A stretch of DNA of 64,000 nt from Muricea muricata (Eukaryota; Cnidaria; Anthozoa; Malacalcyonacea; Plexauridae): assembly GCA_963855995.1 (NCBI GenBank), contig OY979717.1, positions 10,660,001-10,724,000 of the forward strand. Direction: 5' to 3'. The translations under genes were made by a program, and so were the position numbers. Positions 1 to 64,000 of the stretch are shown here, piece by piece (the first letter of the stretch is position 1; every line of letters begins with the position of its first letter). The notes beneath the pieces were generated by a model. The model did no database searches and had not been told where the DNA came from. It saw only the letters and a list, made by a program, of their open reading frames with translations.

Positions 1-617
1 AGCTGTTCACTTCTCTCGGTCTCTTTCAAGTTCTGTGAACGTCGATAGAACAACACTGCACGTGCCATGAGAAATTGACAATTGCGATAATCTGACAGAG
101 CGTAACCTTCATTTACACAATTTTCAACCACATTCAAACTATTTGTTGCTTTTTGGATGGCTGCGTCGTCTACTTTACTTTCTGCTTTGGGATCACTTGC
201 AAACGAACACCCTAGATGCAAAAATGCTAAATTGATGTGAACTTTTTGTTTCTGATCAAATTTTGATGGCAGATAGTCGTTAGCATAATCTAAGTGTTCA
301 TCTGCTAATTGGAAAAAGTAAATTGCCTTTCCTCTCAAGATCTTCTTCTGTACGACGTCGGCCTCCTTTTCCAAGAGAATGGTTATGACTGTAACTATGT
401 TGGCATAATATTCACCAGCAACAATACCAGCTGGAATTTGCTCGACTAAGGACAAACCATTTTGTGCTTGCTCATAACTTTCTCGGATGTTACCTTTGCA
501 ACGCTCTAGCGAAGACCTCAAAAGAAATTCTCTTGTTTCGCTGATCAAAACATCTTCTGATTGGTTTAATCGACTTCTGTATTCTTCTATACCTACTTCT
601 ATGCCTTCTTGAAATAT
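1..617 (-). pseudogene. C-terminal continuation of the Schlafen-like gene in a shifted frame; runs off the window
   Basis: Read on the minus strand from about 617 down to 1, one frame is open without a stop for about 200 codons, offset from the frame of the upstream AlbA_2 part. It reads IFQEGIEVGIEEYRSRLNQS and later LADEHLDYANDYLPSKFDQK and HINLAFLHLGC, an amphipathic helical composition like TPR/HEPN-type C-terminal regions. One extra base in the C run at 618-621 (a G run on the coding strand) would join both frames. Either the gene is a recent pseudogene, or the assembly has a homopolymer error. The end of the gene lies outside the window. Confidence 0.6.
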
Positions 618-1843
618 CCCCGTTTGTAATCGGCAGTTATTTTCACAAGTGAAATAGCCAAATTAACTCCGCCTAGGCTACAATTTGCTTGCTCTTTCTT
701 TGCACGAGCTACAAATTCATCCCACAAACCATCATTAACCATTCGAATTAAAATTCCGTTCACATAATCGTATTTCTTTCGGCTTTGATTGGAACTCCAT
801 TGAGAACGACCTAGCAGTTCTGGACACGGTATATCAAGCATTGATTCAGCATTTGTACTGTGAACAGCCCCTACCTGGTCGTACGAGACCTTTGAAAGAA
901 GATACTCTTTCCAAGTATCCAAACGCATTTTTTCAACACAGCCATTTACAACGTGGTAACTTTCTGGTTCTTTGAGAAAAACACCACCAGGACAGCGTGC
1001 TACAACAATAACAATAACAAAAGTTGATTCCACAGAATTGCCTTCCTTGTCCACAACAGGGTGGAAATAAATGTCCCAGTTCTTGCTCTTACTTGGTCCA
1101 TCTTTAAGCCCGAGCCAGATCAACTTGTTGATTTCATTGGTGACTTTCTTAATTATGGATTCTCTCTCGTCGTTTGGGGCAAATTGTACTTTGATTAGAT
1201 GCTGCTCATCGTCTACTCCAATATAAATTGTTCCACCGTGATAATTAGCAAACGCTGTGACGCACTGAAGCACTTTATTACCTTTTGTAATGCGATCAGC
1301 CAGTGTTCGAGGTTTGTCTGGAGCGTCTTCGAGTAGCTTATACTGCACACTATACGTTTCAGTTGATTTCATTTCCTCTCCTTTTATAAATACTTGTTGT
1401 ACGGCCGGTAATTCGTTGCTACTCGTCAGCATCTCCTTTCCAAACAGAACATCTTTAATCTTTTCTAACGTTTCGATCGGCAGTACTTGATTAACCTGAG
1501 CGTGACTTGGCAGGAACATGTTGTAATCAACTGTGACCAAATCGTAGGAGCCCTTTACCACAATGAGGATTTGACGAGGTTCTACTTTCAGCTCGACTTT
1601 CTTCGACATCACTGTAATCCCAATTAACTTGCTAATCCATTGCTCCATCCGCTTTACTGGTTCCTCCAAATCTCTAATCCTACAAGTTTCGTTAGGGAAA
1701 GCTATGATCAAATCGCCACCATTGCTATTTAACAGAGCACAAACATTGGAAACTACTTGTGCTTTTATCTTCTTCAAGTTTGCAAGAGAAGATGAAATTT
1801 TAATCGTAACAGTTGCTCGTCTCTTCCTTACTGATTGCTCCAT
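599..1843 (-). CDS. Schlafen-like AlbA_2 domain protein, N-terminal part
   Basis: Single-exon reading frame of 414 codons from an ATG at 1843 to a TAG at 599-601. Residues about 165-290 look like a Schlafen AlbA_2 (divergent AAA-4) domain: a V-Q-Y-K-L start, then a block with AFANYHGGTIYIGVDDE. Residues about 20-115 hold a weaker related lobe with ALLNSNGGDLIIAF, so the protein appears bilobed like animal Schlafens. Schlafen family members act on RNA, often as tRNA-directed nucleases; whether this one is active cannot be told here. The frame stops at 599, but the next frame stays open to the window edge, so the stop is probably caused by a one-base indel rather than a true end. It lies downstream of POLR1A on the same strand. 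Domain call fairly sure; specific function unknown. Confidence 0.75.
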   Translation of the reverse strand: MEQSVRKRRATVTIKISSSLANLKKIKAQVVSNVCALLNSNGGDLIIAFPNETCRIRDLEEPVKRMEQWISKLIGITVMSKKVELKVEPRQILIVVKGSYDLVTVDYNMFLPSHAQVNQVLPIETLEKIKDVLFGKEMLTSSNELPAVQQVFIKGEEMKSTETYSVQYKLLEDAPDKPRTLADRITKGNKVLQCVTAFANYHGGTIYIGVDDEQHLIKVQFAPNDERESIIKKVTNEINKLIWLGLKDGPSKSKNWDIYFHPVVDKEGNSVESTFVIVIVVARCPGGVFLKEPESYHVVNGCVEKMRLDTWKEYLLSKVSYDQVGAVHSTNAESMLDIPCPELLGRSQWSSNQSRKKYDYVNGILIRMVNDGLWDEFVARAKKEQANCSLGGVNLAISLVKITADYKRGYFKKA

Positions 1844-2300
1844 TTCTTAAATCTTTTTCATAGTTTACTAAAAGGAACGAATATAATTTACTTAATGTCC
1901 CCGTTAAAGTTCAATTTTATAGGTCGCATTATTAGCACTGATGCAGAACCGAGCTTCCACATCGAAAGCTGAGATACCCGGGTGATCTTTGGTGAAGTTC
2001 ATTTGTAACATCTTTGGAAGCCCAAAATTCACCAAAGTCAAGGACGGGTCCCTGCCTGCCCGAGCATTGGCATGACTGAGAAGCAAACCATTGCCCCCAA
2101 TATATGTTAAGCTACTTTAAGTCCATATTCATAATAATTTATCCCTTGTTTTCACAGATGTCACCCTGTGTTACACAGGTGGATTCCGGATTCCATTAAT
2201 GGGATTCTGGACTCGTACTAGAGGTTCAGGTTTCCCACTTATAGTAAATTTTGTTGGATTCCAGGATTTTTGTACGCAGGCTGTGTAGTCCACAAGTACA
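1844..2300. other. Intergenic; no supported gene
   Basis: A 60-codon open frame on the minus strand (1904-2086) is not recognised and has no splice or family support. The rest is AT-rich and featureless to me. Confidence 0.4.
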
Positions 2301-2410
2301 AACCTGGAACCCACTAGTTTATCCAGAACCCGCTAGAAAGAATCCGGAACCCGCTAGTAAGAATCCGGAACCCGCTAGTAAGAATCCGGAATCCGCTAAA
2401 GGGAATCCGG
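2301..2410. repeat. 21-bp minisatellite, about 5 copies
   Basis: Direct tandem copies of ATCCGGAACCCGCTAGTAAG plus one base: a degenerate copy at 2301-2320, then 2321, 2342, 2363 and 2384. The middle two are identical and the outer ones are degenerate. The period is a multiple of three, so the spurious frames here read as a repeated peptide. Confidence 0.85.
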
Positions 2411-2966
2411 TATCCTCTTGGATTCCTTTGCATGGTGCAAAAGATGGCGGACGAGACTTGTAACTGAACGCAAAATTCGTATTCTTGTCTTGGGTATACT
2501 TCTATGGGGGTCAAAAATGTGTTTACTCTCTTGTAACATTATTCGGGTATCTGCTAACACATATATGTACCATGTACGAGAATCTCTTTGATTGCAACGT
2601 TTAAAAACATCGTGAATTAACATTTGTGGATTTACATCGTGAAGGTCATTCGCTATCATATGACTTTGATATTCGTATATTTTCTTGGAAATAACATTAC
2701 GATTTGGTGATAATATCAAAACACATTGTACTTGTAATGAAGAAACTTCGGCCTACTATGATAACATCGTTAAATTTATCAAATATCATACCTTTAATAA
2801 CGAACCAAATCTCTAACTGCAAAACATGATTGAAACAGTTATTCGATGAGTGCGTATCTGGCATAATCAACATCCGGTGGCTTTTCCCCTTTTAATTTTC
2901 ACCTCATTTCATATTCAGTCATAAATACACTGCGTCATGCACTGGAGAGCAGCTGTATTCGTACTA
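2411..2966. other. Intergenic; no supported gene
   Basis: A 107-codon minus-strand open frame (2396-2719) overlaps the minisatellite, has no recognisable motif and is treated as chance. Confidence 0.35.
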
Positions 2967-3358
2967 GAGACGCATAATTCGTCTGGGCGAACTTTGGTGT
3001 CTAAAGTTTAATGTGTCTTGCATAAATGCCGAACGAAATAATCAGACGAAATAATCTTTGACCGAGGGTAAGGTATGTGTTAGTCATGGGACGAGCTATT
3101 TTCACAGAGCTTTTCTTACACGGCCTCAGTATGGGTTCACATTGTCCAACTGAGTTCGCCTGTGTCTTGTTTGTACTAGCAGACGAATTATCTGTCTGCA
3201 CGGACTAACCACTTTAGTTCGACTGCTAAGACGAAGTAACTGCTAACTTCGTCTGGACGGTGAATTCGTCTGTTGCCTGTGTTTATACGCAGACGAATTA
3301 TCAGACCAGACGAAGTAAAAAACTTCGCACAAGTTCGTACAGACAAATTATCCGTCTC
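2967..3358. mobile_element. Non-autonomous DNA transposon (MITE) with 28-bp terminal inverted repeats
   Basis: The left end 2967-2994 starts GAGACGCATAATTCGTCTG. It is matched in inverse by 3331-3358, whose complement starts GAGACGGATAATTTGTCTG; 24 of 28 positions agree. Internal copies of the ACGAATTATC and GACGAAGT motifs recur near 3184, 3225-3260 and 3295-3315, so the element is built of repeated subterminal motifs. No coding capacity is seen. Exact termini and target duplication are not certain. Confidence 0.6.
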
Positions 3359-3853
3359 TCGTGTAAACGCCGCTAATATTTCTGGGTGATTTACACATAA
3401 TTCTACTCAAATTACAAATTCTTAGTAAAGATACAACTTCGCAAGCCAGGGTTGAGAGGCAAAAGACACTGATTTTAAGAAACTATTGTCAGTACAAATT
3501 TCTTATAATATAAAATCTACAAAATTAATAACTATAGGTCTGCACAACCACATTAGTTTACATATAATCTTCAGGATGAACACCACTTTCATTGATACTA
3601 ATTATTCTAAGGATGTTTCCTATGGTATGAGAAATTCTTTGAATCGGTATACGGGAAAAATTGTACCGATATTATCGGTACATCGACTTTTTGACCTTGT
3701 GAATATCAAAGAATGCGACTATCAAAGAATGCCCGTTTCGAAAAGTGAAAAACAGTCCACCATAGAGAACTAATTTATGATTTCGAAGCTTTTTACTAGG
3801 AATTTCAGTCATATCATTCCTTTCAAACTTTTGAAAGCCCGTCTTTGTACTGT

Positions 3854-3939
3854 AATGGAGCAAAGTCAATGGCGATATTATATACAATATAATTCTAATG
3901 GAGCAAAGTCAATGGCCATATTATATATAATTTTCGCTA
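3854..3939. repeat. 43-bp tandem duplication
   Basis: AATGGAGCAAAGTCAATGG followed by an AT-rich tail occurs at 3854 and again at 3897, with a few substitutions and small length differences in the tail. Confidence 0.75.
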
Positions 3940-4066
3940 CATTTTTAACAGTAGCTGTACTCAGTGAATGTCAGTTGCGAAATACATTTTTCGCTGACTA
4001 CATTTTATTGATGCATATATATAGGCCTGCAGTAACTGTAGAGAATTAAAATACTTAGACAGTTAG

Positions 4067-4084
4067 CCCCCCCCCCCCCCCCCC
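4067..4084. repeat. Homopolymer tract, 18 C
   Basis: Uninterrupted run of 18 cytosines in AT-rich surroundings. Its length is likely polymorphic or uncertain in the assembly. Confidence 0.9.
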
Positions 4085-4286
4085 GTCCCATGCAGCAAAA
4101 CAGTTTATATCACATTGCGTTCAACTCAGATACATTGCTTAAAACAATTTCTTCAGCTTTAACTATTCAGTTTTATGTTCCGATGATTACTGGACTCAGA
4201 AGAACAATATCTGACATACACAAGCCCTCTCTCAGACCTCAGACACAGAAAACTATTTTTGTGAAGGAAAAAGAAAAATGAAATAC

Positions 4287-4398
4287 CTGTTTTCCTGTCC
4301 ATAGTTCCTGAGGTTTTAAAATTGTCGCCTTAAGCAGCTGAAATCGTCGCTTGGTTATTGTTGCAAGAGCACAAAATACAAGCTGTTGATAGTCCAAT
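4287..4398 (-). CDS. POLR1A: POLR1A exon 12, last exon found
   Basis: Reads [20 protein letters not shown] then [17 protein letters not shown], ending at ACAG/GTATTT. The match to the family is clear at YQQLV and ILKP.ELWTGKQ but weaker between them. It ends in phase 0 and no following exon was identified in 1-4286. Confidence 0.82.
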
Positions 4399-7300
4399 CT
4401 AAAGTTCATAAGATTGTTGCAACAGTGATTATCAACAGTATATAGTCAGACATGTACCCTGTTATGATTTACGGTATAAATGGAATACTGTACGTTGTGA
4501 GACATTTACGTATTTAAAGCATTTACTTAAGGTGTACACACATTCCTTGAAAGGGATTCCTTGAATTCGTTAAATTACACTTTCTTACATATACTCCCTT
4601 ACTCTCTACAATGTGCCGATTTTGGAGACGGAGAAAAGCTGGAGTCTCAGAGAAAAACCCTGGCAGCGCACGGGAAAAATCACTACAGGAACTCCACTCG
4701 CGTGAGAAAGTTCTTTCAGCGGTGAAATGCATTACCCGCCAACTGTTTGGGCCACTCAATCTTCCTAAAGTCTCTATAGTATATATTCCATCACGTGATG
4801 CAAATGAAATTCATGAAAATAATCGGTGACTGAAATTCATGAAAATAATCGGTGACTTCCTTAATTAGAAAGTGACTGAAATCATTTCTAGTCTTACTTG
4901 TCAAAGAAACGACCACGCATAGTTAACGACACTCCAGAAACCATGTGATCTTGAATCAAGCCACTAACTGGTTTACCATCTTTAGGTATAAGATACTGGA
5001 AGTTCGTACTCGCTAAAACAATAATATGTAAGAGTTAATGCCCTCGCACGAGGACAACATATTGCTCCGAGGAACCGCTGGTTTCAATAACAATTATATC
5101 AGTTATTGTCCACGTTCCAAGCGTTTTCATTCTGAATTATTTCAAAGCAGCATAAACCTCGTCCAAAGACAAAAACATAATGGCATGAGAATTCATAATT
5201 ATAGTTCATATCGTTTTCATTTTGATTGTTGTGAACGCTCGGAAACGACCTTGTATGCACACACCTTAGTTGTATCCACTAGGATGATAAATCGTTCGTA
5301 GAAAAAACAAATAATCAAATGAATACAAACCAATGCTATAAGCCTCTGATCTCGCCAGTTCATTTTGTGGAAAATGCGCATTCATTTCATCTCCATCAAA
5401 ATCAGCGTTATACGCCTTGCAGTTAGCATAATGCAAACGAATTGTTTTCTCGCCCCGTAAAACACGCGCCTGGAAAAAATCAGATCAAACAAGTTATCAA
5501 GTGAACTTTACTTACTTGATGTGTCAATGCCCTGCCAAACGCCATGTATTTTGTCCGCGCTACTCCGTTTTTCTCCGACAAGGAAAGATGACAAATTGGG
5601 TTGGGTAATATGGGCACACAGTATTTGGCATATGCTGTTGAGGGGATCCTGTTCTTGTGGCATACGTAAATAAAGGACATTACACGGCGGAGCGAAGATA
5701 CTGTACGAGTTTTATCTTCGAGTAGTGAAAACAAATATTTGACGAATGAGCCCCGCGAATGAGTAATATATTGTTTTCATCACGAGAAGATGAAATTCAT
5801 ATCTTCAAACCGCTGTGTAATGTTCTGTTTATTATTGATAATGCTAAAAACTTAGCTTTATGTTAACTAATTACATCGTATTATTCAAACTCAAGGAGAA
5901 CCTGCATATGCTTTTGATGATTTACTTGAACTCTTTCTATTTTTCGACAAAAACAGGTAGTGTTTTCTTTGAACAAGGGTAAAATTGGTTCACTGCTCTT
6001 AACAAACATCGCCATTTTGAAAACACAAATTTATTGGTCACGTGATCGACATCTTCATTAGTGAAGATATGAAAAATAATGTCAGTGTGTATTTTTAGTA
6101 TCTTACTGTCTACTATATAATAAAAACAAACAAACTTTAAAAAAAAGTGTTTACCTTATGAGCCATAATACTTGGTTTATGTAGAGTTGGTTGTCGATTT
6201 AACAACAAAACATCACCATCTTTCAGATGTCGATACACCTTCAAAATCAAATTAAGATGGATTAAATCATTCTTAGGGAAAATACAAGGAATTGAACGAA
6301 TGCGAGGGGTACTAGTTTTCCCACGTTCAATGAGGTGAGAAGTAAATTTTAAATATTATAAATTTAGAAATTTTGCACAAATGTGCAGGAAGGGAAGAAT
6401 CTACGGTCGGAGAATCTAATTTCCCTGCTTCATATTGAAAATAGTTGACTAACAAAAATACCTTTTTGCTTTGACTAAGAGGCATTGATGAATTTGGAGG
6501 TGTGAGCAATTTTTTGGCAATTGCATGTCTTTGATTAGAATCTGTAGCACTTAATAAAGTCTTTTTACCGTCTTCACTCTCCACCATATTGGCGCTGAAA
6601 AATATTACAGTGAGAAGATAAATAGCACTGGAAAATTCGCCCTACACAGCCTACCTGTCACACGTCATAATCCATCCTATAAGAACGTTTTTGATCAAAT
6701 TTGAAGAGGAAGCACTTTCCTCGTAGCACTTTTTAAGTACGCCAGACAATATAGGAAAACCATGGAAATGTCATTACGTGTCAATTTGCAATATGCCTTA
6801 CCCCGGATGAACGTTGGGTCCATTAATAACAGCTTGACGTAATTCTTTTGCATTCCACGACGTCACTGGTTGAGCATATGTCAGTTTTTTTGCAAACACC
6901 TACAAGAAAAGTCATGATAATTTTCACAAACATTCAACTACAACCATAAACGCTACCAGAGACAAATTTGCCCGCACACTAAGGTGAAATTTGGTAATTT
7001 GATTGACTGCTAAAAAACTTGCCCGCTCATAGGCCAAACTAGGAAAATATTTAGCTTTTCTGTAGCAAATCTGCAAAGTGAGATGTAACTTTACAGCAAG
7101 CAATGAATTTAAAAAATACGAAAAACAAAAGAAAATAACATAAACGATATTCTTGTAATGTATTAATGTACCTTGTGTATATTTCTTTCTGTGGCATTTT
7201 CATTTAAATTTTAAATTTAAATATTCAATATGCGCAAAATAGTTTCAACATTTTTACGTCACCAAAAAGGAACGTTGCTATCTTGATACAAAAATTAGTT

Positions 7301-9979
7301 CCTATTAAAATTTTACGTTACTAAGCGTTAACGTCGCATGTATTAGTTTCAATGTTTTGATATTAACTATTGAATTATAAATAATACAATTGACTGGGAA
7401 AAATTTTGTTAAAGATGAATCTACAAATTACGTCAGCTATTAATAACACTTACCTCAGGGATTCCAATTTGATCAGTGTTGATATACGGATCTGGAGAAA
7501 TCACTGAGCGGGCAGCAAAATTAACACGCTTTCCCATCATGTGTTTTCGAAACAAACCTTCTTTCTTTTCCAGCAACTACAATTATAATACATGTATCAG
7601 AAAATAATATCTGCAAATATATATAGGACTAGTTACTCTAACAAATCCAAGTTTGAAAAATTATCATAAGCCGCCAACACGAAAGTATAGGGCAGTTTTG
7701 CTTAAACACTTATATTTATGTATGATACATTTTGCTTCTTATCTCAAACAACACTTATTGATCAACCTTCTTTTTGCAACAGAATTGATTTTCTCAAGTA
7801 CATGGAGGAAATATATCTAGTAAACTTTTTTTTATCCCTTGACATGCCTTGCAGTTGGTCACTGATTATGTCGAGACTGCATGCCTTTGCCATAGACAAT
7901 TAGTGGCAGTGAATGCTTCTAATATTGTGTTGTCACAACACTGTTGTGTAATTTTATGTACATACAGTATGTCTATAATTACAACAATTTTACAATCTTT
8001 ATACACGAATGTATCTCACATGGGCACATTGGAGCAATTTACTCCATACTTGCACAACATGAAAAGTTTTAATGAACAATTTTGTGAAACGCTATGACGT
8101 ACTGAATCAATGACGTACTGAATCAAAAGAAGAATGCAACAACTTGCAATTTTCATGTACAAGGAAAAAAACCGATTGGTCCCCGATTACTGGGTCGGGA
8201 TAAAACGCTGAAACTGAATGGCGGAAACGGAAACTGAAAACGAAAACTGAAAGGGGGATAAAACGCTGAAAGGGGGATAAAACGCTGAAATGGGGATAAA
8301 ACGCTGAAATGGGGATAAAACGCTGAAATGAGGATAAAACGCTGAAATGAGGATAAAACGCTGAAATGAGGATAAAACGCTGAAATGAGGATAAAACGCT
8401 GAAATGGGGATAAAACGCTGAAATGGGGATAAAACGCTGAAATGAGGATAAAACGCTGAAATGAGGATAAAACGCTGAAATGAGGATAAAACGCTGAAAT
8501 GGGGATAAAACGCTGAAATGGGGATAAAACGCTGAAATGGGAAAAATGCAATATTGTTCAAGCCAAAAATATTTGTAAAATTTACACTCTACATTTTTAT
8601 CCATTAAAAACTTTACAACATTGTGAGCGTGGCATCACGTGACATTGACGAAAACAAAGCATCAAAACTACCGTTACAATAGAATTCAAATAAATGTGAA
8701 AACAATAAATATGCATAAAGAACCACATGTGGAGTAATTTAACAATATCCATGCGGCATTTTCGTTCTAAAAAGTAACAAAGTTACAGTTTGGAATATTA
8801 TTCAACTTTGATACTTTCTAAGTAAAACTACGGGGAAATTCCGCAGGTCGAAAATGATTACATGTGTTTTGTGCGTGTCGTTTTTAAGGTTAAGTTTTTA
8901 CGCATGTCTTATTGTTTTCGTTGACATGGAGTCTGGAGTTATCACGTAAAAGGAAAAAGACCGTCAAGAGTTTCTTTTATAAGATGTCGTTCGAGCAAAA
9001 AATTTCAAAGCATGTCTTTTATCCGTAAGTCAGAACACAGCACTTGAACGCCTTCACAAAGATTTTGCTGGTGGAATTCCGGTTTAATACAAACTAAGAA
9101 AGTTTTAGCAATGACGCTGTCAACGCGTGTGCTTTTATGTCCGTTTTCCTCAGTTGCTTTTATCCGATACAGGGTCAACAAACATTTTACAGCATGCTAT
9201 GCAAGACAAAATCATCAAAACCGCAAAACTAGTTATTTAATGGCTAAAAAGTAAAGTGTAAATTTTACAAATATTTTTGGCTTGAACGATATTGCATGTA
9301 GTTGAATTTAATTCTGCTTAATCTGGATCGAACATCAAACTCGTTTTTTAAACAGCACAAAACTCTTTCGTCCTTGCCATTTTTATCTCCATTTCAGCGT
9401 TATATCTCCATTTCAGCGTTTTATCCCCATTTCAGCGTTTTATTCCCATTTCAGCGTTTTATCCCCATTTCAGCGTTTTATCCCCATTTCAGCGTTTTAT
9501 CCCCATTTCAGCGTTTTATCCCCATTTCAGCGTTTTATCCCCCTTTCAAATTCCGTTTTCAGTTTCCGTTTCCGCCATTCAGTTTCAGCGTTTTATCCCG
9601 ACCCCCCGATTACTTGTGTGATTTGTTTACAAATGTAAGTGACATGCATAATTATGACACGAGACAGTCGGGAGCCGATCTGATTCTGCCTAAGGCTAAA
9701 ACAAACAGTATGAAAAATGCATTCTCCTATAGAGGTGCGGAGTCCTGGAACACTCTTTCTCCGTCTCAAAAATCATCAAAAAGTCTTGCCAATTTTAAGG
9801 CTAATTTGAAATACTAAATTATATCTTTGTTTTTATATTTTTAAAAATTCTTCTAAATTTATTATGTAGTTCGTAAGCGTAAGTGTGAGCACGGCCGGTC
9901 GGAAGATCACCATTTTTTATTTTTATATTTTGTACATAATTTTTTACAGGTGAAATCGTACCGTGTTAAAATATTGTTC

Positions 9980-10019
<40 letters not shown>

Positions 10020-13000
10020 CACAAAAAACTTGAAATCACAGTCTACAGTTTCAATATACAGTAATTCCTAGAATATATACTTCCACACACTCCTCCTCCC
10101 TTTCCCTCAAGTTTAGTAACACACCTGTTTTATACCATTTGTTTTAACCGTTGATATTTTATCCAGGTCACTATCAATAAAACAATTCACATCATTTTGA
10201 AGTCGAACCCAAGCGTTCTGTAGCTTTTCTTCGGGACTCTTTCCAGGAATTTTGTCATAGGCACTCTAAATGTTATGTACAAACATCGTTTATTCAAAAC
10301 GTATGGAGATAAATTTAATGTCTGGTTTTCATCTCTCTTAATAAATCGGTGTTGTCCTTGTAATTTTATTATTGTCGGTGATCAGTGATACAATGTAGAT
10401 AAAATGTTTCAACTTTCCACTCACTATATATCGTTAATGAACTGCAATATGTGAAAACCTGGCTTATTTTACACTTGAAAGCAAATGGCAATATTTAAGA
10501 GCAATTCATCATTTACGTAACTATGAAAACCAAACTTTATAGGGGCTTTAATCAACCTCAAAGGAATAAAGATTTTCACAAGTTAAAAATGAAAACTAGA
10601 TTAAAAACACTATAGCCCAGACATTCCTCAAGACAAATGTAAAGAACAGGTTTTTCATGCTGCTCTTATAGCAGCCAAGCAGGCCATCTTGGTCTAGCAT
10701 GATGGTGAAGCATTTAAAGGTAATAGAGCAGAGTAGATAAGTATATACTTACGGATGTAGTTGAACTAGTACCAGATGACACTCTACTGGCAAGGTCACT
10801 AGTCCCTCCAAGGTCACTAGTTCTTGCTTCTTTTATTTGGTCCTGGCATACTTTCAATATTCTACAATCTTCTAAAACTTTTGTTAGATTCGCCGATTGG
10901 GGATTATCGAATTTCTTATCTCCCATCACAGATATCTGCAAAGTGAAAAAAAGAAGAACATAAATTATAGCAATCAGCATCTTGTACACAGCAAAAAACG
11001 CACAACCTGTTCTGGCCTGATGAAAACAGCATTGAACAATGTTTTGCTGCCCACATTGTTAAAGGTTGTCAACAATATTGTTCAACATTGTTACACCTGA
11101 TTGCAGGCTAATTCAGGCTCATCAACTTGTTCAGTATTGTTGACAACCTTGAACAATGTGGGCAGCACAACATTGTTCAATCCTGTTTTCATCAGGCCAG
11201 AACAGGTTGTGCGTTTTTTGCTGTGTAGCTACAGTTGACGTATCGTCATCTGCCTTTGGTTTCCGTTAGTGACGGCACGCAAACTTTGGCCTTGCAACAA
11301 GCCTTGAAATAAATATTTTCAGCTGACGGCACTTTGCCCGGCAACTTCTTCAGTGCGCCGGACAAAATTTTTGGACATTCAGTTCCAGTTATGAGCAGCG
11401 GAGATTTTCAACTTTTTCCGCATATTTCACGGATTAACTGTCAATTCGCTAGGTTTTCATGACACCATGCATTGGAAAATAGTAAAAACGATTAAACTTG
11501 AGATGTAACGCAACCAGACTCGCTGGAACGACGAGCGGAGCCGAGGAAGTTTTCATACTCGTCTCCTGCATCATATTCCAGCGGAAGAAAACTATAGAGA
11601 GCTTGGGAAATTTATTTCTTGTGGCAATAAAAATATTCCACCGAGCAAAATGTCCGGCAGATCAAAAGTTGGGTCAGACAAAACCGAATTTTCAAATTTT
11701 CAGCCGAACAAATGTCCGATGTCCGGCGCTATTTCAAGGCTTGTGTGAGCTCATTCAGTCATTCATGTGCGCTGTGTTATTCTCGTTGGTGGTCTCGATG
11801 GTACAAAGCATGCAAAATAAACGCACTATACAGACAACAATTACTACTATAGACTGTATACACAAATCTTACTGGTCTAAACCGCGATGGAGGTACCGGA
11901 AGAACATTAAGAAAAAACATTTGAGGTGAAGATTTTCTCTTGGTAGCAGAAGGAGATGAATAAGATCCAAGTAACGTATTCAAAAGAACTTCTTCATTTT
12001 CCCACACTCGACGTAGATGCTCTTGGACCTCCAGTGGTGTGATGTAAGCCTGATGGGCACTCCTAACAATATTTCCTGCCTCAGGTTGGTCAGCATTTGG
12101 GGTTTCTGGTGGAATGTTTGCTGAGATTGGTTCTTTATCTTAAATACAATAAAAATATAAAAATAAGATTCATAGAAATACGATAACCTAATGCTAATTC
12201 GAATAATGTTCCCTCAAAATGTATCTTCCCTGTTGGGAACGCTATTATTAAACATTATAAAATCCTAAGCACAAATATTTAATCAGGATTTTTACACATG
12301 CGAGCCAAAACCACATAGTTTAAGGTATTTTGATGAGTTCAAGATGTAAAAAAGTGGACATTTTCACTGTTACTGTACAAGTTTTCGTGCAAATTAATTT
12401 TTAGTTGTATTCCTATGTTTTAGCTACCTTATCCCTAAGCAATATTGACTAGTTATTAGAGAAAACTTTCACGAATAGACCTTTCAAGACTATACTGAAG
12501 TCAAATGCTGGTTCGAAACGTTACAGGAAATTTTATTAGCATGGAAAAACATCGAGCCAATGAAACTTTATGCAGCATTATTTCTTCTGCATTTGATGTC
12601 ATTACAAGAATGGTCAATTAATATACTGTAACACAAGATCAAATCATCAAATTCAGTAGATATAGTTTTTAATCAATTAGTACAGTAATGAATTGAACTT
12701 TAGTGTGATTTTCTTCTTCTGATAGATGTGAATAAGTGGGTCAATAACGAATGTTAAAGTGCTTATGAAACCAAATTTTCTCCGATAATTTTCTTATTGC
12801 ATTGGAAAGATCAGCTAAAATCACTGTATAACTTCTTTAATAGAATTTTTTTAACTGCCTTACTTTTCGAGATATTCAATTTTATTTGATTTGAAAATTA
12901 CACAACCAGTGACGTCATACTGCATAATCACTTTTCAAAAAAGCTTAATTAATTTAAAAAGTACTCAAGATATAACACCTAAACACCCAGGTCTGGATGT

Positions 13001-16000
13001 TAAACATAGCCTACACACATGTAAGTGTAGTTTTAGTTATTTTCCACTATTATATGCTACAAAATAAGCAATCTAACAGTCGCTCATTATGCAGTATGAC
13101 GTCACTGGTTGTGTCGTTTTCAAATCAAATAAAATTAAATATCTCGAAAAGTAAGGCAGTTACAAAAATTCTATCAAAGAAGTTATACAGTGATTTTAAC
13201 TGATCTTTCCAATGCAATGAGAAAATTGTTGGAGAAAATTTCATTTCATAAGCACTTTAAGAGTGTATGATTTCCCATCAGAAAATTTCTAACTGATTTA
13301 CTCATTCACATCCATGAAAAGGAGAAAATCAAACTTAAAATTGAATGGTAAAGAAGCCTCAACAAAGTAGCTCCACGCAGTGCAAGTCAACAGCAACATC
13401 ACAAAATAGTGTATTTGAAATAAAACTTTACCGTTATCTTCTTCACCAGAATATCCTTCCTCATTGAAACCAACATTACTTAAATCTTCACTCAAAACTG
13501 GTAATTTTGTTACATCAGATGACTGTGTATTTTGATTTGATGTATGAAGTCTTGCAACAGACTCCCAACTGCTAGCCTGTCTTGAACTTAAAGCTTTCAG
13601 ATATATTTTTGAGTTATATTCAATTCTAACATTCCTCCGGGGAGAGCCGCAATGAATGCAATTTTTGCCTTTGTAATTCAACTTATCCCTGATGAAGTCT
13701 TTGATCAACTTATTACGAAGTTCAGTGACATTCTTTCCGGTGGATGATTTCTTTGTCAGTTTCTTATCATCAATTTTTTGGAGACTTTCATTCAAATGTT
13801 TTTCTACAGCATTAATGATGACATCCTGTAGTAAAATTTTGCCTCCTTTCACATCCACTGTCGCAGAGTTAGCAACTGTCTCAAGATCCAGCGCATCAGC
13901 CAACGAGCCATAATCTAATGCTTTCATCTGACTATAAAACACAAAATATCTATGATTTTCATGTGTCTTGGTGTCATCCATTCAAGTGAAATGATGTTTG
14001 TGGTGTGATTCTACTGTATGTTTACAATGCATTCATATTAAGAGTCTAAGATACTGGAAACTTGGCATGTTTTTCTCTCTATTATACTGTGCTGTAAATC
14101 AAGTTGTTTTCTCGTTTACATCTGCCAATCAAGGCAGTAAATTCCTTGCAACAGTAACTTTTAGCATATATACACTCTGGATAAGATTCTGAAAAATTGA
14201 TATATTGATACCGAGTTAGTTGTTGAGGAAGAGTCAATATTACTCAAAGCAGATAAGAAGAAAACTATAAAATTTATTTAAACTAAGTAAGAAAATAAAT
14301 ACCAACCCCAATTTTTTCCACTAATTATGTAATTTTTGTGATGTGATTGTCTGATTGATCATTTTGAGCCTTGTTTAAAGTGTTTATGAAATGAAATTTT
14401 GTGCAACATTTTGGTGGTTGTACATATTGGGAAAATCAGATAAAATAACATAGCTTCTTTGGTAAAATTTCTGTAACTTTGTTCCTTATCAAGATGTTCA
14501 ACTTGGAGTATGCAAATAACACAACCACCAACGTCAAACTGTATAATAAGTGACTGTTAGATTGCTTATTTTGTAGCATATAATAGTGAAAAAAAACTAA
14601 AACTACACTTGCATGTGTGTAGGTTTTTTTAACAACCAGGCCTGGGTATCCAGGTATCATAGCTTGAGTTTTTTAAAAAGTGATTATTCACAATGAAGTC
14701 ACTGGTTGTGTTATTTTCAAATAAAATAAAATTAAATGTCTCAAAAAGTAAGGCAGTTACAAAAATTCTATCAAATAAGTTATAATGTGATTTTAATTGA
14801 TCTTTTTAACGCAATGAAAAAATTGTGGGAGAAAATTTTGTTTCATAAACGCTTTACGACAATCTACTCAAAGCACATAGAGTATACGATGCGAGTGCAT
14901 AATGCGGCTTGTGCCCATTTTCATAGAAGGTTCCTGAAAACGTTCTCTGATCGTAGAATTTATTTTAACACGAGCTTTCGACCGCCAGTCTACAAGCTTG
15001 TGTTAAAATAAATTCTATGATCAGAGAACATTTTCAGAAACTTATTTATTATTAATCCTGGTTGCACATCTAGCATTTTTAACATTTTCATAGAGTCAGG
15101 ATGCATAAACAACACAACAACAAATTGCCTAAGTTTGTCCATACAGTAGGAAATATGTATCTCTAATTTATTCAAAACTGCCAAAACCATGAAAAAAATT
15201 ATTTTTAAAACAATTTTTCTGACCTATTGATCCAAATTTTTTCATGATATAAAACTGGAACCACACATATTTTTTTAAGACTAACTTTAGTTTTTACAAT
15301 ACATTTGTTATGTTTTCTACAGCTTTTTATAGGATCTTGTTTTTCTCATGATCAAAAAACGTTTAATTTTTTTATGAAAATACATATAAAATTTGTCATT
15401 TTGGAAAAAAATTCTTACCATAGTCTCTAAGGAATGCAATAAAACTCTAATCATATGTATACTTGCAGTAAAATTTTGACAATTTCACAAAAAATGATAT
15501 GACTTTGTGTGAATCTTGTTGCATTTCTGCAAAGTGGTCTAGCTTCAAAATTTGAGCTAAAGGTAGTGTTCCAGTATTGTATGAGTTCAGCATTTTAGAC
15601 ATCAAAAATCAGTGCTAGAGCTACACAACCTTTTATAAATATATTCCTACACAATCAGGTCCAGAATTTCCCTGTTTTTTTTCTTTCAAAGATTGTACGT
15701 GCACTATTTTTTTCAAAGTTTCACATTAGAGTTGTCTCATAATGGAAGGGGGTGATGGGAAAGAGACTGAAAGGGGATATCAATAGCATAAGAACAAAGG
15801 TGAGTAGATTAATTGAGCAAACCTTCAGTGTTCTGCATTAGAGTACAGGGTGATTACCAGACTGGTAAGTTTGCACCAGGCAACCAATGTATAGGGCATA
15901 CAGTTTTCAAACTCTCCAGTCTGGAGTAGCTACACACTGGTCAATTGAAATCACAGACACCCCATCCACCATAAATTTATATCTATTTGTACATTCAAAT

Positions 16001-16374
16001 TCTATTTACCTTTGAAAGAGGTATTTTATTCCCTTTCCTACACTTATTTTGTGACATTGAAAACACGTTGATCTCAGTATTGTTACCAATAACTTCAAAA
16101 ACAGCGGATGATAAACAGGCAGCTTCAACTCAATATGGCCAAAATGTCCTGGGCAATGCATATGATTCTGACCGCACGTACTGCATAAATCATCTCGATC
16201 TGTGGGACCAAATGCAGGGTCATACAAACCTCCATATGTAGGGTTTGAAAAGTGATCAAATGTTTGTGGGTTAGTAATACACTTCACACTCAATTTTCGT
16301 ATCTCTTCTTCGGTATATAAAGCAAATTTCACACCACTCAAATGGCCTGTTGGGCCAGAAAATGAAGAGAACAT
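4287..16374 (-). CDS. POLR1A: DNA-directed RNA polymerase I largest subunit (RPA1), 12 exons, 5' half
   Basis: Catalytic largest subunit of the nucleolar RNA polymerase that makes the pre-rRNA. Exons (minus strand): 16010-16374, 13432-13931, 11873-12138, 10753-10935, 10125-10265, 7454-7576, 6802-6899, 6462-6594, 6155-6238, 5331-5469, 4898-5012, 4287-4398. All junctions are GT-AG and the phases agree, giving 2259 bases = 753 codons without a stop. Motifs in order: LSVKCITNP and [10 protein letters not shown] (Pol I type N-terminus), zinc ligands CSTC and [75 protein letters not shown] (three Asp hold the catalytic Mg), [22 protein letters not shown]. Animal and yeast RPA1 are about 1,660-1,720 residues, so about 56% (rest of the funnel, bridge helix, trigger loop, clamp end) is missing. 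It lies left of the window across the Schlafen-like gene, or the locus is a truncated copy. Confidence 0.9.
4805..4856. repeat. 26-bp perfect tandem duplication
   Basis: TGAAATTCATGAAAATAATC plus GGTGAC is present twice head to tail, just past the 3' side of POLR1A exon 11 in the intron. Confidence 0.9.
4898..5012 (-). CDS. POLR1A: POLR1A exon 11
   Basis: Reads [20 protein letters not shown] then [14 protein letters not shown]. Acceptor TTTTAG, donor GACAA/GTAAGA. Confidence 0.9.
5331..5469 (-). CDS. POLR1A: POLR1A exon 10 (catalytic aspartates)
   Basis: Reads [20 protein letters not shown] then [12 protein letters not shown]. The three Asp residues in NADFDGDE coordinate the catalytic Mg ion, and all are present. 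Acceptor TTTCCAG, donor ATTG/GTTTGT. Confidence 0.93.
6155..6238 (-). CDS. POLR1A: POLR1A exon 9
   Basis: 28 codons including [20 protein letters not shown] then SIMAHK, the universal NRQPTLH motif next to the active site. Acceptor TTTGAAG, donor CATAAG/GTAAAC. Confidence 0.92.
6462..6594 (-). CDS. POLR1A: POLR1A exon 8
   Basis: Completes the split Gly codon and continues [20 protein letters not shown] to LSQSKK. Acceptor TTTTCAG, donor AAAAAG/GTATTT. This is the variable insert between HPGA and the next core motif. Confidence 0.88.
6802..6899 (-). CDS. POLR1A: POLR1A exon 7
   Basis: Reads [20 protein letters not shown] and [13 protein letters not shown]. Acceptor CTTGTAG, donor CCGGG/GTAAGG, ending in phase 2. 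Confidence 0.9.
7454..7576 (-). CDS. POLR1A: POLR1A exon 6
   Basis: 41 codons with [20 protein letters not shown] and [19 protein letters not shown], the hallmark switch-2 region of largest subunits. Acceptor TTGTAG, donor GAG/GTAAGT. Confidence 0.92.
8095..8126. repeat. 16-bp perfect direct duplication
   Basis: TGACGTACTGAATCAA occurs twice head to tail (8095-8110, 8111-8126), exactly at the 5' truncation point of the retrotransposon fragment that follows. Confidence 0.9.
8240..8545. repeat. 19-bp minisatellite in the left arm of the foldback element, about 15 copies
   Basis: Unit GGGGATAAAACGCTGAAAT with a GAGG variant; the variants cluster in runs (4 then 3). The open frames spanning it are repeat artefacts. 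Confidence 0.9.
9385..9545. repeat. Same 19-bp minisatellite, inverse orientation, about 8 copies
   Basis: Unit ATTTCAGCGTTTTATCCCC, the complement of the left-arm unit. The copy number differs between arms, so the arms changed length independently. Confidence 0.9.
9981..10018. repeat. (AAT)n microsatellite tail of the non-LTR element
   Basis: About 12 TAA/AAT units directly after the 3' UTR of the retrotransposon fragment. Confidence 0.9.
10125..10265 (-). CDS. POLR1A: POLR1A exon 5
   Basis: 47 codons reading [20 protein letters not shown] and [11 protein letters not shown]. Acceptor ATTTAG, donor ACAG/GTGTGT. The in-frame continuation into exon 6 gives the conserved [13 protein letters not shown] join. 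Confidence 0.87.
10753..10935 (-). CDS. POLR1A: POLR1A exon 4
   Basis: 61 codons starting [20 protein letters not shown] after a TTTGCAG acceptor; donor TCC/GTAAGT. The Ser/Thr-rich end carries a short internal repeat (ACTAGTGACCTTG twice). Confidence 0.86.
10987..11225. mobile_element. Hairpin MITE with TA target site (Tc1/mariner type)
   Basis: Arms of about 90 bp, almost perfectly complementary, start CACAGCAAAAAACGCACAAC and are flanked by TA (10985-10986, 11226-11227). The loop is about 50 bp. Non-coding. It lies in the intron upstream of POLR1A exon 4. Confidence 0.8.
11298..11743. mobile_element. Possible MITE bounded by a 14-bp inverted repeat
   Basis: CAAGCCTTGAAATA at 11298-11311 is matched in inverse at 11730-11743. 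GTCCGGC/GCCGGAC motifs recur inside. No target duplication was recognised, so the boundaries are tentative. Confidence 0.4.
11873..12138 (-). CDS. POLR1A: POLR1A exon 3
   Basis: Reads through [18 protein letters not shown] and [16 protein letters not shown], the conserved block before the lid/rudder region. Acceptor TTTAAG, donor CCA/GTAAGA. Confidence 0.88.
12754..13260. mobile_element. Foldback MITE, 175-bp arms, copy 1
   Basis: 12754-12928 and 13086-13260 are inverse copies with roughly 90% agreement, each starting TTAAAGTGCTTATGAAA. Both arms carry ACCAGTGACGTCATACTGCA. The 157-bp loop is shared in reverse with the copy at 14375. It lies in POLR1A intron 2. No coding capacity. Confidence 0.8.
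13432..13931 (-). CDS. POLR1A: POLR1A exon 2
   Basis: The acceptor ATAG at 13932-13935 joins in frame to read [20 protein letters not shown]. It holds the second zinc pair CIHCGSPRR and an acidic, low-conservation stretch before the AACG/GTAAAG donor. The ATG upstream of the acceptor at 13981 is intronic, not a start. Confidence 0.88.
14375..14857. mobile_element. Foldback MITE of the same family, copy 2, loop inverted
   Basis: Starts TTAAAGTGTTTATGAAATGA and ends in the inverse of this sequence. The arms are more diverged than in copy 1. The loop (14550-14690, with TGCTTATTTTGTAGCATATA) is the reverse complement of the loop of copy 1. It lies in POLR1A intron 1. Confidence 0.75.
14942..15029. 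repeat. Hairpin: 36-bp inverted repeat around a retroelement tail motif
   Basis: 14942-14977 and 14994-15029 are inverse copies (GTTCTCTGAT...). The sequence at 14971-14990, read on the minus strand, is GACTGGCGGTCGAAAGCTCG. A near match, GACTGGTGGCCGAAAGCTCG, follows the GIY-YIG remnant in each B unit of the array (23276-23295), and both are followed by AAATA-rich sequence and CAGAGAACG. Confidence 0.7.
15030..16009. other. Remainder of POLR1A intron 1
   Basis: AT-rich with long T and A runs. No coding, RNA or transposon signature that I can support. Confidence 0.6.
16010..16374 (-). CDS. POLR1A: POLR1A exon 1 (start codon, clamp zinc site)
   Basis: ATG at 16372-16374. Contains [21 protein letters not shown] and [15 protein letters not shown]. 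The donor is CAAAG/GTAAAT. It ends in phase 2; an in-frame stop follows in the intron. The segment after CFQCH aligns in character with family members only if the exon runs to this donor. Confidence 0.9.
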
Positions 16375-16428
16375 TTTAATTCAACATATTCTTTTACAAA
16401 CGCACAAAACGTGCATATTCACGTTTGC

Positions 16429-16822
16429 CCACAGGTCACCCGGAATGCGTACAGTTCTAATATAGCGTTCAGTGGGACAGCATCTGTTACATAATGTATA
16501 TATTAACACAAAGGTTGGCAAGTAAATACAAATTTGAACACTCGTACAAAATTTAAACCACAAAAAAATCTGCAAAAAGACTTCGATATTCATTTAAAAA
16601 CATACACATATTGAGAAGACATACCTGAAAAGCATGTACGTTGTATTTTTGTGTCATTTCAACATTATTTACCCGACGAAATTCGCGAAAAGTCATCAAA
16701 TTTTTAGTTGATTTTCGCTAAAACTATGCGCGATGCCGGCTGCCTGCCTTACGTCACAGGAAAAAGCCCCCTGATTGGCCAGCTGAAAACTTAATTTTTT
16801 TACCGTGAAAGCAAAACCGGGG
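16429..16822 (-). promoter_or_regulatory. Putative POLR1A promoter/5' UTR, left arm of an inverted duplication
   Basis: Lies 55 bp upstream of the POLR1A ATG. Read toward the gene it has a CCAAT box in GGCCAATCAG (16771-16780), then a CRE-like TGACGTAA (16750-16757) about 15 bp on, with a GC-rich island in otherwise AT-rich DNA. A donor-like CAG/GTATGT and a following TTTTTGCAG could mark a very short 5'-UTR intron, but this is weak. The promoter role is inferred from position and motifs. No TATA box was assigned. Confidence 0.55.
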
Positions 16823-17404
16823 GGAGAAATGTTAAAATTTTCAAAGAACTACGCCAACGCTGCGGAGGGAAATTTGAAGTGAAAGCTTTTTTAAAAACAA
16901 CAACTCAGTAACAACTGCTAACAACTGCGAAAAATTTTAAACTGAAGTGCAAAAGATGTGAAGAGGTGCAAACGAAGAAGCATTGTAAATTCATTGTATA
17001 TTACGTAGCTCCCCGGTTTTGCTTTCGCGGTAAAAAAATTGAGTTTTTAGCTGGCCAATCAGGGGGCTTTTTCCTGTGACGTAAGGCAGGCAGCCGGCAT
17101 CGCGCATAGTTTTAGCGAAAATCAACTAAAAATTTGATGACTTTTCGCGAATTTCGTCGGGTAAATAATGTTGAAATGACACAAAAATACAACGTACATG
17201 CTTTTCAGGTATGTCTTCTCAATATGTGTATGTTTTTAAATGAATATCGAACTCTTTTTGCAGATTTTTTTGTGGTTTAAATTTTGTACGAGTGTTCAAA
17301 TTTGTATTTACTTGCCAACCTTTGTGTTAATATATACATTATGTAACAGATGCTGTCCCACTGAACGCTATATTAGAACTGTATGCATTCCGGGTGACCT
17401 GTGG
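16429..17404. repeat. 394-bp inverted duplication with 188-bp spacer upstream of POLR1A
   Basis: 16429-16822 and 17011-17404 are inverse copies with only a handful of mismatches. The left arm abuts POLR1A. The right arm carries the same CCAAT (17053-17062) and TGACGTAA (17077-17084) sites facing away. Beyond 17404 the sequences diverge at once, and no duplicated exon 1 follows. Confidence 0.9.
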
Positions 17405-17838
17405 TTTGCCTTGTTCAAAATTACAACACATGGAATATTGAGCCTTAATACATATGGTCAGCCAAACTCACAATACATTATGGTACTTTATTTCACTATA
17501 ATTTATACAACCAATTTGAGCAACAAGATACCCAGGCTCTTTATGAATAGACCTTTTTCATTATGATGGCAGTTCGGGTGGAAAAAAAGATCGAGCCGAT
17601 CAAATTTTTTTGACAAAACTTTTATGCGTTTAACAATACCGTCCGTACAGTATTTTCGTTCTAAAAAGTAACAAAGTTACAGTGTGGAATATTATTCAAC
17701 TTTGATACTTTGAGAGGGAAGTCATTATTAGCACAGAGAAAGGGTTATATCGTTATGTTACGCGCACGAAATGTATATATATATATACGTCATTTATAAT
17801 ATAGATCAATGACGTCATTTATACAGCATATATGCCAT
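17405..17838. other. Intergenic; includes a 60-bp piece shared with the foldback element
   Basis: 17652-17711 matches 8758-8817 at 59 of 60 positions (ATTTTCGTTCTAAAAAGTAA start), pointing to a dispersed fragment of that element's centre. No gene seen. Confidence 0.6.
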
Positions 17839-19367
17839 ATGTGTTATAGACGTATTGGTGTTATAGATGTTGTGGCGTTATGGGCGTTATTGGTGTTATG
17901 GATGTTATTGGTGTTATGGGCGTTATGGTGTTATGGACGTTATTGGTGTTATGGCGTTATTGGTGTTATAGACGTTATGGCGTTACAGACGTTATGCCGT
18001 TATTGGTGCTATAGACGTTATTGGTGTTATAGACGTTATTGATGTTATAGACGTTATGGCGTTATTGGTGTTATATAGACTTTATTGGTGTTATAGACGT
18101 TATGGCGTTATTGGTGTTATAGACGTTATGGCGTTATTGGTGTTATGGACGTTATTGATGTTATAGACGTTATTGGTGTTATAGACGTTATTGGTGTTAT
18201 AGATGTTATTGGTGTTATAGACGTTATGGCATTATTGGTGTTATAGACGTTACTGGTGTTATAGACGTTATGGCGTTATTGGTGTTATGGGTGTTATAGA
18301 CGTTATTAGTGTTATAGACGTTATGGCGTTATTGGTGTTATAGACGTTATTGGTGTTATAAACGTTATAGCGTTATTGGTGTTATAGACGTTACTGGTGT
18401 TACAGACGTTATTGGTGTTATAGACGTTATTGGCGTTACAGACGTTATGGCGTTATTGGTGTTATAGACGTTATTGGTGTTATAGACGTTATGGCGTTAT
18501 TGGTGTTATAGACGTTATTGGTATTATAGACGTTATTGGTGTTATAAACGTTATGGCGTTATTGGTGTTATAGACGTTATGGCGTTATTGGCGTTATAGA
18601 CGTTATTGGTGTTATAGACGTTATGGCGTTATTGGTGTTATGGACGTTATGGGTGTTATAGACGTTATGGCGTTATTGGTGTTATAGACGTTATTGCTGT
18701 TATAAACGTTATGGCGTTATTGGTGTTATAGACGTTATGGCGTTACAAACGTTATGGCGTTATCGGTGTTATAGACGTTATTGGTGTTATAGGCGTTATT
18801 GGTGTTATAGGCGTTATGGCGTTACAGACCTTATGGCGTTATTGGTGTTATAGACGTTATTGGTGTTATAGACGTTACTGGTGTTATAGAAGTTATTGGT
18901 GTTATAGACGTTATTGGTGTTACAGACGTTATGGCGTTATTGGTTTTATAGACGTTATTGGTGTTATGGACGTTATGGCGTTATTGGTGTTATGGACGTT
19001 ATTGGTGTTATAGACGTTATGGCGTTACAGACGTTATAGCGTTATTGGTGTTATAGACGTTATGGCGTTATTGGTGTTATGGGCGTTATTGGTGTTATGG
19101 CGTTATTGGTGTTATAGACGTTATTGGTGTTATGGACGTTATGGCGTTATTGGTGTTATGGACGTTGTTGGTGTTATAGACGTTATGGCGTTACAGACGT
19201 TATGGCGTTATTAGTGTTATAGACGTTATGGCGTTGTAGACGTTATTGGTGTTATAAACGTTATGGCGTTATTGGTGTTATGGACGTTATTGGTGTTATA
19301 GACGTTATGGCGTTATTAGTGTTATGGACGTTATGGCGTTATAGACGTTATTGATGTTATAGTTATA
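17839..19367. repeat. Minisatellite, 8- and 9-bp modules, about 1.5 kb
   Basis: Built from GTTATAGAC, GTTATTGGT and GTTATGGC, often arranged as the 26-bp trio GTTATAGAC-GTTATGGC-GTTATTGGT. Variants (GGAC, ACAGAC, TAAAC) are scattered. Reading frames across it (repeated WCYRRY) are artefacts. It ends directly against the truncated copia gag frame. Confidence 0.92.
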
Positions 19368-20149
19368 TTGGTGTTAGAGCTAGATGCGGCAAAGAACGCC
19401 GACGCCTTTGCCGAATTGGTCCAGTGTTTGGACGAGCGAAGCCTGTCTCTGATTATTCGAGAAGCGAAAGATAAGGGGGCGAAAAGCGTTGAAAGTACTT
19501 CGACAGCATTAAAGCAGGTAAAAAGGAGCGTGATTGCGCTTTACACCGAATTGACGTTGCTGCGAAAAGGCGAAAACGAGACCACAATAGGCTATATTAT
19601 AAGAGCTAAAACTGCTGCAACAGCCCTCAAAACCGCCGAGGAAATAATAAGTGATGGGTTGCTGATTGCTATGGTTCTGAAGGGTATAATTTACCACGAA
19701 ATTATAAAACATTTTCAACCGTTGTTATACAAAGAGCAAATGACCTTCAGTGAATTCAAGACCGCTCTTCGAAACTACGAAGAAAATGAAAAGAGCTGTA
19801 ACCCACGCGACAACCAAGATAATGTGATGTTCTCAAAGCAAAGATTCACTGGGAAATGTTTCAAATGCGACAAGCAAGGACACGAAAGTTCTGAATGCCG
19901 GATGAAGACAGAAAAATGGTGTGTAAAATGTAGAAGCAAGACACACAATACGAAGGACTGCAGGGCCAACAAGAAAGACGCTGCAAAAGCGCTTGCTGAA
20001 CCGGAAAAAGATGATACCGAAACGCATACATTCACCTTTACACTGCTAGAAACAAGTGAAAACCTGAAGAAGACTCAAGAGACAAGAAGAAGACATGACG
20101 AAGACCTAAGTCTATTGGTAGACACTGGTGCGACAAGCCACATAATTAC
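19368..20149 (+). pseudogene. Ty1/copia-type gag and start of protease, 5'-truncated
   Basis: An open frame of about 260 codons with no ATG, entering from the minisatellite. Features: a gag helical core with SVIALYTELTLLRKGENET and SDGLLIAMVLKG; two zinc knuckles, CFKCDKQGHESSEC (canonical CCHC spacing) and CVKCRSKTHNTKDC; then the aspartic protease motif LLVDTGATSHII. The family's expected ALKVLRQH block is present in another frame at 19486-19509, so the open frame passes through a frameshifted patch and the copy is decayed. Integrase, RT and RNase H are absent. It is interrupted at 20150 by an insertion. Confidence 0.8.
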
Positions 20150-20435
20150 GTAATATTTCAAATCCGGCTATGAGGACAGGACTAGATTTCAAGTCCGCGC
20201 AGTCAACTGCAAGGACTTGAAATCTGGATCCAACTACAAGGACTTGAAATCTAGTCCAGTCCGAATTGGAGGATTTGGAATGACATCTCAAACGAATGAA
20301 TTATTAATTATATCCAGTCCTTGGACTGAATTATAATTTTGATCCAGTCCTAGGACTGGATCAACATACTTCGTAAAGTATCCAGTATTATCATGTGAGG
20401 AAAATAGACTAACATGATTTGCTAATTACTTCATG
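20150..20435. mobile_element. 286-bp palindrome-rich insertion in the copia protease, 6-bp target duplication
   Basis: AATTAC flanks both sides (20144-20149, 20436-20441). Counting it once makes the protease frame continuous (HIIT then NEFEIDRSKF). Inside, GGACTAGATTTCAAGTCC (20179-20196) has a perfect inverse partner at 20240-20257, and 20342-20361 is a perfect 20-bp palindrome centred on CCTAGG. No coding capacity and no clear terminal inverted repeats; family unknown. Confidence 0.7.
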
Positions 20436-20590
20436 AATTACCAATGAGTTTGAGATAGACCGTTCAAAATTCGTAAGCTTTGAAGACAATTATCACACTA
20501 ATGCACATGTTATTGAGTTAGCTGATGGGAGTAAAACTAGCGTAGTATTGGGTAAGGGAAACGCTAAAGTAAAATTATTTGATGTAATTA
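20436..20590 (+). pseudogene. Copia protease, continuation, 3'-truncated by the array
   Basis: Reads ITNEFEIDRSKFVSFEDNYH, then HVIELADGSKT and GKGNAKVKLFDV, matching the usual copia protease continuation after DTGA.SH. Homology is lost where the first satellite unit begins at about 20590. Confidence 0.75.
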
Positions 20591-22695
20591 ATATCACAAA
20601 TAACAAAAATGGGTAAGATCACAACTTGAGCATACAGTAGGTTTTTGGTGCTACGAATTTTAAAGTCCCATACTTTTGTAAGCAATACAACATTTGAAAA
20701 ATAAATGTGTGTTGAAATCAGCCTTCTCTTATACTCAGAGAAGACCTTGTAACTTCTGATCAAACATACATTTCCAAATTTAATGACCCAGCTTTAGGCG
20801 TTCAATATACATCATTGAACAAAACAGATCACTATTTAAATCTAATGTCGCTGAGGCACTACAGAAACGATAAGTATTAAATAAATGGAAATGTCGTTCA
20901 CTGATTGCACAAATGATCACGCAAATTATATTTTGATGTTTATGATAAAACTTATACAGCACGTTAATAACAGCAGCCTATACATGGATGCATGTGCGCA
21001 TGGCAATAGTGCCTACCCGGTCGTAATTCAACAACAATCACTGCAACAGCAGAGCATGAGGTATATATATACAAATCGGTGATACTATATCTTGATGGTC
21101 TGATTCGAAGATACAGGGTTTTAGCACTTACGGTCTGGGGGCCGCTTCTACCCTCCCCTATATTTCGAACCAGAGGTGGTGGAGTTATGATACAGACGGT
21201 TGAGGCAGTCAATTCGATGTCGTTGTCGAAAGGCAACCGCATTTGGTGAGCTGTCGAGGTCAATTGTGCGAAGCCACCCGTGCGCGCCATCCGTGTGCAA
21301 ACTTTTATTACAATACCCCGGTCCTTTTTACCATCGTTATACATTTCCAAGGCTAATCCTTCGAAGGTAGCAGAATTCCTGACACCTTTTGGAACCTTTT
21401 AGTTTAAATTGATTACGCTGGCGTACAATCTCTTATGACGCTTTTCAATAGCCCTAATGTAAGTGGTAGAGCGTAATTCTTTTCAATTATTTATTTGGGG
21501 TTTTTTCGCCAAAAAAAATGGCTCCCGCCTTTAAGAAAAACTAAAGCATTTTGAGCACGGTTTTCTGTTGAATTTTTTTCGATGGTTTTTTAGAACTTTT
21601 ATTTTCTCCATTTACCAAAAATTTTGCCAGTGCGGTTAACAAGGAAATAAAAATTTCTCTTTATCAGACTGTATGATAAAAAGAAGTAATTGTCAAATTG
21701 TGACGAATTTTTTTCTAAAAAAATTTGCAAAATAGACGAAAAGATACTTTGGAAAGGGTTATTAATCCTTACACAAGACGAAAACTATTTAATGCATGGC
21801 AAGGGCAGGAATTGATCCTACCCACTTTTGTAGGGTAATTTGTATTTGACCACTGCATTACGTTGGTTATGAGGCTTCGGCAAGTTGGTTTAAGTTGTCT
21901 ATACGTTCTTCTAGTCTATGCTTAATTCTTGAAACTGACGAAATCCAGAACGATTTTTATCAAAGGTAGGTATTGCTCCCGGACTCAGTAATTGATTCTG
22001 AAGGGATACACATTGTCTTTACCACTGGACTATGTTACTTACCACTTTCTATGTCAGTTACCACTTTGACTGGGTTAAGAATTATTATAGATATACACGC
22101 TAGATTAAATCAAAGTTATTCGAAGCCATTCGCGAGCTTTTGTTCGCATTTCATCGAATAATATTTAATCATACTCTGTCGAGGAAGACCTTGAAGTTGC
22201 TTTTGAGTGTAATTACATTTTTAAATTATGTACAAATTTATTTCTAAATAAATCCAATTGAGTCTTTTGCAATATCACAAATAACAAAAATGGGTAAGGT
22301 CAAAACTTGAGCATATAGTAGGTTTCTGGTGCTACGAATTTTAAAAGCCTATATTTTTGTGAGTAATAAAACATTTGAAAAATAAATGTGTGTTGAAATC
22401 AGCCTTCTCTTATACTCGGAGAAGACCTTGTAAATTCTGATCAAACATACTTTTCCAAATATAATGACCTAGCTATAGGCGTCCAATATATATATCATTG
22501 AACAAAGCAGAACACTATTTAAATCTAATTTCGAAGAACAACATTAATGCTGGAGCACTACAGAGACGATAAGTATTAAATAAATGGAAATGTGTTTCGC
22601 TGATTGCATAAATGACCACGCAAATTATATTTTGATGTTTATGATAAAACTTACACAGCACGTTAATAACAGCAGCCTATATATAGATGCATGTG

Positions 22696-22877
22696 CGCAT
22701 GGCAATAGTGCCTACCTGGTCGTAATTCAGCCACAATCAGTGCAACAGCAAAGCATGACGTATATAAATACATATCGGCGGTACTATAGTATCACCGATT
22801 TGTATTTATATACGTCATGCTTTGCTGTTGCACTAATTGTGGTTGAATTACGACCAGGTAGGCACTATTGCCATGCG
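22696..22877. repeat. Palindrome of B unit 1, 182 bp, no spacer
   Basis: Arms of 91 bp meet at TACTATAGTA (22782-22791). The left arm is the normal head sequence of the satellite unit; the right arm is its inverse. A few mismatches lie close to the centre. Confidence 0.9.
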
Positions 22878-22911
22878 TGATCATTTGCTTTTCTTCTTTT
22901 AAAATATCTGC

Positions 22912-23165
22912 CTGTACTTAGGGGAAACAGGCAGATCTCTGGAAACAAGAAAGGCTGAACACATCAGAAACGTTAAGGAACATGATAATGGTTCAAACAT
23001 CGAAAAACGTGCAACGCGAAAATCATTGATGACACAGGGAATTTCCGTAGTCGCCTAACACTAGAAAGTCTAGAATCATGGCATACAGCTGCCAAACACA
23101 GCAATGCTGATAACAACTCAAAACCGCTTCCTCGACAATGTACAATCTTAATAAAGAAAACATAG
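22912..23165 (+). pseudogene. GIY-YIG endonuclease remnant, Penelope-like element, B unit 1
   Basis: Reads LYLGETGRSLETRKAEHIRN then VKEHDNGSNIEKRA in one frame. After a frameshift it reads TLESLESWHTAAKHSNADNN then SKPLPRQCTILIKKT and a stop. YLGETGRSL...R..EH and the late LESWH.....N...PLP are the pattern of the GIY-YIG domain at the C-terminus of Penelope-like retroelements. The first Y of the GIY part and the RT domain are missing. The frameshift and stops rule out function. Confidence 0.7.
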
Positions 23166-23711
23166 TATCACCTTATCGTATTTCACAGTGCACATGTATA
23201 CACGTCATATCTAGCTTCATTTCACACTTTCACAGTTTACTGCAATCATTATAAATATACCCGTTGAAGGCTACAGACTGGTGGCCGAAAGCTCGTAAAC
23301 AAATAAATATATTTTAGTCAGAGAACGTCTCACCCTTTTCATTTATGTCTAATTGACACATCTACGATTTTTAGTGGTTTATATTGTTTAACCATTTCTT
23401 AAAGCTCATTCAGTTAAAAACGGGTAAAATAGGGCGAGTGTAATAGCCAACGCGGTCTGGTGGTAAGGCAAAGTGGCGGTAAATAAACAACGCAGCTGAA
23501 CGATAATTCCCTTGCTCTGAATTCTTTTCATGTTTTAGAATTAATTATAGGCTAGAGAAAAGCCCGCTTAAACAATTTAAGTGGCAAGCGCGTGATAGCA
23601 AACATATATAGTCTAGTGGCCAATGCAAAATGTCTCAAGTCAACGAGTTTTTGGTCAAACCTAATTGCCCTTGTCACAAACCCCATAGGTTTTTGTCTGG
23701 GCTAAGAATTA
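23166..23711. other. B-specific segment between GIY-YIG remnant and MITE
   Basis: Probably the 3' untranslated tail of the Penelope-like copy: it has GACTGGTGGCCGAAAGCTCG (23276-23295), then AAATAAATATATTTTAGTCA and CAGAGAACGTCT. No gene seen. Equivalent segments follow the remnants at 28786, 44585 and 62081. Confidence 0.5.
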
Positions 23712-24326
23712 CAGTTGAACCCCTATTAAACGGACACCATTGGGACCTCGCCAAGGTGTCCGCTTAAGAGGGGTGTCCGCCTAAAAGGGGTCTCGCAAAA
23801 TCACAACAGGGGGTAATTTTTCTTATGTTATTTATTTACCTATGTTAATAATATATAATAATTATATAAAAGTCTACGAAAATATCTACGTTCAGAAACT
23901 TTTGTAGTTAAAATCAGCGTTCAAAAAGCCTAGGAACGTTTGCGCTCGAGTCTTTCGCGAAAGCTCATAATACAAAATAAAACATAACAAAGCTAAGAAT
24001 AATCATTTATAAAGGCCACATTTCACTTCAATCGTGAACGGCGAAACGTAGCGTATTCGATATATGGAGTCCATATCATTAACTGCCCGAGTGTTCACGA
24101 AACAATGAAATACGCTACGTTTCGTTACGTTACTCTCCGCTTAAAAGGGGTTGATTTGTTCATTGGGACCTCCAGTGAGGTGTCCGCTTCCGCTAAATAG
24201 GGGTGTCCGCCAAATAAAGGTTTCCTTACTAGTATTTAATTAAAGAAACGTTTGGGACCTGAATTTAGTGTCCGCTTAAAAGGGGTGTCCGCTTAAAAGG
24301 GGTGTCCGCTATTAGGGGTTCAACTG
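23712..24326. mobile_element. 615-bp TA-flanked MITE in B unit 1
   Basis: TIRs start CAGTTGAACCCCTATTAA, with GCGGACAC-type subterminal repeats (TGTCCGCTTAAAAGGGG). TA flanks both ends (23710-23711, 24327-24328). A units carry the matching empty site GAATTATTAT. TA target and CAGTTGAACC-type ends fit the Tc1/mariner-pogo group. Internal inverse pair CGAAACGTAGCGTATT (about 24050 and 24107). No transposase. Confidence 0.85.
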
Positions 24327-25726
24327 TATTATCAATATACACGCTAGATTAAATCAAAGTTATTCGAAGCCATTCGCGAGCTTTTGTTCGCATTTCATCG
24401 AATAATATTTGCTCATACTCTGTCGAGGAAGATCTTGAAGTTGCTTTTGAGTGTAATTACATTTATATGCACAAATTTATTTCTAAATAAATCCAATTGA
24501 GTCTTTTGCAATATCACAATAACAAAAATGGGTAAGATCACAACTTGAGCATACAGTAGGTTTCTGGTGCTACGAATTTTAAAATCTCATATTTTTGTAA
24601 GTAGAACATTTGAAAGATAAATGTGTGTTGAAATCAGCCTTCTCTTATTCTCGGAGAAGACCATGTAAATTCTGATCAAACATACATTTCCAAATTTAAT
24701 GACCCAGCTATATGACGTTCAATATATATCATTGAACTAAACAGATCACTATTTAAATCTAATGTCGAAGAACAATTTTATTGCTGAGGCACTACAGACA
24801 CGATAAGTATTAAATAAATGGAAATGTTTTTCGCTGATTGCATAAATGACCACGCAAATTATATTTTGATATGATAAAACTTATACAGCACGTTAATAAC
24901 AGCAGCCTATATATAGATGCATGTGCGCATGGCAATAGTGTCTACCCGGTCGTAATTCAACCACAATCACTGCAACAGCAGAGCATGAGGTATATATATA
25001 CAAATCGGTGATACTATATCTTGGTGGTCTGGTTCGAAGATACAGGGTTTTAGCACTTACGGTCTGGGGGCCGCTTCTACCCTCCCCTATATTTCGAACC
25101 AGAGGTGGTGGAGTTGTGATACAGACGGTTGAGGCAGTCAATTCGATGTCGTTGTCGCAAGGCAACCGCATTTGGTGGGCTGTCGAGGCCAATTGTGCGA
25201 AGCCACCCGTGCGCGCCATCCGTGTGCAAACTTTTATTCCAATACCCCGGTCCTTTTTACCATCGTTATACATTTCCAAGGCTAATCCTTCGAAGGTAGC
25301 AGAATTCCTGACACCTTTTGGAACCTTTTAATTTAAATTGATTACGCTGGCGTACAATCTCTTATGACGCTTTTCAATAGCCCTAATGTAAGTGGTAGAG
25401 CGTAATTCTTTTCAATTATTTATTTGGGGTTTTTTCGCCAAAAAAGATGGCTCCCACCGTTAAGAAAAACTATAGCATTTTGAGCACGGTTTTCTGTTGA
25501 ATTTTTTTCGATGGTTTTTTAGAACTTTTATTTTCTCCATTTACCAAAAATTTTGCCAGTGCGGTTAACAAGGAAATAAAAATTTTTCTTTATCAGACTG
25601 TATGATAAAAAGAAGTAATTGTCAAATTGTGACGAATTTTTTTCTAAAAAAATTTGCAAAATAGACGAAAAGATACTTTGGAAAGGGTTATTAATTCTTA
25701 CACAAGACGAAAACTATTTAATGCAT

Positions 25727-25797
25727 GGCAAGGGCAGGAATTGATCCTACCCACTTTTGTAGGGTAATTTGTATTTGACCACTGCATTACGTTGGTT
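25727..25797 (-). ncRNA. Degenerate tRNA-like module 2 in an A unit (representative copy)
   Basis: Minus strand: A-box-like TAATGCAGTGG (25779-25789) and B-box-like GGATCAATTCC (25737-25747, 9 of 11 to the consensus). A T-arm GTAGG-ATCAATT-CCTGC has five pairs and a 7-base loop, and the D-arm can pair GTA with TAC. The anticodon stem pairs poorly, so it is not a working tRNA; it could be a tRNA-derived SINE piece with internal Pol III promoter elements. The same module recurs at the same offset in every A body and is absent from B units. Confidence 0.4.
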
Positions 25798-25891
25798 ATG
25801 AGGCTTCGGCAAGTTGGTTTAAGTTGTCTATACGTTCTTCTAGCCTATGCTTAATTCTTGAAACTGACGAAATCCAGAACGATTTTTATCA

Positions 25892-25972
25892 AAGGTAGGT
25901 ATTGCTCCCGGACTCAGTAATTGATTCTGAAGGGATACACATTGTCTTTACCACAGGACTATGTTAGTTACC
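25892..25972 (-). ncRNA. Degenerate tRNA-like module 1 in an A unit (representative copy)
   Basis: Minus strand, about 100 bp upstream of module 2 in the direction of transcription: A-box-like TAGTCCTGTGG (25950-25960) and a weaker B-box-like GGAGCAATACC (25898-25908, 7 of 11). Weaker than module 2; possibly a second tRNA-related head. It recurs in every A body. Confidence 0.3.
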
Positions 25973-26586
25973 ACTTTTTATGTCAGTTACCACTTTGACT
26001 GGGTTAAGAATTATTATAGATATACACGCTAGATTAAATCAAAGTTATTCGAAGCCATTCGCGAGCTTTTGTTCGCATTTCATCGAATAATATTTAATCA
26101 TACTCTGTCGAGGAAGACCTTGAAGTTGCTTTTGAGTGTAATTACATTTTTAAATTATGTACAAATTTATTTCTAAATAAATCCAATTGAGTCTTTTGCA
26201 ATATCACAAATAACAAAAATGGGTAAGGTCACAACTTGAGCATATAGTAGGTTTCTGGTGCTACGAATTTTAAAAGCCTATATTTTTGTGAGTAATAAAA
26301 CATTTGAAAAATAAATGTGTGTTGAAATCAGCCTTCTCTTATTCTCGGAGAAGACCATGTAAATTCTGATCAAACATACATTTCCAAATTTAATGACCCA
26401 GATATATGACGTTCAATATATATCATTGAACTGAACAGATCACTATTTAAATCTAATGTCGAAGAACAATTTTATTGCTGAGGCACTACAGACACGATAA
26501 GTATTAAATAAATGGAAATGTTTTTCGCTGATTGCATAAATGACCACGCAAATTATATTTTGATATGATAAAACTTATACAGCACG

Positions 26587-26973
26587 TTAATAACAGCAGC
26601 CTATATATAGATGCATGTGCGCATGGCAATAGTGTCTACCCGGTCGTAATTCAACCACAATCACTGCAACAGCAGAGCATGAGGTATATATATACAAATC
26701 GGTGATACTATATCTTGATGGTCTGGTTCGAAGACACAGGGTTTTAGCACTTACGGTCTGGGGGCCGCTTCTACCCTCCCCTATATTTCGAACCAGAGGT
26801 GGTGGAGTTGTGATACAGACGGTTGAGGCAGTCAATTCGATGTCGTTGTCGAAAGGCAACCGCATTTGGTGGGCTGTCGAGGCCAATTGTGCGAAGCCAC
26901 CCGTGCGCGCCATCCGTGTGCAAACTTTTATTACAATACCCCGGTCCTTTTTACCATCGTTATACATTTCCAA
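26587..26973 (-). other. Repeated 128-codon open frame of A units (representative copy), unrecognised
   Basis: Intact in 18 of the 20 complete A units. It is shortened by a C-tract expansion in two (42566-42772, 60062-60268) and cut by the window end in the last. The product starts MEMYNDGKKDRGIVIKVCTR and matches no family I know. A splice-donor-like ACC/GTAAGT lies inside. Differences between copies are largely amino-acid changing (GIVI/GIGI, ITP/IIP, TLY/TLC), which does not suggest selection. The opposite strand has an overlapping 107-codon frame. Most likely non-coding satellite sequence kept open by homogenisation. Confidence 0.3.
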
Positions 26974-28318
26974 GGCTAATCCTTCGAAGGTAGCAGAATT
27001 CCTGACACCTTTTGGAACCTTTTAATTTAAATTGATTACGCTGGCGTACAATCTCTTATGACGCTTTTCAATAGCCCTAATGTAAGTGGTAGAGCGTAAT
27101 TCTTTTCAATTATTTATTTGGGGTTTTTTCGCCAAAAAAGATGGCTCCCACCGTTAAGAAAAACTATAGCATTTTGAGCACGGTTTTCTGTTGAATTTTT
27201 TTCGATGGTTTTTTAGAACTTTTATTTTCTCCATTTACCAAAAATTTTGCCAGTGCGGTTAATAAGGAAATAAAAATTTTTCTTTATCAGACTGTATGAT
27301 AAAAAGAAGTAATTGTCAAATTGTGACGAATTTTTTTCTAAAAAAATTTGCAAAATAGACGAAAAGATACTTTGGAAAGGGTTATTAATTCTTACACAAG
27401 ACGAAAACTATTTAATGCATGGCAAGGGCAGGAATTGATCCTACCCACTTTTGTAGGGTAATTTGTACTTGACCACTGCATTACGTTGGTTATGAGGCTT
27501 CGGCAAGTTGGTTTAAGTTGTCTATACGTTCTTCTAGCCTATGCTTAATTCTTGAAACTGACGAAATCCAGAACGATTTTTATCAAAGGTAGGTATTGCT
27601 CCCGGACTCAGTGATTGATTCTGAAGGGATACACATTGTCTTTACCACAGGACTATGTTAGTTACCACTTTTTATGTCAGTTACCACTTTGACTGGGTTA
27701 AGAATTATTATAGATATACACGCTAGATTAAATCAAAGTTATTCGAAGCCATTCGCGAGCTTTTGTTCGCATTTCATCGAATAATATTTAATCATACTCT
27801 GTCGAGGAAGACCTTGAAGTTGCTTTTGAGTGTAATTACATTTTTAAATTATGTACAAATTTATTTCTAAATAAATCCAATTGAGTCTTTTGCAATATCA
27901 CAAATAACAAAAATGGGTAAGGTCAAAACTTGAGCACATAGTAGGTTTCTGGTGCTACGAATTTTAAAAGCCTATATTTTTGTGAGTAATAAAACATTTG
28001 AAAAATAAATGTGTGTTGAAATCAGCCTTCTCTTATACTCGGAGAAGACCTTGTAAATTCTGATCAAACATACTTTTCCAAATATAATGACCTAGCTATA
28101 GGCGTCCAATATATATATCATTGAACAAAGCAGATCACTATTTAAATCTAATTTCGAAGAACAACATTACTGCTGGAGCACTACAGAGACGATAAGTATT
28201 AAATAAATGGAAATGTGTTTCGCTGATTGCATAAATGACCACGCAAATTATATTTTGATGTTTATGATAAAACTTACACAGCACGTTAATAACAGCAGCC
28301 TATATATAGATGCATGTG

Positions 28319-28500
28319 CGCATGGCAATAGTGCCTACCTGGTCGTAATTCAACCACAATCAGTGCAACAGCAAAGCATGACGTATATAAATACAAATCG
28401 GTCGTACTATAGTATCACCGATTTGTATTTATATACGTCATGCTTTGCTGTTGCACTAATTGTGGTTGAATTACGACCAGGTAGGCACTATTGCCATGCG
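28319..28500. repeat. Palindrome of B unit 2, 182 bp
   Basis: Same structure, better matched than in unit 1 (ACAAATCGGT / ACCGATTTGT flank the centre). Confidence 0.9.
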
Positions 28501-28534
28501 TGATCATTTGCTTTTCTTCTTTTAAAATATCTGC

Positions 28535-28785
28535 CTGTACTTAGGGGAAACAGGCAGATCTCTGGAAACAAGAAAGGCTGAACACATCAGAAACGTTAAG
28601 GAACATGATAATGGTTCAAACATCGAAAAACGTGCAACGCGAAAATCATTGACACAGGGAATTTCCGTAGTCGCCTAACACTAGAAAGTCTAGAATCATG
28701 GCATACAGCTGCCAAACACAGCAATGCTGATAACAACTCAAAACCGCTTCCTCGACAATGTGCAATCTTAATAAAGAAAACATAG
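28535..28785 (+). pseudogene. GIY-YIG endonuclease remnant, B unit 2
   Basis: Same sequence with a 3-bp deletion after AAATCATTGA relative to B unit 1; same frameshift. Confidence 0.7.
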
Positions 28786-29331
28786 TATCACCTTATCGTA
28801 TTTCACAGTGCACATGTATACACGTCATATCTAGCTTCATTTCACACTTTCACAGTTTACTGCAATCATTATAAATATACCCGTTGAAGGCTACAGACTG
28901 GTGGCCGAAAGCTCGTAAACAAATAAATATATTTTAGTCAGAGAACGTCTCACCCTTTTCATTTATGTCTAATTGACACATCTACGATTTTTAGTGGTTT
29001 ATATTGTTTAACCATTTCTTAAAGCTCATTCAGTTAAAAACGGGTAAAATAGGGCGAGTGTAATAGCCAACGCGGTCTGGTGGTAAGGCAAAGTGGCGGT
29101 AAATAAACAACGCAGCTGAACGATAATTCCCTTGCTCTGAATTCTTTTCATGTTTTAGAATTAATTATAGGCTAGAGAAAAGCCCGCTTAAAAAATTTAA
29201 GTGGCAAGCGCGTGATAGCAAACATATATAGTCTAGTGGCCAATGCAAAATGTCTCAAGTCAACGAGTTTTTGGTCAAACCTAATTGCCCTTGTCACAAA
29301 CCCCATAGGTTTTTGTCTGGGCTAAGAATTA

Positions 29332-29946
29332 CAGTTGAACCCCTATTAAACGGACACCATTGGGACCTCGCAAAGGTGTCCGCTTAAGAGGGGTGTCCGC
29401 CTAAAAGGGGTCTCGCAAAATCACAACAGGGGGTAATTTTTCTTATGTTATTTATTTACCTATGTTAATAATATATAATAATTATATAAAAGTCTACGAA
29501 AATATCTACGTTCAGAAACTTTTGTAGTTAAAATCAGCGTTCAAAAAGCCTAGGAACGTTTGCGCTCGAGTCTTTCGCGAAAGCTCATAATACAAAATAA
29601 AACATAACAAAGCTAAGAATAATCATTTATAAAGGCCACATTTCACTTCAATCGTGAACGGCGAAACGTAGCGTATTCGATATATGGAGTCCATATCATT
29701 AACTGCCCGAGTGTTCACGAAACAATGAAATACGCTACGTTTCGTTACGTTACTCTCCGCTTAAAAGGGGTTGATTTGTTCATTGGGACCTCCAGTGAGG
29801 TGTCCGCTTCCGCTAAATAGGGGTGTCCGCCAAATAAAGGTTTCCTTACTAGTATTTAATTAAAGAAACGTTTGGGACCTGAATTTAGTGTCCGCTTAAA
29901 AGGGGTGTCCGCTTAAAAGGGGTGTCCGCTATTAGGGGTTCAACTG
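29332..29946. mobile_element. 615-bp TA-flanked MITE in B unit 2
   Basis: Same element, same position and length, TA on both sides. Confidence 0.85.
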
Positions 29947-32900
29947 TATTATCAATATACACGCTAGATTAAATCAAAGTTATTCGAAGCCATTCGCGAG
30001 CTTTTGTTCGCATTTCATCGAATAATATTTGCTCATACTCTGTCGAGGAAGATCTTGAAGTTGCTTTTGAGTGTAATTACATTTATATGCACAAATTTAT
30101 TTCTAAATAAATCCAATTGAGTCTTTTGCAATATCACAATAACAAAAATGGGTAAGATCACAACTTGAGCATACAGTAGGTTTCTGGTGCTACGAATTTT
30201 AAAATCTCATATTTTTGTAAGTAGAACATTTGAAAGATAAATGTGTGTTGAAATCAGCCTTCTCTTATTCTCGGAGAAGACCATGTAAATTCTGATCAAA
30301 CATACATTTCCAAATTTAATGACCCAGCTATATGACGTTCAATATATATCATTGAACTAAACAGATCACTATTTAAATCTAATGTCGAAGAACAATTTTA
30401 TTGCTGAGGCACTACAGACACGATAAGTATTAAATAAATGGAAATGTTTTTCGCTGATTGCATAAATGACCACGCAAATTATATTTTGATATGATAAAAC
30501 TTATACAGCACGTTAATAACAGCAGCCTATATATAGATGCATGTGCGCATGGCAATAGTGTCTACCCGGTCGTAATTCAACCACAATCACTGCAACAGCA
30601 GAGCATGAGGTATATATATACAAATCGGTGATACTATATCTTGGTGGTCTGGTTCGAAGATACAGGGTTTTAGCACTTACGGTCTGGGGGCCGCTTCTAC
30701 CCTCCCCTATATTTCGAACCAGAGGTGGTGGAGTTGTGATACAGACGGTTGAGGCAGTCAATTCGATGTCGTTGTCGCAAGGCAACCGCATTTGGTGGGC
30801 TGTCGAGGCCAATTGTGCGAAGCCACCCGTGCGCGCCATCCGTGTGCAAACTTTTATTCCAATACCCCGGTCCTTTTTACCATCGTTATACATTTCCAAG
30901 GCTAATCCTTCGAAGGTAGCAGAATTCCTGACACCTTTTGGAACCTTTTAATTTAAATTGATTACGCTGGCGTACAATCTCTTATGACGCTTTTCAATAG
31001 CCCTAATGTAAGTGGTAGAGCGTAATTCTTTTCAATTATTTATTTGGGGTTTTTTCGCCAAAAAAGATGGCTCCCACCGTTAAGAAAAACTATAGCATTT
31101 TGAGCACGGTTTTCTGTTGAATTTTTTTCGATGGTTTTTTAGAACTTTTATTTTCTCCATTTACCAAAAATTTTGCCAGTGCGGTTAACAAGGAAATAAA
31201 AATTTTTCTTTATCAGACTGTATGATAAAAAGAAGTAATTGTCAAATTGTGACGAATTTTTTTCTAAAAAAATTTGCAAAATAGACGAAAAGATACTTTG
31301 GAAAGGGTTATTAATTCTTACACAAGACGAAAACTATTTAATGCATGGCAAGGGCAGGAATTGATCCTACCCACTTTTGTAGGGTAATTTGTATTTGACC
31401 ACTGCATTACGTTGGTTATGAGGCTTCGGCAAGTTGGTTTAAGTTGTCTATACGTTCTTCTAGCCTATGCTTAATTCTTGAAACTGACGAAATCCAGAAC
31501 GATTTTTATCAAAGGTAGGTATTGCTCCCGGACTCAGTAATTGATTCTGAAGGGATACACATTGTCTTTACCACAGGACTATGTTAGTTACCACTTTTTA
31601 TGTCAGTTACCACTTTGACTGGGTTAAGAATTATTATAGATATACACGCTAGATTAAATCAAAGTTATTCGAAGCCATTCGCGAGCTTTTGTTCGCATTT
31701 CATCGAATAATATTTAATCATACTCTGTCGAGGAAGACCTTGAAGTTGCTTTTGAGTGTAATTACATTTTTAAATTATGTACAAATTTATTTCTAAATAA
31801 ATCCAATTGAGTCTTTTGCAATATCACAAATAACAAAAATGGGTAAGGTCACAACTTGAGCATATAGTAGGTTTCTGGTGCTACGAATTTTAAAAGCCTA
31901 TATTTTTGTGAGTAATAAAACATTTGAAAAATAAATGTGTGTTGAAATCAGCCTTCTCTTATTCTCGGAGAAGACCATGTAAATTCTGATCAAACATACA
32001 TTTCCAAATTTAATGACCCAGATATATGACGTTCAATATATATCATTGAACTGAACAGATCACTATTTAAATCTAATGTCGAAGAACAATTTTATTGCTG
32101 AGGCACTACAGACACGATAAGTATTAAATAAATGGAAATGTTTTTCGCTGATTGCATAAATGACCACGCAAATTATATTTTGATATGATAAAACTTATAC
32201 AGCACGTTAATAACAGCAGCCTATATATAGATGCATGTGCGCATGGCAATAGTGTCTACCCGGTCGTAATTCAACCACAATCACTGCAACAGCAGAGCAT
32301 GAGGTATATATATACAAATCGGTGATACTATATCTTGATGGTCTGGTTCGAAGACACAGGGTTTTAGCACTTACGGTCTGGGGGCCGCTTCTACCCTCCC
32401 CTATATTTCGAACCAGAGGTGGTGGAGTTGTGATACAGACGGTTGAGGCAGTCAATTCGATGTCGTTGTCGAAAGGCAACCGCATTTGGTGGGCTGTCGA
32501 GGCCAATTGTGCGAAGCCACCCGTGCGCGCCATCCGTGTGCAAACTTTTATTACAATACCCCGGTCCTTTTTACCATCGTTATACATTTCCAAGGCTAAT
32601 CCTTCGAAGGTAGCAGAATTCCTGACACCTTTTGGAACCTTTTAATTTAAATTGATTACGCTGGCGTACAATCTCTTATGACGCTTTTCAATAGCCCTAA
32701 TGTAAGTGGTAGAGCGTAATTCTTTTCAATTATTTATTTGGGGTTTTTTCGCCAAAAAAGATGGCTCCCACCGTTAAGAAAAACTATAGCATTTTGAGCA
32801 CGGTTTTCTGTTGAATTTTTTTCGATGGTTTTTTAGAACTTTTATTTTCTCCATTTACCAAAAATTTTGCCAGTGCGGTTAATAAGGAAATAAAAATTTT

Positions 32901-35900
32901 TCTTTATCAGACTGTATGATAAAAAGAAGTAATTGTCAAATTGTGACGAATTTTTTTCTAAAAAAATTTGCAAAATAGACGAAAAGATACTTTGGAAAGG
33001 GTTATTAATTCTTACACAAGACGAAAACTATTTAATGCATGGCAAGGGCAGGAATTGATCCTACCCACTTTTGTAGGGTAATTTGTACTTGACCACTGCA
33101 TTACGTTGGTTATGAGGCTTCGGCAAGTTGGTTTAAGTTGTCTATACGTTCTTCTAGCCTATGCTTAATTCTTGAAACTGACGAAATCCAGAACGATTTT
33201 TATCAAAGGTAGGTATTGCTCCCGGACTCAGTGATTGATTCTGAAGGGATACACATTGTCTTTACCACAGGACTATGTTAGTTACCACTTTTTATGTCAG
33301 TTACCACTTTGACTGGGTTAAGAATTATTATAGATATACACGCTAGATTAAATCAAAGTTATTCGAAGCCATTCGCGAGCTTTTGTTCGCATTTCATCGA
33401 ATAATATTTAATCATACTCTGTCGAGGAAGACCTTGAAGTTGCTTTTGAGTGTAATTACATTTTTAAATTATGTACAAATTTATTTCTAAATAAATCCAA
33501 TTGAGTCTTTTGCAATATCACAAATAACAAAAATGGGTAAGGTCACAACTTGAGCATATAGTAGGTTTCTGGTGCTACGAATTTTAAAAGCCTATATTTT
33601 TGTGAGCAATAAAACATTTGAAAAATAAATGTGTGTTGAAATCAGCCTTCTCTTATTCTCGGAGAAGACCATGTAAATTCTGATCAAACATACATTTCCA
33701 AATTTAATGACCCAGATATATGACGTTCAATATATATCATTGAACTAAACAGATCACTATTTAAATCTAATGTCGAAGAACAATTTTATTGCTGAGGCAC
33801 TACAGACACGATAAGTATTAAATAAATGGAAATGTTTTTCGCTGATTGCATAAATGACCACGCAAATTATATTTTGATATGATAAAACTTATACAGCACG
33901 TTAATAACAGCAGCCTATATATAGATGCATGTGCGCATGGCAATAGTGTCTACCCGGTCGTAATTCAACCACAATCACTGCAACAGCAGAGCATGAGGTA
34001 TATATATACAAATCGGTGATACTATATCTTGATGGTCTGATTCGAAGATACAGGGTTTTAGCACTTACGGTCTGGGGGCCGCTTCTACCCTCCCCTATGT
34101 TTCGAACCAGAGGTGGTGGAGTTATGATACAGACGGTTGAGGCAGTCAATTCGATGTCGTTGTCGAAAGGCAACCGCATTTGGTGGGCTGTCGAGGCCAA
34201 TTGTGCGAAGCCACCCGTGCGCGCCATCCGTGTGCAAACTTTTATTACAATACCCCGGTCCTTTTTACCATCGTTATACATTTCCAAGGCTAATCCTTCG
34301 AAGGTAGCAGAATTCCTGACACCTTTTGGAACCTTTTAATTTAAATTGATTACGCTGGCGTACAATCTCTTATGACGCTTTTCAATAGCCCTAATGTAAG
34401 TGGTAGAGCGTAATTCTTTTCAATTATTTATTTGGGGTTTTTTCGCCAAAAAAGATGGCTCCCACCGTTAAGAAAAACTATAGCATTTTGAGCACGGTTT
34501 TCTGTTGAATTTTTTTCGATGGTTTTTTAGAACTTTTATTTTCTCCATTTACCAAAAATTTTGCCAGTGCGGTTAACAAGGAAATAAAAATTTTTCTTTA
34601 TCAGACTGTATGATAAAAAGAAGTAATTGTCAAATTGAGACGAATTTTTTTCTAAAAAAATTTGCAAAATAGACGAAAAGATACTTTGGAAAGGGTTATT
34701 AATTCCTACACAAGACGAAAACTATTTAATGCATGGCAAGGGCAGGAATTGATCCTACCCACTTTTGTAGGGTAATTTGTATTTGACCACTGCATTACGT
34801 TGGTTATGAGGCTTCGGCAAGTTGGTTTAAGTTGTCTATACGTTCTTTTAGCCTATGCTTAATTCTTGAAACTGACGAAATCCAGAACGATTTTTATCAA
34901 AGGTAGGTATTGCTCCCGGACTCAGTAATTGATTCTGAAGGGATACACATTGTCTTTACCACAGGACTATGTTAGTTACCACTTTTTATGTCAGTTACCA
35001 CTTTGACTGGGTTAAGAATTATTATAGATATACACGCTAGATTAAATCAAAGTTATTCGAAGCCATTCGCGAGCTTTTGTTCGCATTTCATCGAATAATA
35101 TTTAATCATACTCTGTCGAGGAAGACCTTGAAGTTGCTTTTGAGTGTAATTACATTTTTAAAATTATGTACAAATTTATTTCTAAATAAATCCAATTGAG
35201 TCTTTTGCAATATCACAAATAACAAAAATGGGTAAGGTCAAAACTTGAGCACATAGTAGGTTTCTGGTGCTACGAATTTTAAAAGCCTATATTTTTGTGA
35301 GTAATAAAACATTTGAAAAATAAATGTGTGTTGAAATCAGCCTTCTCTTATACTCGGAGAAGACCTTGTAAATTCTGATCAAACATACTTTTCCAAATAT
35401 AATGACCTAGCTATAGGCGTCCAATATATATATCATTGAACAAAGCAGATCACTATTTAAATCTAATTTCGAAGAACAACATTACTGCTGGAGCACTACA
35501 GAGACGATAAGTATTAAATAAATGGAAATGTGTTTCGCTGATTGCATAAATGACCACGCAAATTATATTTTGATGTTTATGATAAAACTTACACAGCACG
35601 TTAATAACAGCAGCCTATATATAGATGCATGTGCGCATGGCAATAGTGTCTACCCGGTCGTAATTCAACCACAATCACTGCAACAGCAGAGCATGAGGTA
35701 TATATATACAAATCGGTGATACTATATCTTGATGGTCTGGTTCGAAGATACAGGGTTTTAGCACTTACGGTCTGGGGGCCGCTTCTACCCTCCGCTATAT
35801 TTCGAACCAGAGGTGGTGGAGTTGTGATACAGACGGTTGAGGCAGTCAATTCGATTTCGTTGTCGAAAGGCAACCGCATTTGGTGGGCTGTCGAGGCCAA

Positions 35901-38900
35901 TTGTGCGAAGCCACCCGTGCGCGCCATCCGTGTGCAAACTTTTATTACAATACCCCGGTCCTTTTTACCATCGTTATACATTTCCAAGGCTAATCCTTCG
36001 AAGGTAGCAGAATTCCTGACACCTTTTGGAACCTTTTAATTTAAATTGATTACGCTGGCGTACAATCTCTTATGACGCTTTTCAATAGCCCTAATGTAAG
36101 TGGTAGAGCGTAATTCTTTTCAATTATTTATTTGGGGTTTTTTCGCCAAAAAAGATGGCTCCCACCGTTAAGAAAAACTATAGCATTTTGAGCACGGTTT
36201 TCTGTTGAATTTTTTTCGATGGTTTTTTAGAACTTTTATTTTCTCCATTTACCAAAAATTTTGCCAGTGCGGTTAACAAGGAAATAAAAATTTTTCTTTA
36301 TCAGACTGTATGATAAAAAGAAGTAATTGTCAAATTGAGACGAATTTTTTTCTAAAAAAATTTGCAAAATAGACGAAAAGATACTTTGGAAAGGGTTATT
36401 AATTCTTACACAAGACGAAAACTATTTAATGCATGGCAAGGGCAGGAATTGATCCTACCCACTTTTGTAGGGTAATTTGTATTTGACCACTGCATTACGT
36501 TGGTTATGAGGCTTCGGCAAGTTGGTTTAAGTTGTCTATACGTTCTTCTAGCCTATGCTTAATTCTTGAAACTGACGAAATCCAGAACGATTTTTATCAA
36601 AGGTAGGTATTGCTCCCGGACTCAGTGATTGATTCTGAAGGGATACACATTGTCTTTACCACTGGACTATGTTAGTTACCACTTTCTATGTTAGTTACCA
36701 CTTTGACTGGGTTAAGAATTATTATAGATATACACGCTAGATTAAATCAAAGTTATTCGAAGCCATTCGCGAGCTTTTGTTCGCATTTCATCGAATAATA
36801 TTTAATCATACTCTGTCGAGGAAGACCTTGAAGTTGCTTTTGAGAGTAATTACATTTTTAAATTATGTACAAATTTATTTCTAAATAAATCCAATTGAGT
36901 CTTTTGCAATATCACAAATAACAAAAATGGGTAAGGTCACAACTTGAGCATATAGTAGGTTTCTGGTGCTACGAATTTTAAAAGCCTATATTTTTGTGAG
37001 TAATAAAACATTTGAAAAATAAATGTGTGTTGAAATCAGCCTTCTCTTATTCTCGGAGAAGACCATGTAAATTCTGATCAAACATACATTTCCAAATTTA
37101 ATGACCCAGCTATATGACGTTCAATATATATCATTGAACTAAACAGATCACTATTTAAATCTAATGTCGAAGAACAATTTTATTGCTGAGGCACTACAGA
37201 CACGATAAGTATTAAATAAATGGAAATGTTTTTCGCTGATTGCATAAATGACCACGCAAATTATATTTTGATATGATAAAACTTATACAGCACGTTAATA
37301 ACAGCAGCCTATATATAGATGCATGTGCGCATGGCAATAGTGTCTACCCGGTCGTAATTCAACCACAATCACTGCAACAGCAGAGCATGAGGTATATATA
37401 TACAAATCGGTGATACTATATCTTGATGGTCTGGTTCGAAGATACAGGGTTTTAGCACTTACGGTCTGGGGGCCGCTTCTACCCTCCCCTATATTTCGAA
37501 CCAGAGGTGGTGGAGTTGTGATACAGACGGTTGAGGCAGTCAATTCGATGTCGTTGTCGAAAGGCAACCGCATTTGGTGGGCTGTCGAGGCCAATTGTGC
37601 GAAGCCACCCGTGCGCGCCATCCGTGTGCAAACTTTTATTACAATACCCCGGTCCTTTTTACCATCGTTATACATTTCCAAGGCTAATCCTTCGAAGGTA
37701 GCAGAATTCCTGACACCTTTTGGAACCTTTTAATTTAAATTGATTACGCTGGCGTACAATCTCTTATGACGCTTTTCAATAGCCCTAATGTAAGTGGTAG
37801 AGCGTAATTCTTTTCAATTATTTATTTGGGGTTTTTTCGCCAAAAAAGATGGCTCCCACCGTTAAGAAAAACTATAGCATTTTGAGCACGGTTTTCTGTT
37901 GAATTTTTTTCGATGGTTTTTTAGAACTTTTATTTTCTCCATTTACCAAAAATTTTGCCAGTGCGGTTAACAAGGAAATAAAAATTTTTCTTTATCAGAC
38001 TGTATGATAAAAAGAAGTAATTGTCAAATTGAGACGAATTTTTTTCTAAAAAAATTTGCAAAATAGACGAAAAGATACTTTGGAAAGGGTTATTAATTCT
38101 TACACAAGACGAAAACTATTTAATGCATGGCAAGGGCAGGAATTGATCCTACCCACTTTTGTAGGGTAATTTGTATTTGACCACTGCATTACGTTGGTTA
38201 TGAGGCTTCGGCAAGTTGGTTTAAGTTGTCTATACGTTCTTCTAGCCTATGCTTAATTCTTGAAACTGACGAAATCCAGAACGATTTTTATCAAAGGTAG
38301 GTATTGCTCCCGGACTCAGTGATTGATTCTGAAGGGATACACATTGTCTTTACCACTGGACTATGTTAGTTACCACTTTCTATGTTAGTTACCACTTTGA
38401 CTGGGTTAAGAATTATTATAGATATACACGCTAGATTAAATCAAAGTTATTCGAAGCCATTCGCGAGCTTTTGTTCGCATTTCATCGAATAATATTTAAT
38501 CATACTCTGTCGAGGAAGACCTTGAAGTTGCTTTTGAGTGTAATTACATTTTTAAATTATGTACAAATTTATTTCTAAATAAATCCAATTGAGTCTTTTG
38601 CAATATCACAAATAACAAAAATGGGTAAGGTCACAACTTGAGCATATAGTAGGTTTCTGGTGCTACGAATTTTAAAAGCCTATATTTTTGTGAGTAATAA
38701 AACATTTGAAAAATAAATGTGTGTTGAAATCAGCCTTCTCTTATTCTCGGAGAAGACCATGTAAATTCTGATCAAACATACATTTCCAAATTTAATGACC
38801 CAGATATATGACGTTCAATATATATCATTGAACTAAACAGATCACTATTTAAATCTAATGTCGAAGAACAATTTTATTGCTGAGGCACTACAGAGACGAT

Positions 38901-41900
38901 AAGTATTAAATAAATGGAAATGTTTTTCGCTGATTGCATAAATGACCACGCAAATTATATTTTGATATGATAAAACTTATACAGCACGTTAATAACAGCA
39001 GCCTATATATAGATGCATGTGCGCATGGCAATAGTGTCTACCCGGTCGTAATTCAACCACAATCACTGCAACAGCAGAGCATGAGGTATATATATACAAA
39101 TCGGTGATACTATATCTTGATGGTCTGATTCGAAGATACAGGGTTTTAGCACTTACGGTCTGGGGGCCGCTCCTACCCTCCCCTATGTTTCGAACCAGAG
39201 GTGGTGGAGTTATGATACAGACGGTTGAGGCAGTCAATTCGATGTCGTTGTCGAAAGGCAACCGCATTTGGTGGGCTGTCGAGGCCAATTGTGCGAAGCC
39301 ACCCGTGCGCGCCATCCGTGTGCAAACTTTTATTACAATACCCCGGTCCTTTTTACCATCGTTATACATTTCCAAGGCTAATCCTTCGAAGGTAGCAGAA
39401 TTCCTGACACCTTTTGGAACCTTTTAATTTAAATTGATTACGCTGGCGTACAATCTCTTATGACGCTTTTCAATAGCCCTAATGTAAGTGGTAGAGCGTA
39501 ATTCTTTTCAATTATTTATTTGGGGTTTTTTCGCCAAAAAAGATGGCTCCCACCGTTAAGAAAAACTATAGCATTTTGAGCACGGTTTTCTGTTGAATTT
39601 TTTTCGATGGTTTTTTAGAACTTTTATTTTCTCCATTTACCAAAAATTTTGCCAGTGCGGTTAACATGGAAATAAAAGTTTTTCTTTATCAGACTGTATG
39701 ATAAAAAGAAGTAATTGTCAAATTGAGACGAATTTTTTTCTAAAAAAATTTGCAAAATAGACGAAAAGATACTTTGGAAAGGGTTATTAATTCCTACACA
39801 AGACGAAAACTATTTAATGCATGGCAAGGGCAGGAATTGATCCTACCCACTTTTGTAGGGTAATTTGTATTTGACCACTGCATTACGTTGGTTATGAGGC
39901 TTCGGCAAGTTGGTTTAAGTTGTCTATACGTTCTTCTAGCCTATGCTTAATTCTTGAAACTGACGAAATCCAGAACGATTTTTATCAAAGGTAGGTATTG
40001 CTCCCGGACTCAGTAATTGATTCTGAAGGGAAACACATTGTCTTTACCACAGGACTATGTTAGTTACCACTTTTTATGTCAGTTACCACTTTGACTGGGT
40101 TAAGAATTATTATAGATATACACGCTAGATTAAATCAAAGTTATTCGAAGCCATTCGCGAGCTTTTGTTCGCATTTCATCGAATAATATTTAATCATACT
40201 CTGTCGAGGAAGACCTTGAAGTTGCTTTTGAGTGTAATTACATTTTTAAATTATGTACAAATTTATTTCTAAATAAATCCAATTGAGTCTTTTGCAATAT
40301 CACAAATAACAAAAATGGGTAAGGTCAAAACTTGAGCACATAGTAGGTTTCTGGTGCTACGAATTTTAAAAGCCTATATTTTTGTGAGTAATAAAACATT
40401 TGAAAAATAAATGTGTGTTGAAATCAGCCTTCTCTTATACTCGGAGAAGACCTTGTAAATTCTGATCAAACATACTTTTCCAAATATAATGACCTAGCTA
40501 TAGGCGTCCAATATATATATCATTGAACAAAGCAGATCACTATTTAAATCTAATTTCGAAGAACAACATTACTGCTGGAGCACTACAGAGACGATAAGTA
40601 TTAAATAAATGGAAATGTGTTTCGCTGATTGCATAAATGACCACGCAAATTATATTTTGATGTTTATGATAAAACTTACACAGCACGTTAATAACAGCAG
40701 CCTATATATAGATGCATGTGCGCATGGCAATAGTGTCTACCCGGTCGTAATTCAACCACAATCACTGCAACAGCAGAGCATGAGGTATATATATACAAAT
40801 CGGTGATACTATATCTTGATGGTCTGGTTCGAAGATACAGGGTTTTAGCACTTACGGTCTGGGGGCCGCTTCTACCCTCCCCTATATTTCGAACCAGAGG
40901 TGGTGGAGTTGTGATACAGACGGTTGAGGCAGTCAATTCGATTTCGTTGTCGAAAGGCAACCGCATTTGGTGGGCTGTCGAGGCCAATTGTGCGAAGCCA
41001 CCCGTGCGCGCCATCCGTGTGCAAACTTTTATTACAATACCCCGGTCCTTTTTACCATCGTTATACATTTCCAAGGCTAATCCTTCGAAGGTAGCAGAAT
41101 TCCTGACACCTTTTGGAACCTTTTAATTTAAATTGATTACGCTGGCGTACAATCTCTTATGACGCTTTTCAATAGCCCTAATGTAAGTGGTAGAGCGTAA
41201 TTCTTTTCAATTATTTATTTGGGGTTTTTTCGCCAAAAAAGATGGCTCCCACCGTTAAGAAAAACTATAGCATTTTGAGCACGGTTTTCTGTTGAATTTT
41301 TTTCGATGGTTTTTTAGAACTTTTATTTTCTCCATTTACCAAAAATTTTGCCAGTGCGGTTAACAAGGAAATAAAAATTTTTCTTTATCAGACTGTATGA
41401 TAAAAAGAAGTAATTGTCAAATTGAGACGAATTTTTTTCTAAAAAAATTTTCAAAATAGACGAAAAGATACTTTGGAAAGGGTTATTAATTCTTACACAA
41501 GACGAAAACTATTTAATGCATGGCAAGGGCAGGAATTGATCCTACCCACTTTTGTAGGGTAATTTGTATTTGACCACTGCATTACGTTGGTTATGAGGCT
41601 TCGGCAAGTTGGTTTAAGTTGTCTATACGTTCTTCTAGCCTATGCTTAATTCTTGAAACTGACGAAATCCAGAACGATTTTTATCAAAGGTAGGTATTGC
41701 TCCCGGACTCAGTGATTGATTCTGAAGGGATACACATTGTCTTTACCACTGGACTATGTTAGTTACCACTTTCTATGTTAGTTACCACTTTGACTGGGTT
41801 AAGAATTATTATAGATATACACGCTAGATTAAATCAAAGTTATTCGAAGCCATTCGCGAGCTTTTGTTCGCATTTCATCGAATAATATTTAATCATACTC

Positions 41901-44117
41901 TGTCGAGGAAGACCTTGAAGTTGCTTTTGAGAGTAATTACATTTTTAAATTATGTACAAATTTATTTCTAAATAAATCCAATTGAGTCTTTTGCAATATC
42001 ACAAATAACAAAAATGGGTAAGGTCACAACTTGAGCATATAGTAGGTTTCTGGTGCTACGAATTTTAAAAGCCTATATTTTTGTGAGTAATAAAACATTT
42101 GAAAAATAAATGTGTGTTGAAATCAGCCTTCTCTTATTCTCGGAGAAGACCATGTAAATTCTGATCAAACATACATTTCCAAATTTAATGACCCAGATAT
42201 ATGACGTTCAATATATATCATTGAACTGAACAGATCACTATTTAAATCTAATGTCGAAGAACAATTTTATTGCTGAGGCACTACAGACACGATAAGTATT
42301 AAATAAATGGAAATGTTTTTCGCTGATTGCATAAATGACCACGCAAATTATATTTTGATATGATAAAACTTATACAGCACGTTAATAACAGCAGCCTATA
42401 TATAGATGCATGTGCGCATGGCAATAGTGTCTACCCGGTCGTAATTCAACCACAATCACTGCAACAGCAGAGCATGAGGTATATATATACAAATCGGTGA
42501 TACTATATCTTGATGGTCTGGTTCGAAGATACAGGGTTTTAGCACTTACGGTCTGGGGGCCGCTTCTACCCCCCCCCCCCTATATTTCGAACCAGAGGTG
42601 GTGGAGTTGTGATACAGACGGTTGAGGCAGTCAATTCGATGTCGTTGTCGAAAGGCAACCGCATTTGGTGGGCTGTCGAGGCCAATTGTGCGAAGCCACC
42701 CGTGCGCGCCATCCGTGTGCAAACTTTTATTACAATACCCCGGTCCTTTTTACCATCGTTATACATTTCCAAGGCTAATCCTTCGAAGGTAGCAGAATTC
42801 CTGACACCTTTTGGAACCTTTTAATTTAAATTGATTACGCTGGCGTACAATCTCTTATGACGCTTTTCAATAGCCCTAATGTAAGTGGTAGAGCGTAATT
42901 CTTTTCAATTATTTATTTGGGGTTTTTTCGCCAAAAAAGATGGCTCCCACCGTTAAGAAAAACTATAGCATTTTGAGCACGGTTTTCTGTTGAATTTTTT
43001 TCGATGGTTTTTTAGAACTTTTATTTTCTCCATTTACCAAAAATTTTGCCAGTGCGGTTAACAAGGAAATAAAAATTTTTCTTTATCAGACTGTATGATA
43101 AAAAGAAGTAATTGTCAAATTGTGACGAATTTTTTTCTAAAAAAATTTGCAAAATAGACGAAAAGATACTTTGCAAAGGGTTATTAATTCTTACACAAGA
43201 CGAAAACTATTTAATGCATGGCAAGGGCAGGAATTGATCCTACCCACTTTTGTAGGGTAATTTGTATTTGACCACTGCATTACGTTGGTTATGAGGCTTC
43301 GGCAAGTTGGTTTAAGTTGTCTATACGTTCTTCTAGCCTATGCTTAATTCTTGAAACTGACGAAATCCAGAACGATTTTTATCAAAGGTAGGTATTGCTC
43401 CCGGACTCAGTGATTGATTCTGAAGGGATACACATTGTCTTTACCACAGGACTATGTTAGTTACCACTTTTTATGTCAGTTACCACTTTGACTGGGTTAA
43501 GAATTATTATAGATATACACGCTAGATTAAATCAAAGTTATTCGAAGCCATTCGCGAGCTTTTGTTCGCATTTCATCGAATAATATTTAATCATACTCTG
43601 TCGAGGAAGACCTTGAAGTTGCTTTTGAGTGTAATTACATTTTTAAATTATGTACAAATTTATTTCTAAATAAATCCAATTGAGTCTTTTGCAATATCAC
43701 AAATAACAAAAATGGGTAAGGTCAAAACTTGAGCACATAGTAGGTTTCTGGTGCTACGAATTTTAAAAGCCTATATTTTTGTGAGTAATAAAACATTTGA
43801 AAAATAAATGTGTGTTGAAATCAGCCTTCTCTTATACTCGGAGAAGACCTTGTAAATTCTGATCAAACATACTTTTCCAAATATAATGACCTAGCTATAG
43901 GCGTCCAATATATATATCATTGAACAAAGCAGATCACTATTTAAATCTAATTTCGAAGAACAACATTACTGCTGGAGCACTACAGAGACGATAAGTATTA
44001 AATAAATGGAAATGTGTTTCGCTGATTGCATAAATGACCACGCAAATTATATTTTGATGTTTATGATAAAACTTACACAGCACGTTAATAACAGCAGCCT
44101 ATATATAGATGCATGTG

Positions 44118-44299
44118 CGCATGGCAATAGTGCCTACCTGGTCGTAATTCAACCACAATCAGTGCAACAGCAAAGCATGACGTATATAAATACAAATCGG
44201 TCGTACTATAGTATCACCGATTTGTATTTATATACGTCATGCTTTGCTGTTGCACTAATTGTGGTTGAATTACGACCAGGTAGGCACTATTGCCATGCG
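44118..44299. repeat. Palindrome of B unit 3, 182 bp
   Basis: Same structure and centre as unit 2. Confidence 0.9.
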
Positions 44300-44333
44300 T
44301 GATCATTTGCTTTTCTTCTTTTAAAATATCTGC

Positions 44334-44584
44334 CTGTACTTAGGGGAAACAGGCAGATCTCTGGAAACAAGAAAGGCTGAACACATCAGAAACGTTAAGG
44401 AACATGATAATGGTTCAAACATCGAAAAACGTGCAACGCGAAAATCATTGACACAGGGAATTTCCGTAGTCGCCTAACACTAGAAAGTCTAGAATCATGG
44501 CATACAGCTGCCAAACACAGCAATGCTGATAACAACTCAAAACCGCTTCCTCGACAATGTGCAATCTTAATAAAGAAAACATAG
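44334..44584 (+). pseudogene. GIY-YIG endonuclease remnant, B unit 3
   Basis: Same as in B unit 2, including the 3-bp deletion. Confidence 0.7.
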
Positions 44585-45130
44585 TATCACCTTATCGTAT
44601 TTCACAGTGCACATGTATACACGTCATATCTAGCTTCATTTCACACTTTCACAGTTTACTGCAATCATTATAAATATACCCGTTGAAGGCTACAGACTGG
44701 TGGCCGAAAGCTCGTAAACAAATAAATATATTTTAGTCAGAGAACGTCTCACCCTTTTCATTTATGTCTAATTGACACATCTACGATTTTTAGTGGTTTA
44801 TATTGTTTAACCATTTCTTAAAGCTCATTCAGTTAAAAACGGGTAAAATAGGGCGAGTGTAATAGCCAACGCGGTCTGGTGGTAAGGCAAAGTGGCGGTA
44901 AATAAACAACGCAGCTGAACGATAATTCCCTTGCTCTGAATTCTTTTCATGTTTTAGAATTAATTATAGGCTAGAGAAAAGCCCGCTTAAAAAATTTAAG
45001 TGGCAAGCGCGTGATAGCAAACATATATAGTCTAGTGGCCAATGCAAAATGTCTCAAGTCAACGAGTTTTTGGTCAAACCTAATTGCCCTTGTCACAAAC
45101 CCCATAGGTTTTTGTCTGGGCTAAGAATTA

Positions 45131-45745
45131 CAGTTGAACCCCTATTAAACGGACACCATTGGGACCTCGCCAAGGTGTCCGCTTAAGAGGGGTGTCCGCC
45201 TAAAAGGGGTCTCGCAAAATCACAACAGGGGGTAATTTTTCTTATGTTATTTATTTACCTATGTTAATAATATATAATAATTATATAAAAGTCTACGAAA
45301 ATATCTACGTTCAGAAACTTTTGTAGTTAAAATCAGCGTTCAAAAAGCCTAGGAACGTTTGCGCTCGAGTCTTTCGCGAAAGCTCATAATACAAAATAAA
45401 ACATAACAAAGCTAAGAATAATCATTTATAAAGGCCACATTTCACTTCAATCGTGAACGGCGAAACGTAGCGTATTCGATATATGGAGTCCATATCATTA
45501 ACTGCCCGAGTGTTCACGAAACAATGAAATACGCTACGTTTCGTTACGTTACTCTCCGCTTAAAAGGGGTTGATTTGTTCATTGGGACCTCCAGTGAGGT
45601 GTCCGCTTCCGCTAAATAGGGGTGTCCGCCAAATAAAGGTTTCCTTACTAGTATTTAATTAAAGAAACGTTTGGGACCTGAATTTAGTGTCCGCTTAAAA
45701 GGGGTGTCCGCTTAAAAGGGGTGTCCGCTATTAGGGGTTCAACTG
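45131..45745. mobile_element. 615-bp TA-flanked MITE in B unit 3
   Basis: Same element, same position and length, TA on both sides. Confidence 0.85.
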
Positions 45746-48700
45746 TATTATCAATATACACGCTAGATTAAATCAAAGTTATTCGAAGCCATTCGCGAGC
45801 TTTTGTTCGCATTTCATCGAATAATATTTGCTCATACTCTGTCGAGGAAGATCTTGAAGTTGCTTTTGAGTGTAATTACATTTATATGCACAAATTTATT
45901 TCTAAATAAATCCAATTGAGTCTTTTGCAATATCACAATAACAAAAATGGGTAAGATCACAACTTGAGCATACAGTAGGTTTCTGGTGCTACGAATTTTA
46001 AAATCTCATATTTTTGTAAGTAGAACATTTGAAAGATAAATGTGTGTTGAAATCAGCCTTCTCTTATTCTCGGAGAAGACCATGTAAATTCTGATCAAAC
46101 ATACATTTCCAAATTTAATGACCCAGCTATATGACGTTCAATATATATCATTGAACTAAACAGATCACTATTTAAATCTAATGTCGAAGAACAATTTTAT
46201 TGCTGAGGCACTACAGACACGATAAGTATTAAATAAATGGAAATGTTTTTCGCTGATTGCATAAATGACCACGCAAATTATATTTTGATATGATAAAACT
46301 TATACAGCACGTTAATAACAGCAGCCTATATATAGATGCATGTGCGCATGGCAATAGTGTCTACCCGGTCGTAATTCAACCACAATCACTGCAACAGCAG
46401 AGCATGAGGTATATATATACAAATCGGTGATACTATATCTTGATGGTCTGGTTCGAAGATACAGGGTTTTAGCACTTACGGTCTGGGGGCCGCTTCTACC
46501 CTCCCCTATATTTCGAACCAGAGGTGGTGGAGTTGTGATACAGAGGGTTGAGGCAGTCAATTCGATGTCGTTGTCGAAAGGCAACCGCATTTGGTGGGCT
46601 GTCGAGGCCAATTGTGCGAAGCCACCCGTGCGCGCCATCCGTGTGCAAACTTTTATTACAATACCCCGGTCCTTTTTACCATCGTTATACATTTCCAAGG
46701 CTAATCCTTCGAAGGTAGCAGAATTCCTGACACCTTTTGGAACCTTTTAATTTAAATTGATTACGCTGGCGTACAATCTCTTATGACGCTTTTCAATAGC
46801 CCTAATGTAAGTGGTAGAGCGTAATTCTTTTCAATTATTTATTTGGGGTTTTTTCGCCAAAAAAGATGGCTCCCACCGTTAAGAAAAACTATAGCATTTT
46901 GAGCACGGTTTTCTGTTGAATTTTTTTTCGATGGTTTTTTAGAACTTTTATTTTCTCCATTTACCAAAAATTTTGCCACTGCGGTTAACAAGGAAATAAA
47001 AATTTTTCTTTATCAGACTGTATGATAAAAAGAAGTAATTGTCAAATTGAGACGAATTTTTTTCTAAAAAAATTTGCAAAATAGACGAAAAGATACTTTG
47101 GAAAGGGTTATTAATTCTTACACAAGACGAAAACTATTTAATGCATGGCAAGGGCAGGAATTGATCCTACCCACTTTTGTAGGGTAATTTGTATTTGACC
47201 ACTGCATTACGTTGGTTATGAGGCTTCGGCAAGTTGGTTTAAGTTGTCTATACGTTCTTCTAGCCTATGCTTAATTCTTGAAACTGACGAAATCCAGAAC
47301 GATTTTTATCAAAGGTAGGTATTGCTCCCGGACTCAGTAATTGATTCTGAAGGGATACACATTGTCTTTACCACAGGACTTTGTTAGTTACCACTTTTTA
47401 TGTCAGTTACCACTTTGACTGGGTTAAGAATTATTATAGATATACACGCTAGATTAAATCAAAGTTATTCGAAGCCATTCGCGAGCTTTTGTTCGCATTT
47501 CATCGAATAATATTTAATCATACTCTGTCGAGGAAGACCTTGAAGTTGCTTTTGAGTGTAATTACATTTTTAAATTATGTACAAATTTATTTCTAAATAA
47601 ATCCAATTGAGTCTTTTGCAATATCACAAATAACAAAAATGGGTAAGGTAAACTTGAGCACATAGTAGGTTTCTGGTGCTACGAATTTTAAAAGCCTATA
47701 TTTTTGTGAGTAATAAAACATTTGAAAAATAAATGTGTGTTGAAATCAGCCTTCTCTTATACTCGGAGAAGACCTTGTAAATTCTGATCAAACATACTTT
47801 TCCAAATATAATGACCTAGCTATAGGCGTCCAATATATATATCATTGAACAAAGCAGATCACTATTTAAATCTAATTTCGAAGAACAACATTACTGCTGG
47901 AGCACTACAGAGACGATAAGTATTAAATAAATGGAAATGTGTTTCGCTGATTGCATAAATGACCACGCAAATTATATTTTGATGTTTATGATAAAACTTA
48001 CACAGCACGTTAATAACAGCAGCCTATATATAGATGCATGTGCGCATGGCAATAGTGTCTACCCGGTCGTAATTCAACCACAATCACTGCAACAGCAGAG
48101 CATGAGGTATATATATACAAATCGGTGATACTATATCTTGATGGTCTGGTTCGAAGATACAGGGTTTTAGCACTTACGGTCTGGGGGCCGCTTCTACCCT
48201 CTTCTATATTTCGAACCAGAGGTGGTGGAGTTGTGATAAAGACGGTTGAGGCAGTCAATTCGATTTCGTTGTCGAAAGGCAACCGCATTTGGTGGGCTGT
48301 CGAGGCCAATTGTGCGAAGCCACCCGTGCGCGCCATCCGTGTGCAAACTTTTATTACAATACCCCGGTCCTTTTTACCATCGTTATACATTTCCAAGGCT
48401 AATCCTTCGAAGGTAGCAGAATTCCTGACACTTTTTGGAACCTTTTAATTTAAATTGATTACGCTGGCGTACAATCTCTTATGACGCTTTTCAATAGCCC
48501 TAATGTAAGTGGTAGAGCGTAATTCTTTTCAATTATTTATTTGGGGTTTTTTCGCCAAAAAAGATGGCTCCCACCGTTAAGAAAAACTATAGCATTTTGA
48601 GCACGGTTTTCTGTTGAATTTTTTTCGATGGTTTTTTAGAACTTTTATTTTCTCCATTTACCAAAAATTTTGCCAGTGCGGTTAACAAGGAAATAAAAAT

Positions 48701-51700
48701 TTTTCTTTATCAGACTGTATGATAAAAAGAAGTAATTGTCAAATTGTGACGAATTTTTTTCTAAAAAAATTTGCAAAATAGACGAAAAGATACTTTGGAA
48801 AGGGTTATTAATTCTTACACAAGACGAAAACTATTTAATGCATGGCAAGGGCAGGAATTGATCCTACCCACTTTTGTAGGGTAATTTGTATTTGACCACT
48901 GCATTACGTTGGTTATGAGGCTTCGGCAAGTTGGTTTAAGTTGTCTATACGTTCTTCTAGCCTATGCTTAATTCTTGAAACTGACGAAATCCAGAACGAT
49001 TTTTATCAAAGGTAGGTATTGCTCCCGGACTCAGTGATTGATTCTGAAGGGATACACATTGTCTTTACCACTGGACTATGTTAGTTACCACTTTCTATGT
49101 GAGTTACCACTTTGACTGGGTTAAGAATTATTATAGATATACACGCTAGATTAAATCAAAGTTATTCGAAGCCATTCGCGAGCTTTTGTTCGCATTTCAT
49201 CGAATAATATTTAATCATACTCTGTCGAGGAAGACCTTGAAGTTGCTTTTGAGAGTAATTACATTTTTAAATTATGTACAAATTTATTTCTAAATAAATC
49301 CAATTGAGTCTTTTGCAATATCACAAATAACAAAAATGGGTAAGGTCACAACTTGAGCATATAGTAGGTTTCTGGTGCTACGAATTTTAAAAGCCTATAT
49401 TTTTGTGAGTAATAAAACATTTGAAAAATAAATGTGTGTTGAAATCAGCCTTCTCTTATTCTCGGAGAAGACCATGTAAATTCTGATCAAACATACATTT
49501 CCAAATTTAATGACCCAGATATATGACGTTCAATATATATCATTGAACTGAACAGATCACTATTTAAATCTAATGTCGAAGAACAATTTTATTGCTGAGG
49601 CACTACAGACACGATAAGTATTAAATAAATGGAAATGTTTTTCGCTGATTGCATAAATGACCACGCAAATTATATTTTGATATGATAAAACTTATACAGC
49701 ACGTTAATAACAGCAGCCTATATATAGATGCATGTGCGCATGGCAATAGTGTCTACCCGGTCGTAATTCAACCACAATCACTGCAACAGCAGAGCATGAG
49801 GTATATATATACAAATCGGTGATACTATATCTTGATGGTCTGATTCGAAGACACAGGATTTTAGCACTTACGGTCTGGGGGCCGCTTCTACCCTCCCCTA
49901 TGTTTCGAACCAGAGGTGGTGGAGCTATGATACAGACGGTTGAGGCAGTCAATTCGATGTCGTTGTCGAAAGGCAACCGCATTTGGTGGGCTGTCGAGGC
50001 CAATTGTGCGAAGCCACCCGTGCGCGCCATCCGTGTGCAAACTTTTATTACAATACCCCGGTCCTTTTTACCATCGTTATACATTTCCAAGGCTAATCCT
50101 TCGAAGGTAGCAGAATTCCTGACACCTTTTGGAACCTTTTAATTTAAATTGATTACGCTGGCGTACAATCTCTTATGACGCTTTTCAATAGCCCTAATGT
50201 AAGTGGTAGAGCGTAATTCTTTTCAATTATTTATTTGGGGTTTTTTCGCCAAAAAAGATGGCTCCCACCGTTAAGAAAAACTATAGCATTTTGAGCACGG
50301 TTTTCTGTTGAATTTTTTTCGATGGTTTTTTAGAACTTTTATTTTCTCCATTTACCAAAAATTTTGCCAGTGCGGTTAACAAGGAAATAAAAATTTTTCT
50401 TTATCAGACTGTATGATAAAAAGAAGTAATTGTCAAATTGAGACGAATTTTTTTCTAAAAAAATTTGCAAAATAGACGAAAAGATACTTTGGAAAGGGTT
50501 ATTAATTCTTACACAAGACGAAAACTATTTAATGCATGGCAAGGGCAGGAATTGATCCTACCCACTTTTGTAGGGTAATTTGTATTTGACCACTGCATTA
50601 CGTTGGTTATGAGGCTTCGGCAAGTTGGTTTAAGTTGTCTATACGTTCTTCTAGCCTATGCTTAATTCTTGAAACTGACGAAATCCAGAACGATTTTTAT
50701 CAAAGGTAGGTATTGCTCCCGGACTCAGTGATTGATTCTGAAGGGATACACATTGTCTTTACCACAGGACTATGTTAGTTACCACTTTTTATGTCAGTTA
50801 CCACTTTGACTGGGTTAAGAATTATTATAGATATACACGCTAGATTAAATCAAAGTTATTCGAAGCCATTCGCGAGCTTTTGTTCGCATTTCATCGAATA
50901 ATATTTAATCATACTCTGTCGAGGAAGACCTTGAAGTTGCTTTTGAGTGTAATTACATTTTTAAATTATGTACAAATTTATTTCTAAATAAATCCAATTG
51001 AGTCTTTTGCAATATCACAAATAACAAAAATGGGTAAGGTCAAAACTTGAGCACATAGTAGGTTTCTGGTGCTACGAATTTTAAAAGCCTATATTTTTGT
51101 GAGTAATAAAACATTTGAAAAATAAATGTGTGTTGAAATCAGCCTTCTCTTATACTCGGAGAAGACCTTGTAAATTCTGATCAAACATACTTTTCCAAAT
51201 ATAATGACCTAGCTATAGGCGTCCAATATATATATCATTGAACAAAGCAGATCACTATTTAAATCTAATTTCGAAGAACAACATTACTGCTGGAGCACTA
51301 CAGAGACGATAAGTATTAAATAAATGGAAATGTGTTTCGCTGATTGCATAAATGACCACGCAAATTATATTTTGATGTTTATGATAAAACTTACACAGCA
51401 CGTTAATAACAGCAGCCTATATATAGATGCATGTGCGCATGGCAATAGTGTCTACCCGGTCGTAATTCAACCACAATCACTGCAACAGCAGAGCATGAGG
51501 TATATATATACAAATCGGTGATACTATATCTTGATGGTCTGGTTCGAAGATACAGGGTTTTAGCACTTACGGTCTGGGGGCCGCTTCTACCCTCCCCTAT
51601 ATTTCGAACCAGAGGTGGTGGAGTTGTGATACAGACGGTTGAGGCAGTCAATTCGATGTCGTTGTCGAAAGGCAACCGCATTTGGTGGGCTGTCGAGGCC

Positions 51701-54700
51701 AATTGTGCGAAGCCACCCGTGCGCGCCATCCGTGTGCAAACTTTTATTACAATACCCCGGTCCTTTTTACCATCGTTATACATTTCCAAGGCTAATCCTT
51801 CGAAGGTAGCAGAATTCCTGACACCTTTTGGAACCTTTTAATTTAAATTGATTACGCTGGCGTACAATCTCTTATGACGCTTTTCAATAGCCCTAATGTA
51901 AGTGGTAGAGCGTAATTCTTTTCAATTATTTATTTGGGGTGTTTTCGCCAAAAAAGATGGCTCCCACCGTTAAGAAAAACTATAGCATTTTGAGCACGGT
52001 TTTCTGTTGAATTTTTTTCGATGGTTTTTTAGAACTTTTATTTTCTCCATTTACCAAAAATTTTGCCAGTGCGGTTAACAAGGAAATAAAAATTTTTCTT
52101 TATCAGACTGTATGATAAAAAGAAGTAATTGTCAAATTGTGACGAATTTTTTTCTAAAAAAATTTGCAAAATAGACGAAAAGATACTTTGGAAAGGGTTA
52201 TTAATTCTTACACAAGACGAAAACTATTTAATGCATGGCAAGGGCAGGAATTGATCCTACCCACTTTTGTAGGGTAATTTGTATTTGACCACTGCATTAC
52301 GTTGGTTATGAGGCTTCGGCAAGTTGGTTTAAGTTGTCTATACGTTCTTCTAGCCTATGCTTAATTCTTGAAACTGACGAAATCCAGAACGATTTTTATC
52401 AAAGGTAGGTATTGCTCCCGGACTCAGTGATTGATTCTGAAGGGATACACATTGTCTTTACCACTGGACTATGTTAGTTACCACTTTCTATGTTAGTTAC
52501 CACTTTGACTGGGTTAAGAATTATTATAGATATACACGCTAGATTAAATCAAAGTTATTCGAAGCCATTCGCGAGCTTTTGTTCGCATTTCATCGAATAA
52601 TATTTAATCATACTCTGTCGAGGAAGACCTTGAAGTTGCTTTTGAGTGTAATTACATTTTTAAATTATGTACAAATTTATTTCTAAATAAATCCAATTGA
52701 GTCTTTTGCAATATCACAAATAACAAAAATGGGTAAGGTCACAACTTGAGCATATAGTAGGTTTCTGGTGCTACGAATTTTAAAAGCCTATATTTTTGTG
52801 AGTAATAAAACATTTGAAAAATAAATGTGTGTTGAAATCAGCCTTCTCTTATTCTCGGAGAAGACCATGTAAATTCTGATCAAACATACATTTCCAAATT
52901 TAATGACCCAGATATATGACGTTCAATATATATCATTGAACTAAACAGATCACTATTTAAATCTAATGTCGAAGAACAATTTTATTGCTGAGGCACTACA
53001 GACACGATAAGTATTAAATAAATGGAAATGTTTTTCGCTGATTGCATAAATGACCACGCAAATTATATTTTGATATGATAAAACTTATACAGCACGTTAA
53101 TAACAGCAGCCTATATATAGATGCATGTGCGCATGGCAATAGTGTCTACCCGGTCGTAATTCAACCACAATCACTGCAACAGCAGAGCATGAGGTATATA
53201 TATACAAATCGGTGATACTATATCTTGATGGTCTGGTTCGAAGACACAGGGTTTTAGCACTTACGGTCTGGGGGCCGCTTCTACCCTCCCCTATATTTCG
53301 AACCAGAGGTGGTGGAGTTGTGATACAGACGGTTGAGGCAGTCAATTCGATGTCGTTGTCGAAAGGCAACCGCATTTGGTGGGCTGTCGAGGCCAATTGT
53401 GCGAAGCCACCCGTGCGCGCCATCCGTGTGCAAACTTTTATTCCAATACCCCGGTCCTTTTTACCATCGTTATACATTTCCAAGGCTAATCCTTCGAAGG
53501 TAGCAGAATTCCTGACACCTTTTGGAACCTTTTAATTTAAATTGATTACGCTGGCGTACAATCTCTTATGACGCTTTTCAATAGCCCTAATGTAAGTGGT
53601 AGAGCGTAATTCTTTTCAATTATTTATTTGGGGTTTTTTCGCCAAAAAAGATGGCTCCCACCGTTAAGAAAAACTATAGCATTTTGAGCACGGTTTTCTG
53701 TTGAATTTTTTTCGATGGTTTTTTAGAACTTTTATTTTCTCCATTTACCAAAAATTTTGCCAGTGCGGTTAACAAGGAAATAAAAATTTTTCTTTATCAG
53801 ACTGTATGATAAAAAGAAGTAATTGTCAAATTGAGACGAATTTTTTTCTAAAAAAATTTGCAAAATAGACGAAAAGATACTTTGGAAAGGGTTATTAATT
53901 CCTACACAAGACGAAAACTATTTAATGCATGGCAAGGGCAGGAATTGATCCTACCCACTTTTGTAGGGTAATTTGTATTTGACCACTGCATTACGTTGGT
54001 TATGAGGCTTCGGCAAGTTGGTTTAAGTTGTCTATACGTTCTTCTAGCCTATGCTTAATTCTTGAAACTGACGAAATCCAGAACGATTTTTATCAAAGGT
54101 AGGTATTGCTCCCGGACTCAGTGATTGATTCTGAAGGGATACACATTGTCTTTACCACTGGACTATGTTAGTTACCACTTTCTATGTTAGTTACCACTTT
54201 GACTGGGTTAAGAATTATTATAGATATACACGCTAGATTAAATCAAAGTTATTCGAAGCCATTCGCGAGCTTTTGTTCGCATTTCATCGAATAATATTTA
54301 ATCATACTCTGTCGAGGAAGACCTTGAAGTTGCTTTTGAGAGTAATTACATTTTTAAATTATGTACAAATTTATTTCTAAATAAATCCAATTGAGTCTTT
54401 TGCAATATCACAAATAACAAAAATGGGTAAGGTCACAACTTGAGCATATAGTAGGTTTCTGGTGCTACGAATTTTAAAAGCCTATATTTTTGTGAGTAAT
54501 AAAACATTTGAAAAATAAATGTGTGTTGAAATCAGCCTTCTCTTATTCTCGGAGAAGACCATGTAAATTCTGATCAAACATACATTTCCAAATTTAATGA
54601 CCCAGCTATATGACGTTCAATATATATCATTGAACTAAACAGATCACTATTTAAATCTAATGTCGAAGAACAATTTTATTGCTGAGGCACTACAGACACG

Positions 54701-57700
54701 ATAAGTATTAAATAAATGGAAATGTTTTTCGCTGATTGCATAAATGACCACGCAAATTATATTTTGATATGATAAAACTTATACAGCACGTTAATAACAG
54801 CAGCCTATATATAGATGCATGTGCGCATGGCAATAGTGTCTACCCGGTCGTAATTCAACCACAATCACTGCAACAGCAGAGCATGAGGTATATATATACA
54901 AATCGGTGATACTATATCTTGATGGTCTGGTTCGAAGATACAGGGTTTTAGCACTTACGGTCTGGGGGCCGCTTCTACCCTCCCCTATATTTCGAACCAG
55001 AGGTGGTGGAGTTGTGATACAGACGGTTGAGGCAGTCAATTCGATGTCGTTGTCGAAAGGCAACCGCATTTGGTGGGCTGTCGAGGCCAATTGTGCGAAG
55101 CCACCCGTGCGCGCCATCCGTGTGCAAACTTTTATTACAATACCCCGGTCCTTTTTACCATCGTTATACATTTCCAAGGCTAATCCTTCGAAGGTAGCAG
55201 AATTCCTGACACCTTTTGGAACCTTTTAATTTAAATTGATTACGCTGGCGTACAATCTCTTATGACGCTTTTCAATAGCCCTAATGTAAGTGGTAGAGCG
55301 TAATTCTTTTCAATTATTTATTTGGGGTTTTTTCGCCAAAAAAGATGGCTCCCACCGTTAAGAAAAACTATAGCATTTTGAGCACGGTTTTCTGTTGAAT
55401 TTTTTTCGATGGTTTTTTAGAACTTTTATTTTCTCCATTTACCAAAAATTTTGCCAGTGCGGTTAACAAGGAAATAAAAATTTTTCTTTATCAGACTGTA
55501 TGATAAAAAGAAGTAATTGTCAAATTGAGACGAATTTTTTTCTAAAAAAATTTGCAAAATAGACGAAAAGATACTTTGGAAAGGGTTATTAATTCTTACA
55601 CAAGACGAAAACTATTTAATGCATGGCAAGGGCAGGAATTGATCCTACCCACTTTTGTAGGGTAATTTGTATTTGACCACTGCATTACGTTGGTTATGAG
55701 GCTTCGGCAAGTTGGTTTAAGTTGTCTATACGTTCTTCTAGCCTATGCTTAATTCTTGAAACTGACGAAATCCAGAACGATTTTTATCAAAGGTAGGTAT
55801 TGCTCCCGGACTCAGTGATTGATTCTGAAGGGATACACATTGTCTTTACCACTGGACTATGTTAGTTACCACTTTCTATGTTAGTTACCACTTTGACTGG
55901 GTTAAGAATTATTATAGATATACACGCTAGATTAAATCAAAGTTATTCGAAGCCATTCGCGAGCTTTTGTTCGCATTTCATCGAATAATATTTAATCATA
56001 CTCTGTCGAGGAAGACCTTGAAGTTGCTTTTGAGTGTAATTACATTTTTAAATTATGTACAAATTTATTTCTAAATAAATCCAATTGAGTCTTTTGCAAT
56101 ATCACAAATAACAAAAATGGGTAAGGTCACAACTTGAGCATATAGTAGGTTTCTGGTGCTACGAATTTTAAAAGCCTATATTTTTGTGAGTAATAAAACA
56201 TTTGAAAAATAAATGTGTGTTGAAATCAGCCTTCTCTTATTCTCGGAGAAGACCATGTAAATTCTGATCAAACATACATTTCCAAATTTAATGACCCAGA
56301 TATATGACGTTCAATATATATCATTGAACTAAACAGATCACTATTTAAATCTAATGTCGAAGAACAATTTTATTGCTGAGGCACTACAGAGACGATAAGT
56401 ATTAAATAAATGGAAATGTTTTTCGCTGATTGCATAAATGACCACGCAAATTATATTTTGATATGATAAAACTTATACAGCACGTTAATAACAGCAGCCT
56501 ATATATAGATGCATGTGCGCATGGCAATAGTGTCTACCCGGTCGTAATTCAACCACAATCACTGCAACAGCAGAGCATGAGGTATATATATACAAATCGG
56601 TGATACTATATCTTGATGGTCTGATTCGAAGATACAGGGTTTTAGCACTTACGGTCTGGGGGCCGCTCCTACCCTCCCCTATGTTTCGAACCAGAGGTGG
56701 TGGAGTTATGATACAGACGGTTGAGGCAGTCAATTCGATGTCGTTGTCGAAAGGCAACCGCATTTGGTGGGCTGTCGAGGCCAATTGTGCGAAGCCACCC
56801 GTGCGCGCCATCCGTGTGCAAACTTTTATTACAATACCCCGGTCCTTTTTACCATCGTTATACATTTCCAAGGCTAATCCTTCGAAGGTAGCAGAATTCC
56901 TGACACCTTTTGGAACCTTTTAATTTAAATTGATTACGCTGGCGTACAATCTCTTATGACGCTTTTCAATAGCCCTAATGTAAGTGGTAGAGCGTAATTC
57001 TTTTCAATTATTTATTTGGGGTTTTTTCGCCAAAAAAGATGGCTCCCACCGTTAAGAAAAACTATAGCATTTTGAGCACGGTTTTCTGTTGAATTTTTTT
57101 CGATGGTTTTTTAGAACTTTTATTTTCTCCATTTACCAAAAATTTTGCCAGTGCGGTTAACATGGAAATAAAAGTTTTTCTTTATCAGACTGTATGATAA
57201 AAAGAAGTAATTGTCAAATTGAGACGAATTTTTTTCTAAAAAAATTTGCAAAATAGACGAAAAGATACTTTGGAAAGGGTTATTAATTCCTACACAAGAC
57301 GAAAACTATTTAATGCATGGCAAGGGCAGGAATTGATCCTACCCACTTTTGTAGGGTAATTTGTATTTGACCACTGCATTACGTTGGTTATGAGGCTTCG
57401 GCAAGTTGGTTTAAGTTGTCTATACGTTCTTCTAGCCTATGCTTAATTCTTGAAACTGACGAAATCCAGAACGATTTTTATCAAAGGTAGGTATTGCTCC
57501 CGGACTCAGTAATTGATTCTGAAGGGAAACACATTGTCTTTACCACAGGACTATGTTAGTTACCACTTTTTATGTCAGTTACCACTTTGACTGGGTTAAG
57601 AATTATTATAGATATACACGCTAGATTAAATCAAAGTTATTCGAAGCCATTCGCGAGCTTTTGTTCGCATTTCATCGAATAATATTTAATCATACTCTGT

Positions 57701-60700
57701 CGAGGAAGACCTTGAAGTTGCTTTTGAGTGTAATTACATTTTTAAATTATGTACAAATTTATTTCTAAATAAATCCAATTGAGTCTTTTGCAATATCACA
57801 AATAACAAAAATGGGTAAGGTCAAAACTTGAGCACATAGTAGGTTTCTGGTGCTACGAATTTTAAAAGCCTATATTTTTGTGAGTAATAAAACATTTGAA
57901 AAATAAATGTGTGTTGAAATCAGCCTTCTCTTATACTCGGAGAAGACCTTGTAAATTCTGATCAAACATACTTTTCCAAATATAATGACCTAGCTATAGG
58001 CGTCCAATATATATATCATTGAACAAAGCAGATCACTATTTAAATCTAATTTCGAAGAACAACATTACTGCTGGAGCACTACAGAGACGATAAGTATTAA
58101 ATAAATGGAAATGTGTTTCGCTGATTGCATAAATGACCACGCAAATTATATTTTGATGTTTATGATAAAACTTACACAGCACGTTAATAACAGCAGCCTA
58201 TATATAGATGCATGTGCGCATGGCAATAGTGTCTACCCGGTCGTAATTCAACCACAATCACTGCAACAGCAGAGCATGAGGTATATATATACAAATCGGT
58301 GATACTATATCTTGATGGTCTGGTTCGAAGATACAGGGTTTTAGCACTTACGGTCTGGGGGCCGCTTCTACCCTCCCCTATATTTCGAACCAGAGGTGGT
58401 GGAGTTGTGATACAGACGGTTGAGGCAGTCAATTCGATTTCGTTGTCGAAAGGCAACCGCATTTGGTGGGCTGTCGAGGCCAATTGTGCGAAGCCACCCG
58501 TGCGCGCCATCCGTGTGCAAACTTTTATTACAATACCCCGGTCCTTTTTACCATCGTTATACATTTCCAAGGCTAATCCTTCGAAGGTAGCAGAATTCCT
58601 GACACCTTTTGGAACCTTTTAATTTAAATTGATTACGCTGGCGTACAATCTCTTATGACGCTTTTCAATAGCCCTAATGTAAGTGGTAGAGCGTAATTCT
58701 TTTCAATTATTTATTTGGGGTTTTTTCGCCAAAAAAGATGGCTCCCACCGTTAAGAAAAACTATAGCATTTTGAGCACGGTTTTCTGTTGAATTTTTTTC
58801 GATGGTTTTTTAGAACTTTTATTTTCTCCATTTACCAAAAATTTTGCCAGTGCGGTTAACAAGGAAATAAAAATTTTTCTTTATCAGACTGTATGATAAA
58901 AAGAAGTAATTGTCAAATTGAGACGAATTTTTTTCTAAAAAAATTTTCAAAATAGACGAAAAGATACTTTGGAAAGGGTTATTAATTCTTACACAAGACG
59001 AAAACTATTTAATGCATGGCAAGGGCAGGAATTGATCCTACCCACTTTTGTAGGGTAATTTGTATTTGACCACTGCATTACGTTGGTTATGAGGCTTCGG
59101 CAAGTTGGTTTAAGTTGTCTATACGTTCTTCTAGCCTATGCTTAATTCTTGAAACTGACGAAATCCAGAACGATTTTTATCAAAGGTAGGTATTGCTCCC
59201 GGACTCAGTGATTGATTCTGAAGGGATACACATTGTCTTTACCACTGGACTATGTTAGTTACCACTTTCTATGTTAGTTACCACTTTGACTGGGTTAAGA
59301 ATTATTATAGATATACACGCTAGATTAAATCAAAGTTATTCGAAGCCATTCGCGAGCTTTTGTTCGCATTTCATCGAATAATATTTAATCATACTCTGTC
59401 GAGGAAGACCTTGAAGTTGCTTTTGAGAGTAATTACATTTTTAAATTATGTACAAATTTATTTCTAAATAAATCCAATTGAGTCTTTTGCAATATCACAA
59501 ATAACAAAAATGGGTAAGGTCACAACTTGAGCATATAGTAGGTTTCTGGTGCTACGAATTTTAAAAGCCTATATTTTTGTGAGTAATAAAACATTTGAAA
59601 AATAAATGTGTGTTGAAATCAGCCTTCTCTTATTCTCGGAGAAGACCATGTAAATTCTGATCAAACATACATTTCCAAATTTAATGACCCAGATATATGA
59701 CGTTCAATATATATCATTGAACTGAACAGATCACTATTTAAATCTAATGTCGAAGAACAATTTTATTGCTGAGGCACTACAGACACGATAAGTATTAAAT
59801 AAATGGAAATGTTTTTCGCTGATTGCATAAATGACCACGCAAATTATATTTTGATATGATAAAACTTATACAGCACGTTAATAACAGCAGCCTATATATA
59901 GATGCATGTGCGCATGGCAATAGTGTCTACCCGGTCGTAATTCAACCACAATCACTGCAACAGCAGAGCATGAGGTATATATATACAAATCGGTGATACT
60001 ATATCTTGATGGTCTGGTTCGAAGATACAGGGTTTTAGCACTTACGGTCTGGGGGCCGCTTCTACCCCCCCCCCCCTATATTTCGAACCAGAGGTGGTGG
60101 AGTTGTGATACAGACGGTTGAGGCAGTCAATTCGATGTCGTTGTCGAAAGGCAACCGCATTTGGTGGGCTGTCGAGGCCAATTGTGCGAAGCCACCCGTG
60201 CGCGCCATCCGTGTGCAAACTTTTATTACAATACCCCGGTCCTTTTTACCATCGTTATACATTTCCAAGGCTAATCCTTCGAAGGTAGCAGAATTCCTGA
60301 CACCTTTTGGAACCTTTTAATTTAAATTGATTACGCTGGCGTACAATCTCTTATGACGCTTTTCAATAGCCCTAATGTAAGTGGTAGAGCGTAATTCTTT
60401 TCAATTATTTATTTGGGGTTTTTTCGCCAAAAAAGATGGCTCCCACCGTTAAGAAAAACTATAGCATTTTGAGCACGGTTTTCTGTTGAATTTTTTTCGA
60501 TGGTTTTTTAGAACTTTTATTTTCTCCATTTACCAAAAATTTTGCCAGTGCGGTTAACAAGGAAATAAAAATTTTTCTTTATCAGACTGTATGATAAAAA
60601 GAAGTAATTGTCAAATTGTGACGAATTTTTTTCTAAAAAAATTTGCAAAATAGACGAAAAGATACTTTGCAAAGGGTTATTAATTCTTACACAAGACGAA

Positions 60701-61613
60701 AACTATTTAATGCATGGCAAGGGCAGGAATTGATCCTACCCACTTTTGTAGGGTAATTTGTATTTGACCACTGCATTACGTTGGTTATGAGGCTTCGGCA
60801 AGTTGGTTTAAGTTGTCTATACGTTCTTCTAGCCTATGCTTAATTCTTGAAACTGACGAAATCCAGAACGATTTTTATCAAAGGTAGGTATTGCTCCCGG
60901 ACTCAGTGATTGATTCTGAAGGGATACACATTGTCTTTACCACAGGACTATGTTAGTTACCACTTTTTATGTCAGTTACCACTTTGACTGGGTTAAGAAT
61001 TATTATAGATATACACGCTAGATTAAATCAAAGTTATTCGAAGCCATTCGCGAGCTTTTGTTCGCATTTCATCGAATAATATTTAATCATACTCTGTCGA
61101 GGAAGACCTTGAAGTTGCTTTTGAGTGTAATTACATTTTTAAATTATGTACAAATTTATTTCTAAATAAATCCAATTGAGTCTTTTGCAATATCACAAAT
61201 AACAAAAATGGGTAAGGTCAAAACTTGAGCACATAGTAGGTTTCTGGTGCTACGAATTTTAAAAGCCTATATTTTTGTGAGTAATAAAACATTTGAAAAA
61301 TAAATGTGTGTTGAAATCAGCCTTCTCTTATACTCGGAGAAGACCTTGTAAATTCTGATCAAACATACTTTTCCAAATATAATGACCTAGCTATAGGCGT
61401 CCAATATATATATCATTGAACAAAGCAGATCACTATTTAAATCTAATTTCGAAGAACAACATTACTGCTGGAGCACTACAGAGACGATAAGTATTAAATA
61501 AATGGAAATGTGTTTCGCTGATTGCATAAATGACCACGCAAATTATATTTTGATGTTTATGATAAAACTTACACAGCACGTTAATAACAGCAGCCTATAT
61601 ATAGATGCATGTG

Positions 61614-61795
61614 CGCATGGCAATAGTGCCTACCTGGTCGTAATTCAACCACAATCAGTGCAACAGCAAAGCATGACGTATATAAATACAAATCGGTCGT
61701 ACTATAGTATCACCGATTTGTATTTATATACGTCATGCTTTGCTGTTGCACTAATTGTGGTTGAATTACGACCAGGTAGGCACTATTGCCATGCG
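61614..61795. repeat. Palindrome of B unit 4, 182 bp
   Basis: Same structure and centre as unit 2. Confidence 0.9.
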
Positions 61796-61829
61796 TGATC
61801 ATTTGCTTTTCTTCTTTTAAAATATCTGC

Positions 61830-62080
61830 CTGTACTTAGGGGAAACAGGCAGATCTCTGGAAACAAGAAAGGCTGAACACATCAGAAACGTTAAGGAACA
61901 TGATAATGGTTCAAACATCGAAAAACGTGCAACGCGAAAATCATTGACACAGGGAATTTCCGTAGTCGCCTAACACTAGAAAGTCTAGAATCATGGCATA
62001 CAGCTGCCAAACACAGCAATGCTGATAACAACTCAAAACCGCTTCCTCGACAATGTGCAATCTTAATAAAGAAAACATAG
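61830..62080 (+). pseudogene. GIY-YIG endonuclease remnant, B unit 4
   Basis: Same as in B unit 2, including the 3-bp deletion. Confidence 0.7.
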
Positions 62081-62626
62081 TATCACCTTATCGTATTTCA
62101 CAGTGCACATGTATACACGTCATATCTAGCTTCATTTCACACTTTCACAGTTTACTGCAATCATTATAAATATACCCGTTGAAGGCTACAGACTGGTGGC
62201 CGAAAGCTCGTAAACAAATAAATATATTTTAGTCAGAGAACGTCTCACCCTTTTCATTTATGTCTAATTGACACATCTACGATTTTTAGTGGTTTATATT
62301 GTTTAACCATTTCTTAAAGCTCATTCAGTTAAAAACGGGTAAAATAGGGCGAGTGTAATAGCCAACGCGGTCTGGTGGTAAGGCAAAGTGGCGGTAAATA
62401 AACAACGCAGCTGAACGATAATTCCCTTGCTCTGAATTCTTTTCATGTTTTAGAATTAATTATAGGCTAGAGAAAAGCCCGCTTAAAAAATTTAAGTGGC
62501 AAGCGCGTGATAGCAAACATATATAGTCTAGTGGCCAATGCAAAATGTCTCAAGTCAACGAGTTTTTGGTCAAACCTAATTGCCCTTGTCACAAACCCCA
62601 TAGGTTTTTGTCTGGGCTAAGAATTA

Positions 62627-63241
62627 CAGTTGAACCCCTATTAAACGGACACCATTGGGACCTCGCCAAGGTGTCCGCTTAAGAGGGGTGTCCGCCTAAA
62701 AGGGGTCTCGCAAAATCACAACAGGGGGTAATTTTTCTTATGTTATTTATTTACCTATGTTAATAATATATAATAATTATATAAAAGTCTACGAAAATAT
62801 CTACGTTCAGAAACTTTTGTAGTTAAAATCAGCGTTCAAAAAGCCTAGGAACGTTTGCGCTCGAGTCTTTCGCGAAAGCTCATAATACAAAATAAAACAT
62901 AACAAAGCTAAGAATAATCATTTATAAAGGCCACATTTCACTTCAATCGTGAACGGCGAAACGTAGCGTATTCGATATATGGAGTCCATATCATTAACTG
63001 CCCGAGTGTTCACGAAACAATGAAATACGCTACGTTTCGTTACGTTACTCTCCGCTTAAAAGGGGTTGATTTGTTCATTGGGACCTCCAGTGAGGTGTCC
63101 GCTTCCGCTAAATAGGGGTGTCCGCCAAATAAAGGTTTCCTTACTAGTATTTAATTAAAGAAACGTTTGGGACCTGAATTTAGTGTCCGCTTAAAAGGGG
63201 TGTCCGCTTAAAAGGGGTGTCCGCTATTAGGGGTTCAACTG
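62627..63241. mobile_element. 615-bp TA-flanked MITE in B unit 4
   Basis: Same element, same position and length, TA on both sides. Confidence 0.85.
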
Positions 63242-64000
63242 TATTATCAATATACACGCTAGATTAAATCAAAGTTATTCGAAGCCATTCGCGAGCTTTT
63301 GTTCGCATTTCATCGAATAATATTTGCTCATACTCTGTCGAGGAAGATCTTGAAGTTGCTTTTGAGTGTAATTACATTTATATGCACAAATTTATTTCTA
63401 AATAAATCCAATTGAGTCTTTTGCAATATCACAATAACAAAAATGGGTAAGATCACAACTTGAGCATACAGTAGGTTTCTGGTGCTACGAATTTTAAAAT
63501 CTCATATTTTTGTAAGTAGAACATTTGAAAGATAAATGTGTGTTGAAATCAGCCTTCTCTTATTCTCGGAGAAGACCATGTAAATTCTGATCAAACATAC
63601 ATTTCCAAATTTAATGACCCAGCTATATGACGTTCAATATATATCATTGAACTAAACAGATCACTATTTAAATCTAATGTCGAAGAACAATTTTATTGCT
63701 GAGGCACTACAGACACGATAAGTATTAAATAAATGGAAATGTTTTTCGCTGATTGCATAAATGACCACGCAAATTATATTTTGATATGATAAAACTTATA
63801 CAGCACGTTAATAACAGCAGCCTATATATAGATGCATGTGCGCATGGCAATAGTGTCTACCCGGTCGTAATTCAACCACAATCACTGCAACAGCAGAGCA
63901 TGAGGTATATATATACAAATCGGTGATACTATATCTTGATGGTCTGGTTCGAAGATACAGGGTTTTAGCACTTACGGTCTGGGGGCCGCTTCTACCCTCC

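Follow-up and report, generated by a model that had tools for sequence, protein, structure and literature searches.

The window, by which we mean the whole 64,000-nt stretch analysed, is filled from position 20591 to its end by a head-to-tail array of two related units, A and B (Table 1). A BLAST search of the window with the first unit returned 20 complete A units of 1681–1699 bp, 4 B units of 2236–2239 bp and one end-cut A unit, bearing out the two-component array and the counts of the initial annotation. That annotation had the array begin at 20591 and extend for 43 kb or more; the minimum size stands, the array running on along the same contig (C2) to 10,841,061 for a total of 160.5 kb, in which 90 units are complete (76 of type A, 14 of type B) and one is partial, but the meaningful left boundary is 17743. 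Left of 20591, BLAST within the window found no match to the first unit, and a more sensitive search of the left flank with unit A03 and the B middle gave nothing longer than 54 bp. Two exact internal repeats, one of 10,098 bp (0 mismatches, offset 17,496) and one of 4,173 bp (offset 5,620), place the tandem arrangement far beyond chance, and the long, homogenised head-to-tail array with multi-unit repeats has the character of satellite DNA with higher-order repeats. B-type sequence occupies the first ~410 alignment columns of five of the 20 complete window A units (A09, A12, A16, A18 and A22, with a 2-bp gap in the A16 stretch), indicating that A and B swap sequence. These hybrid units and the exact 10-unit and 3-unit duplications support unequal exchange at work in the array, the process by which B had been proposed to spread.

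Table 1. Features of the element and its array (window positions, or contig positions where C2 is given).
Feature	Position	Strand	Remarks
Left 8-bp target-site duplication	17735..17742	.	AGAGAAAG
Left terminal inverted repeat (TIR)	17743..17840	+	starts GGTTATATCGTTATGTTACGCGCAC; inverted partner ends at C2:10,841,788
Minisatellite	17841..19379	+	units of GTGTTATAGGCGTTATTG type with periods of 18, 26 and 44 bp; recurs inverted at element's right end
Captured copia-like gag gene fragment	19380..20587	+	CCHC-type knuckle and DTGATSH motif, by eye
308-bp insert within copia fragment	20150..20457	.	missing from array-free relatives L078 and L079
Copia/array junction	20588..20591	+	GATGTAATTA followed by ATATCAC; 27-nt junction string
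A/B tandem array, window part	20591..64000	+	20 complete A units, 4 B units and an A unit cut by the window end
First (edge) A unit	20591..22271	+	
B unit 1 (B02)	22272..24510	+	
182-bp inverted repeat in B02	22696..22877	.	arms of 91 bp each, 5 differences between them
Two overlapping, out-of-step coding frames in B	22903..23165	+	
615-bp MITE in B02	23712..24326	+	CAGTTGAACCCC termini, TA duplication
Further window copies of the MITE	29332-29946, 45131-45745, 62627-63241		
3-unit (B A A, 5,620-bp) duplication, part	23753..27925	+	identical to 29373-33545
B unit 2 (B05)	27895..30130	+	
10-unit (17,496-bp) higher-order repeat, part of first copy	36407..46504	+	identical to 53903-64000
B unit 3 (B14)	43694..45929	+	
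B unit 4 (B24)	61190..63425	+	0 differences from B14
Right 8-bp target-site duplication	C2:10,841,789-10,841,796		AGAGAAAG, after right TIR, beyond window

The description of B as an A unit with a swapped middle holds in outline. B02 resembles A01 and A03 over its first ~508 bp (~88–91% identity) and its last ~190 bp (~94%); its middle combines 91 bp of inverted A-type sequence with ~815 bp of different sequence and a 615-bp MITE, the last being mobile-element sequence of the kind the initial annotation had placed in B. All 14 B units of the C2 copy carry the MITE, and the MITE/B junction has 13 genome matches (at most 1 mismatch), all within the C2 element. In related copies on contigs C3, C12 and C16, B units without the MITE (B0) lie next to A and have an empty MITE site. 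The A/B pair therefore predates the C2 array, which leaves unsupported the suggestion that B arose once from A in the present array; only the MITE arose and spread here.

The B coding frames may, from their residues, be the GIY-YIG end of a Penelope-like element, but no database match confirms this: two short pieces had no match in Pfam, and viral contigs yielded no confirmed relative. No relative of the pieces searched was confirmed among viral contigs, prokaryote contigs, phages or plasmids. Several candidate functions for the units were rejected. For a functional RNA, no match in the window reaches the Rfam gathering score, the weak microRNA-precursor-like matches, all below it, lie in the 182-bp inverted repeat of B02, and no tRNA was found. 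The 144-aa minus-strand frame of the A unit has no Pfam or PDB match, shows 18 nonsynonymous and 6 synonymous changes among window A units, and is missing from the open reading frame list for A13 and A23. For a hammerhead ribozyme, no core pattern appeared in the single A and single B unit searched.

A structure missed by the initial annotation surrounds the array, which sits in a TIR transposon of 164,046 bp. The element comprises, in order, an inverted end GGTTATATCG…, a minisatellite, the copia-like gag fragment, the A/B array, an inverted minisatellite and the second inverted end; on the right, the array meets the minisatellite directly, the copia piece being missing there. Inverted minisatellite directly inside both TIRs, a foldback-like feature, recurs in the C2, C3, C12 and C16 copies. 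The gag fragment, presumably of copia type, gave Pfam zinc-knuckle scores under the cut-off, and the piece at 20440–20613 matched nothing in Pfam and only short, low-complexity stretches in PDB. The exact string that begins the 308-bp insert is present in three of these four copies (C2, C12 and C16, not C3). Two diverged, array-free copia copies, L078 and L079, continue unbroken through the junction point and so preserve the empty site of the array. Only ~1.4 kb separate the window's copy of the element from exon 1 of the gene for the large subunit of RNA polymerase I.

Across the genome, a 22-nt TIR pattern (at most 2 mismatches) has 53 forward and 57 reverse matches, against 0 for the control, and the first 25 nt of the TIR are free of mismatches at both ends of C2 and both ends of C3, as in class II elements. 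Among 100 listed of the 110 sites, a + site was paired with the − site next to it when the two were under 250 kb apart, which left 34 listed sites unpaired. Target duplications of a constant 8 bp flank 21 of the 23 pairs of at least 5 kb exactly: C2 (AGAGAAAG), C3 (AACGAGAG), C12 (TAAAATTT), C16 (GGAATTCT) and 17 of the 19 others; of the remaining two, one (GAAACGGA) has its duplication shifted by 2 bp and one, C16:10,910,221–10,971,792, has none. The 23 duplications of 22 TIR pairs and one MITE are all distinct. Alignment of C2 with C3 shows homology ending exactly at the TIR end and unrelated flanks, the class II pattern of copies at unrelated sites. The same copia-like fragment lies inside at least 21 of the 23 pairs (best 40 of 60 candidates scored); one 5.8-kb pair with an exact duplication holds it at 92% identity and has no junction match, as expected for a frame lacking the seed.

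The copia/array junction itself, searched with up to 3 mismatches, is found at 26 genome sites, of which 23 are exact and 3 carry one mismatch, against 0 for the control. Each is located 1.4–17.7 kb inward of a listed TIR site on the same strand, the distance being no more than 7 kb for 25 of the 26. They are spread over 12 contigs at 1–5 per contig, with 0 on C1, the largest contig seen, and this scatter leaves a centromeric or subtelomeric satellite, one of the origins first considered, unsupported as the main reading. 'Amplified transposon', another of those origins, survives in the sense that the array is transposon cargo; the third, an integrated circular amplicon, may apply to the first seed and is not needed. 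Twenty junction-bearing copies have paired ends, with sizes of 7.7–215 kb, and 19 of them carry exact 8-bp duplications, the other being shifted by 2 bp; C2, C12 and C16 were read whole, C3:52.95 and C8:13.65 Mb in part, and 15 at their ends only.

Collectively, the shared junction, the TIRs and the duplications make it very probable that a non-autonomous TIR DNA transposon has the array as its variable core, and that this transposon was seeded once and moved, its arrays then growing or shrinking by unequal exchange. A seed of A/B units would have entered the copia fragment of one element, once, and a transposase supplied in trans, possibly Merlin-like, would have carried the element with its seed to 26 or more sites. 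Once the copies had landed, misaligned units would have exchanged unequally and so lengthened or shortened the arrays, to 5 units in C12, 10 in C16 and ~90 in C2. The MITE would have entered one C2 B unit after the split from the relatives read, and array growth would then have carried it into all 14. More generally, we consider it probable that this is a satellite-seeding cut-and-paste element, in which one capture of a short kilobase-unit satellite was planted at at least 26 sites and in some of them inflated by recombination to 160–215 kb, with no gene seen so far. Against the transposon reading stand the lack of a transposase among the sequences seen, the A/B arrays outside elements, overlapping unit distances, the one TIR pair without a duplication and the missing right copia piece of C2.

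The arrays outside elements bear on where the seed came from. A B-unit 26-mer occurs at 564 places, and among the 100 listed, 16 fall in paired elements and 84 outside; arrays at C2:24.16–24.28, C3:34.71–34.74 and C3:40.49–40.63 Mb lie 2–12 Mb from the nearest listed TIR site, and the transposon is therefore not the sole route of unit spread. Such a distribution would suit an A/B unit that is itself a mobile or rolling-circle element and inserted as a ready-made tandem array, the TIR element being one target among others. A and B0 are alike at both ends and unlike in their middles, the C12 and C16 arrays start and stop at whole-unit borders, and copia is uninterrupted at the empty site, all of which this origin would accommodate. 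It is nevertheless a doubtful possibility, given that neither terminal motifs nor a clear target duplication nor any coding capacity could be demonstrated for the unit; moreover, it accounts for the seed and not for the 26 shared junctions, and is compatible with seeding of a transposon as set out above.

Considerably less likely is that the largest elements moved whole, which would require an array near its present size beforehand and the mobilization of more than 150 kb in one piece. Elements of 164,046 bp (C2), 169,192 bp (C3) and 214,830 bp (a third TIR pair) all have exact 8-bp duplications, as such movement predicts. However, 13 of the 20 paired copies measure 7.7–35 kb, and the 5.1 kb read inside C3 consists of B0/A dimers of 3,313 bp, whereas C2 is A-rich and its B units carry the MITE. 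The presence of the MITE in every C2 B unit, through a junction private to that element, argues that the C2 array grew mostly in place, and it appears to have been enlarged after landing.

Unit comparisons give a mixed picture. In one shared frame, C12 has 5 units, C16 10 and C2 90 plus a partial one. A units differ on average by 1.28% within C2 (2,850 pairs) and by 2.03–2.55% between C2 and the other three copies, ranges that overlap in their extremes (between-copy minima of 0.89%, within-C2 maxima of 3.57%); a single C3–C3 pair differs by 2.65%. Among the compared units, the two nearest relatives of the C2 edge unit are the first units of C16 and C3, and those of the C3 edge unit are likewise first units of other copies. 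The C16 first unit is 1.38% from that of C3 and 1.49% from a unit of its own array, and the C12 first unit is nearest to its own third (0.48%). This comparison set aside C3_03 (1,489 bp, incomplete), C12_02 (a B unit with a ~1-kb insertion), the incomplete unit that closes the C2 array and all units of L029, L031 and L032; C3 contributed its left 15 kb.

An ordinary megasatellite with higher-order repeats, lying beside transposon debris by chance, would explain all the satellite features of the array alone and the similar arrays far from listed TIRs, but it is very improbable in view of one junction common to 26 copies, always just inside TIRs, and the exact duplications around 19 of the 20 paired copies. 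Least probable of all is that segmental duplication or ectopic recombination, and not transposition, spread the copies: the copia frame is indeed 97–100% identical over ~730 bp in most copies, but C2/C3 homology stops at the TIR end, the flanks are unrelated and the 22 duplications at TIR pairs all differ.

Our classification of the transposon as non-autonomous reflects its coding content. No transposase of its own was seen in the 12.5-kb C12 copy, where a survey confined to closed, unspliced frames of at least 110 aa found six. Three of these are minisatellite frames; the other three, the copia gag, a frame of the A unit and a 116-aa frame, have no Pfam match that exceeds the cut-off. In a 5.8-kb C3 TIR pair considered as an autonomous partner, the 2 kb read contain minisatellite and a reverse transcriptase (Pfam RVT_1), and no transposase was seen. 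Elsewhere in the genome, PF12762 (DDE_Tnp_IS1595) has 58 matches, all 69 candidates having been scored. Four of the matches are in frames of 359–360 aa free of stop codons; none is inside a TIR pair, and the closest to any of the 100 TIR sites listed is 200 kb away. PF10551 (MULE) has at least 103 (150 of 269 candidates scored), and of those listed none lies inside a TIR pair and the nearest is 69.6 kb from any such site. We judge that the TIRs and 8-bp duplication speak against a Helitron. According to PMC8101967, Merlin elements have TIRs beginning GG and target duplications of 8–9 bp. The present TIR also starts with GG and its duplications are of 8 bp, but no Merlin transposase is linked to these TIRs, and the likeness is only suggestive.

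How satellites reach many separate gene-near places and lengthen there is an old question. One genome seems to hold an ordered series, with a founding junction, 26 sites, arrays of 5, 10 and ~90 units, and a private MITE marking growth after landing, which makes 'seed by transposition, grow by unequal exchange' testable copy by copy. Transposon-borne satellites are already known, and it is the unit size, element size and single-capture history that are unusual here. Tetris, a foldback transposon of Drosophila virilis, is described in PMC4079207 as an apparently non-coding element whose TIRs contain tandem repeats, with 8–10 bp target duplications, no autonomous partner found and internal satellite arrays of up to 66 copies of a ~220-bp repeat. 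In its described features our element resembles it, with repeats in the TIRs, no apparent coding capacity, similar duplications, no partner found and a satellite growing inside; unlike the Tetris satellite, which derives from the TIR repeats, the A/B array is separate and central, with units of ~1.6–2.2 kb, one founding junction and elements of up to 215 kb. In the Pacific oyster, Cg_HINE elements, non-autonomous members of the Helentron superfamily, similarly disperse tandem repeats through the genome, although the arrays there are short and satellite-like (PMC7492417), whereas the present element has TIRs, 8-bp duplications and a 160-kb array. A human megasatellite derived from an LTR, in which every higher-order repeat has one monomer with an LTR6A insertion, shares kilobase units of mobile-element sequence, higher-order repeats, an insertion-marked unit type and unequal crossing over; the available portion of that report mentions no TIR element with target duplications and ascribes interchromosomal spread to segmental duplication (PMC2588610).

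A TIR-bounded element can be very large and yet carry no large coding cargo, and to our knowledge the 160–215 kb copies are among the largest TIR-bounded insertions known. In a bolder form of the satellite-seeding reading, pieces of more than 150 kb may themselves have transposed. Teratorn, another large element, reportedly includes a viral, gene-rich part. It is described as a DNA-transposon-based element of ~180 kb, a composite of a piggyBac-like transposon (PMC10175614); the present element is similar in size and transposon base, but no long coding sequence was seen in it.

The satellite array lies within a transposon bounded by terminal inverted repeats (TIRs), which starts at window position 17743. 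The initial annotation had counted a head-to-tail run of 20 complete A units, four B units and one truncated A unit at 20591-64000, and BLAST with the first unit as query recovered the same count. The window covers 10,660,001-10,724,000 of the parent contig, C2 (one of 74 in the 453-Mb genome). Reading C2 on to 10,904,000 showed that the array reaches C2:10,841,061 and comprises 76 complete A units, 14 complete B units and one partial unit, and that to its right the minisatellite of 17841-19379 appears again, inverted. When the array ends of C2 are compared with those of a second copy on contig C3, the homologous stretch is bounded precisely by GGTTATATCGTTATGTTACGCGCAC, which is inverted at the opposite end, and target duplications adjoin both sides of each copy (AGAGAAAG in C2, 164,046 bp; AACGAGAG in C3, 169,192 bp). 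Two shorter copies, on C12 (12,482 bp, 5 A/B units, duplication TAAAATTT) and C16 (19,711 bp, 10 A/B units, duplication GGAATTCT), both run in the order TIR, minisatellite, copia-like fragment, A/B units, copia remainder, inverted minisatellite and TIR. In the C2 copy the copia remainder is missing and the array directly meets the right minisatellite. We take the fragment to be copia-like from motifs recognised by eye; its Pfam zinc-knuckle scores fall below the cut-off. Between array and copia remainder of the C3 copy, an element of ~1.26 kb with inverted ends CCACCCTTTTCGAGG... was also seen by eye (~1333-2590 of the sequence piece L029).

Features of the element, its surroundings and related arrays
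Feature	Position	Strand	Detail
TIR of the element family			start GGTTATATCGTTATG
615-bp MITE	23712-24326, in unit B02		TA on both flanks
RNA polymerase I largest subunit, first exon region	window 16006-16380	-	Pfam PF04997; best PDB match 7ob9_A
Arrays with the B 26-mer outside the element	C2:24.16-24.28, C2:29.44, C2:65.57-65.59, C3:34.71-34.74, C3:37.62, C3:40.49-40.63 Mb

A 22-nt TIR pattern with up to two mismatches matched 110 genome sites and none in the control. When neighbours among 100 listed sites of the 110 were joined, 23 pairs spanned 5.8-214.8 kb, a further 10 pairs, which look like MITEs, spanned 101-121 bp, and 34 listed sites had no partner. Exact 8-bp duplications accompany 21 of the 23 long pairs (the C2, C3, C12 and C16 copies and 17 of 19 others tested); one further pair has a duplication shifted by two bases, and C16:10,910,221-10,971,792 lacks one. 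Two of the TIR MITEs were read, one with an exact duplication and the other with 7 of 8 bases. The copia fragment is present in 21 of the 23 long pairs. The 27-nt string spanning the copia/array junction occurs at 26 genome sites (23 exact, three with one mismatch; control 0), all of them 1.4-17.7 kb inside a listed TIR site on the same strand. Twenty fall in paired elements of 7.7-214.8 kb (sum 1.09 Mb), 13 of which are at most 35 kb long, and six adjoin a single listed TIR. The C2, C12 and C16 copies were read whole, those at C3:52.95 and C8:13.65 Mb in part, and the other 15 of the 20 paired copies at their ends and junction. By position, B sequence also lies inside the copies at C2:6.07 and C3:24.84 Mb. 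A left-type TIR at C3:49,239,374, accompanied by copia and the junction, has no listed partner, and an A/B array (L031, C3:49,900,500-49,909,500) lies 0.66 Mb beyond it.

Three of the 23 long pairs lack the junction. The pair at C3:57.06 Mb encloses the copia fragment at 92% and a reverse transcriptase; those at C5:14.20 and C16:10.91 Mb gave no copia match. The latter two (C5:14,203,435-14,227,045, 23.6 kb, with an exact target duplication, and the 61.6-kb C16 pair) have a common left TIR variant, GGTTGTATCG, and are probably another subfamily. None of the 26 junction-bearing copies is on C1, the largest contig seen (124 of 453 Mb; chance ~2.4e-4 under even placement), and B 26-mers, listed in contig order, start with C2; C1 nevertheless has TIR MITEs.

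The C12 copy showed no transposase. The element's termini begin with GG and its duplications measure 8 bp, in agreement with PMC8101967, which describes Merlin elements with such termini and 8-9 bp duplications. The target duplications show a bias towards a palindromic A-rich/T-rich site. Of 58 genome matches to PF12762, four lie in stop-free frames of 359-360 aa, with Merlin open frames near, for example, C1:32,044,171, C2:1,775,525 and C1:15,404,672; all 58 are at least 200 kb away from the listed TIR sites. Among the MULE matches scored, the nearest is 69.6 kb from such a site.

B02 and the A units compared have ~508 bp on the left and ~190 bp on the right in common, around unlike middles. 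Three components make up the B middle: A-type sequence present as an inverted 91-bp copy, with 5 positions differing between its arms; ~815 bp of further sequence; and the 615-bp MITE. B holds two short out-of-step frames, which resemble the end of a Penelope-like element that carries GIY-YIG and found no match in Pfam or among viral contigs. Within the window, 53903-64000 equals 36407-46504 over 10,098 bp without a difference, offset by ten units (17,496 bp), and 29373-33545 repeats 23753-27925, offset by the three units B A A (5,620 bp). At variable sites, units A09, A12, A16, A18 and A22 are mosaics, B-like over the left ~410 columns and A-like over the remainder. Mosaics and repeated blocks of this sort are expected from in-register unequal exchange. 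Assembly could in principle also create identical blocks as long as these, which are known here from the assembly.

Two copia copies of ~91% identity continue unbroken through the array position, and the array is therefore an insertion into copia. In the proposed order of events, an A/B seed would have entered copia inside one element, the seeded element would then have dispersed, and arrays would have grown after dispersal. We favour this order because of the shared junction, the kinship of first units, divergence within and between copies, divergence of the copia frame, and a MITE-B junction confined to C2. The first unit of C2 differs from that of C16 by 1.78% and from that of C3 by 1.86%, but from the best other C2 unit by 2.39%; the first unit of C3 likewise has those of C16 (1.38%) and C2 (1.86%) as its nearest relatives. 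Mean differences between A units are 1.28% within C2 and 2.03%, 2.16% and 2.55% for C2 versus C16, C12 and C3, respectively, and the copia frame differs by 0.59-2.01% among the four copies. The MITE-B junction occurs at 13 sites (up to one mismatch), all in the C2 element, where 14 of 14 B units carry the MITE; its empty site is seen in the MITE-less B units of C3, C12 and C16. However, several observations run counter to a simple seed-then-grow history: the C12 first unit has the third unit of C12 as its nearest relative, the C16 first unit is almost equally close to its own array, a difference of 2.65% separates the only C3-C3 unit pair, and the smallest differences between copies overlap the largest within a copy. 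We argue that the C2 array probably grew in place; by analogy, the other long copies may have done the same.

A/B arrays also exist outside the element, because 84 of 100 listed places of a B 26-mer (564 exact genome places) are, by position, outside paired elements, and 16 are within them. The main outside clusters among these 100 places are separated from the closest listed TIR site by 0.9-13.7 Mb, and the 26-mers in them are mostly spaced at ~3.3 kb (12.2 kb at C2:65.57). The captured seed may have come from one such array.

Transposon-borne satellites (reviewed in PMC12628747), giant transposons (reviewed in PMC6431247) and coral MITEs forming tandem arrays (PMC2872659) are already on record. 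The closest published system to the element is Tetris of D. virilis, a foldback element in which the TIR repeats expanded into satellite arrays (PMC4079207). Among the open-access matches listed, none is a non-coding TIR element of such size with a kilobase-unit satellite. The closest array history is that of a human megasatellite in which an LTR inserted into one monomer per higher-order repeat (PMC2588610).

The 164-kb element starts ~1.4 kb upstream of the region with the first exon of the gene for the largest RNA polymerase I subunit, an exon that marks the window as eukaryotic. Further to the left, window 599-1846 (-) contains a 415-codon open frame in which Pfam recognises a Schlafen AlbA_2 domain (PF04326, E 1.6e-12). 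A 19-bp minisatellite (CTGAAATGGGGATAAAACG) at window 8247-8541 and 9381-9548, the two tracts inverted to each other and ~0.8 kb apart, resembles a further small element whose inverted ends bear minisatellites.
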